Shown: positions 1 to 64,000 of the stretch, piece by piece
Numbering within the stretch: the stretch's first letter is position 1
Layout: each line of letters starts with the position of its first letter
Origin: Bryum argenteum
Lineage: Eukaryota; Streptophyta; Bryopsida; Bryales; Bryaceae
Direction of reading: 5' to 3'
Assembly (NCBI GenBank): GCA_037043015.1
Contig: CM073321.1
Coordinates: 4,794,001-4,858,000, forward strand
Length of the DNA: 64,000 nucleotides
Notes under the pieces: generated by a model
The model's database searches: none
What the model was told of the DNA's origin: nothing
The model's input: only the letters and a program-made list of their open reading frames with translations
Translations under genes and position numbers: made by a program

Positions 1-615
1 GCCGCGCCACGGTTTCCCATCTGGGCGTAACAACTGGTCTTCGGCGTGGGTGAAGTTGGTTAAGTTGTCATTGTCGTCCGGGAGAATGTCGAGCTGCCCC
101 CATAGACCATTCGACCTCTTTGTTTCAAACTTTGCATCCTTTCTTGCAAAGACCTTAATGTGGAAGTTCTGAGTCTACATAATCCAATTGGGCGATTAGA
201 AAACCTCATTACAATCTATGAAATTGAACGGAGAAAACATATAGAAATATAAACACTGTAGATTTACCGTTCTGTCAGAGTACAGCGCGGACGTCAAACG
301 AAGTGGGTTATAACCCCACCAGTCACGAACAATCTTGAACTGGTAACTATACGTGCACTCGTCCAACTCTTGTTCAATGGCCCTATCCCTTGGGTGCATG
401 AGAAGTATAACCCCATCATCCGTTAGATTCACATCTGCAAATGCGAATACGTTATCGAAATAATCGTCATCTCGCATGTTCCACATGGATACAACGTGTG
501 GTTCCATGAGAGGCACGGTGAGGTTTTCATGTGCATCAGCGATGATTAGGTCAATGCCGGGATGTTTGGGCTTCATAGTCATGTTTTGAACGGGCTTATC
601 ACGACCTTTCCCAAC
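1..615 (-). CDS. MULE copy A gene 2, exons 7-8: methyltransferase-like domain
   Basis: Exon 7 is 268-615 and exon 8 runs from 168 off the left edge. Splice sites are visible (acceptor ending CAG before 615, donor GTAAATC after 268, acceptor ending CAG before 168). Exon 7 encodes GIDLIIADAHENL, then LTDDGVILLMHP, then VRDWWGYN. This order resembles the core of MT-A70 or N6-adenine methyltransferases: a hydrophobic strand ending in DPPW, a later strand after a helix, then a WGY-type segment. The catalytic DPPW is replaced by DAHE, so methyl transfer cannot be assumed. Copy B has the same exons at 47701-48250 with DAPE at this position. No stop codon is seen here. The fold assignment is by eye; another Rossmann-type domain is possible. 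Confidence 0.6.
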
Positions 616-712
616 CTGGACGATAAAGTGTAACAATTATTAGTGTCATAAAATCACCACGATTAGAGAGGGACATTGGAAACAATATGAAATTATGAGG
701 ATATCGGTTTAC

Positions 713-1370
713 CTTACGAATATGCTGCATAATGTGTACCGCTTGAGGTTCCATACAGGAATTAGTGTCGCTCAAGTTCAAAACCTCACCCATGTCTCCG
801 TGCTCCAGGAATATGGGCAAAGTAGATACGTTAGCAGAGATTTTATCAGACAAGTCAGGACGCACCATATCGCGACCGCAAACAAGCCGATTAAAGTTCG
901 TGGCGTAGGATGGCAAGCCAACAATGTCACCAAGACGTTCACTTGCTTGAGTAAGGGAAGGACCAAATTCAGCTTGTGATGAAGGACCATCTTGAGCAAT
1001 AGGTGCGTTCATGGCTGTAGGTCGTGATCTTGCTGGCACTTGAGCACGTTTCTTCCCAACTTTAGGAGCACGGTTAGGCATATCGTCGACGAAGTCTCCT
1101 GCATCATTGTCGTCTTCAATGTCGATACGAGCTTGAGGTGCAGAGACGATGCCCATTGACACTGCAAGATCTTGCTCCTCCATAGGAACGAACGGGGCCG
1201 AGCAGTCCAAAAACCAAGCTCCAGTCTTGAAGGCTCCTGTTGAGAACCTCTCGTACTGGCAAGGAGTGAATGCGTTATGTTTGGAGTCTTTATCACGAGC
1301 ATCCTTCAGAAACTCGGGAAGAGAAGACAAACAAAGAGCACCTTTGGCCATCAACTCCCGGGTGAAGTAC
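713..1370 (-). CDS. MULE copy A gene 2, exon 6: linker exon
   Basis: Open exon of about 219 codons between an acceptor ending CAG (just above 1370) and a donor GTAAACC (below 713). It starts RYFTRELMAKGAL, which matches RYLKHELVAKRAL in copy B. It then holds a basic, proline-rich stretch (PKVGKKRAQVPARSRP) and ends LPIFLEHGDMGEVL, matching LPMYLEKGNIEDL of copy B, before HIMQHIRK at the donor. I recognise no known domain; low complexity suggests a flexible linker between the N-terminal part and the methyltransferase-like part. Phase is kept with exons 5 and 7. Unlike copy B, there is no in-frame stop. Confidence 0.7.
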
Positions 1371-1447
1371 CTGAAAAACAAAATGGTTTAGAAAACCAAT
1401 TATTATTAAGTAGCAAATAAATAAGTAAGCGGTTTAGGATTTAATAC

Positions 1448-2180
1448 CTATAGACCAAGAGTTTGATGATCAACATGTCATTCTCGAACTTCTTCAAATC
1501 GGTTCCTTTGACAAACTTTGGGCCTCCAGTTGGTGCGAGATATGCAAGGTACGCGTGATCCCAAAGGCTCACCCTCCAATGCTCTACGTAAGCGGATGGA
1601 GGAAGAACGTCGACTTTCCACACAATAGGCATAGCGTGATTTTCGAGGATCTTATTAAACTCTTGTAGGAGTTCGAACTCCAACTGCAAAAACGATTGTG
1701 AATCGCATAAATGAGAATTAAATCATGATATAGTTTCAAAGATTCCAATAACCCAAAGCACAAGTTTAATTAGACAGCATGCATACTTGTGCCCAAAAAG
1801 AAGCCTTCTGAATCCAGGCATCAAAGGTTTTCTCTTTCATTGGACGATCCAAGGGAAAACACACAAGCTGTCTTTCATTATCCGTGCTATTCCACCAAGA
1901 CAGCCACTTCGCCTTGAATTTCGGCTCAACATGAGATGTAGCAATTTTTTGAAGTCGCTCAATTGACAACTCGGCTACTGGAAAAGTCGAGTAGTGTGTA
2001 GTAATCTGAATAAGACATAACTCACGTCAATTATCAACTTACAGATGATCAAATAGAAAGCAATGATATATTATACGTACCTCGTCGAAGAACTTTGGGC
2101 CATTATGTGGATTAGCCACCGCGATAAATTTCTCAAAATTTCGACCCTTTAAGATCTTGATGGTCTTTTGTTGCGCATGA
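1448..2180 (-). CDS. MULE copy A gene 2, exons 3 (3' part), 4 and 5
   Basis: Exon 3b is 2081-2180, exon 4 is 1787-2005 and exon 5 is 1448-1683, each with GT..AG borders. Exon 3b continues exon 3a (12672-12774) across the Ty3/gypsy insertion, in frame once one copy of the 5-bp duplication CATGA is discounted; it encodes FEKFIAVAN, matched by FDKLVAVAN in copy B. Exon 4 encodes WLSWWNSTDNERQLVCF and exon 5 YVEHWRVSLWDHAYLAYLAPTGGPKFVKG; copy B has YVEKWRLLLWKKAFGNYLAP and KFIKG at the same place. The tryptophan-rich region has no domain I can name. All three exons are open. They show that gene 2 was an intact reading frame when the retrotransposon landed. Confidence 0.75.
2176..2180. repeat. 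Target-site duplication CATGA, left of Ty3/gypsy element
   Basis: CATGA directly precedes the 5' LTR and is repeated at 12672-12676 directly after the 3' LTR. A 5-bp duplication is normal for Ty3/gypsy integration. Confidence 0.9.
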
Positions 2181-3527
2181 TGTGAGCCATACAAATGGCT
2201 CACGTATTAGTTATTGAATATCTAGATACAAAATACATTTGATTATAGTAGTTTGTGTGGTTCCTATAGGCTAAATGCATTAAATTTGAATTTATAGAAA
2301 TAGGCTCGGAAGTTATTAGAATAATTAAGAAAAGCATTGAGTATGGCAATTTAGTGACAATTACATGATTTTATGTTAGGGAGGATAACTAAATTGTTAG
2401 AATTGAAGAATATTTGATGTGAGGTAGTATTAGAGTTAGAGGTAGATAGGCAATTTAGAAAGTAGAAAGGTAAGAAGGAAGGTGAGGGAGTAGGATTTCT
2501 CCCTCATGCTTCCCCTCTCCCCTTTATCTTTTCTTTCTTTCTCATTTCTTTTTACTTGTCTCTCTCTTTTTTGCTAGGGTTTGCTAGTTTTGTCTCTCTT
2601 GTTTTTTGGTGTATGTGTGTGGTTTTTGAGATGCTTCTAGGTTGTGGCTATGGAGAATGGAGTTAGTGATCTAAGATGGAGAAAACACACAAGTAGAATG
2701 TGTGGAGTTGTTGGATGTGGGTGTGAGTGTGGGTAGGTTAGGGTAGAAGATAGGAGAGTGGATTTCCCGACCAAGATCTGGATCTGCCAACTTTGGGAAG
2801 GTGTAGCGTTTGGCTGGAGACGAGTTTGAGCAAGCCCTTTGGAGGAAAGGAGCGTCTTGAAGCCAGCTTTCCAACGAGCCCAAGCGCGCGGTCATAGGAG
2901 CAGCGACGGGGAGCTATGGCGGATCTCCCAAGAGGACTTCACCGGCTTGCGGCGGACGGCGAGAAGAGGCGGCGCTGACTTGAAGAACGATTTCTATCGG
3001 TAGGAGACAAATCTGAGCAAGCCCTTTGGAGGAGAGGAGCGCCTTGAAGCCAGCTTTCCAAAGAGCCTAGGCTTCCTCTTTTTGGATCATGGACGGAGGA
3101 ATGGTGATCGATTAAGTGAAAGCATGTCTACTGTGGAGGGCAAATTGAAGGCCTGACTTTGAGGCCGCATAACTCAAGTTTTAGGAAGAACCACGAGACG
3201 TGCTTCCGGATTCAAGTACATCATCAAGCTAGCTCTCTGTAGACTCCTAGCTTGCCTCAAGAAGAGCAAGGACGAGGGAGATACGGCCATTTTAGTGGCC
3301 AAGGGTCCAGCTGAGGTTGGACCCCAATTGTACTTCTTCTTCCCCATTGGTTTTCTTGTGATGTTTATTGCATCTCGTGTCTTGATGATCGTGTGATGGT
3401 GGATGCATGGTGTTTGTGAATGCTTGTTAGGATTTAGAGTCCATTGCTTGGAAGGGCTAGGTAGGTGTCTCCACTCTCAACCGGCCCAACTCTAGGGCTT
3501 TTCTTCCTACGGGTTGAATTGCTCATA
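2181..3527 (+). repeat. 5' LTR of Ty3/gypsy element
   Basis: 1,347 bp, starting TGTGAGCC and ending GCTCATA; nearly identical to 11326-12671. Short inverted ends (TGTGAGC and GCTCATA) are visible. A roughly 60-bp segment is duplicated inside the LTR at about 2822-2881 and 3007-3068 (core GAGCAAGCCCTTTGGAGG). A minus-strand reading frame at 2671-2895 recurs in the 3' LTR and is not counted as a gene. Confidence 0.95.
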
Positions 3528-3530
3528 GAA

Positions 3531-3550
3531 TTTGGTGCGTCTGCCGGAGA
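3531..3550 (+). promoter_or_regulatory. Primer-binding site, probably tRNA-Asp-like
   Basis: TTGGTGCGTCTGCCGGAGAG lies 3 bp after the 5' LTR. It partly matches the complement of a plant tRNA-Asp 3' end (TGGCGCC, then GCCGG). The match is imperfect, so the tRNA identity is tentative; the position is right. Confidence 0.55.
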
Positions 3551-5431
3551 GAGTGTCATCTAACTTGTGGTAAAAGTGTGTGAAATGATTTTTGAAGGAT
3601 ATGCGTACGGACTAGGAGCTTGAAGGCATGTGTGTTGTTTGTGTTTGTGTTTTCATTTCAATTGCAATTGTGGGTTGGGCGTTTTGTGGGTGTTGTTGCC
3701 CTTGTGAGTAGCTCATGACATTGCGTCGTGAGTGTGAAGGGGATTGTGCCACCATTGTTGGGTGGGGCTCCTTTGGTGTTGTATTAGTCGCTTTTCTTTA
3801 TTAGGTCGTGGTTTCGTATGACGGTGAGGTGAGTCGGATTAGTGGCGGCGGGACCGTTTATGTCGTTTGAAATTGGGGAATTGGGAGTGATGCCCCAAGG
3901 ATCCCAAGAGCTTGTGGATGCGGGTTGAACATACAGGTTGCCCTTCACCCGTCCATCACATCTTTTGTGGTCCATCCATGTGTGAACTTAAGAAAAAATA
4001 AATAAATTAAATTCTTGTAAACCTTTCGTTGATCCGTAACCCAAGTGGGAAATTGGAAGTGGATTGGGTGATGCCGCCCATTCAAGAACCGCACGAGGTT
4101 CTTGATTGGATTCCACTTCAAGACGTGCACCAATACGGTAAGGGTAGAGAGGATTATTTGTTCATGAATGTAGTAAGGCATTAGGTTGTAATTTTCACTC
4201 ACCAAGAAGGAAGGTATGGACTTCGCATGCTGAAATTTTCTTAGAGAGGTGTGTTTTGGCCTTTTAAGTCATCCAAACACTTTAATGGACTCAAAAATTT
4301 CACCCTTTGCTTGATGTACTTCCCTTGCTTGCTTTTATTCTTAAATTTATGTAAGAGTGGTGTTTGAAAGGAACTTAGAGGCAATTATAAGGTGGAGGTA
4401 GGTAGGAGGGTCTTGAGTTTGAAGTGGTGTGTGTGGCTTGTACAAAGGTTGATCATTTCAAAAGAGTTGTGTGATTATGAGGAAACAAGGGTAGAAGGCA
4501 AGGCTACCGTTTCTTTCTCTATTTTGTAAAACATATGATCATGACTTGATTGGATTAAGATAACTTTGATACAAAATTGCACACTTACTTCAAGTAGTGT
4601 GTGTGAGGATGTACAAAGGTTGATCATTTCAAAAGAGTTGTGTGATTATGAGGAAACAAGGGTAGAAGGCAAGGCTACCGTTTCCTTCTCTTTTTGCAAA
4701 ACATATGATCATGACTTAATTGGATTAAGATAACTTTGATACAAAATTGCACACTTTACTCGAACTCCCCGGACCTTAACTCCTATCTTTGCTACCTCCT
4801 TTCCATTGCAAGTCTAGGAGTCACAATTTTGCATTGATAGTTATTTTTGAGTTTGGAGTGACTTTCTATTAATAGTAATCTGGACCTTGTACCCAAGTAC
4901 TCTTATATGATTCAAGTGAGCCAGTGGTGATTGATGATTCTAAACCTTGTTAGGAAACCATTAGAATGAGTAGAATTTGTTACACCTTTGAATGAAGCGG
5001 GTAGTAGAGGGATGAGGTCTTGAAACCTTGACTTGGCTATATATAGTATCTTTGGACCTCCAACCGTTTATTGCATCTCTTCAACATTTGGGTGAAATAG
5101 TCCTTGTAGTCATCTTCTTGCTTCGGTGTTGAAAGGATTGGCACGGTTACAAAAACTTAGTTTAGGTCAAACCTTGAGTAGCTCAAATAGCATCCTAAGG
5201 ATGACATGGATAGTACGCCCGAATGGTGACTACCCGATCACAATACCGTCAACGCCAATCTTTACACGATAGAGAAGAAGAGACTAATAGGGAAAAACAT
5301 TCAAGCCCAATAGTTGGAAGAAATAGAGAACCATCACCAATTTCTTTGTTGCTCCCGAACCCTTAGAAGAGGAATCCACTTACACTATAGAGCCAAACGA
5401 TAGGATAGAGGAAGACAATCTACTCCCACCC
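3551..5431 (+). other. Long untranslated leader of the Ty3/gypsy element with an internal tandem duplication
   Basis: No gene is seen in these 1.9 kb. A roughly 170-bp segment is duplicated in tandem at about 4421-4590 and 4591-4760; both copies share GTACAAAGGTTGATCATTTC, the phrase AAGGCAAGGCTACCG and the end GATACAAAATTGCACACTT. Long leaders are usual in plant Tat/Athila elements. Confidence 0.75.
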
Positions 5432-6620
5432 ATGGATCCTAACAATGCGGCGGATGCCATGATGGCACCCCGTGGATTGCCCATTGTAATGCCCCAAAAC
5501 TTAGCACCACGATCCATGCCCATACACTTGCCTAAGTTTTCAGGAATGTCTCATGAGGATCCTTCACACCACATTGAGCGGTATATAGAGGCTCTTATTA
5601 CAAACGTGATTCCCGAAGAGACTTATAGATTAGTTTGGTTCTCCACTACATTGGAAGGCCAAGCTTACAATTGGTACCGATCACATGCTCCCGAAACCTT
5701 TGCTAATTGGCAAGCTCTTCAAACCGCATTCTTGAGACAATTTAGACCGGAGACTGGACAACAAAGTGCCTTAGTAGCTCTCACGGGAATGCGCCAAGGT
5801 CTATCCGAAGAAATTTCGGAATACATTCGCCGTTTCAATACGGTTATAACCCGCTTTGTTGGTAACCACCTCACTGATGAGACCATCCGGTATTACTTCA
5901 TTCAAGGCTTCAACAAGCATGCCACTATGAGAGAGATTTTAAATGCACAGCCACGAACTTTGGAGGATGCGCAAGAAGCTGCCCGACATGTAGAGAGGAT
6001 TGAGAAGGAAAATGATAGGATGTGGAATCGAACCATAGCACCGGTGCTGTGCGGCATTTATTCCTGCACACTATACACCTCCAAATCCTTTGGTCCCTTC
6101 TAGAGAGCAATCTTATACTCCTCCTAACAATCAACCGGTGCCTTTGGACTCTAGGTTGCCGGTTCCTCAACTTGAATGGCATGCACAAGCGGAGTCCTCA
6201 CGATTTGAGAAGATGGAGAGAAGGCTTGATGATGCAATTAAGAGCTTTGGGAACCAAATTGCTATGGCTATCAATGCAAAATCAGCACATGCGCCTCCTC
6301 CCTTGAATGAGACCGGAAATTTCCCCACCAACATGTGGTGTAGGAATTGCAACCAATATGGCCATAGTGAGACACATTGCCAATTGCCAAAGACTCAAGG
6401 TCCGTATGTGGCCCCTTTACCACGTCCAAATCCACCTATGCAACCAAGAGGTGCTCAACCTCAATCCAAAGGTATTCCATGCCCCACTTGTCATCGAATG
6501 CATCCTCTTGGCCCTGGACTTTGTTGGGTAGAATCGGTGTAACATGTGGAAATTGCGGAGGCAATCATCCTACCGAGAGGTGTAGAAGACCTCAAGGGAA
6601 CCCAACTTGGGCAATTCAAC
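5432..6620 (+). pseudogene. gag: Gag polyprotein region, frameshifted
   Basis: The frame opens with ATG at 5432 (MDPNNAADAMM). It shows the retrotransposon Gag core: LPKFSGMSHEDPSHHIERY near residues 33-51, then FANWQALQTAFLRQF and YIRRFNTVITRF. A frameshift near 6040 moves the reading to the next frame, which carries a CCHC knuckle (CRNCNQYGHSETHC) and a second cysteine cluster (CPTCHRMH). Another shift gives CGNCGGNHPTERC. Gag packages the RNA in virus-like particles in the cytoplasm. At least two frameshifts rule out a full protein. Confidence 0.85.
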
Positions 6621-6937
6621 CACTCCAAACCCTCCTCCGAATTTGTTCTACAACCGCCCACCTCAAGGGACTCAACAAGGTTATTACATTAATCCCCAAC
6701 CGCCCAATGGTACCCTCAAGGTGTTGGACAACCACTTGGACCTCCTATGGTGGCACACTCATCATATTCTCACCAACCACCAAATGTTCACCAAGTGCCA
6801 ACCCCAAGTCCTAATCATGTGCATTCTCAATACTACATGGGAATTCATCCTACTCCTCCTCATATGCAACAGGGTGTCACTCATCAACCTCCAATTGTCT
6901 CACAAGATGCTCGAAACAAAGTGGTTTTCATCCCAAT

Positions 6938-8717
6938 GTGGCTCAATTTCCTACATCTTCCACTCAATCGGAATTCAAGGCAAATCAAAGTGCCAATATG
7001 ATCATTCATGAGTTGGAGACACAAGTCATGACCTCATCTAGTCACCATCCACCCATGCAACATGTGGCGGTGATGACAAGGCAACAACGCTTGAACAATC
7101 CTTCCTTGGATGCCATCTCAAAAGAAACTAGTAGCATAGGAGATGCCCATGATGTTCAAGCTATGAAGAATTTTGTTGGTGAGCAAACTAGAGAGATTCT
7201 TCATGAGCCACCTTTAGATAATCCCTCCATGGAAGATGCACCACTATATGAGCTACTTAGTGATGAGGAAGATGATCTTCACCAATTTGTGGAACCCATG
7301 GAGGTTTGCAATCAAGATAAGAGGGTGTCAAAAAATCGGCATAGCCGTGTATTCAATCCGGCGGAGGAGTATGATTTGTGGTCTGATCTTTGCACTCTCC
7401 AAGCTAATATCTCTATAGCCCAACTCATCCAAGTTGCTCCTTCTTTGAGGAAGGAATTTAAGGAGGGAGCCACAATGCCTCGTAGACCTAAACAAAAGAT
7501 CATGACTACAAGGGTGTATGTAGAGAGCTTGATTGATGATGGAGCTTTTGAAATTGATGTCTCTATTCTAGACAAGGTGATTCCACATGCCTTGATAGAT
7601 GGAGGAAGCGGTATTAATATCATGCCACTTTCTACAATGGAGAGTTTGGGTTTGGTACTAACCGCCCTTCACCATACATAGTGAAGGTGGCGGATGAGCG
7701 CTCCATCAAGCCACTTGGCCAAATTGTGAATTGTCAAATGGAAGCCGGAGGAGAAATCTACACATTGACTTTTCATGTTTTGAGGTTGACAGAAAAAGAG
7801 GGGGCATATCCTCTTATTTTAGGCCGAGATTGGTTGAGGAGGGCCAATGCTTCCGATTGTTGGTCTATTACTACATCCACCTTGACATTTGGTCCATTTG
7901 ATAACCGGGCCTTGGTGACGTTGGGTACTCCAACCACTTCACAAAGTTCAATCATAGGAGAGAAACCAAAACCAAAGATGAGCTTAGTGTTGAGAAGGTG
8001 GGCTATGTACATCCTATGTTGACTGTGGGAAAGAATCCTATTGATTTAGGGCCAATTAAGAATTTAGGTTCCGGCCTTTATGATTGGGAAGATGATGGTG
8101 AATTCACTACGTGGCTTCAAGAGCATCTTGAGGATCATGAGACACCTCGAGTCCAAGCGGTGCATGTCATTTCCACGAGGAGAGAGGAAGTACATGAGGT
8201 TGACATTGATTCCGGTTTGGTGACCTTGCTTGATGAAGTGGAGTATGAAGCGGTGTATAATCTTGAGATTGATGGCACCCAACCTCATGGTATGGAAGGA
8301 TTGTTGAATGAAGAGGACATTCTACCACCACCACTTCATTTCCGCAAAACCTCCACAAGTTTGGAGGTTGGAAGTGACCTCCCTATATACCCCGCGGTTC
8401 CTAGTGATTGGTATCATGGCCCTACAAATCCAATTACGGTTCCTATTAATGATTGCCAAGATGTGGATGTTTCATTGGAGAATGAGGAGGCACGATTCAT
8501 CAAAATGGGAGCTCAATTGACAAAGGAGGAGATAGCAAAGTACAAAGAGCTAGTGCTAGAATTTCGAGACATTTTTGCTTGGTCTTATAAGGATCTCAAG
8601 GGCATTCCACCGGAGATAGTGCAATACACTATACCTCTTCTTCCTGGTACTCAACCGGTTCGACAAAAGGAGAGGCGTATGAATCCCCGTCTTCAACTTA
8701 TTGTGAAGGCGAGTTAG
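6938..8717 (+). pseudogene. pol: Aspartic protease and start of the pol region, broken
   Basis: The frame 6938-7681 ends with ALIDGGSGINIMP, the active-site loop of retroviral-type aspartic proteases (D-G/S-G). The frame then changes at 7681 (continuing to LILGRDWLRRANA, the second conserved protease strand) and again at about 7998, where the segment to 8717 ends in the connection to reverse transcriptase (ELVLEFRDIFAWSYKDLKG). A stop at 8716 precedes KLLEAGFI. The protease would cut the Gag-Pol polyprotein; in this copy it cannot be made from one frame. Confidence 0.8.
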
Positions 8718-8766
8718 AAGCTTTTGGAAGCGGGGTTCATTAAACCTCGTAGAGATCACAGATTGG

Positions 8767-9218
8767 GTGTCTCCTATGGTCCTTGTCAAGAAGAAGAACG
8801 GCAAATTGAGAGTGTGCATTGACTATCGGCGCTTGAACAAGGCCACTCAAAAGGACCATTTTCCTCTCCCATTTGTCAATCAAATTCTAGATGAGGTAGC
8901 CGGTCATGAACTCTACACATTTTTGGATGGATACTCGGGTTACAATCAAGTGTCCATACATCCAAATGATTACCACAAGACCGCATTCACCACACCTTGG
9001 GAACCTTCATCTATGTAGTCATGCCTTTTGGATTGTGCAATGCTCCATCGACCTTCCAAAGAGCCATGACCGCCATCTTCTTTGATTTGCTTCACAAATC
9101 CATGTCGGTATTCATTGATGATTTTAGCACCCAAACCAAAGCAATAGACCATTATGTCATGTTGCGTGAATGTTTTTTGAGGTGTCGGCGCAACCAACTA
9201 GCATTAAATCCAAATTAA
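8767..9218 (+). pseudogene. pol: Reverse transcriptase domain, frameshifted
   Basis: Conserved reverse transcriptase blocks are visible: LRVCIDYRRLNKAT, FLDGYSGYNQV, then, after a frameshift near 8995, VMPFGLCNAPSTFQRAM and the active-site box FIDDF. In the family the last box is usually YxDD or FxDD, so the catalytic pair of aspartates is present. The frameshift between blocks and a stop at 9218 inactivate the copy. Confidence 0.9.
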
Positions 9219-9303
9219 AAGTATATATGGGGGTACAAAAAGGAGTGTTGCTTGGCTATGTAGTATCTAAGGTCGGAAAGAGCCGGATCCCGAGAAGATA
9301 GAA

Positions 9304-10170
9304 GTGATTCTCAATCTTGAGCCTCCAACTACGGTTAAGGGAATTCAACGAGCATTAGGACATTTTGGGTGGTATAGAGACATCATGCCAAATTATGCCA
9401 CGGCGGCCATTCCACTCACCAATCTCACACGCAAGGATGTTAAGTTTGTGTGGACCCCCGAATGTCAAGCAGGTTTTGATGCTCTCAAATCCAAGTTGAC
9501 ATCCTTTCCTTGCCTTGTTGCACCGGATTGGGAGAAGCCCTTCCATGTATATTGTGATGCATCGGCAGTGGCCGTTGGAGCTACATTGTGTCAAGCTCAT
9601 GGTCCTGAGAACAAAGACCGTCCTATTGCTTTTGCTAGTAGGCAATTGACACTTTCAGAGCGGAATTATTCCACCACGGATAGGGAATGTTTAGCCATGG
9701 TTTTTAGTGCAAAGAAGTTCCGCCATTACCTACTCATGAATCCGGTGGTGTTTTTTGTTGATCATTTGGCATTGAGATACATGGTCAACAAACCGGATCT
9801 TAGTGGTCGGGTGGCTCGATGGGTGTTGCTCTTAGAAGAGCTTGACTATACGGTGGAGTACAAACCCGGGCGTCTACACTTACAAGCGGATCATCTATCT
9901 AGAATTTCGGAATCCTTGGGTATGGTGGAGATTGATGATGAGCTTCCCGATGCTAATTTGTTTTCCATCACCGTAGTTCCTACATGGGATACTTACATAT
10001 CCGAATTCTTAAGTACTCAAAAGCTTCCTGAGCACTTGGACGCTAATGAGAGGAGGAAGATTAGAGTGAATAGCCGGCACTATGCAATCATTGCAAATCG
10101 GTTGTACCGACGAGGCATTGATGGTGTTCTTCGTCGATGTGTGAGTGAGCCCGAAGCTAAAAATCATTGA
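9304..10170 (+). pseudogene. pol: RNase H and integrase zinc-binding region
   Basis: Open frame of 288 codons. It starts with the reverse transcriptase thumb and linker (RALGHFGWYRDIMPNYA). It continues with RNase H: VYCDASAVAVGATLCQ (first D), RPIAFASRQLTLSERNY, TDRECLAMVFSAKKFRHYL, FFVDHLALRYM and KPGRLHLQADHLSR. The RNase H would remove the RNA template strand. The frame closes at 10168 inside the region leading to the integrase HHCC finger, where another shift has occurred. Confidence 0.88.
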
Positions 10171-10330
10171 AGCATGTCATGATGGCGCTTGTGGAGGACA
10201 TTTTTCCGGGCGTCTTCATCGCACTTAAAATTCTTCGCGCGGTTACTTTTGGCCCACCTTATTTGCGGATGCACATCGACATGCCACTCGATGTGATGCT
10301 TGCCAAAGATATGCAAGGAATGATCTTCAT

Positions 10331-10939
10331 ATGGCACTTCCACTTCATCCTTCCTTACCCTTGCTCCCATTTGAGAAATGGGGCATAGATTATATTGGAC
10401 CGGTTCACCCTACATCACCACGTCAAAATGCATACATTCTATTGGCGGTGGATTACTTGACCAAATGGGTAGAAGCCAAGGCGATTAAGACCGCACATGA
10501 CAAGAAGACCACGGCAAGGTTTATGTTTGAGCATATTTTCACTCGCTTTGGAGTCCCCAAAATATTGATTAGTGACCGTGGTACTCATTTCCTCAATGAC
10601 CTTATTGAGGAACTCACTAACGCTTATGGCATTGATCATAGGAAGACCACACCCTATCACCCACAAACCAATGGCTTAGCGGAAAGAGTCAACCAAACCA
10701 TTGTAAGGATTCTAAGAAAGACCGTACATGACAACAAGAGAGATTGGGATGCTAAACTTAATGCGGCGTTGTGGGCATATCGTACTACCTTCAAGGTCAC
10801 CACAAAGCAAACTCCATTTGTTTTGGTCTATGGCGTGGAAGCCATCTTGCCAATTGAGATTGAAATTCCTTCATTACGCATTGCCCTCAATGATAGATGG
10901 CGGTTTCAAAATCAATTCATGATAGGGTGCTCATGCTAG
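10331..10939 (+). pseudogene. pol: Integrase catalytic core
   Basis: This 202-codon segment carries the integrase core: WGIDYIGPV (first D), ISDRGTHF (second D) and NGLAERVNQT (catalytic E), followed by LNAALWAYRTT and TPFVLVYG. D, D and E are all present with normal spacing. The C-terminal part continues in other frames to about 11330 and shows no chromodomain. The frame is cut off at 10939. Confidence 0.9.
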
Positions 10940-11325
10940 AAGGCTTAAATGAAACAAGGAGATTTAGTGCTCAACACATAGAGACGGCTCAACGGAGGAA
11001 GAAGGCCGCATTTGACAAGTCCCACAAGAAACGAACTTTGATCCCGGGACCATGGTGATGTTACAAGATGGTAAGAAGCTTGAATTTCCAAGCAAGCTTG
11101 ATGCAATTTGGTTGGGACCATATTGGATTATGGAGGTGTATCCAAACAACACAGTTCAATTGGCAACATTGGATGGGACATATTTTCCCACACGTACGAA
11201 TGGCGAGAGATGCAAGACATACCATGTGTGACCGTGCTTGCCCAATGGGGAGCCTCTTGCCTACGAGGCTTCAAGACTCTAGGCCCGTTGCATTCTCACG
11301 AATGCCCCGCAGATGATGGCGACAC

Positions 11326-12671
11326 TGTGAGCCATACAAATGGCTCACGTATTAGTTATTGAATATCTAGATACAAAATACATTTGATTATAGTAGTTTG
11401 TGTGGTTCCTATAGGCTAAATGCATTAAATTTGAATTTATAGAAATAGGCTCGGAAGTTATTAGAATAATTAAGAAAAGCATTGAGTATGGCAATTTAGT
11501 GACAATTACATGATTTTATGTTAGGGAGGATAACTAAATTGTTAGAATTGAAGAATATTTGATGTGAGGTAGTATTAGAGTTAGAGGTAGATAGGCAATT
11601 TAGAAAGTAGAAAGGTAAGAAGGAAGGTGAGGGAGTAGGATTTCTCCCTCATGCTTCCCCTCTCCCCTTTATCTTTTCTTTCTTTCTCATTTCTTTTTAC
11701 TTGTCTCTCTTTTTTTGCTAGGGTTTGCTAGTTTTGTCTCTCTTGTTTTTTGGTGTATGTGTGTGGTTTTGAGATGCTTCTAGGTTGTGGCTATGGAGAA
11801 TGGAGTTAGTGATCTAAGATGGAGAAAACACACAAGTAGAATGTGTGGAGTTGTTGGATGTGGGTGTGAGTGTGGGTAGGTTAGGGTAGAAGATAGGAGA
11901 GTGGATTTCCCGACCAAGATCTGGATCTGCCAACTTTGGGAAGGTGTAGCGTTTGGCTGGAGACGAGTTTGAGCAAGCCCTTTGGAGGAAAGGAGCGTCT
12001 TGAAGCCAGCTTTCCAACGAGCCCAAGCGCGCGGTCATAGGAGCAGCGACGGGGAGCTATGGCGGATCTCCCAAGAGGACTTCACCGGCTTGCGGCGGAC
12101 GGCGAGAAGAGGCGGCGCTGACTTGAAGAACGATTTCTATCGGTAGGAGACAAATCTGAGCAAGCCCTTTGGAGGAGAGGAGCGCCTTGAAGCCAGCTTT
12201 CCAAAGAGCCTAGGCTTCCTCTTTTTGGATCATGGACGGAGGAATGGTGATCGATTAAGTGAAAGCATGTCTACTGTGGAGGGCAAATTGAAGGCCTGAC
12301 TTTGAGGCCGCATAACTCAAGTTTTAGGAAGAACCACGAGACGTGCTTCCGGATTCAAGTACATCATCAAGCTAGCTCTCTGTAGACTCCTAGCTTGCCT
12401 CAAGAAGAGCAAGGACGAGGGAGATACGGCCATTTTAGTGGCCAAGGGTCCAGCTGAGGTTGGACCCCAATTGTACTTCTTCTTCCCCCATTGGTTTTCT
12501 TGTGATGTTTATTGCATCTCGTGTCTTGATGATCGTGTGATGGTGGATGCATGGTGTTTGTGAATGCTTGTTAGGATTTAGAGTCCATTGCTTGGAAGGG
12601 CTAGGTAGGTGTCTCCACTCTCAACCGGCCCAACTCTAGGGCTTTTCTTCCTACGGGTTGAATTGCTCATA
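11326..12671 (+). repeat. 3' LTR of Ty3/gypsy element
   Basis: 1,346 bp, same ends as the 5' LTR and about 99.7% identical by eye; differences are a T-run near 11707, one T near 11769 and one C in the run at 12487. The sequence just before it (GATGATGGCGACAC) is a poor polypurine tract. Confidence 0.95.
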
Positions 12672-12676
12672 CATGA
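12672..12676. repeat. Target-site duplication CATGA, right of Ty3/gypsy element
   Basis: Second copy of the 5-bp duplication found at 2176-2180; gene 2 exon sequence resumes at this point. Confidence 0.9.
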
Positions 12677-13062
12677 TGCATAGCCAACCACACCCCGTGT
12701 CCGGTTTGCTTCTCTTTAGCAGTAGTCTCCTTGTAAATCTTTGCAGCAAGGTCTTGAGCCCAAGAAATGTCTCTCTGTAAATTACGAAAAGCACACAATA
12801 TAAATTACATAACATTTGACCATAGTCATAAGCAGTATTTGGTTGAACAATACTTAAAATTATTACCTTGAACAAGAATGCTACGAATACGTCAACTGTC
12901 AGAGAATACCAAGTGGTACGCCTTGATTTCTCTTTTTGGCAAAAATCATATGCCTCTTCCGAAATCAAGTCCCTGAAAGCCTCAAGTTTCATGGATCCAA
13001 ACGTCTGAATACGTTGTAACTTTGCTGGAAGACTACTCTTCACGAAGTCGTTCTCGGTCGAC
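12672..13062 (-). CDS. MULE copy A gene 2, exons 2 and 3 (5' part)
   Basis: Exon 2 is 12867-13062 (acceptor ending TTGTAG, donor GTAATAAT) and exon 3a is 12672-12774 (acceptor ending TTTACAG), cut at its end by the retrotransposon. Exon 2 encodes LQRIQTFGSMKLEAFRDLIS and TWYSLTVDVFVAFLF; copy B has LQRMRTFGKLKLEDFKDLIS and TWYPVTIDVFIKFLY. Exon 3a encodes TAKEKQTGHGVWLAMHH; copy B has PKDKQRGPGVWSAMDN. The conserved intron positions show both copies descend from one intron-containing gene rather than from a retrocopy. No named domain is recognised. Confidence 0.78.
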
Positions 13063-13155
13063 CTACAATTCCAACCGTATGCATAAGGATGTGAGAAGAT
13101 AAGCTTAATGAAAAAAACAATGTAAAGCGAACTTCATAGAAGACAACCAACTTAC

Positions 13156-14046
13156 CAATTGACGTCAGCCATGGCGTTGACGAGAACGCCATTCCTTCCT
13201 CGTGCATCAAGCACGATGCAGTCAACCCGAATGTGCCAAGAAGGATTGTCTTGGTGAAACTCTGCAATCTCTCGCATCCATGCAGCCAAACGGTGATTCC
13301 CTTCATAGACAAAAAACATTTTGCCTTGAAATTGATGGAGGTGGACGTCACGAGACAGGTCGTCCTCGAATCGTCTATTTTCATTCACCCAATGTTCATC
13401 CCAAGTGCTGACAATCTCCGGGGAAACAAGAAGATCCCGACTATCCTCGTCATATAACGAGACGTACATGACGCGATCACCCTCCCTATAACCTCGGGCA
13501 AACTCGTTTTGAAGCCTCTGGACGTCGGCTTCAAGAACAGGTCTAACCTTGGGGTAAGATTTAAGGCGACATAAAGGAATTCGAAACCGAGACTTATCTT
13601 CCGGTTTGTTGAGAATCCCCTTGATGGCCCTAACCGAGTCCGTCGTGGTGCAAACTCGAATCTCGTGCTCGCTAAACTTCATATCCTTGTCCTTGAGATG
13701 TGAAGGATGTTTAGCAGCCTGATCATCGTCGGAATCCTCGGAAAGAGATGACGGGCCCTCCAATTGTTGTTGTCTCTCCGATGAAGCAAGCCCAAGGGCG
13801 TGCGCTGCGTGAACAATAGCAAGATGCTCACTAGGAAGCACTGCTTGGGCACCTTGATCCAGAGCAAGCGTTGGCCCGTCCCCATTCTGAATGTCACTCA
13901 TGTGGTCCCGGGGGGGGGGGGATGTCTTGTCCAGTGGATGGTGACGGGACGTTCGGGAAACTCCGATCCTCTTCCTTGGGTTGGGTCTCCGGAATACTCA
14001 AGGGAATATGCTCGCCATTCTCATTATTGTCATGGACATCCCTTGG
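13156..14046 (-). CDS. MULE copy A gene 2, exon 1: ParB/sulfiredoxin-like domain
   Basis: Exon between an acceptor ending ATCCAG (above 14046) and a donor GTAAGTTG (below 13156). The reading frame from ATG 13901 shows an N-terminal ParB-like pattern: IPLCRLKSYPKVRPV (first strand), DVQRLQNEFARGYREGD (helix), VMYVSLYDED (strand), then FFVYEGNHRLAAWMREI, the signature loop G-N-H-R of the ParB/sulfiredoxin superfamily. In that superfamily the loop binds nucleotide (CTP in ParB). The frame upstream of 13901 is also open (PLSIPETQPKEEDRSFP) but is offset by one base at a run of 12 C on this strand (13910-13921), so a one-base slip there probably breaks or restores the frame. It lies 154 bp after gene 1 in the same direction. 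Confidence 0.72.
13910..13921. repeat. Poly-G/poly-C run in the gene 2 exon
   Basis: Twelve G on the plus strand (twelve C in the coding direction). The open frames on the two sides of the run differ by one base, so its length decides whether exon 1 of gene 2 is continuous. Confidence 0.8.
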
Positions 14047-14200
14047 CTGGATAAATGAAAGGGTAAAACAATAAATTAAACTTATGTAGACAAGAAATGT
14101 CAATAGATATATATCACCAAGAATATGATGATTAGTAAATTATCATCCATGGATAATAAAAAATATAAATAATTGTAATTGAGACAAATCATGAATCAAG

Positions 14201-14527
14201 TTAAGTAAAAGATGTTAAACTAGGAGACTGTCTAGGGGCTAAACGGGCCGCATCTCGAGCTTTTAGTCTCTTCTCATGTGTATGACGTCGCCATTCTCTC
14301 ATATATAGAGCATGAGCCTCCTTGTCAACAATATTGGATGATGTAACATTGGAACGGGGAAAAGAATCCCCATTAGAGGCCTCAGCCATAGCAATGATCG
14401 TCCCAGGTAAACCTAAGACAACGGTACGGTCTCCAATCCATTTTTGAAAATGTTGACTTAATCCATCAAAATCACTACTATCAGTGTCAGACTCAATGAC
14501 ATGATCTATGCTATCCGCAGAGAACTC
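14201..14527 (-). CDS. MULE copy A gene 1, last exon
   Basis: Acceptor ending GTGTAG above 14527, then EFSADSIDHVIESDTDSSDFDG (acidic), then AHALYMREWRRHTHEKRLKARDAARLAPRQSPSLTSFT and stop at 14201. Copy B exon 44264-44581 is homologous, enters in the same phase and ends with the same basic motif (APRRSPRLAAKL). I know no function for this protein; the acidic then strongly basic layout suggests a chromatin- or DNA-binding accessory protein. It is separated from gene 2 exon 1 by 154 bp. Confidence 0.68.
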   Translation of the reverse strand, partial: EFSADSIDHVIESDTDSSDFDGLSQHFQKWIGDRTVVLGLPGTIIAMAEASNGDSFPRSNVTSSNIVDKEAHALYMREWRRHTHEKRLKARDAARLAPRQSPSLTSFT

Positions 14528-17339
14528 CTACACACAAAAAAATATAGAATTTTAGTAATAATCATGAGTGCACACTGGCAAAAAAGAATAATTCACACAA
14601 CAAATTAAACCATGTTTAGACTGAAACAAAAAGAGACGGTTGAATTTCGAGCTCAAGAATGAAGAGTAACATATCTACTGAACATTTCTTCTAGGACTCA
14701 AAGATTCAAACAGTAAGAACCGGAAACTTTACAAACAAGAGAACATTCAAAACCACTATAGAAACATTGTACGTATAGTTGAGCCCAAGGAAAGCCAGAT
14801 TTTACCCACTTGCCCAACATGCCAGCTACCCAAACAAATAAGCATCGAATATCATACTGGAGATTCAATTAAGAGTTTGAGGTTCTTTCTATGACAATTG
14901 GAAATGCACATTATTTCAACCATAAACCGTTTAGCAAACCCACTTCCGTAGAAGCCTATGATAATTAATTTCAATTATTTCAACCGATTTTCCACATTTA
15001 CAAACTCTTGATCTAACTAGTTTAGCCCCTACCATTTTCTTGATGCAAAACAATCTAACACACAAAATTTGACCTTCTACTTTAGGCTTAAAGAATCCCA
15101 ATCTAAGAATTATTTAGAAGATTTAACCGTAGGATCTGAAATTGAACTTGACATTCTACTCACATCTCAAATATGAACCGTTAATATTTCTTCATTTGTG
15201 AGATTATAATGATCAAAGTTGGCTGAAATTTTCTTCTGTATACGCCCACCCTCGTATACGAGGGTACCTACTACAAGTGGAGTGATGCCCAATTCCAAAG
15301 CCCATTGTTTCAAATGATTACCAACATTTACAAACTTTTGATCTAACAGGTTTAGACTCCCTCCCACCCTTGTATACAAGGATCCCTACCACAAGTGGAG
15401 AGATGCTTAAATACAATGCCTATGCCCAAAATGTAATAAAAAGAATAGACAAAAATATGATCAACAACCGAATTCTTTACCCAACCTCGTACACGAGGCA
15501 CCCGTCAAAACTCTATTTGCTATCCTTCTTCGTAAACGTAGTATAATCAAAATTGGTTCAATAGAGAAACATTATAATGCCTACCTTACCTCGAAAACAA
15601 TGAAACGAAATGAATGCACCAAAAACTACAATAATTTGCAAAAATGGTCAATTTAATCATAATGAACTACAAGAATATCCTAAATTTAGAAGATTTAAGA
15701 TTTTGAGAGCATAATGAAGATTAAATAGTAGTAGATATGACTCCCATTGCTACAACCTTGTATACGAGGTCACGCTGGTTTGACCACCCTCATGTCTGCT
15801 TGACCACTCCCTAGTTTGACCTTCCTCATGTCTGCTTGACAAAATCAAGAAAATAAACAGCATCACGAAGACCGGTACCCGATTCCTTGGAAATACTCGT
15901 ACACGAGCTCATGCCCCATTCATTAATTAGACCGTCAGCATGAAAGGATCAGACAAGCAGAAACATATGTGTGGGCATCCTCGTACACGAGGGAGCCCTC
16001 AAACTCTGATTTCCCACATAGCAGCAACCATTTGATCCCACACTCGTACGCGAGGGCACCCTTTCACTCGGTTTACCACGAAATTTCACGACGAGATCAA
16101 CAAAAACAGGAAGATGAGTAGATGAAAACGATCACAATTATTAACAGTATCACCACCCATTACTGCTGACCCTGCCCTCATGTCATGAAGACGAGTAGAC
16201 GATGACCAGCCTCCAACACTCCCTCGTGTACGAGGGTACAAGTACAAGCTCACAAATCCAGGGTGTTCTGTTGACCACCACCAAAATCACAATTTCGGGG
16301 GAACTTGAACAGGATGATCATCATGAAGAACAAATATCGGGGGACCTTGAACACGATGATCATCACAAAATCACAAAGAACTTGAATACGATGATCATCA
16401 GAAACAACCGCTTGACTACCATCGTACACGAGGGAGCCCTTAACTTGGCTTTTCTCCACACAGCAGCCGAATGATGAACAAGTTGATCACAATGATCAGA
16501 CCACGATCACGATGATCTAGACCACGATTACGATGATCAGTTAACCCTTCAGAGATGCTGACCATGAATCTTAACAGTCTCCAAGCCTCCCTCGTACACG
16601 AGGGTAGAAGTAGAAATTCTAGAACCCAGGTTTAGATCAAACACGAGGTTTACATCATACCCACCCTCGTACACGAGGGCACCCCTCATTCGCTGTTCCA
16701 CACGAACAACTTGATCAGGTTGATCACGAAGAACAACTTGATCAGGAAAAAGAGGATCACTGACCGTTACGACTGGCCCTACCCCCATGCCACGAAGTCC
16801 AGTACTGGAGCTCCTCGAGAACACAAAGATGAACAGTATCACAATTTTGAGAAGAATAGCATCACCAAGATGAACAGTATAACCGAGTACAATACGTGCG
16901 TGACCACCCTCGTACACGAGGTAGCCTTTCTTTTTCTCACACAACAGCGGCACCAAGAAATTTGATCAAGTTGATCACGATGAACACGATCGGTTACTGC
17001 TACTCTGCCCCCATATCTCGAAGACCAGCACTATCAAGATCTTGTCACGATCACACAGTTGAATAAGAACACAAATGACAGAATCATGATGACGATAAGA
17101 ACAGGATCACGAAGATGATCAGAATTATTAAAACGTACGCGATCACGAAGATCAGTACCATGCATGCCTCGACAAACCTGAGCCAGACTGTGAGAAGAAA
17201 ATGAACACGATTTTGGTGTCACGACGAAGAATAGGATCACGAAGATTGAACAGGACTACGACGAGCATGATCACGAAGAGCAGTTCATAAGGGTTTAGGT
17301 TGATCAGAATGTAGAAAGGTATGAACTGGTCGATCTTAC
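14528..17339 (-). other. Intron of gene 1 copy A, filled with palindromes and GATC-rich repeats
   Basis: No gene is seen in these 2.8 kb. The 5' half in coding direction (about 16.2-17.3 kb) is rich in GATCACGAAGATGATCAG-like words. At least 12 palindromes of the CCCTCGTACACGAGGG type lie at 15249-16921. Copy B has its own, unrelated palindromic repeat in the matching intron. The minus-strand frames in this stretch (all containing LVYEGG) are readings of the palindrome and are not called as genes. Confidence 0.75.
15249..16921. repeat. Cluster of about 12 copies of a 16-bp palindrome CCCTCGTAYACGAGGG
   Basis: Copies start at 15249 (perfect), 15368, 15485, 15756, 15895, 15979, 16043, 16221 (CCCTCGTGTACGAGGG), 16421, 16589, 16664 and 16907. 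Arms of 6-8 bp (CCCTCGT and ACGAGGG) flank a 2-bp centre TA, AC or GT. Several copies are followed by a weaker conserved tail (GAGCCC or GCACCC, then about 20-25 bp later CCACACAGCAGC). Spacing is irregular (about 75-270 bp). A thirteenth copy is at 36172-36187 in the transposase intron of the same element. Confidence 0.9.
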
Positions 17340-17580
17340 CTCTTCTTGTGTGTCTGTCTCGGTCTCCAATTTGGCAAGGAAACTTTGTCTTCCTACTTCA
17401 ATCCAAATGGGCAAAGTTTTCCTACAAGTTCTTAGATGCCCCCAAAACGAATTCTGTGTCTGAAAGCTCACCACGTCGACGTCTGCATCCTCCCTTCCGC
17501 GCTCCAACATCGTGATCTCCCCTCCGACTCGGGTTCGTTCTCCAACCTGAATCTCTCCTCCAATCGGCCCAGCCATTACT
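17340..17580 (-). CDS. MULE copy A gene 1, middle exon
   Basis: Ends with a strong donor (GAG then GTAAGATCG) at 17340. It encodes EITMLERGREDADVDVVSFQTQNSFWGHLRTC, which aligns with EVTMSCEGEDVEKDLQNVSSQSSDSSFFLEFYRC in copy B exon 42449-42676. The upstream border is uncertain: the sequence before ATG 17576 has CTCACAG as a possible acceptor, but the phase would then give a stop, so a shift or another acceptor is needed. Function unknown. Confidence 0.5.
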
Positions 17581-17984
17581 GTGAGGATAACTTGGAACGG
17601 AAGAAAACTCTACAACTCCTCGCTTCACAAAACAAGAGAGGAAATAAACTTTGCAAGCTTTGAATCTTATCAACTAGCTCCATGATTGTTTCCTCTTTCT
17701 ACTCTAAACCCTATTGCTAATCTAGTATCTCTAATCTTAGAATCACCTACTCATGTCTATTCTAATTTTTCTCACTGTCAAAGCAGCTGTAAAGCCATTC
17801 AAGCTATAATACCCCAATTCCCAATCTTAAACTGACTGCCATAAGCCTTTAGCCTCTAATCCCATGCGTTCTCTAACATATTGAGGATTCCACGATTTTC
17901 AATTGCAAAATCTAAATCTAGGGTTTTATTTCGAAGCATGCTCCAGCGACTGCTTAGGGTTGGCAACCAAACTCGGCGCGATGG

Positions 17985-18190
17985 CCGTGGAGCCCTACCC
18001 CAATGGCTTCACTGGTGCCCCTGCCCCCCGTGGCCGGCATCAAGAGGGCAGATATCCGGCTGGATACCACGCCCGACATGAGGCCCGATACCCGGCTGGA
18101 TACCACGCCCAGCGTACTGCCCGATACCCGACCTGATACCATGCCTGTATTTACGGCTTTGAGCCCTGCCCGTGTACCCGACTGCCTCTT
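17985..18190. repeat. GC-rich degenerate repeat in gene 1 intron
   Basis: Repeats of CCGGCTGGATACCACGCCC and CCCGATACCCG, three to five degenerate copies. Copy B has a similar GC-rich degenerate block at 41757-42130 in the same intron. Reading frames here on either strand are low-complexity. Confidence 0.7.
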
Positions 18191-19319
18191 ACCAGATGCC
18201 CCTTTCACGCTCTAAATACTCGTTGCCCGAAAAAAATGGATATACTACACTATAATTGAATGAAAATTTTGATTTTGTATTTTTAACTTTAATATGTTCA
18301 CATTAACTCCTTAACTTCGATGGGATATTCTAAGGAAAAAACACATTACGAAATAAAAAAACATAAAAGGGAATGCAAGCAACTTAGATCTCAACCGTAC
18401 ACACTTTTAAAAGACTAGTTGTGGGTCACGTGGACCACAAACTCACTCATGAGACCTCATAGAATGCAAGATTACAACTTATTAGGGCGTAAAATACGCT
18501 CTATAATTTCATCATTTCCACTTTGGGGTGAAAATACTACTGACTTGATTTTCGCAACCAAAAAATCATAAACTACGAAGTTGCTCATCTTCATCCCAAA
18601 AACACACTCGTACTTAAACAAATCATTTAAAAAAAAAATTGGCTCAAATATTGGCCTTTCAATGGTGAAAAATGTCCTAAAGTTTACAACGAAAAAATGG
18701 TCAAAACCTGGAACTTTTGCATTCAAATCCATGCCCTACATTCATTATAATTTTTGATTAGAATAAGGAATCTACCACTAAAACTAATCTATTACAGGAA
18801 GCAATCTCAATTATGAAATTAAAATGTAACGGTGGATAATGATGATCCAACTTTTAAAAGTGCATATATTTTTTTACTTATTCCAATGTAAAATTAATTT
18901 GCACATCCAATACCAATGTCATTTGGATCCGAAAATTTGCAACTAGAAAGACGTTACGATGGATCTAGAAATTGTATGTATGTAAAAAAAAAATCATAAA
19001 AAACTACAGTTGATTATTCTTCAATTGGTTTAAACGGTAAAAGATGCCCCATGTTTGGGCAATTCAAAGCATATGATGCCTATGCTATAATGCATGACAT
19101 CATAGAATAAAGTTCCAAGACCCTCATCCTCCCACACATATAAGACGAGATACAAAGTAGTTTTACACGAGAAACAATTTTTTAATATGTAAAAAGTATC
19201 CAAATAAACTATCCAACTATTAAGGTAAAATTTTAATATGTCAATAAAAATTTTTATCACCCAACAATAAGTACTTAGATTAGGCAAATAGAGAAGTTAA
19301 TGTGCAATTGAAAAATTAC
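18191..19319. other. AT-rich stretch without recognisable gene
   Basis: About 1.1 kb of AT-rich sequence; short open frames only, none with a motif. By comparison with copy B this is intron of gene 1. Confidence 0.6.
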
Positions 19320-19755
19320 CAATTCATCAGAATCAACTCCTTGGTCTTCATCGTCATTCTCGGCGTGGTGAGAATCACTCTAGGAAGTGCAATACTTTGA
19401 AGCAATAGAGAAGACCTCGTCTATAGTGTTCTCGCAATCTTGCTCTAATTTATTATACTCATCGACCTCTGAAACACGCTCTAAGTTAGTGGCTTGTCTA
19501 ATACACCTCAGTTGGAATGGGGTTGGCTCCGGCCGCTCCGCATTCCCTACAAGTTCGCGCACCTCTCTTGCTCCATCGCATTTGGATTGAGACATTGACT
19601 CTTTCCTCCTCAACGCCATCCGCTGCTACTTGTTTAGAACCACTAAACTTCAAACCTCCTCTCTTCTTCTTCCGTTTCTGTTGAATGTCTGCACTACTCT
19701 CTGGTATTTCAACTATGTCCTTCATGTAGTCTCTAGAACTCAGAACACCACACAA
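19320..19755 (-). pseudogene. MULE copy A gene 1, first exon, broken
   Basis: The frame from 19755 starts MCGVLSSRDYM and reaches a basic motif QQKRKKKRGGLKFSG. A shift near 19620 leads to SQSKCDGAREVRELVGNAERPEP and ends in TAG at 19381, after which the same frame continues SDSHHAENDDEDQGVDSDEL to a donor GTAATT at 19320. So the exon carries one frameshift and one in-frame TAG. Copy C (63606-63839) has the matching start RRKRRRKRVPGGRLYFS and ETAKTLLPILEDAAGDP. The gene diverges from the transposase 548 bp away. The basic start could be a nuclear localisation signal. Confidence 0.5.
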
Positions 19756-20302
19756 GAAAACAAGAATACAGCTCTAGATGTCCACTACTTCAGCTCTCAA
19801 GGTCAAATGATTTTGAATCCTTGCTCCACTCTTACTATATACCTTGTCCCTGGAACTCAGATTCAATTTCAAAATATAATAAAATAGACCTACAGCCCGC
19901 GCATACTATTGTTTTTTACCACGCGTCATTCCAATCTTGAACATCTGACATCCTCTGTGTTACGGGCTTAAAAAAGGATTCTAAATTCTATCTTACGCTT
20001 AAAGCGCTAAGAATATCTACGCGTCTTCCTGACAATGACGGTCGCCGCAACTTTACACGTTTACATAACACCATTGTGTGATCTGCAAAAAACCAAATAA
20101 GGCTAATTCTAACTCAATGTGACTTACTTTTAGTCATGTAGCAAACTTTTAAACCTACTCTGTCAGCCTTTACAGGTGGAGTATACAAATGGTTTTATTC
20201 ATACTAATCTAGGGTTAGAGTTAATAACTATTCAAAATACATATACTCTGCAGAAAGACTTCCATTCTCCTTTCTACTATTGTCGTACCTCGTTCTATCA
20301 TC
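19756..20302. promoter_or_regulatory. Divergent intergenic region between gene 1 and transposase, copy A
   Basis: No gene. It should hold both promoters. TGACAATGACGGTCGCCG at 20030-20047 is shared with the matching region of copy B (40953-40970), in the same orientation relative to the transposase gene, while most surrounding sequence has diverged. Confidence 0.65.
20030..20047 (+). promoter_or_regulatory. Conserved 18-bp block in the divergent promoter, copy A
   Basis: TGACAATGACGGTCGCCG. Identical to the minus-strand sequence at 40953-40970. Candidate binding site; no factor can be named. Confidence 0.65.
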
Positions 20303-20724
20303 ATGGCATCCTTGTCTTCAGAGCTTACTAGTCCGAACGTTGTCGAAATTCTCTCTCCCGGTGCTCCAGTTCCTCTATGCATACCATCAGGCCCCCAAGG
20401 AGTAGCTCGCGTAACTGCTCAAGTGTTATCAATTAGATTCGGGTTCGATTCGTCGTCTTTGTGGTTAGAGAAGGACGTTATAGACCTTGTCACCTTGAAC
20501 GTCATGTATTCCATGGTTGTTGAACCAAGTCCAGTGCTTGTGAATGAGAAGCATAGCTGGGATCTTAATACCGGCAAGTACCGCCTATACGGATTGTCAG
20601 AATCTATAATGGCTGCTTTAACTGTCCTACTGACCCCCCGTAGTTCCTCTACTCTGTCAACGATCACTCCCGTTCTACGTCATATAAAGGTCGAACCATG
20701 TAAACGTATTAGCATAGACCTTAC
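20303..20724 (+). pseudogene. MULE transposase copy A, N-terminal part (upstream of CACTA insertion)
   Basis: Starts MASLSSELTSP. It holds VTAQVLSIRFGFDSSSLWLE, then SMVVEPSPVLV and TVLLTPRSSSTLSTITP, ending ISIDLT at the CACTA insertion. Copy B (MAASSSETTP, DASSLWLES, LLTPRSSST) and copy C (VNARMLALKFDFKLDS) match. The frame continues after the insertion at 34332 (ESSDDER), matching SDSSVDKKK in copy B. This N-terminal part is a putative small globular domain plus a serine-rich linker ahead of the zinc finger and catalytic core. Confidence 0.8.
20722..20724. repeat. Target-site duplication TAC, left of CACTA element
   Basis: TAC precedes the CACTA end and is repeated at 34332-34334. Three-base duplications are diagnostic for the CACTA superfamily. 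Confidence 0.9.
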
Positions 20725-20760
20725 CACTATAAGAAAACCATCGAATTTTGGATGTCTTAA
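20725..20760 (+). repeat. Left terminal inverted repeat of CACTA element
   Basis: 36 bp starting CACTATAAGAAAACC and ending GATGTCTTAA; perfect complement of 34296-34331. Confidence 0.95.
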
Positions 20761-21230
20761 GATTAGGGAAGATCACTTTTAAGATGTCTTGCTGTCTTGC
20801 AAAATGTCTTGTGACATGAGAAAATATCTTGTTGTTTTGAAGATGTCTTCAACTAGGAGTGCTGGATGACTTGAAGACATCGAAAGACACGTGGATGGTT
20901 TATAAGATGTCTATTAAGACATCGCATTAGACATGAAACTGCCACGTTGGCAAGAAATTCCGGTTTCAGTAAGTGAAAAACTCTCAAAGTTACGGGTAGG
21001 GGGGTAGAAAGTAGCCCAGTTGTAAAAAAAACATAGTAATGGGCATCGATTTGTATGAGGACAAAAAAAGAACTTCATCCTTTTAAATACTCTTTCGTTA
21101 TTTGTGCATTATAATTTTATTTTGTACAACTAAAAATATTAAAATATGATTTTTATAATATAAAACTTATAATCTTGGATTTTTTCATTGGACCAATTTT
21201 TATATTAATATTTAAATATTATAATTTAAG

Positions 21231-21264
<34 letters not shown>

Positions 21265-21746
21265 AGAATATTTTAATAATAAATAATAAAAAAATACTTT
21301 AATAAAACCAAAAAATTGTAAAATATTTATCATTAAATATTAAAATATTATTCAATTATTATTCAAATATTATTTAATTAGTACACTAACTTAGTTAGCA
21401 AAAATAGTAATTTTAATATATACGGCAAGTTTTGCATATTTATGAAAGAAATTATACGTGGATATTTCATTAATTTCATAATTTACAGCTGTTTATCTAC
21501 GTGGTAAACAACAGTCCACGTCGGACGAGAGTACATGCAGACAATGTCTATGGCAGTGTCTTCATAGACATTTAAACAGATGTCTTATAAGACATCTTAG
21601 AAGAAATTGTGTTAGACGTCTAGTACTGCAACTTCTACATTGAAAAACTTGTCTTTGAAAACATCTTCAAAGACATCTATCCAGACGTCCACTATTGCAA
21701 GCCGTCACTATAAAAAGATAAATATGAGTAATAAGAAGCTCATATA
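20761..21746. repeat. Left subterminal region of CACTA element
   Basis: Repeated GATGTCT/AGACATC words in both orientations at 20760-20940 and 21540-21700, the usual kind of TNPA-binding repeat near CACTA ends. The middle is very AT-rich and holds a TA microsatellite at about 21233-21261. No gene. Confidence 0.75.
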
Positions 21747-24700
21747 TCAGTACTCCTCTTCGATTTCAGTATGACTGATTGTGTCTATTGCGGGTGCAAC
21801 ATAGAACCCTCCTGTAGCAGGTGCTCTTTGAATTGCCTCCGTCTCCAAAATCTGCAGTTTTAAGCCTTGGAAGTCCGCGTCCTCACCGATTGCGATTCCA
21901 GTCGGCTCTGGCAGTTGATGTTGAAGTGTTGTGCGCCTACCGCGGACATCAGTTCGGCACACAATCTTCCATCCGCGTCTCGTGGGGTCATCGGAGAAAA
22001 ATACCTGCTGACAATGCAAAGGGAATGCAAATGAATCCGGATGCACTGTATTGTCCATGTGGTTGAAGTTCGCCACGCTGAAACCATACATATCACGCTC
22101 AATACTGGGCACTCGCACATCCCGTGAGAGTTGTACCCATTTGCATAGCAAGACCGTCGTGCAGTGATTACGATAATCCAACTCGAGTATTTCCTGAATG
22201 TATCCTACATGCTCCGCGGTATGGTCAATCGGCTTCCCATTCCGAATACCCCAACGTAGCTGTTGCGTGTAGGTTGCGACTACACATGAGTCTCGTGTAA
22301 CAAGGCCGCTCTCAGAAGTCCGAACACGCAAATGCATCCCGAATGCATTCATATGCCGATGTGAGATTGCAAATCGCTCCGGAGGACATGAGTACTGTAC
22401 CACGTCTTCTTCTAGACGCTGACCGGCATGTTCTGCCTCAACGACGCGTGCCTTTAGCCAATCTGCAAAGCATGGCAAATCTCGAAGTTCGACGGGGTAC
22501 GTCACAACTCTAGAAGGTCGATGTCGCCTTGACTGTACTCGATATGCCTCTCGCTCCTCCCACCGGCATCCCTTTGCGATGATATATTCCCTATACAACA
22601 CCCCCCCCTCTATTGTTAGATACTGCAAATTCATGCTTCATACTTAGAGGGTTAGAGCACGTGTATTCATCGCGGATTTGTCTTCTTAGACGTCTACAAA
22701 GACACTGTAGTGTCTATTCTGATGAAATATAAGTCATCTGCAAATACTTCAGCAAGACATGTACGAAAATATTTGGATGTCTAAAAGTATGTCCTTACAG
22801 ACATGTTCTTAGTTATTACACATCCACGTTTCAGCAAAATTAATTGAAACATTGATAAGAACTTAGCATGCTACTACGCTACATATTGAATGCATCATAC
22901 TCCCACGGTCATATACTGGTATGGGAACTCACTCTCGCCACGATTCCAAGCATGGTGCGTTGTCGATGACGAATGCATGTGCGTATCCTCGTACCTCATC
23001 GGACATACGGCGTTTCGTGGATGCATTTTGCCGCAGTATCTCGTCATTCATGTTGGCTTCTTCATTTGCATCCCATACGCGAGAAGTTGTTGCTTGATGT
23101 TGTTTCATGTACTCTGTACAAAACCCGAGTGTTTCGTCCAAACGATACCCTTCCGCAATGCTCCCTTCAGGATGTGCATACGTTCTCAGGTAATCTTTAA
23201 GCGTCTTCAAGTATCTCTCAATTGGGTACATCCATCGGCAGTGGACTGGTCCACATATGAACAGTTGTTCAACAAGGTGAATCGGAAGATGGGCCATCAC
23301 GTTTAAGAACGTCGGAGGAAACTCCTTCTCGAAGACACAGGTTGCCATTACTACATCCCGCATCACAGTATCGCGCGTGTCTTCTCGTACTTCTTTCTCA
23401 CATATGCGCTGGAAAACTCTGCACATTTTAATGATAGCAACCCGCACCTCTTCATCCAACAAGTTTCGAATGGCCACCGCAAGTATCTACATCCACCAAG
23501 ACAATCATTATCTTTACATGCATGGCGAACTGAAATAACCTTGGCTTTGGAATAAGCATGCCTTCCATACTCGACCATGTCTTAGATAATGTTTTTTTAA
23601 ACATCTCTAAATGTTGCAGGATGTCTTCTACCTCTAACGACGTCTACAAAAACATCAATACTGTCTTCATAATTACCACAATGTCTTTGTAGACGTTAAC
23701 GTTTTTTACAACAATCAATTCCTTTTTTTGGCATTTGGAAACTCTTATACCTACTTCTTTTCATGAGTATTTCATTCCAGAATGTACTGCTTACCTGCTG
23801 CATGAGGACATGGTAGTCGTGCGTCTTCATGTACTGCAGTTTACCGTCTTGCAGCCCCTTGTGAATTGCCCCCACGTACTTCGTTGGAGTGCGTATATTA
23901 GAAACTATGTGAACAAATTCTTCTTTCTCCTCTGGCTTGAAAATATACGGGGCCCGCGGCATGTAGTACTCGTCACCTCGACGTCGTGGGGGCTGCAACC
24001 ATATCTCCTCCCGTATGTTCAAGTCTTGCAAATCTTGACGACTTCCCGGGCTGTCGTTCATTCCGAACAGAGTCTTCAAAATATTTTCGCAAATATTTTT
24101 CTCACAGTGCATGACGTCCAATATGTGTCGAATCTTAAGATGCTGTTACAATGTACCACTTCAAATTATTAAATCTATTTTTCTAATTCTAAATATGACA
24201 CAATTCAGTCATTCCTTGCAGGCAATGTCTACCTCTATTTAGTTTTGTAAACATAAACATCTACAAAGAACTTTTACATGTCTAACCAGACATCGTCAAA
24301 CAGTTTTGTACTCTATTAAATATCTGCAAAGACGTTTTAAATGTGCAAATTTAATCAATTACAAGAGCGCAGAGAATATACTTTTACCTGCCAGTACGGT
24401 AGTTCAAAGAATGCACTGAGACGCTTCACTCCCGTGCTAAGAACAGGGTCACTTGGAGCCCCTACTCGGCCACCAAGGTCAAGGTATGTTTGTCGCCATG
24501 CAGCATATTTGATGACATCCACTCCAGAGACGATTGTTGGTTCCTTCCGACTCTCACGCTCGCCATTAAACCAAGTGTATCTACGATATGGATGATGGCG
24601 ACTAAGGTATCGACGTACTCCCACGTACACAATCTTTGAACCCCTCGCCGTACGGTCTGCACGTAGATCCCTGTCTTTACCATACGAGCATCCGTCTCTG

Positions 24701-26186
24701 GGTCACAACAAGGACAACCTTTATATCCCTTGCATGATAGGCCAGAGATCAGCCCGTACCCTAGAAAATCTGATATAGTCCACATAAGCAACCCCCGTGG
24801 CGTGAATTGTCGAGACCCCACAGGTTGGCTGAAATCCTATGCTGGTACACCTTTCCAAAGTGTATGTAGCTCATTCAATAGTGGGCGTAAATATACATCA
24901 ATGTTTGTCGCACGCGGTGACCGCTTCCACGATATCAATATGGACAAAGATATGAAAAACTTCTTTGTCACAAACCAGGGCTCCAAATTATATATCAATA
25001 TTAGCACTGGCCACGTCGACCAATTCGTGTTGCTCAACTTGAATGGATTCACACCATCTAGTGCTAATGCGAGCCGCATGTTTTTGCTGTCACGTCCGAA
25101 GATGTCAAAAGCAGTGTCTGTGTTGATGTGCTTCCAAGTAGGGCTGTCAACCACAGAGTGCATTATGCCGTCGTCACTAACGTGCTTCGTGTGACCCGTC
25201 AGCATGCCGGCAATCTCTGGCGATCTCTACATCCGTTTCAATTGGGGAATAAGAGGGAAGTGACGGATCACCTTCGCTGGGATGGATGTTGTGCCCTCCA
25301 ACCATTGCGATTTCGAACACTTCGGGCATGTCTCCAACTCTGCATGATCATCCTCGTACAATACACATCCATCTGGACAGGCATGGATGTTGTTGTACTC
25401 CAAACCCAATCTCCGGATGCTCTTTGCAGCAGCATAATGACTTTTGGGCAACTTATTCCCCTCCGGTAATAAGTCTTCCGCCAAGTACCGCAATAATTTG
25501 GTCCTAAAAGTGTTGCTCACCCCAAACACAACACACATGTTCATAAGAACAATCGTAGCGGATACAACGCTCGTTTTCGATCCCGGATACAACGGTGTCT
25601 TAGCTTCCTCATACAAGTGCTGTAGGCCATCCACCGTGTCACTATCAAATTCATCGTTGTCAACCCCAGTGGGTTCTCTGCCGACATCCATATGGAGTGC
25701 ATCACCGCGATCCAGAGCATCCATGACCTGCCGCTGCACGTCGTGATACTCATCTAGTGGAGTTGCAACATCAGGAATATCATTATGTCCAGAGACGTCT
25801 TCGACGACATCAGCAGTCGCAGCGTTCGGAACATCTTCTAAGAGGTCGTTGTCGTACGCAACATCCTCCACCCATATTCCTTCGGGCGGATATCCTTGTG
25901 GTGGGTCACCACCCAGGATTGACTTCGTCAAATATGGATCCCTTCCGGGGGACGCGTGGTGCTGTCGTATGAAGCTGATTTTCTATCGTCGACCTCCACG
26001 ACAGTTGTAGCACGGACAGTAGTATGCTGTTAAGTTCTGGGTAGTCGCCACTCGGAGCTCTGTTTGAAGAATAAGGTCAGCCACTGGGATGTGACGCATT
26101 GTCCGTCCATCAGCATCGATTCGTATTCTTGCGCCGCATTGAACCCTGTGCAAACTCATTGCACCAACTATGCTGCAAACACTCAC
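21747..26186 (-). pseudogene. CACTA TNPD-type transposase (Transposase_21 / DUF4218 type), with in-frame stops
   Basis: Order on minus: 26186-25983 with YYCPCYNCRGGRR (N-terminal cysteine motif); 25931-25227 with acidic spacer, LLRYLAEDLLPEGNKLP and CPDGCVLYEDDHAELETCPKC; 25205-24837; 24821-24462 with DFLGYGLISGLSCKGYKGCPCC; 24121-23696 starting MDVMHCEKNICENILKTL; 23477-22929 with THLPIHLVEQLFICGPVHCRWMYP-type DUF4218 core and PIERYLKTLKDYLRTYAHPEGS; 22634-21747 with the C-terminal DUF4216-like end (CCKWVQ-type and DDPTRRGWKIV). It would cut and join the element ends in the nucleus. TAG stops interrupt the frame near 25980, 25225 and 24836, without frameshift there. Introns hold GATGTCT words. 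Confidence 0.88.
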
Positions 26187-27412
26187 AATATGAATTAGGC
26201 ATTGTCAAAAACTGTGATTGTTTTGAAGGGCTGAAAGGAAAAAGTATTTAAAGGATTCAAAATTTCATGTAAATGTTATATGAGTTACTGACGTGTACGT
26301 TAGAAAATTTTTAAATGCATGTATCATAGACTTTTTCGACGACATCCGTGAAGACATCTCCACAGACATCCATGAAGACATCTCCAGAGACATCCGTGAA
26401 GACATCTCCAAAGACATCCGTGAAGACATCTTTACAGACATTCATCATACCCATAACTGCACACATTTTCACAAACTCAAGTGACAAATCAACATGCAGT
26501 CATACATGTCTGCATCTCATATAACCATGTGTTAATGTTCAAATAAATAAACACGATACATGTAAATCACAATCTTTATTGTATGTACAAACTGTATTGA
26601 CATTCTCATACCTAGTTGAATGATCTTAAGGAGTACCGTTTAAATACTCTACTGCGATCACTTTGCATTCAAGGTGACGCTGCAAACTATTCGGAAACCA
26701 TTGCAAGATTGACTTGGTCATACAACCACTGATCATAGTTGTCCTCCCATGTGTCAAATGGATAATCACCCTCATAGAACCATGAAATGGTGAACATGTT
26801 TTTGCTATAAGCATTAACCACAGTCTCCGGTACAAAATCCTTCGAGTTCAACAAACCATGCTCAAACAAATCTACATGCTTAGCATGTAGTACTGCTAGC
26901 CTCTCCAAGTATTCTGTATCGCGTACATCATATTCTTCAAATGGATACTCTCCGTATGGGTGATTACACTCTCCCACAGATTCCACATCGGACATTGCTT
27001 TCCCATTGAACGCCATGTGGATGTCCCAAAGACTACTAAAAATACGAAGAAAAAACTTTTATGAGTCCTGTTGTACAAGGGGAGTTTTCCAATATCTGTG
27101 TTTATAAAGAAAAAAAATCCTACTCCGCATCTATCGGAACAATGTCTACATATATGTTCAAATGGATGTCTTTGTAGATGTCTACAATAATGTCTAGAGA
27201 TATATTCTTAGATGTCTTAAAAATTATCTACATTTTTATTTTATTTTTTTATTTATTTTTATTTTTTTCCACTTAGAAGAATCCCTAATCCACGTGGCAC
27301 ACGAAGCTCCTATAAACACTGTAACAATAGGTACAGTACACACTTAGTACTCCAAATTTTTTGTTAGGATTTCTCCAAAATCCTATCATATTGCTTGTCA
27401 TTGCATTCAAAG
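26187..27412. other. Region between the two CACTA genes, with a 12-bp tandem array
   Basis: 26331-26445 is a tandem array of GAAGACATCTCC/ACAGACATCCGT 12-mers, about nine units. A minus-strand frame at 26687-27016 (FNGKAMSDVESVGECNHP) lies here; it has no motif I recognise and might be a 5' exon of TNPD. Otherwise nothing seen. Confidence 0.6.
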
Positions 27413-30400
27413 ATGGGAGTCATTACACAATTTCATAATCACGATACGGTACAAGGATGTAGATACACTTTACCAAAGGAAGTGCGAGGAGCGGAGGTAA
27501 CTATCGCAACTCTCCACGTTTTCAGCAACTTCCTTGAAGAAATTGCAAGAGTCACTCCACGTTCTGCAACAATGAAGGAGAGAACAGCAACTTCCACCAC
27601 TGAATTGCAGAGGAGCGCACGGTTCATGGACCAAAGTGACTCTCTTTGTCAAGCTCAAATCTCTACTCCTCCACCAATCGTCACCACAATTTCTAGGAAA
27701 TCGAATGCGCAGAAGGTATGAACTCTGAACCTATCACTTCCAGCCTAAAATTTTTCACTTGCTATAGATTAGATTGAAATTTCACTCCATGTCTATATTT
27801 CCTATTCGAAGGCCATCTCCATAATCCGTACTAGAAGGCAAAATTTTCTAAAACAAACAATTCTGCAAATTGAGCTCTTGTTTCCGGCGCCTCATAGGAG
27901 CAATACGGGAAACAGATCGATGGGGGGGGGCGGCATTGGGAGCCGGCGATCCGGGGGCGCAGATTGGGTGCCGGCCGGCGGTGCGCGACATTAGGTCCAT
28001 GGGGGGGCCAATCAGAGAAATGGGGGGGACCAGTCAAAGAAATGGGGGGTACAATAAGAGAATGGAGGGGGGGGCAGCTAGTCAGAGTATGGGGGGGGCA
28101 ACCAGTCAAATTCGGGGGGGTACAATTAGAAAATTGGGGGGGGGAGGGCAACCAGGTAAATTTGAGGGGGGGGGGGGCAGCCAGACCGTTAAATTCGGGG
28201 GGGGGGGGGCAGAGTATTGATGGGAGGGGGGTTCACTGCAGCACTTGAGTGCATGGGGGGCGCAGTGGGTGCCACCTGGGAGAGGGCGGCCCAGTGGTTG
28301 CCCACTGCTTGCCACTGGTTGCCCATCGAGGGAGGGCGGCCCAGTGGCTGCCCACAGCCTGACAGTGGTTGCCCCTGCCATTGGGTACCCCGGCAGTGGG
28401 TGCCCCCGCCATTGGGTGACCTTCGGAGTGCCCGGCTGCGGCTATAGGTCCCGCCTACGGGCATGGTCCAAGTCCGCCCCCCGCATACAACCTCTGCCGC
28501 TCCGCCATTACTGCCAGTGCGGCGGTACTTTGTAATCTCCTCCTTCGATCACTTTTGTAATCTTCAAAGATGTCTTCTTGCAATTTGATTCTACAACTTC
28601 TTGCAATTTGATTCTACAACTTCTTGCAATTTGATTCTACAACTTCTTCTCTTGATAGTATTTGTGTTTGTGTTGATAGTAGTTGTTTGTGATGATAGTA
28701 GTTGTTTGTGATGATAGTAGTTGTTTGTGTTGATAGTAGTTGTTTGTGTTGATAGTAGTTGTTTGTGTTGATAGTAGTTGTTGTACGAGCTTACTTCTCT
28801 ACTCATTGCACATGGACCAAAATTATCTGCATTGAATGTTTCTAGGTGTTATTTATCGCTAGGTTCTTTCTTCAAGTGAGTTTGCTCTTCTTTTAGAGAT
28901 GAAGGTCCTGGAGTTCTTGTGTGAAGCTAAAACATTCATGCTTGATAAGTTAGATGTCTGAAAAGATTTCTTCATAGATGTTAAATTTGTGTTAGTTCAA
29001 AATTGTGATAGAAGTAGTTTTCTTTTAGGATTAAAGTTTGGCTAGTGCTCAGTTATAGGTGGTAACTGTTGGTTGTTATGTTACAGGAGGTGTTTTTCAA
29101 ATGCATTAATCCCACTAATTTTGTAAGGAATGGATAGATTATATTCCTTGGAAATGTCACCTACATGTCTTGGTAGACATCTAATTAGATGTCTAAGGCA
29201 ATGTTTAACTAAATGTCTAAGTAGATATCAAAGTAGATGTCTAAGTAGATGTCATAGTAGATGTCTTAGTAGATGTCTAAGTAGATGTCGAAGTAGATGT
29301 CTAAGTAGATGTCTAAGTAGATGTCGTAGTAGATGTCTTAGTAGATGTCTAAGTAGATGTCGAAGTAGATGTCTAAGTAGATGTCTAAGTTTATATCCAA
29401 GTTTATGTTATGGGTGTTGAGAACTTGAGATGTTATATTGTTGCATGCAATTATAGGTTCATATACTGTCCTCACATAGAGGTCATAACTATTCATGTGC
29501 ATATTGTGGGTTGCAATGTAATGATTATTTTTATTTCCAGATGGTTGCATCATTTTGTACATGGCAATTTGCATGGATGTGGATGTAGTTGTGTAATTTG
29601 GTTTTTGTAAATGTGTCAGAAAAATTTGGAGGCATTTGTGGAGTGGCCAGCCTTACGCGTGAGGATGACAAAGAATAGCGGAAGCAAGAGGCAGAGGTCG
29701 CCCCGTAGGGTACAAGATATCAGTGATGCAGATGACGGTAGTGCGTGGCAAGTTCGTGAGCGCCGCACCAAGCAGAGACAAGACTTGCAGCCTATCATCA
29801 GTGGCAAGGGGAAACAAAAGCTACAAGACGTACGACCGACATCGACAAAGCGCACGAACAAGCTTCAAATGCAGCAAAACACCCCGTGAGTTTGTTGTTT
29901 ATAGTTGAAGTAATGAACAGGTACAATCCGTGAAATAATCGTGTGGTTCCAATTGTCGCTTAAAAATGTTTAAACAATGTCTAGTAAGACATCTGAGAAT
30001 GTCTTCTCTAATGTTTTTGGAGACATCTTTTAATGTCTTCTGTAATATCTTGTAATACATCTTTTACTGTCAAATATAATGTCTTTAAAGACATCAACTA
30101 AGGTCTATTGTAATATCTTCTCAAATATCTTGTTTTGTATTTTTCATTGTCTTGTAAGACATCTTCAAATGTCATTTGTAATATGGTCTAATACATTTGC
30201 AAGGTTTAAAAACACTGCTACAGAGACATGGTTAAATCTGTGCTGTAATATTTGGCCAAACATTATTATATGTTTATGAAAACGTTTGTTGAACACTTCT
30301 TAGATGTTACATGTATATTAGATTTCCAACAAGGGATCTTTATTTTTTTGCACATTCTCGTATACTCTATGATGTGGATTAGTTTCAGAAGGTTTCAGGG

Positions 30401-32884
30401 TTATCATGCAGTTACATATTTTGTGCTATTGAAATTTTTATAAGCAAGGTTCTCTGTTGTACAGTCGAAGATATGTGACACCAGAGGAGGATGCGGAGGA
30501 AGATGAGGAGCAGGAAGATGCCGACACCAATAATGTAGACGAGTCTGAAGAAGAGGCACCGACGCAGATGGCAGCTAAACTCAAGGTGATCCGGCCCCGC
30601 TTGAAGAAGCCCCTCCAAGTGGATGAGCACGGCACACCATACGGGCCTTTGAGAAAGGCGTTCGAAGCGGATGTGAGACTACTCACAAAAAAATTGGATC
30701 CCAGTCCGAGCTATAAGGAGCAGGAAGAGGAGGCGAGAGAGGAGTTTTTGAACCGACTTTTTAATGGTATGTATCCGTCAGAGGTCTTTAGAAGTTTAAA
30801 AAGATATCTACATTCGTGAAAAGATGTCTACTTAGATGTTTGAAAAGATGTTTTGCTTAAATGTCTGAAAAGATGTCTACTTAGATGTCTGAAAAGATGA
30901 AAAGATGTCTACTTAGATGTCTTAAAAGATGTCTTACTACTAAGATGGGTGAAAAGATGTCTACTTAGATGTCTATTTAGATGTCTACTTAGATGTCTAT
31001 TTAGATGTTTACTACAATGTTTACTGCGATGTCTGAAAAGATGTCTACTTAGATGTCTAAATAGATGTCTACTTAGATGTTGAATTTGTGGAAAATTGGT
31101 TTTGGCAGGGTGGCAGGTGATGGGGGTACATCGCAATAAACAGGCAGAAGTGGACGAGAATTGGATTGCGATGAGGGTGAACAAGTCTCTCACAAATCAG
31201 CTGTTTCGGTTTAACAAGATGATTGACAATGGGGAGCCGAAACCTTCACACTTTTCTGACGAGCGCTGGAACAAGATGGTGATGATCAGGAAGACTGAAG
31301 CGACAAAGCATAAGTCCAAGAAGATGCGAGAAGTTGTGCTACGGAAGGGAGACAAGGCAACGGTGAAAGCAACGCTGCGAGACGGTGCGCTAGTGAGGCT
31401 GGTATGATCAAAGTCCGCACTTTTAGTTGATAACCAAATATATTTACATGTCTGCGAATGTTTTTTAAGACGTCTTTACATGTCTTCTGGAATGTTTAAC
31501 AAAACATACTTAACTGTCTAAAGTAATGTCTTGCTAGTCGTTTAAATGAATATAAAAAATGTCTTTCAAGACATCTTATAATGTTTACGGTAATGCCCAA
31601 CACAGTGTCTTCATAACATCTTCAAATGTTTTAAGTAATGTTTAACACAACATGTTTAGATATATTAAACAATGAAGGTGCTGACGTCTTCACATGTATC
31701 ATATTTTCAAAGATAATTACATATGTCATTTATGTAATTGGCACGTATTAAGGTTAATCCCAGTTATGATTGATTGCATTGTTCTAGAGTATCCGCCACG
31801 GTAGGCCTCCTTATGAGTCCGAGATCCAAGAAGAGATGGAGAAGGAGTATGAGAGACTGCATCCAACTGAAGAGAGTGATGACGATGAGAAGGAGTCACT
31901 TGAGACAAGGATGACAGACCTTGAGGTTTTCATGAAATCAACAGCGGAGGTAGAAGGAGAGGATGAAGAGGAGGGAGAGGCACCTCCACTGAATGCAACA
32001 ATTGATGAGGTTGAAGAGGAGGTTCCAGATGTGGAAATGCCGGCGAGTGTAGCGCTGATTGCTGAAGCAGTGGATGCCAAGCAGGTAAACGTGCAGTAGC
32101 TCTCGTTTCATCAAAATTTAGGTGTAACAATGTTGTGCATATCGTCTGCAAACATCTAAAGATTTCTGCGAAGACATCCGCAATGATATCCACAGATGTC
32201 TACAAAGACATCTACAAATGTCTGCAAAAATGTATAAAGATGACTATGAAAACATTCAAAAATGTCGGCATAAACGTTTGCAAAGACATCTACAAATGTC
32301 TTCAAAAATGTTTGATGTCACATCTACAGATGTCTTAACAGACGTCAGCTAAGACATCTATAATTTGCACACACAGTGTTAGGAACAAACTCGTGTCTAA
32401 GGGGGCATCAATCATATATTTGAGTAGACATGAATATGTTTGAGGCATTTCTGTATTTGCAAATCAGGCATGTTAAATTTAATAAAAGTATTTGCTTTCG
32501 TTATATGTCTAATGTTTTCTTATAGTCAACCTATGTTTTATGTATCATTGTACTAGAATGTGTTTTTTGCTTTCAAAAAACGGAAATTGCATATGTAGTG
32601 AATTATTGAATGTGCAGGAGGTGTTGGATACCCCGGTGGAGGCCACGGCGTGCGTGAAGAATATTACAAACCCAGTAACCGTAACACACGCAGCGTCCAA
32701 GGCACCAAAGCCTGCAGGATTGTCAAAGCCTGCAAGGAAAGACACACCGAAGGCAATAGGCACTCAGAAAGCGACCACTGTGGAGGCAACGAACGACGTA
32801 GCAAAGCCAAAATCAACGAAAGTGGATCCGAAGGTTGTGCAGAAACGGACACCCACAAGAGCAGAGGCCTCTAAGACCAAATGA
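27413..32884 (+). CDS. CACTA TNPA-like gene, six exons, open throughout
   Basis: Exons 27413-27715, 29620-29885, 30465-30766, 31109-31401, 31788-32084 and 32618-32884 join in phase through GT..AG introns with no stop, giving about 575 residues. Key stretches: RYVTPEEDAEEDEEQEDAD (acidic), PYGPLRKAFEADVRLLTKKL, VDENWIAMRVNKSLTNQLFRF and ERWNKMVMIRKTEATKHKSKK, an acidic coiled region EEEMEKEYERLHPTEES-like, and a lysine/alanine/threonine-rich C-terminus. The middle resembles plant En/Spm Transposase_24 proteins, which bind subterminal repeats. Exon 1 start at ATG 27413 is a choice; the next upstream in-frame codon is not ATG. Intact while TNPD is broken, so it may still be active in trans. Confidence 0.7.
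27905..28220. repeat. G-tract repeat region in TNPA intron 1
   Basis: Runs of 6-12 G every 15-25 bp on the plus strand, separated by phrases like CAACCAGTCAAATTC and TACAATTAGAAAATT. Strong G-quadruplex potential. The glycine-rich and proline-rich frames here are by-products. Confidence 0.85.
28255..28420. repeat. GC-rich degenerate tandem repeat in TNPA intron 1
   Basis: Degenerate units around GGTTGCCCACTG and GGCGGCCCAGTGG repeated five to seven times. Confidence 0.65.
28570..28785. repeat. Two tandem arrays in TNPA intron 1
   Basis: A 23-bp unit (CTTCTTGCAATTTGATTCTA + CAA) repeats three times to about 28644, followed by a 19-bp unit TTGATAGTAGTTGTTTGTG repeated about six and a half times to about 28780. 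Confidence 0.85.
29215..29405. repeat. 12-bp tandem array GATGTCTAAGTA
   Basis: About 15 copies of GATGTCTAAGTA and one-base variants (GTCGAAGTA, GTCATAGTA). The unit contains GATGTCT, the element's subterminal motif, so a TNPA target motif appears amplified inside an intron. Confidence 0.9.
30800..31085. repeat. AAAAGATGTCTACTTAGATGTCT array in TNPA intron 3
   Basis: About 15 GATGTCT words, mostly 12 bp apart, filling the intron between 30766 and 31109. Confidence 0.85.
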
Positions 32885-34295
32885 AGAAGAAGGTGTTGCA
32901 GCAGGTCAGTGATTACACTCTTTAGAATGTAGAAGGTAGAAAGTAAACCATATATATGTAGTACATGAAATGAATTGAGGTCAATTTTGATTTTTCTTGC
33001 AAACCTTGTATAACAAGAGTCATTGTTGGCCTGAGAACCATGTGCAGGATCTGACATGTGTTCTACTGTACAAGAGTATTGACAACCTGAGGTGACAGTG
33101 GAGCGACACACAGTTCTGGGTGCGTACGTAGGACATCAGTGTTGTGTGATGAAGTAGATTTTGAATGACTTTTGTGGTTTGATTTTTGAGGTTATACACT
33201 ATATGAGTATGAACCTTGAAATTTATTTGGGATAGTGTGTGAATGATATGGATTGGAAGTACGTACTCGTATGTCTATGTTGAACGTTTTTAACAGTGTG
33301 GAATTTTACATGTTAATGCGTATTTTGCGATGTTGAAAGGTATGTACGAGTGGTTTGTGCTATGAGACATTCAGGAAGACTTTGTATAAAACATCTACTT
33401 AAACATTGATAAAAACATCCATATAGATGTTTGAGGAGATATTTTATAAAACATCCTGCAAGACCTCCTAAAAAAGGCCTAGAAGATTTTTCTAAACATC
33501 ACAACAAACAGCTTATAAGACATTGTGTCAAACATCTTCTAAGCGTCTTTAAAGACATCCTATAAAACATTTTGTGAAACATCACAAAAAACAGCTCCAA
33601 AACAGCATCACAAACATCTTCAAAACATCATATAAGACATTTTATGAAACATTTTGTAAGATCACTAGAAAACATCATATATACATCTTGCAAGGCATCT
33701 TTTGAGACATCGTGCAATATAAAAGTAATCACTACAATGTTTAAGTGAATGACTCCGACGACGCGCTTAGACTACTACACATATCACCGTAGATATTAGC
33801 ATATACATTGTCAAATGTCTCATAAGACATTGTAAAATGTGATATTAGACATCCTTAAATGTCTCGTAAGATATCCTCGGATGTTTCATAAGACATCCTC
33901 AAATGTCTTCCAATGTCTTTTACAACCATTATTTCAATGTAAAAGCAGTCAAAACTATGCTGACGTGGCGTGCCACGTCAAGTTTTCCCGCGTGCCACGT
34001 CAGATTTTCCCGGGTCCACATTGGATTTTGGCGCCACCACATCACGATTTGATTGACCACGGAAAACTCCACATCAGGATGAAAATCATCGCCATGTGGC
34101 ACTGCCCGTCCACATGGCGCTGATGTGTCCTCCACGTGATCCACTTCTTACCCTCCCAAGTTTACCTTTACACGTCATATTTTCCAAGACATCTTCCTAC
34201 ATTTTAAATGTCTTTTCGATGTCTTCTTAGACATTAACCCAACTTTTAGTCTAAAAGTCATTTTTAAGACATCTAATCGACTTTAGATGTCTTAT
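32885..34295. repeat. Right subterminal region of CACTA element
   Basis: No gene. Many AGACATC/AAACATC words from about 33365 to 34295. A 20-bp near-palindrome TGACGTGGCGTGCCACGTCA at 33961-33980 and a further GTGCCACGTCAG contain the ACGT core. Confidence 0.75.
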
Positions 34296-34331
34296 TTAAG
34301 ACATCCAAAATTCGATGGTTTTCTTATAGTG
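34296..34331 (-). repeat. Right terminal inverted repeat of CACTA element
   Basis: 36 bp ending TTCTTATAGTG; exact complement of the left end, followed by the duplication TAC at 34332-34334. Confidence 0.95.
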
Positions 34332-36057
34332 TACTGAGTCATCTGATGACGAGCGCAACACTTCGGTTCCATCTAATTGTTCTCCTCTTCCGCTTCAATC
34401 CCCGTCTACTACATCTCACTTGTCTACCCCTATCCCTCAACAACATTCCTCACAAACGTCAAAACCCAAAAACATTTTCACCTGCCTCCTCAAGTTAGGT
34501 AGTATGCCTAGTAGCAAGACGATGCTGAAGAAACTAGATTATGCTAACATCCAGACAGTCAGTGTAGTTAGTTTACCACCATCTTTCAATGGTGACATTC
34601 TCTTCATTCTTCCACCCGTTCTATTTGCTGCTATTTGCTTCTATTTGCTGCTAACAAAAATGCAAAATCCATGGATGGAATGGATAAACGTTACGACGGA
34701 CACTTATGGACTAAAACCATGACTACTAACATCTCCAACACCATGAGCTTGACTTTCAGATCTTCTAATTGTGTTGGTCATGTCCAGTGTCGCAATCAGA
34801 ATTGTCCATTCTTGCAGAGACCTGAGCGCGTAGCAGAGGTGAACGAAGTTGAGTTCGATGGATCCTCTAAAGACCCATTCGGAGTTGGTGGACCACCTCC
34901 TTCCGCATCCACGATCGTCTGCAGGATTTGTAAGGAACCTCCTATTTGCGTTGTCGCTTGTAAAGCTAAGATCTATTATATTTTTGGTGATGAAAACCAA
35001 GAGCGTGCGTGCGTTCATATCGGCACTCACAAACACCCTGTCAAGGTTGGAGACTACAGAGGTACACAGAGCAAGATTGACGAGTTGATCGAAGAACATG
35101 TCGAACGCAATCCACAGGCTCCTGTTTCTAAGATTGTTATGGAGGCCAGCAGAGACCTTCTAGGAAACTACCTTTTACGTCAAGAGGACGAGCCTCATAC
35201 CCACCTATCTTTGAAACAACTAGAGCCTGTGTTCGATAGTTGTAAAGACCTAAACTCTCCAAGTATTAGAAACCGTGTCTACACGTTCAGGTATCTAAGG
35301 CGCTATGGAGTCATGGACGGTATTACCAAACTCAGAGGGCTCAGTAATTGGGCCTTTGTTCAGCGTAACATGTTTCCAGGGCAAGGAGACGACTTGGACA
35401 AAGTCTTCATTTTCAAGAAGTTGGCCCTGCTAGTGGAGTGGACATGGTCCAGCGGATGCAACCTGGTGGTGATCTAGAGCATGCTTGGATAATGTTTGAT
35501 CACGTCAAACGTGTTATCCACTGGACGACCATGGCATGCCATGTGTACGACTCCAGTTACCAACGAGTACTTACAATTGCTTGTTTTGATTTTATGTCCG
35601 AGGATAGAGAAGCTCAGATTGTTTTTTGAAAGAATCTGAACCATGTGATGTCAAGAAAGCTCAAGAAAGCAACATGTGGGTCCCTAAGCCTCAGTTTCAA
35701 GGTTTCATGGCTGATAGTGCACAAGCCAATTGGAATGCGGTCCGGATCATATACGGTCCTGGCAACCCTACCGTGCTCATGGAAGGACAAGAGAGGACGT
35801 GCTTCTTCCATTGGTCTCAGTCGCTTGAGAAACACACCAAGCACTACATTCGCCATGAACTACAAGACCAACACAAGCCTTTGTGTTTTCAATATAAGAA
35901 TGCCTCGTCCATGGAAGAGGCTGAGACAAGCTATTTGGGAATCAAAGCCTGGTGGACGTCTTCACGCGCTGCTTCCAAGGATGGAGTGAGACATTTGGAG
36001 TTTTGGCTCGCATTCTGGCATTTTCGATATCGCCAATGGGGGGGGTTTATGGAGCTA
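34332..36057 (+). pseudogene. MULE transposase copy A, zinc finger and catalytic core, broken
   Basis: Continues the frame interrupted by the CACTA element. Visible in order: SLPPSFNGDILFILPP; a zinc-binding region with FRSSNCVGHVQCRNQNCPF, CRICKEPP and ACVHIGTHKHPV (WRKY/GCM1-like C-C-H-H spacing); FRYLRRYGVMDGITKLRG; then the MULE catalytic core with WIMFDHVKRV (first D), FQGFMADSAQANWNAVR (second D) and RTCFFHWSQSLEKH (C..H). Breaks: a micro-duplication of CTATTTGCTG near 34622-34655, a one-base shift near 35430, an in-frame TGA at 35627 (tryptophan in copy C) and a shift near 35650. Exon ends at the donor GTAAGTTC (36058). Confidence 0.85.
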
Positions 36058-36260
36058 GTAAGTTCAACCTTACGTGATTCTATGAGTTATGCCCCTTACT
36101 ACTCCAGTAAAATGTAATTTTTTTACTCAATTTTTTTAATTTTTTTTTTAAAAATCTATATTTAGGAGGCTCCCTCGTGTACGAGGGAGCCCCCTACCTT
36201 CCAAATGTCTTGTGACTTTTCTCATTCTGTGTGACCAAAACTTGATGTTCTTGAACGTAG
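36058..36260 (+). other. Intron of MULE transposase copy A with a palindrome
   Basis: GT at 36058 and AG at 36260; the copy C exon ends at the same position. CCCTCGTGTACGAGGG at 36172-36187 is a member of the copy A palindrome family found in the gene 1 intron. Confidence 0.75.
36172..36187. repeat. Palindrome CCCTCGTGTACGAGGG in transposase intron
   Basis: Identical to the copy at 16221-16236. Followed by GAGCCC, like several copies of the main cluster. Confidence 0.9.
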
Positions 36261-37721
36261 GAAAAACAATACACTCAAGAGGAGTTAGCGGAGATGCCAT
36301 CTTGCAATCTTGCCGAGTCCGTACACAACAAATGACTTCAAGCTTCGGGCAACAAAGGTGGAGACCTGTACGTTGCAGCCGTGGACGATTACATTCGAGC
36401 CTTCTTGCAAGTGGTGGCTTATTACCAGTACCTCAAAGGCGGAGCGGGTGGTTCTGGACCGTCAAGCGAGGAACTTCGACTTCGAACAGCCCAACGACGT
36501 GTGCACCGCACTGGAGATCCTTCCTCCCTCAACAAGGCAGTCCTTGAGATGCCTGGAGCCGAAGAGCTCTGCACCTGTGATGCACATTACGAGGGAGCTG
36601 AGGTTTTTGGTTCCATGAAACGAAAGGCAGATGCTCCCATTGGCGCTGAAGAAGAAACTCATAGACCGGACACTGTGAACTTCTCCCGACCTAAGGTAGG
36701 AATTAGAGTCACTCGAGCACGAGCTCATACTTTGAGCACAATTCATGAGGAACATGAAGTGGCGGAAAGTCCTGCTCAACCTTTGAGCTCCGCTGGGTCT
36801 GATATTTGTGGCGTCAGTGCCGTGCAAGAGACTCGAGTGAACAAGAAACTATGGCATATTGCCCGTGTCGGTAAGCTTTCCGCTAAAGCATGCTGGGCAC
36901 AGATGGCTGTAACTAGGAAGAGATTTACCGCCCGGATAGTCCTAAACGGGAGGAGCACCCCAGCTCCAACTTACACCGGAGTTTGGAACCACCCTCAGAA
37001 AGCTCCCCGCAAGGTGGTACAAGAGTTCTTCTTCTGTGCAGATGATATTGAGAGGTGCGTGAAGGGATTTCGTCGTAGGTGGATTGAGCCCTTCAGCGAG
37101 ACGGATGAACGACCGCCTATCCCTTTGGTTTGGCCTGTGAAAATCGGAACCAATCTCACGCGTGGTGAAATTGATCCACTGAACAATGCCGGATTTCAAC
37201 TTCCTCAAAAGGAGCGTGTCCCTGTAAACCGAACGTTTACGAATGGTGCTCCACCTCGTGATTTGTCCAATGTTCCTGTACCGGATAACGCAGATTTTTT
37301 TTCCGAAGACTCGAAACTCCAAGACCATCCGTCGCTCATGTCCGACAGCCTCGTCGAAGCAAATGAAGAACATATACTCTGCCAAGGTGATGAAGGCAAC
37401 CATTTTGAAGGTGACTATGATTCCGAACCCAGTTTTGGGTGTGTGGTTACGTTGCAGTCTAAACCGCCTCCGACCGAGTCGATCTATCAAGTCTCGATCA
37501 GCTCGTTCCCGGAATGCAATTGCCCAGCATTCAAAGAGACAATGGCTAAGTTAGGTAGACGTGGGAACCCGTATAAAAACTGCAAGCATCTCTACTTTAT
37601 TCTAGAGTCAGTCTGCAAACTTGATGTCGAAATGGATCTCTTCATGCATGCGGCTACCCTTAGTTTCAACGAGGTCAAGACAATTCTCGAGAGGGGGGTA
37701 CTAGACCACGTTACTTCTTAG
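36261..37721 (+). pseudogene. MULE transposase copy A, C-terminal exon with SWIM zinc finger
   Basis: The exon begins EKQYTQEELAEMPSCNL, has an in-frame TGA near 36327 where a tryptophan is likely (HNK-stop-LQASG), and then stays open to the stop at 37721. It contains VAAVDDYIRAFLQVVAYYQYLK and ends with a SWIM finger CNCPAFKETMAKLGRRG...NCKHLYFIL (C-x-C...C-x-H), typical of plant MULE transposases. SWIM fingers are thought to aid DNA or protein binding. Confidence 0.88.
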
Positions 37722-38100
37722 TTCACCCCTGTCACTTTATTTACTAGTTTACTCTCTAAAGTTTTTCGTATTGGCTAGACCTATAAACATTATGTAACAC
37801 GAAATATCTAAACATTAATACCATGTTTTCCGTGTCACAGTCGTCACTAATTTTGGATATATGATGAATTGTCCAAGTGATCAAACTCGGTTCAATTTTT
37901 TGTGAATAAGGTGTCTTCACCACAAAAGATCCAAAGTATATGCCCATAAATTCTACTGTTATAGGTACTCAGTCCCACGGTAATAGGTGAGAATCTTGCA
38001 AATATTCTTGAAAATTTTTGTTTTTGAAATTTTAAAAAATATTTTTAGTAATTTTTTTACTATTAATAACTTTTTCTTGCTAAAAAATTTGAAATTCAGC
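37722..38100. other. AT-rich 3' flank of MULE copy A
   Basis: Downstream of the transposase stop; increasingly AT-rich, no gene. Probably 3' UTR and subterminal sequence leading to the heptamer array. Confidence 0.55.
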
Positions 38101-38156
38101 GCTCACCGCTCGCCGCTCGCCGCTCACCGCTCGCCGCTCACCGCTCAACGCTCACG
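38101..38156. repeat. Array of eight GCTCACC-type heptamers at the right end of copy A
   Basis: GCTCACC, GCTCGCC, GCTCGCC, GCTCACC, GCTCGCC, GCTCACC, GCTCAAC, GCTCACG. A matching eight-unit array in the same strand orientation lies at the right end of copy B (51150-51205). Likely part of, or next to, the element terminus. Confidence 0.8.
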
Positions 38157-38225
38157 CCACAGTAACGTCCCCTCCGCCGGAGTCTCGCAGATCTCTACGA
38201 GTTTCATCACTTGCTCGTGAGCGGT

Positions 38226-39265
38226 CTAGACGGCTTGTCGGCCAATCACGAGCTCTTCCTCCCTTCGCCTGACCGTCTCCCTCAAGCGTCGATCATCCAT
38301 CGTGAGCTTCGTAATCTGTCGCTCCAGCTGATGGTACTCCTTCTCGGTCGGCTTCGAGTCCCACTTCTTCTTCACCTGGACTAAGGTGTGCGCTCCAAAC
38401 TCCTTACATAATCTAGCAATTAGTCCCAAGTAATGGAAATACGTGGTATGAGCCTCTGTGAAGTGGTACCACGTCCTCCTCATCGAATCCGGATGGTTTG
38501 CGGACGGACTGCTGGGTGGAGGAAGTCGGAGGTCGTTGGGCGGCATTGGATTCTCCCAGTTGGCCGTAACCTCGTCATTGTCCGCGGCCGTAGAAGCTTG
38601 GCCGCACTCGGTCTGAACTCCGGCCGAAGCCAGCTTCTCAAGAGGGGACAGGGACGGAAGTATGATTACCTTGGGTGCGGCTCGCGGCGGGATTTCCTCG
38701 CGAGCCGGCTCTTGAGGCGCATCCGGCTGTGTTTCCTCCTCATCGGATGTGTTACCCACATTCTCCGCGAGCCGGGCGACTAACTCGCGGATGATGATGC
38801 CCCAGTCGACTTCTCGCTCTCCTCACACAGACCCCAGGACGGTGTTGGCAAGCCGGACGCTGATTCGATGCGGCTTCTCCGCGTGAATAATCGGCGCTAG
38901 AAACATGATCACCGCGCGCTCCCTCAACTCCTTGCAGTCCTCCACTACGTAGCCGTTGTGCTTGTGCGACTTCCCGTGGAAGGCCGTCTCGCCCATTTGT
39001 GTTTCCAGCTGCACAAGCCTACCCCGTTGTTTCCGATCAGGCCGTAAACTGTCCTCCAATGATCGGCCGTCCAGGACGCCGGCTTCTCTCTTACCGTCCC
39101 TTCAAACTGGTTTGGCGCGCCGGTCTTTATTTCGCGCACCATTCACGCATCACGGAGTCCCCACGAAGTCTCGAGCAAGCCGGACACGCCCATACGATCG
39201 AGGTCCTCCATCAACATCTTCTTCTCTTCTTCATCGGCTGGAATGATAGGAAGCACCAACTTCAT
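38226..39265 (-). pseudogene. Repetitive plant gene of unknown type (coiled-coil, proline-rich), broken
   Basis: Reading from ATG 39265: MKLVLPIIPADEEEKKMLM, then an in-frame TGA at 39143-39145, then VREIKTGAPNQFEGTVREKP and WTADHWRTVYGL. A frameshift follows (GRLVQLETQMG, CKELRERAVIMFLAP, RISVRLANTVLGSV), then a TGA, then an open stretch NTSDEEETQPDAPQEPAREE ending with a coiled coil (YHQLERQITKLTMDDRRLRETVRRREEEL) and a stop at 38226. I recall similar repeat-family proteins from non-seed plant genomes but cannot name the family; a retrotransposon Gag-like origin is possible. It fills the gap between copy A and the truncated copy B. Confidence 0.45.
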
Positions 39266-39856
39266 CGAGATCTTGTGCTCCTCCTGCGCCAAAGCGGAAG
39301 CGGAAGCGGAAGCCGATCCTGCTATTGGGAAGAAAAGCGACAAAAAGTAACGAGTAGCGGGGCTGAGATCGGCCAGGGGGCCGGACCGGGAAAGAAGGAC
39401 GGAAAGCAAGAAGGCAGAAAGCGCGAGAGGGCGAGAAAGCAGGAAAGCAAAAAAGCAGGTAACGACAAGAGCGGACGGGTCGCGTTTTATAGGGAGGGTC
39501 GGATAAGTATCCGGCCATCATAACCTGTCCGTCCGTCATCATGACCTCGTATGGAGCCGTCTTTGGCATTCCGTGTCATAATTGTCCTTCCACCCACTCC
39601 GGCCTTCAGCCGCCGTCTTCAACCCCTTTCCGGCTTCTGAGAGTACGTCCTCGCCATTCAAGTGCGGAGTACGGGTTAACGAACCCGTGCTTTTTATTAA
39701 AAACTACATTCTAAAGATAGCACGTATTTGTTTAAACTTATTTGCCTTATAGAATACGGCCTATCACATACTTAGGTCGGATTCTAGACACTATATGTAT
39801 TCTTAATGCGCATTTGAACATATTGGCACACAATTAAAAAAAACAGGGTCCGACAG
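39266..39856. other. Upstream region of the 38-39 kb gene; no further gene seen
   Basis: Purine-rich stretch with AAAGCAGGAAAGC repeats (39390-39470) and a hexamer GGAAGC repeat near 39297-39315. It meets truncated transposase sequence of copy B at about 39857. Confidence 0.5.
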
Positions 39857-40713
39857 TAGATGACCAACACAGTTCGAGTGTCGGAAAGACAAGCCTTGGG
39901 TGTTTCTGATGTTGGTTGTCATTGTCCTAGTCCACACATGTCCGTTGTAACGTTTATCCATCCCTTCTATGGACTTCGCGACCTTGTGAGTTGCAGACGG
40001 AATAGTTGGAGGGACGATGAAGAGAACATCGCCATTGAGAGACGGAGGCAAGAACGAAACGTTGACAGTGCGAATGGTATTGAAATCAATTTTTTTTGAG
40101 TAGAGTCTTACTACCGGGCATACTAGCGAGATTGCAGGGAGAGGGGAGAATTTTTTTGGGTTTTAGAATTTGCAAGGAAAGAAGGGAAGAAGGGGTGGAT
40201 GTGAGATATTGTCTCTAATAGGAGGCGGCAAAGGATTATACAACAACGGACGACATGGCAGCAAAGTTGGTTTTTTCTTGTCCACTGATGAATCGGATAA
40301 ATCAATCATGACTTGGAGACCTGGTTCGACCTTGACACGGGCAAGAGCGGGAGCAATGGTGGAGATAGTGGAAGAACTACGTGGGGTCAGGAGAACTGTT
40401 GACGCGTTCATGACGGACTTTGTCAAGCCCTAGAGGCGATACTTTCCGGGTCTAAGCTTCCAAATTGTAGTATTATTCTCTAAGATGACAGGATCTACGA
40501 CCATAGAATACTGAACTTGCTTAGTAACAAGATCAAAACTTTGCTCTCTAACCAAAGTGAAGATGCATCGTAGCCAAAGCAAATTCCAAGCCACGATGTA
40601 GTGATATCCACGACACCTTCAAGACTTGCGGACATGCGAATGGGAGCAAGTATTCCGTTGGATCTAATCTCAATGATGTCCGCAGGAGTGGTTTCGGAGG
40701 AGGAGGCAGCCAT
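39857..40713 (-). pseudogene. MULE transposase copy B, N-terminal remnant
   Basis: Starts MAASSSETTPADIIEI at ATG 40713. GYDASSLWLES matches copy A; a one-base shift then gives QVQYSMVVDP, and LLTPRSSSTISTIAP, IDLSDSSVDKK and FRHSNCVGH follow, with frame changes and a TAG where copy A has a tyrosine (near 40431). Similarity to copy A stops after SNCVGH at about 39857, so the zinc finger, catalytic core and SWIM finger are missing. Copy B cannot move itself. Confidence 0.8.
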
Positions 40714-41251
40714 GATCTGCGAGAGAAACAAAGAAAATAGGCAATGGATGTGAGAGAAGGATGTACACTTTGTATGGAACTGTGTTTAACCTAAGTTTGG
40801 TAGAGGAATATTATAATGAAGTTAAAAAGGACAGTGAAGTGAGTGAAGCAGACAACTACCGTCTAGTAGATTAAATGTTGTAGAGTAATAGGCCAAGTTA
40901 GGTGGTATGATTTATGTGCATGTAGTTGACAGTCTCAAATTTGGAAAAGTGACGGCGACCGTCATTGTCAGAGCATTTGTATCTAAATTCAAAAACTAGA
41001 TAAGCATCTCATGTCAGAGACTGTCACATTTGGCAGCGTATGAGCCGCGACAGTTGTTGTGATAATTAATGATCAAGTGTGCTAATTAGGTCAGGGGCGG
41101 CTTGTAAACTGCGCTTAAATAGGGGTAGGACGACAATATGGTCCTTTCCATTGTTCGTTTAGTTGGTGTGGATTAGGTATTGAGACAGTCCATTTTGAGT
41201 CAGTTTCAAGATTGTTGTTTGAGTTTAATGAGTTGAATGTTTGCATACTAG
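40714..41251. promoter_or_regulatory. Divergent intergenic region, copy B
   Basis: Between the transposase remnant and gene 1. CGGCGACCGTCATTGTCA at 40953-40970 is the complement of the block at 20030-20047 in copy A. The first exon of gene 1 (basic KRKKKRGG-type) could not be found here. Confidence 0.6.
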
Positions 41252-41422
41252 GGTGATGCCGAGGAAGGTCACAAGGAAGATGACGTAGATGATTTAAGTA
41301 TTGATGATACGGAGAAAGATTTCAACGACTGTTCTGAGAACGAGGAGCAGATGGACCAGAACAAGAAGTTGGTAGATGTTGAAGAGGATGAAGATACCAC
41401 TTATCGCAATTTAGAAGAGGAG
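41252..41422 (+). CDS. MULE copy B gene 1, acidic exon
   Basis: Follows AG (ATACTAG) and ends at a donor GTAAATG; 171 bp, phase 0, encoding EEGHKEDDVDDLSIDDTEKD and DVEEDEDTTYRNLEEE. Corresponds to the acidic end of exon 1 of copy A (SDSHHAENDDEDQGVDSDEL). Function unknown. Confidence 0.5.
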
Positions 41423-41756
41423 GTAAATGACATGACGTTTTTCTTAGGTGTCATGAAGGAGTCTGGGCACATTTTAGAATTCACCTCAATAGATTAGATT
41501 ATGCGATTATGTTTTCACGGTACACAAATGTAGATTTCGATCTAGTATTGGTGTAGGAACAAAGATACAACAAACCATTGAGTGTATGATTAATTTAATG
41601 TGATACTTATAAATGTTATGAATATCAATTTCACTGACTAAGTAACGTGATACTGATGCTCGTATATACAATACAATGAATGGGAAATATTTTCATGGAG
41701 TGTACAAGATACCAGTCAATTATACAGTAGTCAAAAGTACTTGTATTGTTTCTCAG

Positions 41757-42130
41757 AAATGCAGTATAGGTGTAGGCCGGGCAGGGCTGGGCTAGTCCCG
41801 TTTGCTTATGCTGCCTCGGGTATCGGGTCACGGCCGGTCTGGTCCGAAGAGGGCCGGGTAGGGCAGGGCTGGGTAGAGCTGGTCCGGGAAGGGCTGGGCG
41901 GCATAGGGCTGGGCCGGGTAGGGCTGAGCCGTAGTCATAAGGCAGTGGTCGTGGTCGTAAGGCAGTGGCCGTGGTCGTAAGGCAGTGGCCGTGGTCGTAA
42001 GGCAGGGCCGGGGCCGGTCTGGACGTAGGGCCAGGGACGGTCCGCCTGTGGGGCCGGTCCGTCAAGGCAGGGCCGGAGCCGGTCCGGCAAGTCGACTCAG
42101 AGTCCGGTAGTCACGTAGGGGCGGGGCAGG
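41757..42130. repeat. GC-rich degenerate repeat in gene 1 intron, copy B
   Basis: Repeats of GGGCCGGGTAGGGC and GGCCGGTCCG, with a 20-bp tandem unit AAGGCAGTGGCCGTGGTCGT repeated about 3.5 times at 41938-42005. Position corresponds to 17985-18190 in copy A. Confidence 0.75.
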
Positions 42131-42448
42131 TCCGGTCCGCCGCGGACCTCAGCTACCTGGTCCGCGGAGATTCCCTCCTCAGCGCAAGTCATTTGGCAGC
42201 GGCTGGATCTCCCTGAGGCGCCGCGCTGGTGGTACCCTAGTTGTTGATCCATTAGCAGCCAAGGCTCGATCCGCGTCTGATAAGCTCGGCAGGCACTAAT
42301 TTTAAAAATTGTCAGCATGGCTGACAAAATGAGTTGCGAAATGATTGTAGCACCAAGAATAGAGTGGACGGTAGCAATGAAGATGCTTTCGATGGTCTTG
42401 TCTGGCCTAGCTTAAACCCTAAACAACGCATAACTTATCGATGTCTAG

Positions 42449-42676
42449 TTCAAATTGAAGGAAGGAGCTGCAATTGCAATGGCGAAGTTGGGCAATGAAG
42501 TAGAAGTGACAATGTCGTGCGAAGGAGAGGACGTCGAAAAAGATTTGCAAAATGTGAGTTCACAGTCATCAGATTCCAGCTTCTTCTTGGAGTTTTACAG
42601 ATGCCATTGCTATCAACGAGGAGAGGCGATTAAGACGCGTTCGGAGTTGGAAGCTTGGTACTCAAAGGATTTCAAG
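42449..42676 (+). CDS. MULE copy B gene 1, middle exon
   Basis: Between an acceptor (ATGTCTAG) and a donor after TTCAAG; 76 codons, phase 0. It encodes NEVEVTMSCEGEDVEKDLQN, which aligns with the copy A exon at 17340-17580. Open throughout. No known domain. Confidence 0.6.
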
Positions 42677-42839
42677 GTTAGAAAAAAACATCCATTGAAC
42701 TCGTACATTACTGCATTAGTATGTTTGGGAAAACTAGGTAGATTCCACTGACTCTCCTCCTCGGTCAGAGTCGGCCCGCAGATGCCGATGAGTTTCTGCC
42801 GTGTCGGTGTATCTGAAAGTACAATTTCGTTCTTTCTGT

Positions 42840-44130
42840 GCAACGCTCATCTCAAAAGTGAGAATTTTTGTCAAATATTCGGGCTTTGCAGTGGTCCTTG
42901 TGATCTCCAGGTGCTCTATTCTCGAAGGAGTTCGACATACTCGCCATTGCACGCTGGGCTCAAAAGGCTCAGTGATGCCGGTGTTGGGACGCCCTGAGGC
43001 ACCATGCTGGAGCTCGTCGTGACAATACTGATTGTCTTGCCGGTGATGGTTCTCCCTGACCCACTGTACTGAAGCTCACCTTGCTGATGCCGTCTTGATG
43101 AGCATGTGTGTGTTTGTGCTTGCATCGTTCGAGCAGGATTGAATATTTTTGCCGAATCGCTCCTACGCCTTCCAGACTTGCGTCGACGCAAGTCTGGGTG
43201 GATCTCAGCTAATTCCCCCTACTTTGCTTGAGAAATCTTGTTTGTTTTTCAGAAGTGTCAATTTTTTGTCAAATGTTCGGGCTTTGCAGTGGTCCTCGTG
43301 ATCTCCTGGTGCTCTGTTCTTGAAGGGGATGGACACCCTCGCCGTTGCACGCTGGGCTTAGTGGGCTCAGAAGGCTCACTGATTCCGGTGTTAGGACGCC
43401 CTGAAGCACCATGCTGGAGCTCGTCGTGACGAAGCTGGCACTCTTTAAGGCCGTCTTGCCGATGATGGTTCTCCTTGAGGCACCATGTTGGAGCTCATCG
43501 TGACGGTGCTGGCGCTTGTAATCGTCGTCTTGATGTCAATGAAGAAGTCTATGCTTACATCGTTTGATGAGAATGGACTTTTTTTTGCTGAATTGCTCCT
43601 ACGCTTGTCAGACTTGCGTCGACGCAAGTCTGGGTGGGTATCGACAGATTCACCCTCCTTTGTTTGAAAAATCTTATTGTTGCATTCAATTGTTAATTTT
43701 TTGTCAAATTTTCGGGCTTTGTTGTGGTCCTTGTGATCTTCTAGGTGCTCTGTTCTTGAAGGGGATTGACACCCACGCCGTTGCACACTGCTCAAAGGGC
43801 TCACTTAGGTTCACAGGGCTCAGTGATGCCGGTGATGGGACGCCCTGAGGCACCATGCACGAGCTCGTCGTGACTATGCTGGCACTCGTAATGGCCCTCT
43901 TGCCGGTGATGGATCTCCCTGAGGCACCATATAGGAGCTCGTCGTGAGGGTGCTGGCGCTCGTACTGGCCGTCTTGATGTCAATGAAGAAGTTTGTGCTT
44001 GCATCGTTTGAGTAGGATTGAATTTTTTTTGCCGATTTGCTCCTACGCCTGTCAGACTTGCATCGACGCAAGTCTAGGTGGGTCTTGGTGGATTCCCCCT
44101 CCTCTGCTGTAAAAATCTTGTTCGTTGCCA
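42840..44130. repeat. Threefold 435-bp tandem repeat with a 24-26 bp palindrome per unit
   Basis: Units at about 42840-43235, 43240-43680 and 43690-44130. Each carries ATTTTTTGTCAAATNTTCGG, GGCACCATGCTGGAGCTCG, TCCTACGCNTGTC and then the palindrome at 43172-43197 (perfect, 26 bp: CCAGACTTGCGTC and its complement), 43609-43632 (24 bp perfect) and 44053-44076 (two changes). It lies in the gene 1 intron that in copy A holds the CCCTCGTACACGAGGG cluster. Confidence 0.9.
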
Positions 44131-44263
44131 TGAAGAGTAAATGCATGTGTTCTTAATCTTGCAACAAAGTTTGTTTGATGCAGTTGGATTATTTCTGTTA
44201 AGTTCCTTGTTGACGAATGCTATCTTATAGTCGTCTTACTGATGGTTTTGAGTGGTATTGCAG

Positions 44264-44581
44264 GATTCTTTGAAGCAAACTGAAGTTGATCCAGAAGAAG
44301 AATCTGTTGGTGATAGCGACTTATCTGCTATGAGAGATCATGTCATGGCCGTAGTAGAGTCTCGTCGTTTAGTAGTAGCATTGTCCTCGGTTCCCGAAAC
44401 TCTGCCTCCTGCCTCACTTGTTCGTTACACTTATTGTGATAACGTTGCTTGGCTTGCACGAGCTCAATATATGCGAAGATATAATGATGAGGCAAGAGCT
44501 CAACATATGAAAGCAAAGGCTTTAGCTAGAATTGCACCACGTCGTTCTCCGCGTCTTGCCGCAAAGTTACAATCTATTTAA
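44264..44581 (+). CDS. MULE copy B gene 1, last exon
   Basis: Acceptor ending TTGCAG, phase 0. Acidic start (EVDPEEESVGDSDLSAM), then ARAQYMRRYNDEARAQHMKAK, and the basic C-terminus ALARIAPRRSPRLAAKLQSI with stop at 44581. Homologous to copy A 14201-14527. Open. Gene 2 exon 1 begins 149 bp later. Confidence 0.7.
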   Translation, partial: DSLKQTEVDPEEESVGDSDLSAMRDHVMAVVESRRLVVALSSVPETLPPASLVRYTYCDNVAWLARAQYMRRYNDEARAQHMKAKALARIAPRRSPRLAAKLQSI

Positions 44582-44730
44582 TTGTATCCTCATATTTTAT
44601 GATATGTTTATCATATACTTACTTATAAATCGGTTATGTAGTAGTATTTTTATCGCATTGTTAATTTAACACATTCTTATTCTTTTTGTGGTGTGTTGTA
44701 CCTGCTTTCTAAATTGCCTGATGAACATAG

Positions 44731-45541
44731 CTCAAGTCCAACTTGCTCAAGATGCAGAAGATACCCCGCCTCTTCTTAATCCTCTATAAACTCGATCTTC
44801 CGACGGGGATGAACTCTTACTTGATAGTGTCAGAAATGTTGAAGACTTGGGCAATGGAGTTCCGGATGAGAGTCCTTCGATGACTGAACGCCTACCTGAA
44901 GCCACGCAAGATCAAGATGGACACGAGTATCCTTTCGAGGATGAAGACACTCCTTTGTGTGGGGGTGTCAACATTGGAATCGTCCACATGCCTCCTCATC
45001 TTCAAAACAAAGATCCGGATTGGAGTCCAAACGAGATGAGAATGATTCACAAAAGTGATTCAATTGCGATCATAAACAGGTTCCGGTACAAACCTGTGAA
45101 AAAGTCTCGCATGCTTATTCCATTGTGTCGTCTTGTTTCTAATCCTAAGGTTCGACCTATCTCCAAACAAGACGTCAGAAAATTGGAGAATGAATTCAAC
45201 AAAGGGTATCGCGAGGGCGACTGGGTCATGTACGTTTCTTCCTTCGATAGGAAAGGGAGAGAGCATATGGTTGATGCCGGAGATGCAGTGTAGACGAATC
45301 CTCTATGGAAATCTGCTAATGAAGAGTTTGAGAAGACGTTGCAGTCTGATACGGATCTTCAACACCTAAGTGACAAGTCCTTTTACGTGTACGAAGGTAA
45401 CCACCGTGTTACGGCGTGGATGCGACATATAGAGAGGTACCATAAGATGGAACTCTCGTGGTACATCTCTGTGGAGTGTATCGTACTTGATGCTCGAGGA
45501 GAGAGCAACCTCCTTCTTGACGCTATGAACGACATAAATTG
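44731..45541 (+). pseudogene. MULE copy B gene 2, exon 1: ParB/sulfiredoxin-like domain
   Basis: Acceptor ending GAACATAG, donor GTGAGT after 45541. Encodes MLIPLCRLVSNPKVRPISKQ, KLENEFNKGYREGDWVMYVS and FYVYEGNHRVTAWMRHIE, matching the ParB-like region of copy A including the G-N-H-R loop. Two in-frame stops, TAA near 44788 and TAG at 45291-45293, with no frameshift. The acceptor of the next intron has also lost its AG. So this copy is decayed, but its conserved residues confirm the family signature. Confidence 0.8.
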
Positions 45542-45624
45542 GTGAGTAATTGTCATATTTTTGCAAATTTATTTGTTTGTATTTTGTTTAACTTCAATGT
45601 TTCTCATGTTTGTTCCCGCTCGGC

Positions 45625-46730
45625 ACGTCTACTGACCATGACCATGTCGAAGACGATTTGTGTGCAAACTTGCAGCGCATGAGGACGTTTGGTAAACTGA
45701 AACTTGAAGATTTCAAGGATTTGATATCTCCGGAGGATTACAAAATATACAAGAACGCCAAAGCAAAAAAAGAAACTTGGTATCCTGTAACAATTGACGT
45801 CTTCATTAAATTCTTATATGCGGTAAGTTCCATGGTATGTACTTCACTGTGATTTTTTGTATTTGGTTCTTCAAACCTTCTTACTCCTTTTTATATTTCA
45901 TACAGAGGAAATTAGCGAAGGCGTTGAATGAGGCTGAAACGACTTACTACGCCAGTGTTCCAAAGGATAAACAAAGAGGACCCGGAGTTTGGAGTGCTAT
46001 GGATAACGCTTTCAAAGTAGAAATCAAGTCCATTTGTAGCAAAAACTTCGACAAATTGGTCGCTGTGGCTAACAACAAACTCAGAAAAGTATTTGCAAAG
46101 GAGGTATAGAAAGCACGCCTTTCAGGTTTCATTTGACTCTATTTGTCATTATGTTTCATAAATCGAATCTTACTAATGAATTTCATGTGCAGATTTATTC
46201 TCATTATGGCCAAAACCTTAATCCTAATATGACAATTGATCGCTTACATATGGTAGCCACTACCAATGTTCATTTCAATTTCAAGAGAAAGTGGTAGAAC
46301 GCATCAAACGAAGTCCGACGATCTTTTCGCTTCCGAGAAGAGCGTCCAATGAAATATAGAATTCTGATTGCATTCCTACATCGCGCTTCTCTTTGAGCAC
46401 AGGTAACTTGATTTTTCCTTATGTGTTTACTAAATTTGAGTTCTTCTGATATTTTAATTTCTAACATGTTTCTTTTTTTCCCAGCTCGAGCAATCACTTC
46501 AAAGTGAATTGCAGAAATTGATTGACAACGAAAACCTCAACATTAAGTGGTCTAGTGTTGTCCTAAAGCCATCAGCATACGTGGAGAAGTGGAGGTTGCT
46601 CTTATGGAAGAAGGCTTTCGGCAACTATCTTGCTCCTAATGCAAGTCCAAAGTTCATCAAAGGCTCGGATATTCACAAGATTACTGGAGCCAAAGCTACA
46701 ATTAAGCGACTTCTATTCCGGTATGTATAG
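45625..46730 (+). pseudogene. MULE copy B gene 2, exons 2-5
   Basis: Exons about 45625-45822, 45906-46103, 46193-46402 and 46485-46720, at the same intron positions as copy A. They encode LQRMRTFGKLKLEDFKDLIS, DKQRGPGVWSAMDNAF with KNFDKLVAVANN, and YVEKWRLLLWKKAFGNYLAP. Exon 4 has TAG at 46295-46297 and TGA at 46394-46396, both where copy A has tryptophan. The exon 3 sequence gives the uninterrupted form of the place where the Ty3/gypsy element sits in copy A. Confidence 0.8.
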
Positions 46731-46805
46731 TATTTCCTATATACAATTAATAATCTTTGTACAACGTATTCAATTTTCAAAATCTAATTTGTTTACTTTT
46801 TGTAG

Positions 46806-47604
46806 GTACTTAAAACATGAGCTTGTTGCCAAGAGAGCATTACCTTCGTTCTCCATTTCATTAGAATTCGAGGACGTCTCAGTCACAAATGATCCCCGCA
46901 GCTTTTTTTCACAAGCCCAACAGGAGCGGTTCACTAACTCCCAATTGACGACTGGTGGTTGGTTCCTAGAGTGCGACCACAACTACGTGCACAAGGAGGA
47001 GAAGCATCTTATTTGAAACCGAGCTTCAAACGCAAGTGACTCTGACGCACTGATGGAGATTAACAATGACAAAGACGAAGACATCACAATTTTACCAGGT
47101 GCACCTGATCCAATCTCTTCACCTTCTTCACCACTTGCACTGCCCAAGTCTCGAGCAAGCAGGAAGCGGCGCAACGCTCCTGCGGACCCTGTAGTAGATC
47201 TTGAGCAAGAATCCGAAGAAATTGCTCCCCTCCCAGAAGACATTGCAGGGCTAGAAGATGCTGATCTGACTCAGGCTTCAGAAGGAGCCACAAACAATGT
47301 AATTCGACGCAGTGCAAGATTGACTCAACTTTCTACAGGTGGACTTACGAATGTTCGATTCCCTAGTCAACCATTCACCATTAACCACAACTCTTTGCAG
47401 TCCCCACGTCGCCCTAGCCAGCCAATATTCGCCAAACGCCCTCTTCCGAAACCCAATGACATTGGTAGCAGCTCATCGTCAAAAATATCAGCTACGCTAC
47501 CTATGTATCTCGAGAAGGGGAACATTGAAGATTTGGTTTATCAATCGTTGAAGACTGGAAACTGGGATTCGCAAATTCTCAATATCGTCTAGCACATCAA
47601 GAAG
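46806..47604 (+). pseudogene. MULE copy B gene 2, exon 6: linker exon
   Basis: Acceptor ending TTGTAG, donor after AAGAAG. RYLKHELVAKRALPSFS, then TGGWFLECDHNYVHKEEKH, an in-frame TGA at 47014-47016, the basic, proline-rich PKSRASRKRRNAPADPV, LPMYLEKGNIEDL, and a TAG at 47590-47592 where copy A has CAG. No frameshift relative to copy A. Confidence 0.78.
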
Positions 47605-47700
47605 GTTCTATTTCGTACAGTTATCATTTATAATCTCCCTACTTACATTTTGTACTTTTAAATCTATTATACACTATCTAATTATTGACTTGTATCTCAG

Positions 47701-48255
47701 ATTGGAAAAGACCGAAAGTACCCGTGTTCGGTGATAGAGTATGATCCCAAGCATCCAGGAATTGATCTCATTTTTGCAGACGCTCCAGAGAACTTGCCTG
47801 TACTGGGTGTGCCTCCAACGGAAATTCCATCCTGGAACCGGCGTGATAAAAACTACTTTGAGAGCCTCTTCTTCTTTGCGGCGTATCATTTGACAGACGT
47901 TGGAGCCATTCTTGTGATGCATCCCAAATGTCATAGAATCGAGCGTAATCTCGATTCTGAATGCCATACGTATAATTTTTGTGTTGTTCGAGATTGGTGG
48001 GGATATAATCGCCACCCTATGGCCTCTACCGTACCGCACCCGAAAGAAGTACGTGGCAGTTTGTAGTTTCAAATTCCACAATTCATGATTATTGCCTTCT
48101 ATGCTTGTAAGTTAATATATCTATACTTGTGTTTTGCAGACTCACTGCTTCCATATCAAAGTTTACGTTCATAAAGAGTTTTTATTAAAGTTCCAAACTC
48201 GGCAAGTGGCACACGCATACGCAGGTGTCGCAATCATACCTCATTAGGAAGACCA
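47701..48255 (+). pseudogene. MULE copy B gene 2, exons 7-8: methyltransferase-like domain
   Basis: Exon 7 47701-48048 encodes KHPGIDLIFADAPENLPV, LTDVGAILVMHPK and VVRDWWGYN; exon 8 starts at 48140 (HCFHIKVYVHKEFLLKF). DAPE stands at the position of a DPPW motif. A TAG follows VAIIPH near 48246, and shortly after, a direct-repeat element interrupts exon 8. Same fold reasoning and same caution as copy A. Confidence 0.6.
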
Positions 48256-48261
48256 CCTTAT

Positions 48262-49271
48262 TAAGATTCAATAGAGGGAGAGAGAGAATACAATACACTC
48301 AAAGCTATAAGTAGTGGAACTAAGAATGCTTGAATGAGATACACACTCATTCTAAGCACTTACCTATATATCCAAGTGAAGGCACTAGGTGTTACAACAA
48401 AGATAAGGTTTGAGTGATCAAGATCACTCTACAAAGGATAGACCATACTTGCTCCTACTCAAATCGGATCTCCTTCAAGCTATTGGACCTCCAAATAGAA
48501 CATCTAGATCTCTTCCACACACACAAGGTGTGGTTGCACTTGAAAGCATTCTCTATACTAGATCAACTCTCAAACTATGTCAATAAAGCTTGTTGATCCA
48601 CAAATCACTCAAATCTAAGCTTAGGAGTCTCAAAACACCTACTTTTGCACCTCAAATGCTAAAATCAGCCCTTTGTGTGCACATATGCACCCCAAATGCT
48701 AGATTCGGCCCTCTCAACTCCAAGTGCACTCAAGTAAACATTACAACAAACACTCCTAAGCTCAAAACACTTCAAACAATGGATTTGAGAGCCCTTAATG
48801 CAAAGTAACACCTACAATGTGCAAAGAGGACTCAAACAAGAAGCATACAAGCTTACAAGCGTTTGAGTCACTTCCAACACCTCCAAATTGCTTCTATAGC
48901 CTCCAATACTCCAAATCCCCACCCAAATGGTTGCAAACACCTCGAAATGACTCTAAGTGCACCTCCAAATCTCCAAGAGACTCCATGTAGTGCAAATGAG
49001 GCTTACATGTGCATGCAACACCTCCTTGACCTCTCCAAAAGTACTCAAATTCAACCTCATTACAAGTATAGTGGGCCCATAACCCATTGAGATTCAATAG
49101 AGGGAGAGAGAGAATACAACACACTCAAAGCTATAAGTAGTAGAACAAAGAATGCTTGAATGAGATACACACTCATTCCAAGCACTTACTTATATATCCA
49201 AGTTAAGGCACTAGGTGCTACAACAAAGATAAGGTTTGAGTGATCAAGATCACTCTACAAAGGATAGACCA
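48262..49271 (+). mobile_element. 1.0-kb element with 184-bp direct repeats (TRIM-like) inside copy B gene 2
   Basis: Direct repeats at 48262-48445 and 49088-49271, about 93% identical, starting TGAGATTCAATAGAGGG (TAAG in the left one) and ending AAGGATAGACCA. The 640 bp between them has no coding capacity and is rich in CACTCAAA and CACCTCCAAA words. GAAGACC occurs on both outer sides (48249 and 49275). Size and layout fit a terminal-repeat retrotransposon in miniature, but no clear primer site or exact 5-bp duplication was found. Confidence 0.6.
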
Positions 49272-49275
49272 CTAG

Positions 49276-49400
49276 AAGACCTTCTCTCTCTACATACGAT
49301 AACGCTTTAGTCGTCCATCATTCTCTACACACGATAAGGCTCTTGTGGACAAGTCTTCTCCATATACGATAAGACTCTATTTGTCCAACCCTCTCCACAT
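49276..49400. repeat. About 36-bp tandem repeat with TACGATAA
   Basis: Three to four degenerate units containing TCTCTACATACGATAACGCT, TCTCTACACACGATAAGGCT and CTCCATATACGATAAGACT. Lies in the intron before exon 9 of copy B gene 2. Confidence 0.7.
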
Positions 49401-49473
49401 ACTCTAATCAACTCTAGTTACCCTTTGTAACAACGAGCAATCTAATCTTCAACACACCTCTGTAACTTTGCAG

Positions 49474-50200
49474 ACAAAGATTAATTGCGTTATCGTTCGA
49501 ACGGTACGCCATGGCGAGGCTCACAAGAAAATGACCCCTCCTTCATTCAATACTTCTTGGATTGTCACACAGACTATAGAGGTATAGTCTTTGACTGGAG
49601 CGCAAGTACATGTAATGTATCCGTAACGGCTACTTTAGAATTAGTTTATACATTTCGCATTTCTAATCTAAGTTTCTGTATCTTTAGGTGCATGTGTAAT
49701 TGCTTGCGTGCGCTCAAACCGACACCTCATCCCTATGGAACCTGACGAAGAAATCTTTGATGGTGCAATAGCGGATTACAAGAATGGTCCTTTCGGTGAT
49801 GAAGAAAGTGGAGAATCGGCCCACTTGTAGATTATCACTCTGATGAATCGCAAGTGAAGAAGCCACAAAAGTTCACTGGTGCGTACTGATATCGTCTATC
49901 TTTCTTTCTCAATTTTACATTCTGCTCTTACAAATATATTGCACTGACTATATTTGTACTTTTAAGATTGCAGGTCTGAAAGAGCGATTGACTCGCAACC
50001 CTCATCTCTACAACAGCCCTCCATCAACATTCACCCTACCTTCATATGCCGAGCGTGTTGCACAAGAGTTCGTTCGAGCTCCATCTCCCATTCTGTCTGA
50101 CAGTACACGTCCACGTTTCAGCAATAGTGTACTTAAGTTTATAGACTTTGGGGCTGATGCGTGTGAACATCACTTTAATGGTGCTACACCTTCAGCGTAG
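49474..50200 (+). pseudogene. MULE copy B gene 2, 3' exons
   Basis: Exon 49474-49581 (acceptor TTTGCAG; KINCVIVRTVRHGEAHKKM), an exon about 49690-49878 with PDEEIFDGAIADYKNGPFGDEE and then a frameshift to VDYHSDESQVKKPQKF, and a last exon 49975-50200 (LTRNPHLYNSPPSTFTLP, stop at 50200). The matching part of copy A lies left of the window, so this is the only view of the C-terminus. No named domain. Confidence 0.6.
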
Positions 50201-50275
50201 TATGTGATTTGTTTTCTGATAGGTACTGGACATGGTAGAGCCATACATTCGTAGTTTACCATGATCTATTACTTA

Positions 50276-50577
50276 TGGTGAAACCACCTAAAGGCGGGCA
50301 CCTACCTAAAGGCGGGCACCCAAGATTCTTGCCTTTATAAAGATCTCACCTCCCTTGCATGTACCTCATGCATACATATTTAGGGTGCCCGCCTTTAGGC
50401 TTTTCCTTCTAAAATTTGTATCTAATTATGTGTGTGCTTTAAAAAAGCACATAAATAGGGTTGGCTCGTCTTTTTCTATTCCCTATCCCTGAAAAATAGT
50501 AACCCACTCATTTCTCACTCCAAGTATATAGATTCCCTCAATTTTCCTTAAGTGCACGACAATAGGTGGTTTCACCA
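50276..50577. mobile_element. MITE, 302 bp, TA target duplication
   Basis: Inverted ends TGGTGAAACCACCTA and its complement TAGGTGGTTTCACCA, flanked by TA on both sides (50274-50275, 50578-50579). A second inverted pair lies inside (CCTAAAGGCGGGCACC at 50288-50327, two copies, and GGTGCCCGCCTTTAGG near 50383). No coding capacity. TA duplication suggests a Tc1/mariner-type source. Confidence 0.75.
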
Positions 50578-50579
50578 TA

Positions 50580-51149
50580 TATACTATCTATATGTGTTTT
50601 TCAATATTTACGGTTTATTATATTTTTACTTATCATGATTATCGTTTATAGATTAACCTACACTAAGTGCTTCAAGTATTACTCTACGTATATTAATAAA
50701 ATGTAATCAAAGCCATGCTTGCCTCTAATATAGACGTCAGCCCTAATTTTGATGTAACTCGTTCAACTCTAATTTCAATGCATCGGTGTACCTATTTGCG
50801 CGATCCCTAAGCTGGAAGCGAAATGTGTAAAAAACTTCAAATCTTAATCATGGGGAAAATTGGCTTCGAATTTTATAAGGTGAGAAGCGATGACGTCACC
50901 CCTAATTTATTGACGACAATGTAATTTTTTTTTATTAATTATTATTTGAGTTATGGAATAGAGCCAACACTACTTTCGCGCGGAAATAGGATCTAACTTC
51001 ACGGATTTAGAGTACGCATTTTGATCAAACTATGCTGAAATATATTTCATCACCTTTAATTCAATGGTCATAGGGTCACTATCTGAAGTACAATGAGTGG
51101 TAATAGGGTCTTAATCTTTCATGAAAAATAAATAAATTTGCCAATTACC
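50580..51149. other. AT-rich stretch without gene
   Basis: No open frame or repeat of note; leads to the heptamer array, as 37722-38100 does in copy A. Confidence 0.55.
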
Positions 51150-51205
51150 GCTCACCGCTCACCGCTCTCCGCTCACCGCTCTCCGCTCACCGCTCTCCGC
51201 TCACA
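51150..51205. repeat. Array of eight GCTCACC-type heptamers at the right end of copy B
   Basis: GCTCACC, GCTCACC, GCTCTCC, GCTCACC, GCTCTCC, GCTCACC, GCTCTCC, GCTCACA. Same number of units and same strand as 38101-38156. Confidence 0.8.
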
Positions 51206-51348
51206 CTCGTGCATTCCCCACAACAATCATCCTTCAACATACATATTGTGTCCACAACCTAATTAGCTTAATTTCACCTAATTACCCCAAGGTTGCATTT
51301 GCTTGTTAAGAATTCACTGATAAAAGCAACAACACGCTCTCACGCTTT

Positions 51349-52767
51349 TCACGCTCTCACAGGGGCTGTTATAATTTTGTACTTCACAACGTCCGGATCT
51401 ACGGGTTCCTCGTCCTCCTCATCAGATGAGTGCAGTGCATCAAACTCGTCATTGCTAGGAACATCAATGGTCTCTGAGGGACTCAGAACCCATCGTTTGA
51501 CGACTTGGATTACAACCACATTGTCATCATCACCCACGACTTTGCACACCTGGGACTCGGGATTATCTTGTGTGCCCTTGCCAACACGATGCCATGTTTG
51601 CCTCCGCCTGTGAAATGCGCAGTCTCCCCTTGCCTGCGGAATGCCTTGTCTGCCCTCGACTGCACGATCCCCTATCTGTCTTTGCCTGCGGGATGCACTG
51701 TCTGCCCTCGCCTGCGGGATGCCTTGTCTGCCCTCAGCGTCCCGATCGTCGAGTCGACGATCCACTCCAGCTTGGCCTTCACCACAATTGGCCCCCTCAT
51801 GTTGAGGCTCTATAGCCTAGCACTGTTCCACCGAAGCCGCCATGTTTTCACGCTCTCCACCATGAGCGTCCCCGATCACAACTTCTGCGAGCTAATGAAG
51901 TTGTCCCCCTATATCATCGGAACAACAATCCTCACCTCCCTCGCGAGCATCGTTGGGTCGATGATCTACACGTTCTATCCCAGTACCGTCAAGTCGGGTA
52001 TCCACACCCTCATCTTGTACATCATCGTCGGCTTGACGATCTACACCTTCAACCCCTGTAGTGTCTTGACGAAGATCCACAGCATCATCCTGTACATTGT
52101 TGTCCCGACGATGTGACCCCTGCTCCTGTTCAACGTCAGAACGAGGATCCACGACAGGCTCTTCAGCATCGTCGGACCGACGATCCTCGTCATTCTGTGA
52201 ACCGCCATGGACGACCACACCATGTTGTCCCTCCTCTATCACGACCAAATCGAGGATGGCTTCATCTTGGACGGCATCCTCATAATAGGATTCGTAATCA
52301 TGCATGTCTTTATCTTGTGTGGGCGCCTCTTGGCCTTCCAAGGGGTTGTCCTCCAAATACACAATATCGTCCGCTTGTGCTTTGCCATCCAAATCCTCCT
52401 CATATAATGGACGGTTTTGTTGCGCCTCGTACTACAAAGCAGTCTCCATGTCGATGGGATTCTGAGATGACCCGGCCTCCTGAACATCTATTAGTGCAAG
52501 GGGGAAAGCTCGCTCAAAATCCATCCTCGAGCAGACTTGGAATGTGTTCGCCTCGAATTGATCGATGCCTTGGATGCCCGGATCATTGGTAACATGCGCT
52601 CCTACTTCTTCAAATTGGCGTATTACTCCGAACCCGCCTTCAGCTGGAGACTCTAGATTCATCGTTGGCACCGGAGGAGAGTTAGAGTGCACTATTACGG
52701 GTCTCCGCGTGAGCGGACGAACGAATTCTATCATATACGGCGAGTTTAAGTGCATAAAATCTTTCAT
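51349..52767 (-). pseudogene. Gene D, 3' part: acidic and repeat-rich C-terminus
   Basis: On minus: 52767-52432 (MKDFMHLNSPYMIEFVRPLTRR, GIDQFEANTFQVCSRM, stop TAG after METAL), continuing in the same frame (YEAQQNRPLYEEDLDGKAQ) to 51892 as a very acidic stretch, then 51765-51349 with a repeated EGRQGIPQAR unit and DEEDEEPVDPD. The TAG at 52432 is the only break in the first two segments. The acidic repeats are encoded over palindromes of the ATCGTCG..CGACGAT type. I cannot name the family; the order suggests the C-terminus of the ParB-methyltransferase-like gene D. Confidence 0.45.
51744..52184. repeat. Palindromes of the ATCGTCG..CGACGAT type, left group
   Basis: 51744-51762 GATCGTCGAGTCGACGATC (9-bp arms, perfect), 51949-51965 (imperfect), 52024-52040 ATCGTCGGCTTGACGAT, about 52096-52112 (imperfect) and 52168-52184 ATCGTCGGACCGACGAT (8-bp arms, perfect). 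Further members at 53037-53055 (weak) and in the right group at 56367-56630. Confidence 0.75.
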
Positions 52768-53030
52768 GTCAAGCCGTTCTGCAAGACCCGAGATCTAGAT
52801 TTCGCTCTTCACATCCTCATGATCTACGAACCCGTACTAATAAGCTCTAAACATGTAGTGTATACATGTCACTCTGTTAGAAAAACAGAATCGTCAAACC
52901 GACAATTAATTATAAGGACTATTAACACACAAGACCCGTTTCAACCGTTGATAAATAGTTTCAAACGACGGTACAACATGAAATTACCGTCGCATCAACG
53001 ATATTATAAAGCACAAAGTTGAAAACAAGT

Positions 53031-53903
53031 TCAAGGTATCGTCGACCCAACAATACTGAAGAAAAGAGTACAAGTGTTCACCTTAGTGGCAATGAGGAAC
53101 TTCGCGCCCGCATGAATGCCAATGACATTTTCCTTCACTGACGCGCACGCGGTTAGTATCTCGAAGTAGAACTCCATGCGGAGTTCAGTCGGATACACCC
53201 ACCAGTTTGCCTCCGTATTTCTCGTGGCCTCTATATAGTACAAGCATTTAGCTGGCGTGTCATACCTCTTACTGACACACTTCTTCGCAACTTTTGCTAG
53301 GTTGCTTCCTTTTTTGAAGAGGAAGACAAGCGTTACGTCCGGTGCAGTCTTCTTGTTTGTGACATTGTCGAGCATTTCCGCCTTACTCGGTACGTACGTG
53401 GAGAAAGACGGCTCATATTGAGGGAGCTCTCTAGCTACAAACTTCGAGGCAACTTTCTGGTCTTCCTTTCCAAACAAGACCATCAGCCAGACGTTCGGCT
53501 CCGAGATCTCGGGTTCTAGATGATGCCAAAGAAAGTCCAGGAATGGATCAACGGCACGGTGCGTCTCAGTCACTGGCGAGCGTGGGACATTCCGCAAGTC
53601 AAGAAGTGCCAGATTCACCTTACGTAAAGTGTAGGTGTAATGGCTGCTTGTGACTAAAGCCTTTGCTTTGAAGTCCAGCCCTCTGATTTGGACACTTCCA
53701 AAAGGCTCTTTTGGACGGTACTTGAGCATCATGAACCTCCTGTATATGTGCACCACCTCCGATGCTGCTGCTCCAACTCGACCGCATTTTTTGTCTTTGC
53801 CTCGTTGCGGAGGCGCTTCCTTTAGTACTCCGCGCTGGGATATGTCAGGAGAAAATCCTAGCTTGCCAATGTAAACGAGTGTCTGTTCTTCCACGCCTTC
53901 CAT
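53031..53903 (-). CDS. Gene D: methyltransferase-like domain
   Basis: Open frame of 290 codons. VNLALLDLRNVPRSPVTE could be a motif IV strand (DLxxxP), FLWHHLEPEISEPNVWLMVLFG a following strand, and PTELRMEFYFEILTACASVKE followed by NVIGIHAGAKFLIATKV resembles the C-terminal order of DNA N4/N6 methyltransferases (helix, then a VLDPFxGSGTxxxAA motif I). The SAM-binding motif is degenerate here (GIHAGAKF). Upstream, a different frame (MSIKPSFKLIDIGGDSIDATW) runs into it, so a splice or frameshift joins them near 53900. Fold call is tentative; the parallel with gene 2 (ParB-like then methyltransferase-like) supports it. Confidence 0.5.
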   Translation of the reverse strand: MEGVEEQTLVYIGKLGFSPDISQRGVLKEAPPQRGKDKKCGRVGAAASEVVHIYRRFMMLKYRPKEPFGSVQIRGLDFKAKALVTSSHYTYTLRKVNLALLDLRNVPRSPVTETHRAVDPFLDFLWHHLEPEISEPNVWLMVLFGKEDQKVASKFVARELPQYEPSFSTYVPSKAEMLDNVTNKKTAPDVTLVFLFKKGSNLAKVAKKCVSKRYDTPAKCLYYIEATRNTEANWWVYPTELRMEFYFEILTACASVKENVIGIHAGAKFLIATKVNTCTLFFSIVGSTIP

Positions 53904-54358
53904 GTGGCATCAATGGAGTCTCCGCCAATGTCGATAAGCTTGAAGGAGGGCTTGATTGACATGATATCCTCAAGCACAACTTTCTTGCGCTTTCGTCTCT
54001 CCACCTAGTCGGCGCACGCTAGGTTGTCCGGCACAAGCACAAGAGATCTCCCAACAGTGACTTCGAGGTAAGCTGCTTTTTGTTCCAGAGTTTCTCCAAG
54101 TAGATGGGTTGGCATGATGGTGAAGTCCTTGTGGGTGAACCATTTGCATCGCCTGAGACACTCTTGTTTCAGCTTGTTAGTCTTGGACTTGTAGGTCTTC
54201 GTCTTGTTGAAAGGCAATCCTGTGACAGGGTCGTTTAGTTTGCCGTCAGCATGCTTCTTAAGAAATCTTTCCCAATAGTCGAACTTGTGGTCCGGTAGGG
54301 TGATGATTTGAAGCTCATTCTTCAAATTGGCTGCGGACTTTATACATGCCCCATCCAA
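53904..54358 (-). pseudogene. Gene D, middle part
   Basis: 54358-54005 (KFDYWERFLKKHADGKLNDP, LKQECLRRCKWFTHKDFTIM), TAG at 54005, then the same frame goes on VERRKRKKVVLEDIMSIKPS to the junction near 53900. No domain recognised; basic stretch ERRKRKK. One in-frame stop, no shift before the junction. Confidence 0.5.
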
Positions 54359-54435
54359 AGCCGGATAGATGTTCTAGTATCACTCCGTCAGAGCATCCGT
54401 GAAGCTCTGTGTACGTCAATGAATTATTGTTAGCA

Positions 54436-55383
54436 TCATGAAGCAAGAGGAGCATTAGCATCATAGGTGTCGTCAACCTGACGATACCCATCTGAGATCT
54501 TTGAAGTTGTTACCTTGTAGTTGTTGACGTTGTGCACCGCCTTGTTACCCCTTGTCACCGCTTCAAAGAATACATCAGTTGGGCGCTTCAAGGCTATCCA
54601 AATGTTCCTACACACCACTACCTGGTTTTCCCATGATGGTTGCGCATGGTCCAGGTGGTTTGTGATGTTGTAGAACCTTGAGATCGCCCAAAGTTTAGTG
54701 GCATCCAAGGTCCAGATGATGTAGGCGTTCCATTTGCGGAGCTCGTTGCACCGAACCTCTCCACATCCTTTGTGCTGGAGTTGTTTTGCTGCCAAAACGC
54801 TCTGCTGTGCGTTGATGATCATGAACTTCCTATCCTTAACCTCATCCTAATCTTCGCGCTTGTTCTTTAGCAGCTTCCCTTTGGAATCCAGTGGAGTCGG
54901 GCAAATTTTTTGTATCTGCTTGACAACGATCATCTGGACAAGTTATCGGGCGACTCCTTCAACCATGTCCTGCTGCAGCGTTTGGATAACATACTGATCC
55001 TTTGCTAGTGTGCAATGATCGATATCTACCTCCATTGCTTTCATATCTAGCAGGAAGCAGTGCTTGTAATTATCCCAGAACTCCTTTTCTAAGTTTGCGG
55101 TTTTCTCAAACTTGTGCAGTTTCTCCTTAGAAGTCCCGGCTCTTGCGGTCACGTTTGTGAGGGTTGACCCTGAACTCCCCGTAGTTTGAGCCGGTACTAT
55201 TGCAGTACTTGTTCCGGCGGCGGGTTTCCTCCGCTTGCGGCTCGACCTAGCTCCCTCTGAAGGAGGAGCTTCTTTCTTTCCCTCAGATCAAGGCTAACTC
55301 GCTATTACTTCTTTGGCTGTAGATCTGGAAGGGGTGGACGCCAAGTTCTGACAAGAATTCGATGCTCCCCAATTCAATTGCAT
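54436..55383 (-). pseudogene. Gene D, 5' part: ParB-like domain, with in-frame stops
   Basis: Possible start ATG at 55383 (MQLNWGASNSCQNLASTP). After TAG and TGA stops near 55290, the same frame continues with a basic linker (GARSSRKRRKPAAGTS), then EKEFWDNYKHCFLLDMKAME, VDIDHCTLAKDQYVIQTLQQ and DMVEGVAR, a TAA (55000 region), LVQMIVVKQIQKIC, a TAG near 54848, and DRKFMIINAQQSVLAAKQLQ. The pattern strand, helix, V strand, then IINAQQSVLAAKQL resembles the ParB fold (IIDGxHRxxAAKxL) with the G-x-H-R loop changed to A-Q-Q-S. All stops can be explained as CAA/CAG or TGG changed by one transition. Confidence 0.5.
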
Positions 55384-56281
55384 TGGTGTTTGTCGCGCAA
55401 CGAGTTCCAAGCAGACGTTAGCCAAGGCGTATCAATCGAGTATTTGGAAGATCCTCATGAGTCGATTTGCGTTGGACTTTGCAGAGCCACTTGGTCCGCT
55501 CACCAAGGTTGTCAAACCGAGCAGGTACGCCGCCCGACTTGCCCCCGCGATTGAGCTCTCGCTCGCCCGATAGGGTCAAATGGCAGTTGACTTTTAGTTT
55601 AGGTAAAAAAACGACGATGTGGGAAGGGTTTAGGTGAAAACTAAGCCACTTGGCTGCTATGTACGGCCAAGTGTGACGCCACACAGGCTTTTTACTTCGA
55701 GGTTTGTTACCCACGAAAAATTACTTACCCCCTACAATCAAGGTGGGCAGGCACACTTGCGTGTCCGAGACAACTAGTATGACCGGTTTGCCTGCCCAAT
55801 CACCTAGACGCGCCCGGTTTGACAACCTTGTCGCTCACATATTTCAACTTGATGAAGTTGGTATTCAGAGAGGCCATTTCGGAACCCTCAAAGTACGTCA
55901 TGAATGTCAAATTTTTCATGCTCCTTTGTTGTATTAATGACAATAGAGTGACAGTGATCCTGCTCGATTCCATTTTTGTCTACTGCTTAGAGCACAATGA
56001 CGATGTAGATGACTCTGTGGCACTCGATGATGGTCACCTTCTCGCTGAGATTCCAGGGTAGATATGTAGCCGATTCGTTCGCCCTGTAGCGAATGAACAC
56101 AAAATTCTTGAATCAATTGACTCCAAGATTCCACATGTGTTTGAATGTGTTGCCTAAACTGTCAGAGATCTCCATATGTTTTGGCCATTTCTTCAAAAAA
56201 TGGCTCCTCCTGCAACGGATTCACAAATAGCTCGAGGTGATCCAGGGTGACTTTGTAGTCGTATGCTTTGATTTCCGCCAT
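55384..56281 (-). other. Upstream region of gene D with small open frames
   Basis: A frame starting at ATG 56281 (MAEIKAYDYKVTLDHLELFV, PFFEEMAKTYGDL) ends in TGA after 39 codons, with a following frame MWNLGV..FVFIRYRANESATYL. Another frame at 55418-55714 (GVPARFDNLGERTKWLCKVQ) is open. These may be broken exons of a gene next to D; none has a motif I know. Confidence 0.35.
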
Positions 56282-56994
56282 TTTATCTTTCTTTGATCAG
56301 CGTCAAAAACTTGTGTTAGACGTTTCACCGCTATGCAATTAATTCCAGAACTCTTTTTTAGGTGGCTATCGTCGCCCCGACGATACGGTTTTCAAATATC
56401 TCTCGGAAATAGAAGAGATGGTTCCACATGATTCTATTTCTCACATAGACTATGGTGATAACAAGGAAGTATCATTCATCTTCCGCCATACTCCTACAGT
56501 CTTGCTATCATCGACTCGACAGTAATAACGTATTATCACAATATCTGTCTCTCTGATTGAAACCAGCGTCAAGAATTTGAGTTAGACGTTTTATCGCTAC
56601 GCTACGCTAGGTATCGCCGACTCGACGATATGTGCGTCATCGAATACTCCTTTTGATTTTTTTGACAGGTTATTGTCTAACCAACGATTACCTCTATTGC
56701 ACTCTCTAGGAACTGAAGAGATAATTCTTCATATATTCTTTCTTGTAGAGCTCCAAGCTAGCTACCTTCATGCTAGGTATCGTTACGAGGGTAGAGGAAA
56801 GCAACAAATTCCTTTACTCTATATATTGGAAAGACGGTTTTCTATGGGTCTCGGATGTTTGTCACGTGAGGGGCTGCCGTTTCAGGGATTCTTCTTAATC
56901 TGCACAGCCCACATCACCGAGCTACTTAGTGGTATGTTAATTTGAACACATCAACAATTGAAACACCGCTAAAGAGGTTGTCGATTGAACATAC
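56282..56994. other. Region right of gene D, no gene named
   Basis: Besides the palindromes, GAGGGTAGAGGAAAGCAACA occurs at about 56788 and again at about 57094, a short direct duplication. No convincing coding region. Confidence 0.45.
56367..56630. repeat. Palindromes of the TATCGTCGANTCGACGATA type, right group
   Basis: 56367-56385 (arms TATCGTCG and CGACGATA, perfect, 3-bp centre), 56506-56524 (imperfect) and 56612-56630 (one mismatch). Same family as 51744-52184, on the other side of gene D. Confidence 0.7.
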
Positions 56995-57557
56995 CTTTTT
57001 TATGCTTTTTATCGGCTCTGTTGTCTTTGGAGATGTCAACTTCTCTGAACCCCCAGCTTCGTCCTGTATACACAATGGATGGATCATCACGAGGGTAGAG
57101 GAAAGCAACAGCTTGCACCAACGCCTTCAAATGGTTAGTATCTTTCACTGCTGCCCGTGATCTACTTGTCGAAGACCATAATTGAGACGGGTTGACATGC
57201 GTATTAGAATAAAAAGCGAGAAACTAATTTCAATTGTAAATTGAGGATCAATTTGCATGTATACCATACCTGTAAGCCTTGGAGAAAACTTGCTATGTCA
57301 CGTACCTCTAACGCTTCATCAAATGCGACTTTCTTGCGGGTGTTGGAGGCATCCTCCTTTGTCTTAGCTCGCTTCTTCTTTTCTTTTGGTGGTGATGCAA
57401 ACTTCTTCTCTTTTGATGGAGAAGGAGCCTTCTTTTTCTTCGTAGGAGATTTCCCCTTCTTTGCTCCGGCTCGGATTGTTATCCTCCACTCCTGATGCTG
57501 AATTTCCGGCTCAGGGGGTGCACTTCTTGAAAAAAATAAGGGTATAGGTGCGATCAT
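56995..57557 (-). pseudogene. Lysine-rich gene fragment
   Basis: 57557-57270: EIQHQEWRITIRAGAKKGK, then a lysine/proline repeat (KSPTKKKKAPSPSKEKKFAS), RKKVAFDEALEVRDIASFLQ, ending at a possible donor GTATGG. A second segment, about 57165-56995, encodes DDPSIVYTGRSWGFREVDIS and KKHKK before GTATGTTC. The basic repeat suggests a nuclear protein. It may be the C-terminal part of the En/Spm-like gene to its right or gene 1 of the element carrying D; I cannot decide. Confidence 0.35.
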
Positions 57558-58282
57558 GGAGTATTTAAATGAAGGCTATTATTTTCCTTTTCTCTAATTT
57601 TTGGCACCCTATGATTACATAATTTGATACTTTGGGTCATTAAAGTAAGGGCAAAGATTAATTGTAATTTTTTATTTCTATCTATATATCATATGCTATA
57701 TTACTTTGAAATTTTATTTTTCAGATGGAAAGTTAGAAATATAGGTGTTCCTGTAATGGTGCCCTAAAGTGATACCCTATAATCTCTGTAGTGAGTACAT
57801 GATACTATTGCATGGAGAAGCTATTATGTGCCTCTGACTGAAGATTACTAGAGCTCCATTTTTGGCACTGAGCCATCATTAAACACTACCTATATTTCTA
57901 ACTTCCAAAATTCATAACTCATTGTAGAAGAATCCAAAAATGATGATTCAATATGCTCTATCTTTCTTCTAATTTTCCCCATGCAAGAAATTTGCTTGTA
58001 CTGGTGACATCCCTGTAGATTTCTTGTGCTGAAAATTGAGCTATTATATACCTCTGATCGAAGATTACTAGAGCTCCATTTTTGGCACTACGCCATTATT
58101 CTACGTTCTAGCATAAATTCTGAATAATCCATACACTATACTATTTCTACTTTTTTCTACTTTGGTAGAATTATATATCACTCTATATTAGTTATAAGGG
58201 CATCCAATGCATATTTTGATATGCTATTGTAGATCTAAACTAATTGTAATTTTTAGCTCCAATATTTATTGGACACCCTACA
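57558..58282. other. Stretch without gene
   Basis: AT-rich; GATTACTAGAGCTCCATTTT with TTGGCACT occurs twice (about 57843 and 58066), a short direct repeat. Nothing else seen. Confidence 0.5.
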
Positions 58283-58714
58283 TTATTTCGCACGTACTTT
58301 TCTACTTCTACCACCTAGTGCACCCCCCGAGATTTCCGGCGGGCTTTTTTCAGTGGCCCCCGTAGGCCCTCCTTCAAAGTCTAGTTGAGCACGCACTAAG
58401 TCACTGCGGGGCCACCGAATGATATAGCCAACGACTTGCTTCATAGTGGGGACGTCGTCCTCTTCTAGTGGGCATTGCAGCTCGTGGTTGTCTTTGAAGC
58501 TAGTTTGTACATGCACGGAGTATTCTTCATCTTCAAGCGTCTTGCAATGGACGGACTCACCAGGCATGTCGTGCAGCACTCCGGTGCCAACTATGCCGGC
58601 CAAGGGGTCGTCATGGGGGGCACTAAGCGACAAGATAAACATCCTTTTTGAAAATCCACCCGGCAATACTTGCAATTTACTTGCCCAAACCCAAAAAGGT
58701 AATTTTAGTATCAT
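58283..58714 (-). pseudogene. En/Spm TNPA-like fragment, DUF8039-type exon
   Basis: Encodes GIVGTGVLHDMPGESVHCKT, VHVQTSFKDNHELQCPLEED and VPTMKQVVGYIIRWPRSDLV, the layout of the DUF8039 region in plant Ptta/En-Spm TNP1-type proteins (ends in a WP motif). Possible donor GTACGTGC near 58290. It is probably one exon of the gene whose earlier exon is 59280-60000. Confidence 0.6.
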
Positions 58715-58954
58715 TCACTGGGAGGTCACTTGAAACGCAAGTTGTGTCATGCGAACCTGAATTTCTGAACAATGAGAGAGTATTTGATGTCAATGACAAC
58801 GCCCTCTTATGTCACCTTAGACAGAATTTGTGCCATCAGAGAGAAAGAGTTGTGTCACCTCAAACGCGTCTTTGTTTCATTCACATAAAAATTAAGGACA
58901 AAAAACACAAGCTGCTTATATCATTGGGAACATGTTTCTATGTCTATTGTGACG

Positions 58955-59235
58955 CAGAATAATGTCATATAAGACTCCAAATAATGTCATGCATGACGTA
59001 GAATTCTGTCAATTGTGACGCAACATGACGTCATGTATGACATTAAACTATGTTATTTGTGACAGAAAACAATGTCACCCTGCAACGCAAATAAATGTCA
59101 GTTGTGATGCAATTCTATGTCATTTATGACGCAAGACTATGTCATTTGTGACCGATAATAATGTCAATTGTGACGCACATGTCAAATAATTGTGAAGTAA
59201 ATTGTCATTTATGACGGAATCTAATGTCAGACCTA
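58955..59235. repeat. Degenerate repeat AATGTCATTTGTGACGCAA
   Basis: At least ten imperfect copies of about 20-25 bp, in one orientation, with ATGTCAT and TGTGACGC words; some contain ATGACGTCAT. Lies in the intron between the two TNPA-like exons. May be binding sites of the element's own TNPA. Confidence 0.75.
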
Positions 59236-59279
59236 ACGTCCGAATCTGATGACGAAATTCTTACACACCTGATCTCAAC

Positions 59280-60000
59280 CTGTCTTCTCGCTGGAGGGTG
59301 TCTCGGAGCAAGTCTTAACATCCGTCACAGCTTTCTGTTGATGACTGCCTTCGTGTGAAGGTGAGAAGAGCTCTACCAAAGTGGTTACATCCTCTGTCTC
59401 TTGCGCTTCTTCCGGGGCCTCCTCTTTGACCCCATGTTCCTCTGGCCCTTCCATTGCCGTCTCCGTGGGTGCAGACCTATCATCAGCTTCTGAAAAAGCG
59501 TCCACAGCCGTGTCCTCCGGAGAAGCTTTGCGGCTAGTGTCCCCCGTCTCCATATTGTTATGGGAGGGGACCTCTGTGAGCGTCTTTCTTTGCATCTCTT
59601 GCCGTGTTGGGGAGTGTTGGCGCCTGCTCTCCAACGTCCAGGAGGGGCTTCGGAGACTGTACAAGTTCTTCCCCTGGTGTCTGCAAAGGGATCCGCCTCG
59701 GACAAGATCAATGTCTTTGTTTTTTGGGAGACACGGCGATGCCGGCGTCTTTTGCGTTGGTGGAGGTGTAGTCATGGCGTTTTTAGCAATTAAGTCCCTC
59801 ATCATGTCCTCCACCTTCTTCAACCTTTCATCTTGAGCTGCACACAACGCTTCGATCTTGTCCATCCGGGAATCATCCTGAGCTTCTGACTTCCGCTTCT
59901 TTGCCATGATGCGGGCATCCATTTCCGCTTGTCTCATTGCCTTCACCTCGATGGCAACATCCGCAGGTCTTGGCTTTCGTCCGTATCTTAAATTCTGTTG
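59280..60000 (-). CDS. En/Spm TNPA-like gene, coiled-coil exon
   Basis: Acceptor ending CAACAG at about 60000, donor GTTGAG at 59279. Encodes NLRYGRKPRPADVAIEVKAM, RQAEMDARIMAKKRKSEAQD and a coiled coil MDKIEALCAAQDERLKKVED, then proline-, serine- and glutamate-rich sequence (PEEHGVKEEAPEEAQETED). This resembles the region after the Transposase_24 domain in plant En/Spm TNPA-like proteins. Open over 240 codons. The element ends were not found, so the gene may be a fragment. Confidence 0.55.
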
Positions 60001-60557
60001 CATGAGTCCACACGCTGTCAGGTATTGGCCAGAAAACCACATTTGTCCCAGAACAACTTTGTTAATCAGTACAAACATTGAATCGGTTTAAACATGAGTT
60101 TCTGACACACGCATGTTATTTGTAACGTTTTCAAACGCAGTTTCACGTCACCTGAAACGCAATTTTATGCAAGAAACGCAATCTGACGTTATAGAAAACG
60201 CAAAGCCATGCAACTTGATATGTGCGCGTCATAAGAAACACGATGAGACATCATAAGAAACGCGTAGTAATGAAAGTTGACATGCGTGAGTCATAAATAA
60301 CATATCCGAGTCCCGAGCAAAGTCAAATTGAGTCATTTCGACTGTTGGAAATGGAAAACCAACTACTACGTAAATCTAAACAAATCCGAGTACAAGAATA
60401 TGTGGATCGTGTAGGAAAATGAAGTACGGGATTGGCGGCACAAGGAAGGCATGTCTATAGAATAGAGGTATGAGAAGAATGGAAAGTGCCCTGGTGGATG
60501 GTACGTCGAGAGAAATATTTAAGCATATCACAGAATCAAAAGTTAAAGCACGCTTAC
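60001..60557. other. Stretch left of MULE copy C, no gene
   Basis: Repeated GTCATAAGAAACGC-like words at 60110-60300, similar in style to 58955-59235. By comparison with copy A, 60552-60557 holds the donor (GTAAGCG on minus) of the copy C transposase intron. Confidence 0.5.
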
Positions 60558-60616
60558 AAGATCCATGAAGCCTCCCCATTGCCTATAACGGAAATGCCAC
60601 CACGCCAGCCAGGACT

Positions 60617-60621
60617 CCATG
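60617..60621. repeat. Target-site duplication CCATG, left of solo LTR
   Basis: Repeated at 62143-62147; the copy C transposase exon is continuous when one copy and the LTR are ignored. Confidence 0.88.
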
Positions 60622-62142
60622 TGTCACATCCCTTTCCAAAGGATGCCCGAACACCGTGGTGAGCCGAGAGGACCCCGGGAGTGACGCCCCGGGCTTGGCA
60701 AGAGACAAGGTGAAGTGACCAAGGGGAGTCCCGAGCAAACAGCACGCAATGGCGTCGTGCTCGGGACGAACTTGGTCGCGTGTCTTACATGGTTGGAAAC
60801 CTTGTTTGAGCACGCATCCATGGGTCCAAAGAATGCGCGATTTGGAGTTGTGAGTCATGAGATATGACTCTCCAAAGTTGGAGCGCGTTCCGGGACACTC
60901 CGGGACTCGGGAGTGTTGCCTTTCGGGACTCAAAATGTCGTCCCTCATGGATGGCGGCATGTTGCATGTCTTTGGAAAGCTCTGGACAAGAGCTTTCCAA
61001 AATGCTAAGGCTCGTGAGGAGCAAAGCAATGCTTTGGGAGATATGGCTCTCCAAAGCATCGGGACTTCGGGACTCCGGGACTGCTGCCTCCCGGGACTCC
61101 CGAATGTTCAGAGGAGCATAGCTCCCACATGGAAGCTTTCATTGGAACAAGTGAGGACTCCATCGACATCTACTCGAAGAGTAGATGTCGAAAATGGGCT
61201 CGCACGTCTCATTTGGATAACAGAGCTACAAGTTAGCCCGAGAAGAAGATACGGCCCGTTTTTGAGACTAAGGCAAAAACGGGTGGTCTTCCAAAACAAA
61301 AGTGTGTCACGGAAGGCCCCTCAACACAAGAGGGGGGGGGCCTACCGAAGACTCCAGAGAGTACTATGAGGAGGGGTGGTCTCCCTCCTCACTTGCACAT
61401 GGTGCCTTGAGGAGCCGGGGTGGCTCCAAGGGGTGAGGCTTGGGATGGGGCCTCACTCCCGCACCTTGTGGAAAATGGAGAGTGCTTTGGAGCATCTCTA
61501 AACATGGGGTTGGGAAGTGTCCCTCTCCAAGTTAGTCCCCGTGATAAGTAGTGCCGGTTCCCGGGAGTGACCGGGAATGGCTCAAGAAGGTGAGGCATGG
61601 AAATGAAGCCTCACTTCCACATCTTGGGCATTGTGGGATGCTCTTGAGCATCCCGCAACATTGGGTTGGAAAGAGTCCCGCTCCAAACTAGTCCCCGGGA
61701 AAACTAGTGCCGGATTCCGGGAGGATTTCCGGCAAAGTCCCGAATGGGGTGAGAAACAAGAGTGGAAGGGGACTAGTGGGAAGTTGGACAATGGATAAGG
61801 GCGGTTAGCTCCGGGGGTGATTAGTAGCACCCTTGGGAGCTTGGACATGTGTGGAAGGCCGCCCCGTGCCACCAAGTGGCACGCCCATGTGTTGGTGGGA
61901 GTTCCGGGTTGGCATACCCATGTGTTGGTGGGAGTTCGGGGTAATGAGTACCGGATAATGAGTTATGGAGTCAAGGTGGGTTGGACACCTTGACTTAGAA
62001 TGGTGCTAACATTGTGTGTGTGGGGCACATGCAAGTGTTAGCAAAGTCGTGGCCGGTTGCTACCAACTGAGTGAGCCGTGATTCCGCTACCAAGTAAGGC
62101 TCACTAAGAAAAAGAAGAGTTGGAGTAATTAGGGTCGCGACA
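60622..62142. mobile_element. Solo LTR, 1.5 kb
   Basis: Starts TGTCACATCCC and ends GGTCGCGACA (inverted ends TGTC/GACA), flanked by the 5-bp duplication CCATG. No internal retrotransposon genes, so it is a solo LTR left by recombination. It contains internal direct repeats of about 150 bp (about 61425-61580 and 61592-61730, both with GTGAGGC, CCTCACT, GTTGG and AGTCCC blocks) and GGGACTCGGG-like words at 60890-61100. The long frames inside it are not genes. Confidence 0.88.
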
Positions 62143-63249
62143 CCATGGCTGGCAAATTTGAATCCGTAACAGCTTCACTTGACACCCACTACGACCGAAT
62201 TGCAAGGTAGCGTGTCTCGGCCTCGTCCATATTGATTGCATCCTTATATTGTGTACAGATTCGCTTATGCTCTTCGCGGAGCACCGGGGTTACGTATAAG
62301 TTTGTTACTCTGTGCATGCATTTTGTCCAGTGGAGTAGACACGATCTCTCCTTCTCTTTCATGGGCACAGTCTTGTCTCCCGTCTCTCAAACAGCGTTCC
62401 AATTGGCTTGAGCGCTGTCAGCCATGAAACCTTTGAAATTGACGTTGACGACACCATGACGCCCCATAACTTCGTTAAGCTTCCTCCAAAGGTATGATTG
62501 TGCGTCCTTAGTCTCAGATTGCATGTAGCAAATAGCAATTGTCATCACCTTGGCGTAGGTTGAGTCATAAACGTGACATGCAAACGTAGTGTAATGTTTG
62601 ATGCGTTTAACGTGAACAAACATGATCCATGAGTCCTTCAGATTTCCGGATTGCATGCGTCGAACGAGGTCGACGCCTGATCCAGGTCCAATCTCGGACA
62701 TCTTGAAAACAAAAACTTTGATTGTGTCCTTTCTTTGGCCCGGAAATCTATTCTCTTGGATAAATGGCCAGCAAGTTGTCCCCCTGAGTTTGCATACTCC
62801 ATCAATCACACCTAGCTTCACCATTCGTTTAAACTGAGAGATGTTGTTGCGGATGGTCTCGGACCTTATGAACTTATGAATTTGGACTTTGAGGGTTCGG
62901 GGACATGAGAGAGAGGTGCAGCGGCATCTGACCTAGAGCTTAAGACTGTTGCACCAAGTGTTGCAATCTGGGATTGTGCGTGATGGATCACTCCTGTGCG
63001 CTCACCAATGATGCAGTACATAGTGGGCTTTAGGACCCAAACACCACCTTCTAAGTTTTCACTACATATGACAGCATCAGTGTAAAGAAGCGAACCCGAA
63101 TCATCATAAACCTCTTCCTCCAGAAAGATAGAGTCTAGTTTAAAATCAAACTTCAAGGCGAGCATTCTAGCATTGACAACAATTCTTCCGTCAGATTGAG
63201 GTGATACCCTCAGGGGGGCTCGACCACCCTCCACACGAATTGTTGCCAT

Positions 63250-63605
63250 AGTAGGCAATTATAAGAAATGTATTGATTTCGAAAACAATTAGACAGTACT
63301 AAGTTGAAAAAAATAGTCGAAGATGACCGACGACAAGAAGTGGGTGTCTCAGCCTGGAGTCGTCATCAAATTCACGATCAATAATTGATTTAGTTGAACT
63401 GAACATAAAATGGTGGCTATCAGTAATTATTTCGTACAGTGCTTTTTTAGTTTTGAATTGCAGACTTGGTGTAGTAAAAAGAGAGTAGTAAATGCAAAAG
63501 ACAGCGCCGCCCATAGTTAGAACTCGACGTAGTCGTATTTATATTCCTCGTAACGACATAACGTTGATCCAAATCCGATGAGTTGGTGCACAGTCATACT
63601 CTGAG
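63250..63605. promoter_or_regulatory. Divergent intergenic region, copy C
   Basis: Separates the copy C transposase from gene 1, as in copies A and B. The 18-bp block shared by A and B was not found here. Confidence 0.5.
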
Positions 63606-63839
63606 ATGCCGGAAGCTGTAGAAGTAGAACGAAGAAAGCGACGTAGAAAGCGAGTTCCAGGAGGGAGGCTATACTTTTCGAACAAAAGTAGTAGGAGACA
63701 AGTGACGCTTAAAGGAAATCACAGAAGTGCAATGGGAGAAACCGCAAAGACTCTTTTGCCAATTCTTGAGGACGCTGCAGGAGATCCTCAACGAGCACGA
63801 CTAATCGAAGAACCATTTGACGGAGTACGCAAAAATTGA
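63606..63839 (+). CDS. MULE copy C gene 1, first exon
   Basis: MPEAVEVERRKRRRKRVPGG (strongly basic), KSSRRQVTLKGNHRSAMGET, AKTLLPILEDAAGDPQRARL, ends in TGA at 63839. Matches the start of copy A gene 1 (QQKRKKKRGGLKFSG, VRELVGNAERPEP) and has the same divergent position next to the transposase. It may be the whole first exon or be cut by a stop; the rest of gene 1 and gene 2 would lie right of the window. Confidence 0.55.
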   Translation: MPEAVEVERRKRRRKRVPGGRLYFSNKSSRRQVTLKGNHRSAMGETAKTLLPILEDAAGDPQRARLIEEPFDGVRKN

Positions 63840-64000
63840 AGGAGTCTGTTTTGATATTGGATGCTTGACTAATTTTTTTCTTTGCTGACGACTGAATTTT
63901 ATTCTTCGACTGTAATGATGTATGAGAAATTGATGCACCTTAAACACATTTTATTTTGGAGAGGATGTTTTTAAGTGATTGTTTTGGCATTCTAATTCTT
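63840..64000. other. Right window edge, downstream of gene 1 copy C exon
   Basis: No gene or repeat recognised in the last 160 bp. Confidence 0.5.

Follow-up and report, generated by a model that had tools for sequence, protein, structure and literature searches.

A MULE-like transposon lineage of the moss Bryum argenteum with a predicted ParB- and methyltransferase-derived accessory gene

In the window analysed here, a stretch of 64,000 nucleotides from Bryum argenteum, a transposase and a second gene (gene 1) diverge from one another at three places, and the question is whether gene 1 and the gene that follows it (gene 2) travel with the transposase or belong to the host. A first-pass annotation took both for cargo or accessory genes of a MULE present in three copies. 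The three cassettes, A, B and C, are divergent copies of one mobile unit. That they belong to a single MULE-like DNA transposon lineage with a gene 1/gene 2 module, in which gene 2 joins a ParB/sulfiredoxin-fold domain to a methyltransferase-derived domain with replaced motifs, is given a probability of about 0.7.

Layout and mobility of the element

The mobile unit is about 14–17.5 kb long, with the transposase in one direction and genes 1 and 2 in the other. Element A (1..38170, minus strand) has its gene 2-side end beyond the window start and its transposase-side terminus (GGACGTTACTG...) at 38170, as placed by alignment to six dispersed copies. Two insertions are nested in it and split it: at 2183-12671 an LTR element, and at 20725-34331 a CACTA element with TAC target repeats. 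Its transposase, on the plus strand, consists of a 5' part placed by sequence comparison (20303..20724) and a remainder (34332..37721) holding a DDE-like core with FMADSAQANWNAV and CxxH and, near 37485-37610, a SWIM-like CxC...CxH pattern; these motifs are kept in relatives. On the minus strand follow a conserved 18-bp motif between the divergent genes (GGCGACCGTCATTGTCAG, 20029..20046), gene 1 (19250..19725, approximate borders), which has a basic KRKKKRGGLKFS start, an acidic later part and stops in this copy, and the exons of gene 2. The latter comprise the ParB/sulfiredoxin-fold exon (13152..13997), exon 2 with the first part of exon 3 (12680..13061, interrupted by the LTR insertion), the remaining exons including that of motif IV (266..2182, DLIIADAHENL), and a next exon that extends off the window (1..178).

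Copy B is decayed, with a transposase truncated at 39857 (5' part, 39857..40713, minus strand), a stop in the ParB exon, and further stops. Its plus strand carries the 18-bp motif (40954..40971), a decayed gene 1 (41252..41450, approximate borders), 444-bp tandem repeats in the spacer between genes 1 and 2 (43117..44128), the ParB exon (44790..45542, in-frame stop near 45291), further gene 2 exons including motif IV (45628..48060, DLIFADAPENL), C-terminal exons with the motif I region FDWSAST (49490..50204), and the right terminus of the element, in which 7-bp repeats precede ...CTCGTGCATTCCCC (51149..51219). Copy C has a transposase with stops (60522..63249, minus strand), 43-62% identical in amino acids to that of A in the matched segments, and a gene 1 start (RRKRRRKRVPGGRLYFS, 63606..63836, plus strand); part of its ParB exon lies past the window, at window coordinate 70141-70386, with 40-43% identity. 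The divergent pairs of the first-pass annotation thus stand in their transposase ATGs (about 20303 in A, 40713 in B and 63249 in C) and in the gene 1 start of C at 63606, while the gene 1 start of A is nearer 19725 and gene 1 of B is decayed.

The gene 2 exons of A and B are collinear in opposite orientation, and the main exons share 46-51% amino acid identity (13155-13706 with 44991-45542, 12864-13061 with 45628-45825, 1444-1656 with 46512-46724, and 265-627 with 47689-48051); a weaker segment, 710-1378 against 46798-47607, shows 27-37%. The conserved introns claimed earlier hold for the first donor, which falls at the same codon position in both copies, but the next acceptor of B is ambiguous. 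The transposases match over 20234-20755 and 34507-36093 (plus) in A, 40782-39857 (minus) in B and 62875-60522 (minus) in C. Similarity between A and B consists of the coding exons and the 18-mer, and the window repeat search had no inverted repeat pair among its listed matches; a recent duplication as their origin is thereby excluded. The 18-mer is absent from the C promoter, and three of 25 such 18-mers are without a listed partner, one of them that of B in the window.

Six dispersed A-type copies, aligned to element A, have both ends in common, and all six are flanked by exact 9-bp target duplications; a dispersed B-type copy, b1, has a duplication matching at 8 of 9 bp. Terminal repeats are short and imperfect (in b1, inverted repeats with 83% identity over 60 columns, starting about 12 bp inside the termini), and 7-bp tandem repeats are present in the element termini. 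Passages of PMC6446971 give target site duplications of 8-11 bp as typical of MULEs, and terminal inverted repeats that are absent or short and degenerate as typical of VANDALs; the repeats of b1 are of the latter kind.

The residues D524, D590, C619 and H622 are invariant in 19 of 19 transposase relatives, and the CxxH spacing belongs to the MULE-type DDE transposase core. Only one of the 19 weakly matched Transposase_mut in Pfam (E 0.034). MULEs commonly encode a SWIM or another zinc finger; a CxC...CxH pattern is present in the A and b1 transposases, and the Pfam SWIM match had only E 2.5. A search of plasmids for a transposase relative, with E values up to 10 allowed, came back empty. The MULE identity proposed at first agrees with target duplications of 9 bp, with the D...D...CxxH motifs and with the SWIM-like cysteines, but comes without a convincing Pfam match.

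The count of three copies is right for the window, with gene 2 of C just beyond it, but far too low for the genome, in which at least 141 gene 2 and at least 134 transposase matches were listed. Gene 2 is highly repeated and not single-copy. A listed transposase lies within 20 kb in the divergent layout for 46 of the 138 gene 2 hits used (random mean 1.1), which rules out chance neighbourhood. Of the 100 element right ends listed, 59 have one of the listed gene 2 exons upstream of them and correctly oriented, against a random mean of 0.6. The MULE-like element is numerous and comprises at least three old lineages. Three cassettes in some 70 kb, facing both ways, might still suggest segmental duplicates of host genes that lie near a transposase by chance. 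This has almost no probability, given an identity of about 50% between A and B in the main exons of gene 2, no inverted repeat pair listed and gene 2 so numerous; it is refuted by the 9-bp target duplications of the dispersed copies, because of which the cassette is taken as a mobile unit and not a segmental duplicate. Common ends and divergent co-location likewise bear out the view of genes 1 and 2 as transposon genes.

Domains of gene 2

The predicted product of gene 2 has a ParB/sulfiredoxin-fold domain, a long linker region, and then a domain derived from a beta-class N4/N6 DNA methyltransferase. For the main exon, a ParB/sulfiredoxin-type fold is well supported as a prediction. GxxR is the nucleotide-binding motif of the ParB/sulfiredoxin N-domain, and G233, N234, H235 and R236 are conserved at 90% or more in 50 ParB-exon rows. 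The same 50 rows matched no ParB family model in Pfam at E up to 1. Scanned against Pfam, the gene 2 ParB exons and the gene 2 sequence P0001 gave no family at E below 0.01, and no match in the Foldseek searches was as strong as E 0.001. The ParB exon is under constraint, although dN/dS scatters from 0.20 to 2.98 in the 19 closer pairs, where changes are few, and some copies contain stops.

Profile comparison demonstrates homology of the C-terminus to phage-type N4/N6 DNA methyltransferases, indicating methyltransferase ancestry: the motif I half gave a PHROG E of 3.6e-7 and an hhalign probability of 96%, the match spanning only this half, and motif IV was placed via position, order and pattern. 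In Pfam scans of the C-terminal pieces, N6_N4_Mtase was the sole family at E below 0.01, while NCBIfam gave weak methyltransferase matches (E 0.012 and 0.028). Searching phages with P0001 by tblastn gave weak matches (best E 0.06, among the best 20 of 239 records), hhalign of gene 2 against two AcaML1 ParB-methylase proteins singly gave 16% and 1%, and the predicted structure of the methyltransferase part (P0001, six rows) has a mean pLDDT of 37, too low for a usable model.

Motif IV of active beta-class N4/N6 methyltransferases is (D/N/S)PP(Y/F/W), and five of the six phage proteins compared have DPPY or SPPY (DLPY in the other). At this position all 11 gene 2 sequences read (D/N)(A/V)(P/H)E, outside the pattern of active enzymes, and motif I is FDWS(A/V)(S/N)TGA as against the DPFxGSG(S/T)T type. 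The domain is conserved between families and in Ceratodon. Loss of the catalytic motifs, with other conserved residues in place, is well supported by pattern, and gene 2 probably does not itself methylate DNA. This suggests that a methyltransferase part can be kept after its catalytic motifs are lost, and the retained role therefore points to DNA binding, not methylation.

Possible roles and known systems

The capture route, the binding site and the anti-silencing role, as we infer them, are as follows. A ParB-methylase fusion of bacteria or phages would be the likely source of gene 2, because the architecture is like that found there. The protein would bind the element's own non-coding DNA, for which CCGTCATTGTCAG, within the promoter that the divergent genes share, and the repeats of the spacer are candidate sites, and, once bound, might shield the element from host silencing or regulate it to that end, in the manner of VANC in VANDALs; this is put forward tentatively, at somewhat below even odds. 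A more specific form, which would be a long shot, is a ParB-type nucleotide-switched DNA clamp. It would be loaded at CCGTCATTGTCAG, a parS-like site of the divergent promoter, and from there spread over the 15 kb of the element and keep the silencing machinery off it, while the dead methyltransferase domain would serve as a reader of DNA or chromatin. The candidate binding motif and the defined element ends make the action of a transposon protein against plant silencing directly testable in mosses.

Gene 2 could instead be a working N4/N6 methyltransferase and mark the DNA of the transposon that carries it, as a passage of PMC12477816 proposes for the Ectocarpus Sola1 accessory protein, whose same domain pair would bind and modify its own transposon. 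The homology of the C-terminus and its retention between families and in Ceratodon would agree with this, but it is improbable given the altered motif I and the replacement of DPPY, with E for the aromatic residue, in all 11 sequences. A structural co-factor of transposition, acting in end recognition, synapsis or target choice and not against silencing, is a rather unlikely role, which would suit a gene that travels with the transposase under constraint, with the terminal 7-bp repeats as possible binding sites; against it, the strongest conservation among the non-coding motifs found is in the divergent promoter and not at the ends. As regards gene 1, there is somewhat less than an even chance that it represents the 5' exons of gene 2 in an element with one accessory gene: the two lie on one strand, the spacer between them, long, variable and full of repeats, could be an intron, and a single accessory gene of this kind is named for Ectocarpus (PMC12477816).

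The first-pass annotation noted no known MULE with a ParB-like/methyltransferase-like protein. ParB-methyltransferase accessory genes are reported, in passages of PMC12477816, in Ectocarpus Sola1-1_Ec32 and in green and red algal transposons cited there. The kind of gene is therefore not unique; new here are the plant host, the MULE-like element and the apparent loss of the catalytic motifs, and this class of accessory protein now reaches beyond algae to a plant. Searches of the literature for a comparable gene in transposons of mosses or other plants, with limited coverage of subscription papers, had nothing relevant among the matches listed apart from the Ectocarpus paper. As described in PMC12477816, Sola1-1_Ec32 is a Sola1 element of a brown alga with a predicted N4mC or N6mA methyltransferase, whereas the plant element has 9-bp target duplications, a MULE-like transposase and lost catalytic motifs, and may have a separate gene 1.

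VANDAL21 of Arabidopsis (VANA/VANB/VANC), in the parts of PMC5735166 and PMC6446971 that describe it, is likewise of MULE type and carries several genes, with terminal repeats that are either absent or short and degenerate, an accessory protein, a short motif in its non-coding parts and tandem-repeat regions; the moss protein is set apart from VANC, as there described, by its ParB and methyltransferase-derived domains, and its anti-silencing role is only putative. Fungal TET/JBP dioxygenase DNA transposons also carry an accessory gene related to DNA modification, but, according to passages of PMC12730594, it is of oxygenase and not methyltransferase ancestry and goes with non-MULE transposase superfamilies. 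Among phage proteins, the AcaML1 ParB-methylase fusions gp24 and gp25 resemble gene 2 in an N-terminal ParB-like part (by eye) and in having motif IV before motif I, and the DNA methylase of Mycobacterium phage Vincenzo does so in an N-terminal ParB-like part (fold match only). The two AcaML1 proteins keep SPPY or DPPY, whereas gene 2 has lost its motifs and differs further in its introns and a long insert.

Cassettes A, B and C and their nested insertions

In a protein-level self-comparison of the window (C1:4794001–4858000 of the 258.8-Mb assembly searched, which has 25 contigs), the exons of gene 2 are collinear between cassette A on the minus strand and cassette B on the plus strand, and transposase segments are present in A, B, and C. 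B is decayed, with its transposase cut at 39857 and the right end of the element at 51219, and stops interrupt the transposase of C. A partial ParB exon of gene 2 in C lies past the window end, at window coordinate 70141–70386, with 40–43% identity to A and B; therefore, each of the three cassettes has a gene 1 start along with a transposase and gene 2, whole or in part. This bears out the three cassettes claimed in the first-pass annotation, whose start positions were off by tens of bases at most.

A is split by two insertions, a 10.5-kb LTR retrotransposon in exon 3 of gene 2 (2183–12671) and a 13.6-kb CACTA element in the transposase (20725–34331), the latter with ends CACTATAAGAAA and TAC target repeats. 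The retrotransposon has near-identical LTRs, CATGATG at both flanks, and gag-pol-like frames, named by eye, at 5327-10939, while the CACTA element contains a DUF4216 match (21747-22637, minus strand) and a 12-bp minisatellite (29138-29444). Gene 2 of B includes a TRIM-like stretch of ~1 kb (48260-49271) between 186-bp direct repeats that are 96% identical. Elsewhere in the genome, copy a3 is an A-type element flanked on one side by the transposase portion and on the other by the gene 2 portion of a same-lineage B-type element, an arrangement that fits nested insertion of the former into the latter.

A transposon with defined ends carries the gene 1/gene 2 module

Six A-type copies, picked by the ParB exon and not by the transposase, were fetched with flanks from contigs C1, C2, C4, C5, C6, and C8. 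They are ~14 to 17.5 kb long and have both borders in common: the left one reads GGACGTT... and the right one ...TGCATTCCCCG or something close to it, and 7-bp repeats lie immediately internal to the ends. Shared ends with target duplications of 8-10 bp had been anticipated, and 9-bp duplications are exact in all six (TGAAGCCGT, AGCCAAAAG, CGGGTGCAT, TACTGTATA, TTCACTACT, and TGCCCCTAC); in a6, the final base of the element deviates. The B-type copy b1 (~15.05 kb) has the same end design: its inverted repeats are imperfect (83% across 60 columns, from ~12 bp inside the termini), and its target duplication matches at 8/9 bp.

Genome-wide, the ParB exon has at least 141 matches and the transposase at least 134; both lists are samples, each made up of the top-ranking matches among over 1,100 first-look candidates. 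The linkage count took in 138 gene 2 matches, three weak short ones being dropped. A listed transposase lies within 20 kb of 49 of the 138, upstream and divergent in 46, compared to a mean of 1.14 and a maximum of 5 under random placement (1,000 rounds), which supports the co-location proposed earlier. A search with the b1-type transposase gave a raw count of 22 with a listed methyltransferase exon in divergent layout among the best 48 of 147. For the right-end 22-mer, there are 168 occurrences with at most one mismatch, against none for the reversed control. A listed gene 2 exon lies upstream, in the same strand, at 59 of the 100 places listed; flipped-strand controls gave 1 and 0, and random placement a mean of 0.58 and a maximum of 4 (500 rounds).

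Identity of the transposase

The protein database yielded 152 transposase relatives, with no Pfam domain among the 120 listed. D524, D590, and C619xxH622 are invariant in 19/19 aligned relatives, with conserved cysteines and histidines upstream of them. One of the 19 matched Transposase_mut weakly (E 0.034), and none matched other transposase-core Pfam models. The element is best given a provisional MULE-like label: its target duplications are 9 bp long and its inverted repeats short and imperfect, as described for MULEs and VANDALs (PMC6446971). The original MULE assignment fits the element ends, with that single weak match from Pfam.

Gene 2 and a candidate binding motif

The C-terminus of gene 2 is of methyltransferase ancestry and its ParB exon is under constraint; the evidence for a ParB-like fold and for the loss of catalytic motifs comes from a model or from pattern. 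The gene was probably captured from a ParB–methylase of a phage or a bacterium, and its protein would bind the DNA of its own element, acting in anti-silencing or regulation; a transposition co-factor and active DNA methylation remain rivals to such a role.

An exact 18-mer is common to A and B between the divergent genes (chance 0.02), where further shared 9-mers are few and scattered; it is absent between those of C. Its 25 genome occurrences (reversed control, 0) include two in the window; at 22 of them, a listed gene 2 follows downstream or a listed transposase lies upstream, B in the window being among the remaining three. Two versions lie ~240 bp apart in four of the six A-type copies (a3–a6), and b1 has a version with 3 mismatches. 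The spacer between gene 1 and gene 2 contains tandem repeats that differ from copy to copy. The 18-mer is a candidate binding site for the gene 2 protein. As a lead, the 18-mer and spacer repeats recall the way VANC targets evolve in VANDALs, in which the protein binds non-coding arrays of a short motif (PMC5735166).

When 5.8 billion proteins were searched with gene 2, a single one matched, annotated as hypothetical and from the moss Ceratodon purpureus (E 7e-128). The ParB exon as sole query found 73 relatives. Literature searches found no report, among the matches listed, of a plant transposon with such a gene. Compared to the ParB–methyltransferase accessory genes already reported in algal transposons (Ectocarpus Sola1, PMC12477816), what is new is the plant host, another transposase type, and the lost catalytic motifs, as well as at least three old lineages and the candidate binding motif. 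For a transposase relative (P0031) and a ParB-exon relative (P0164), the longest contig is 318,782 in both cases, which suggests linkage in another genome. A conserved open ALYMREWRR-like stretch ahead of the ParB exon in a3 and a5, weaker in b1, may be an extra exon of gene 1 or of gene 2.
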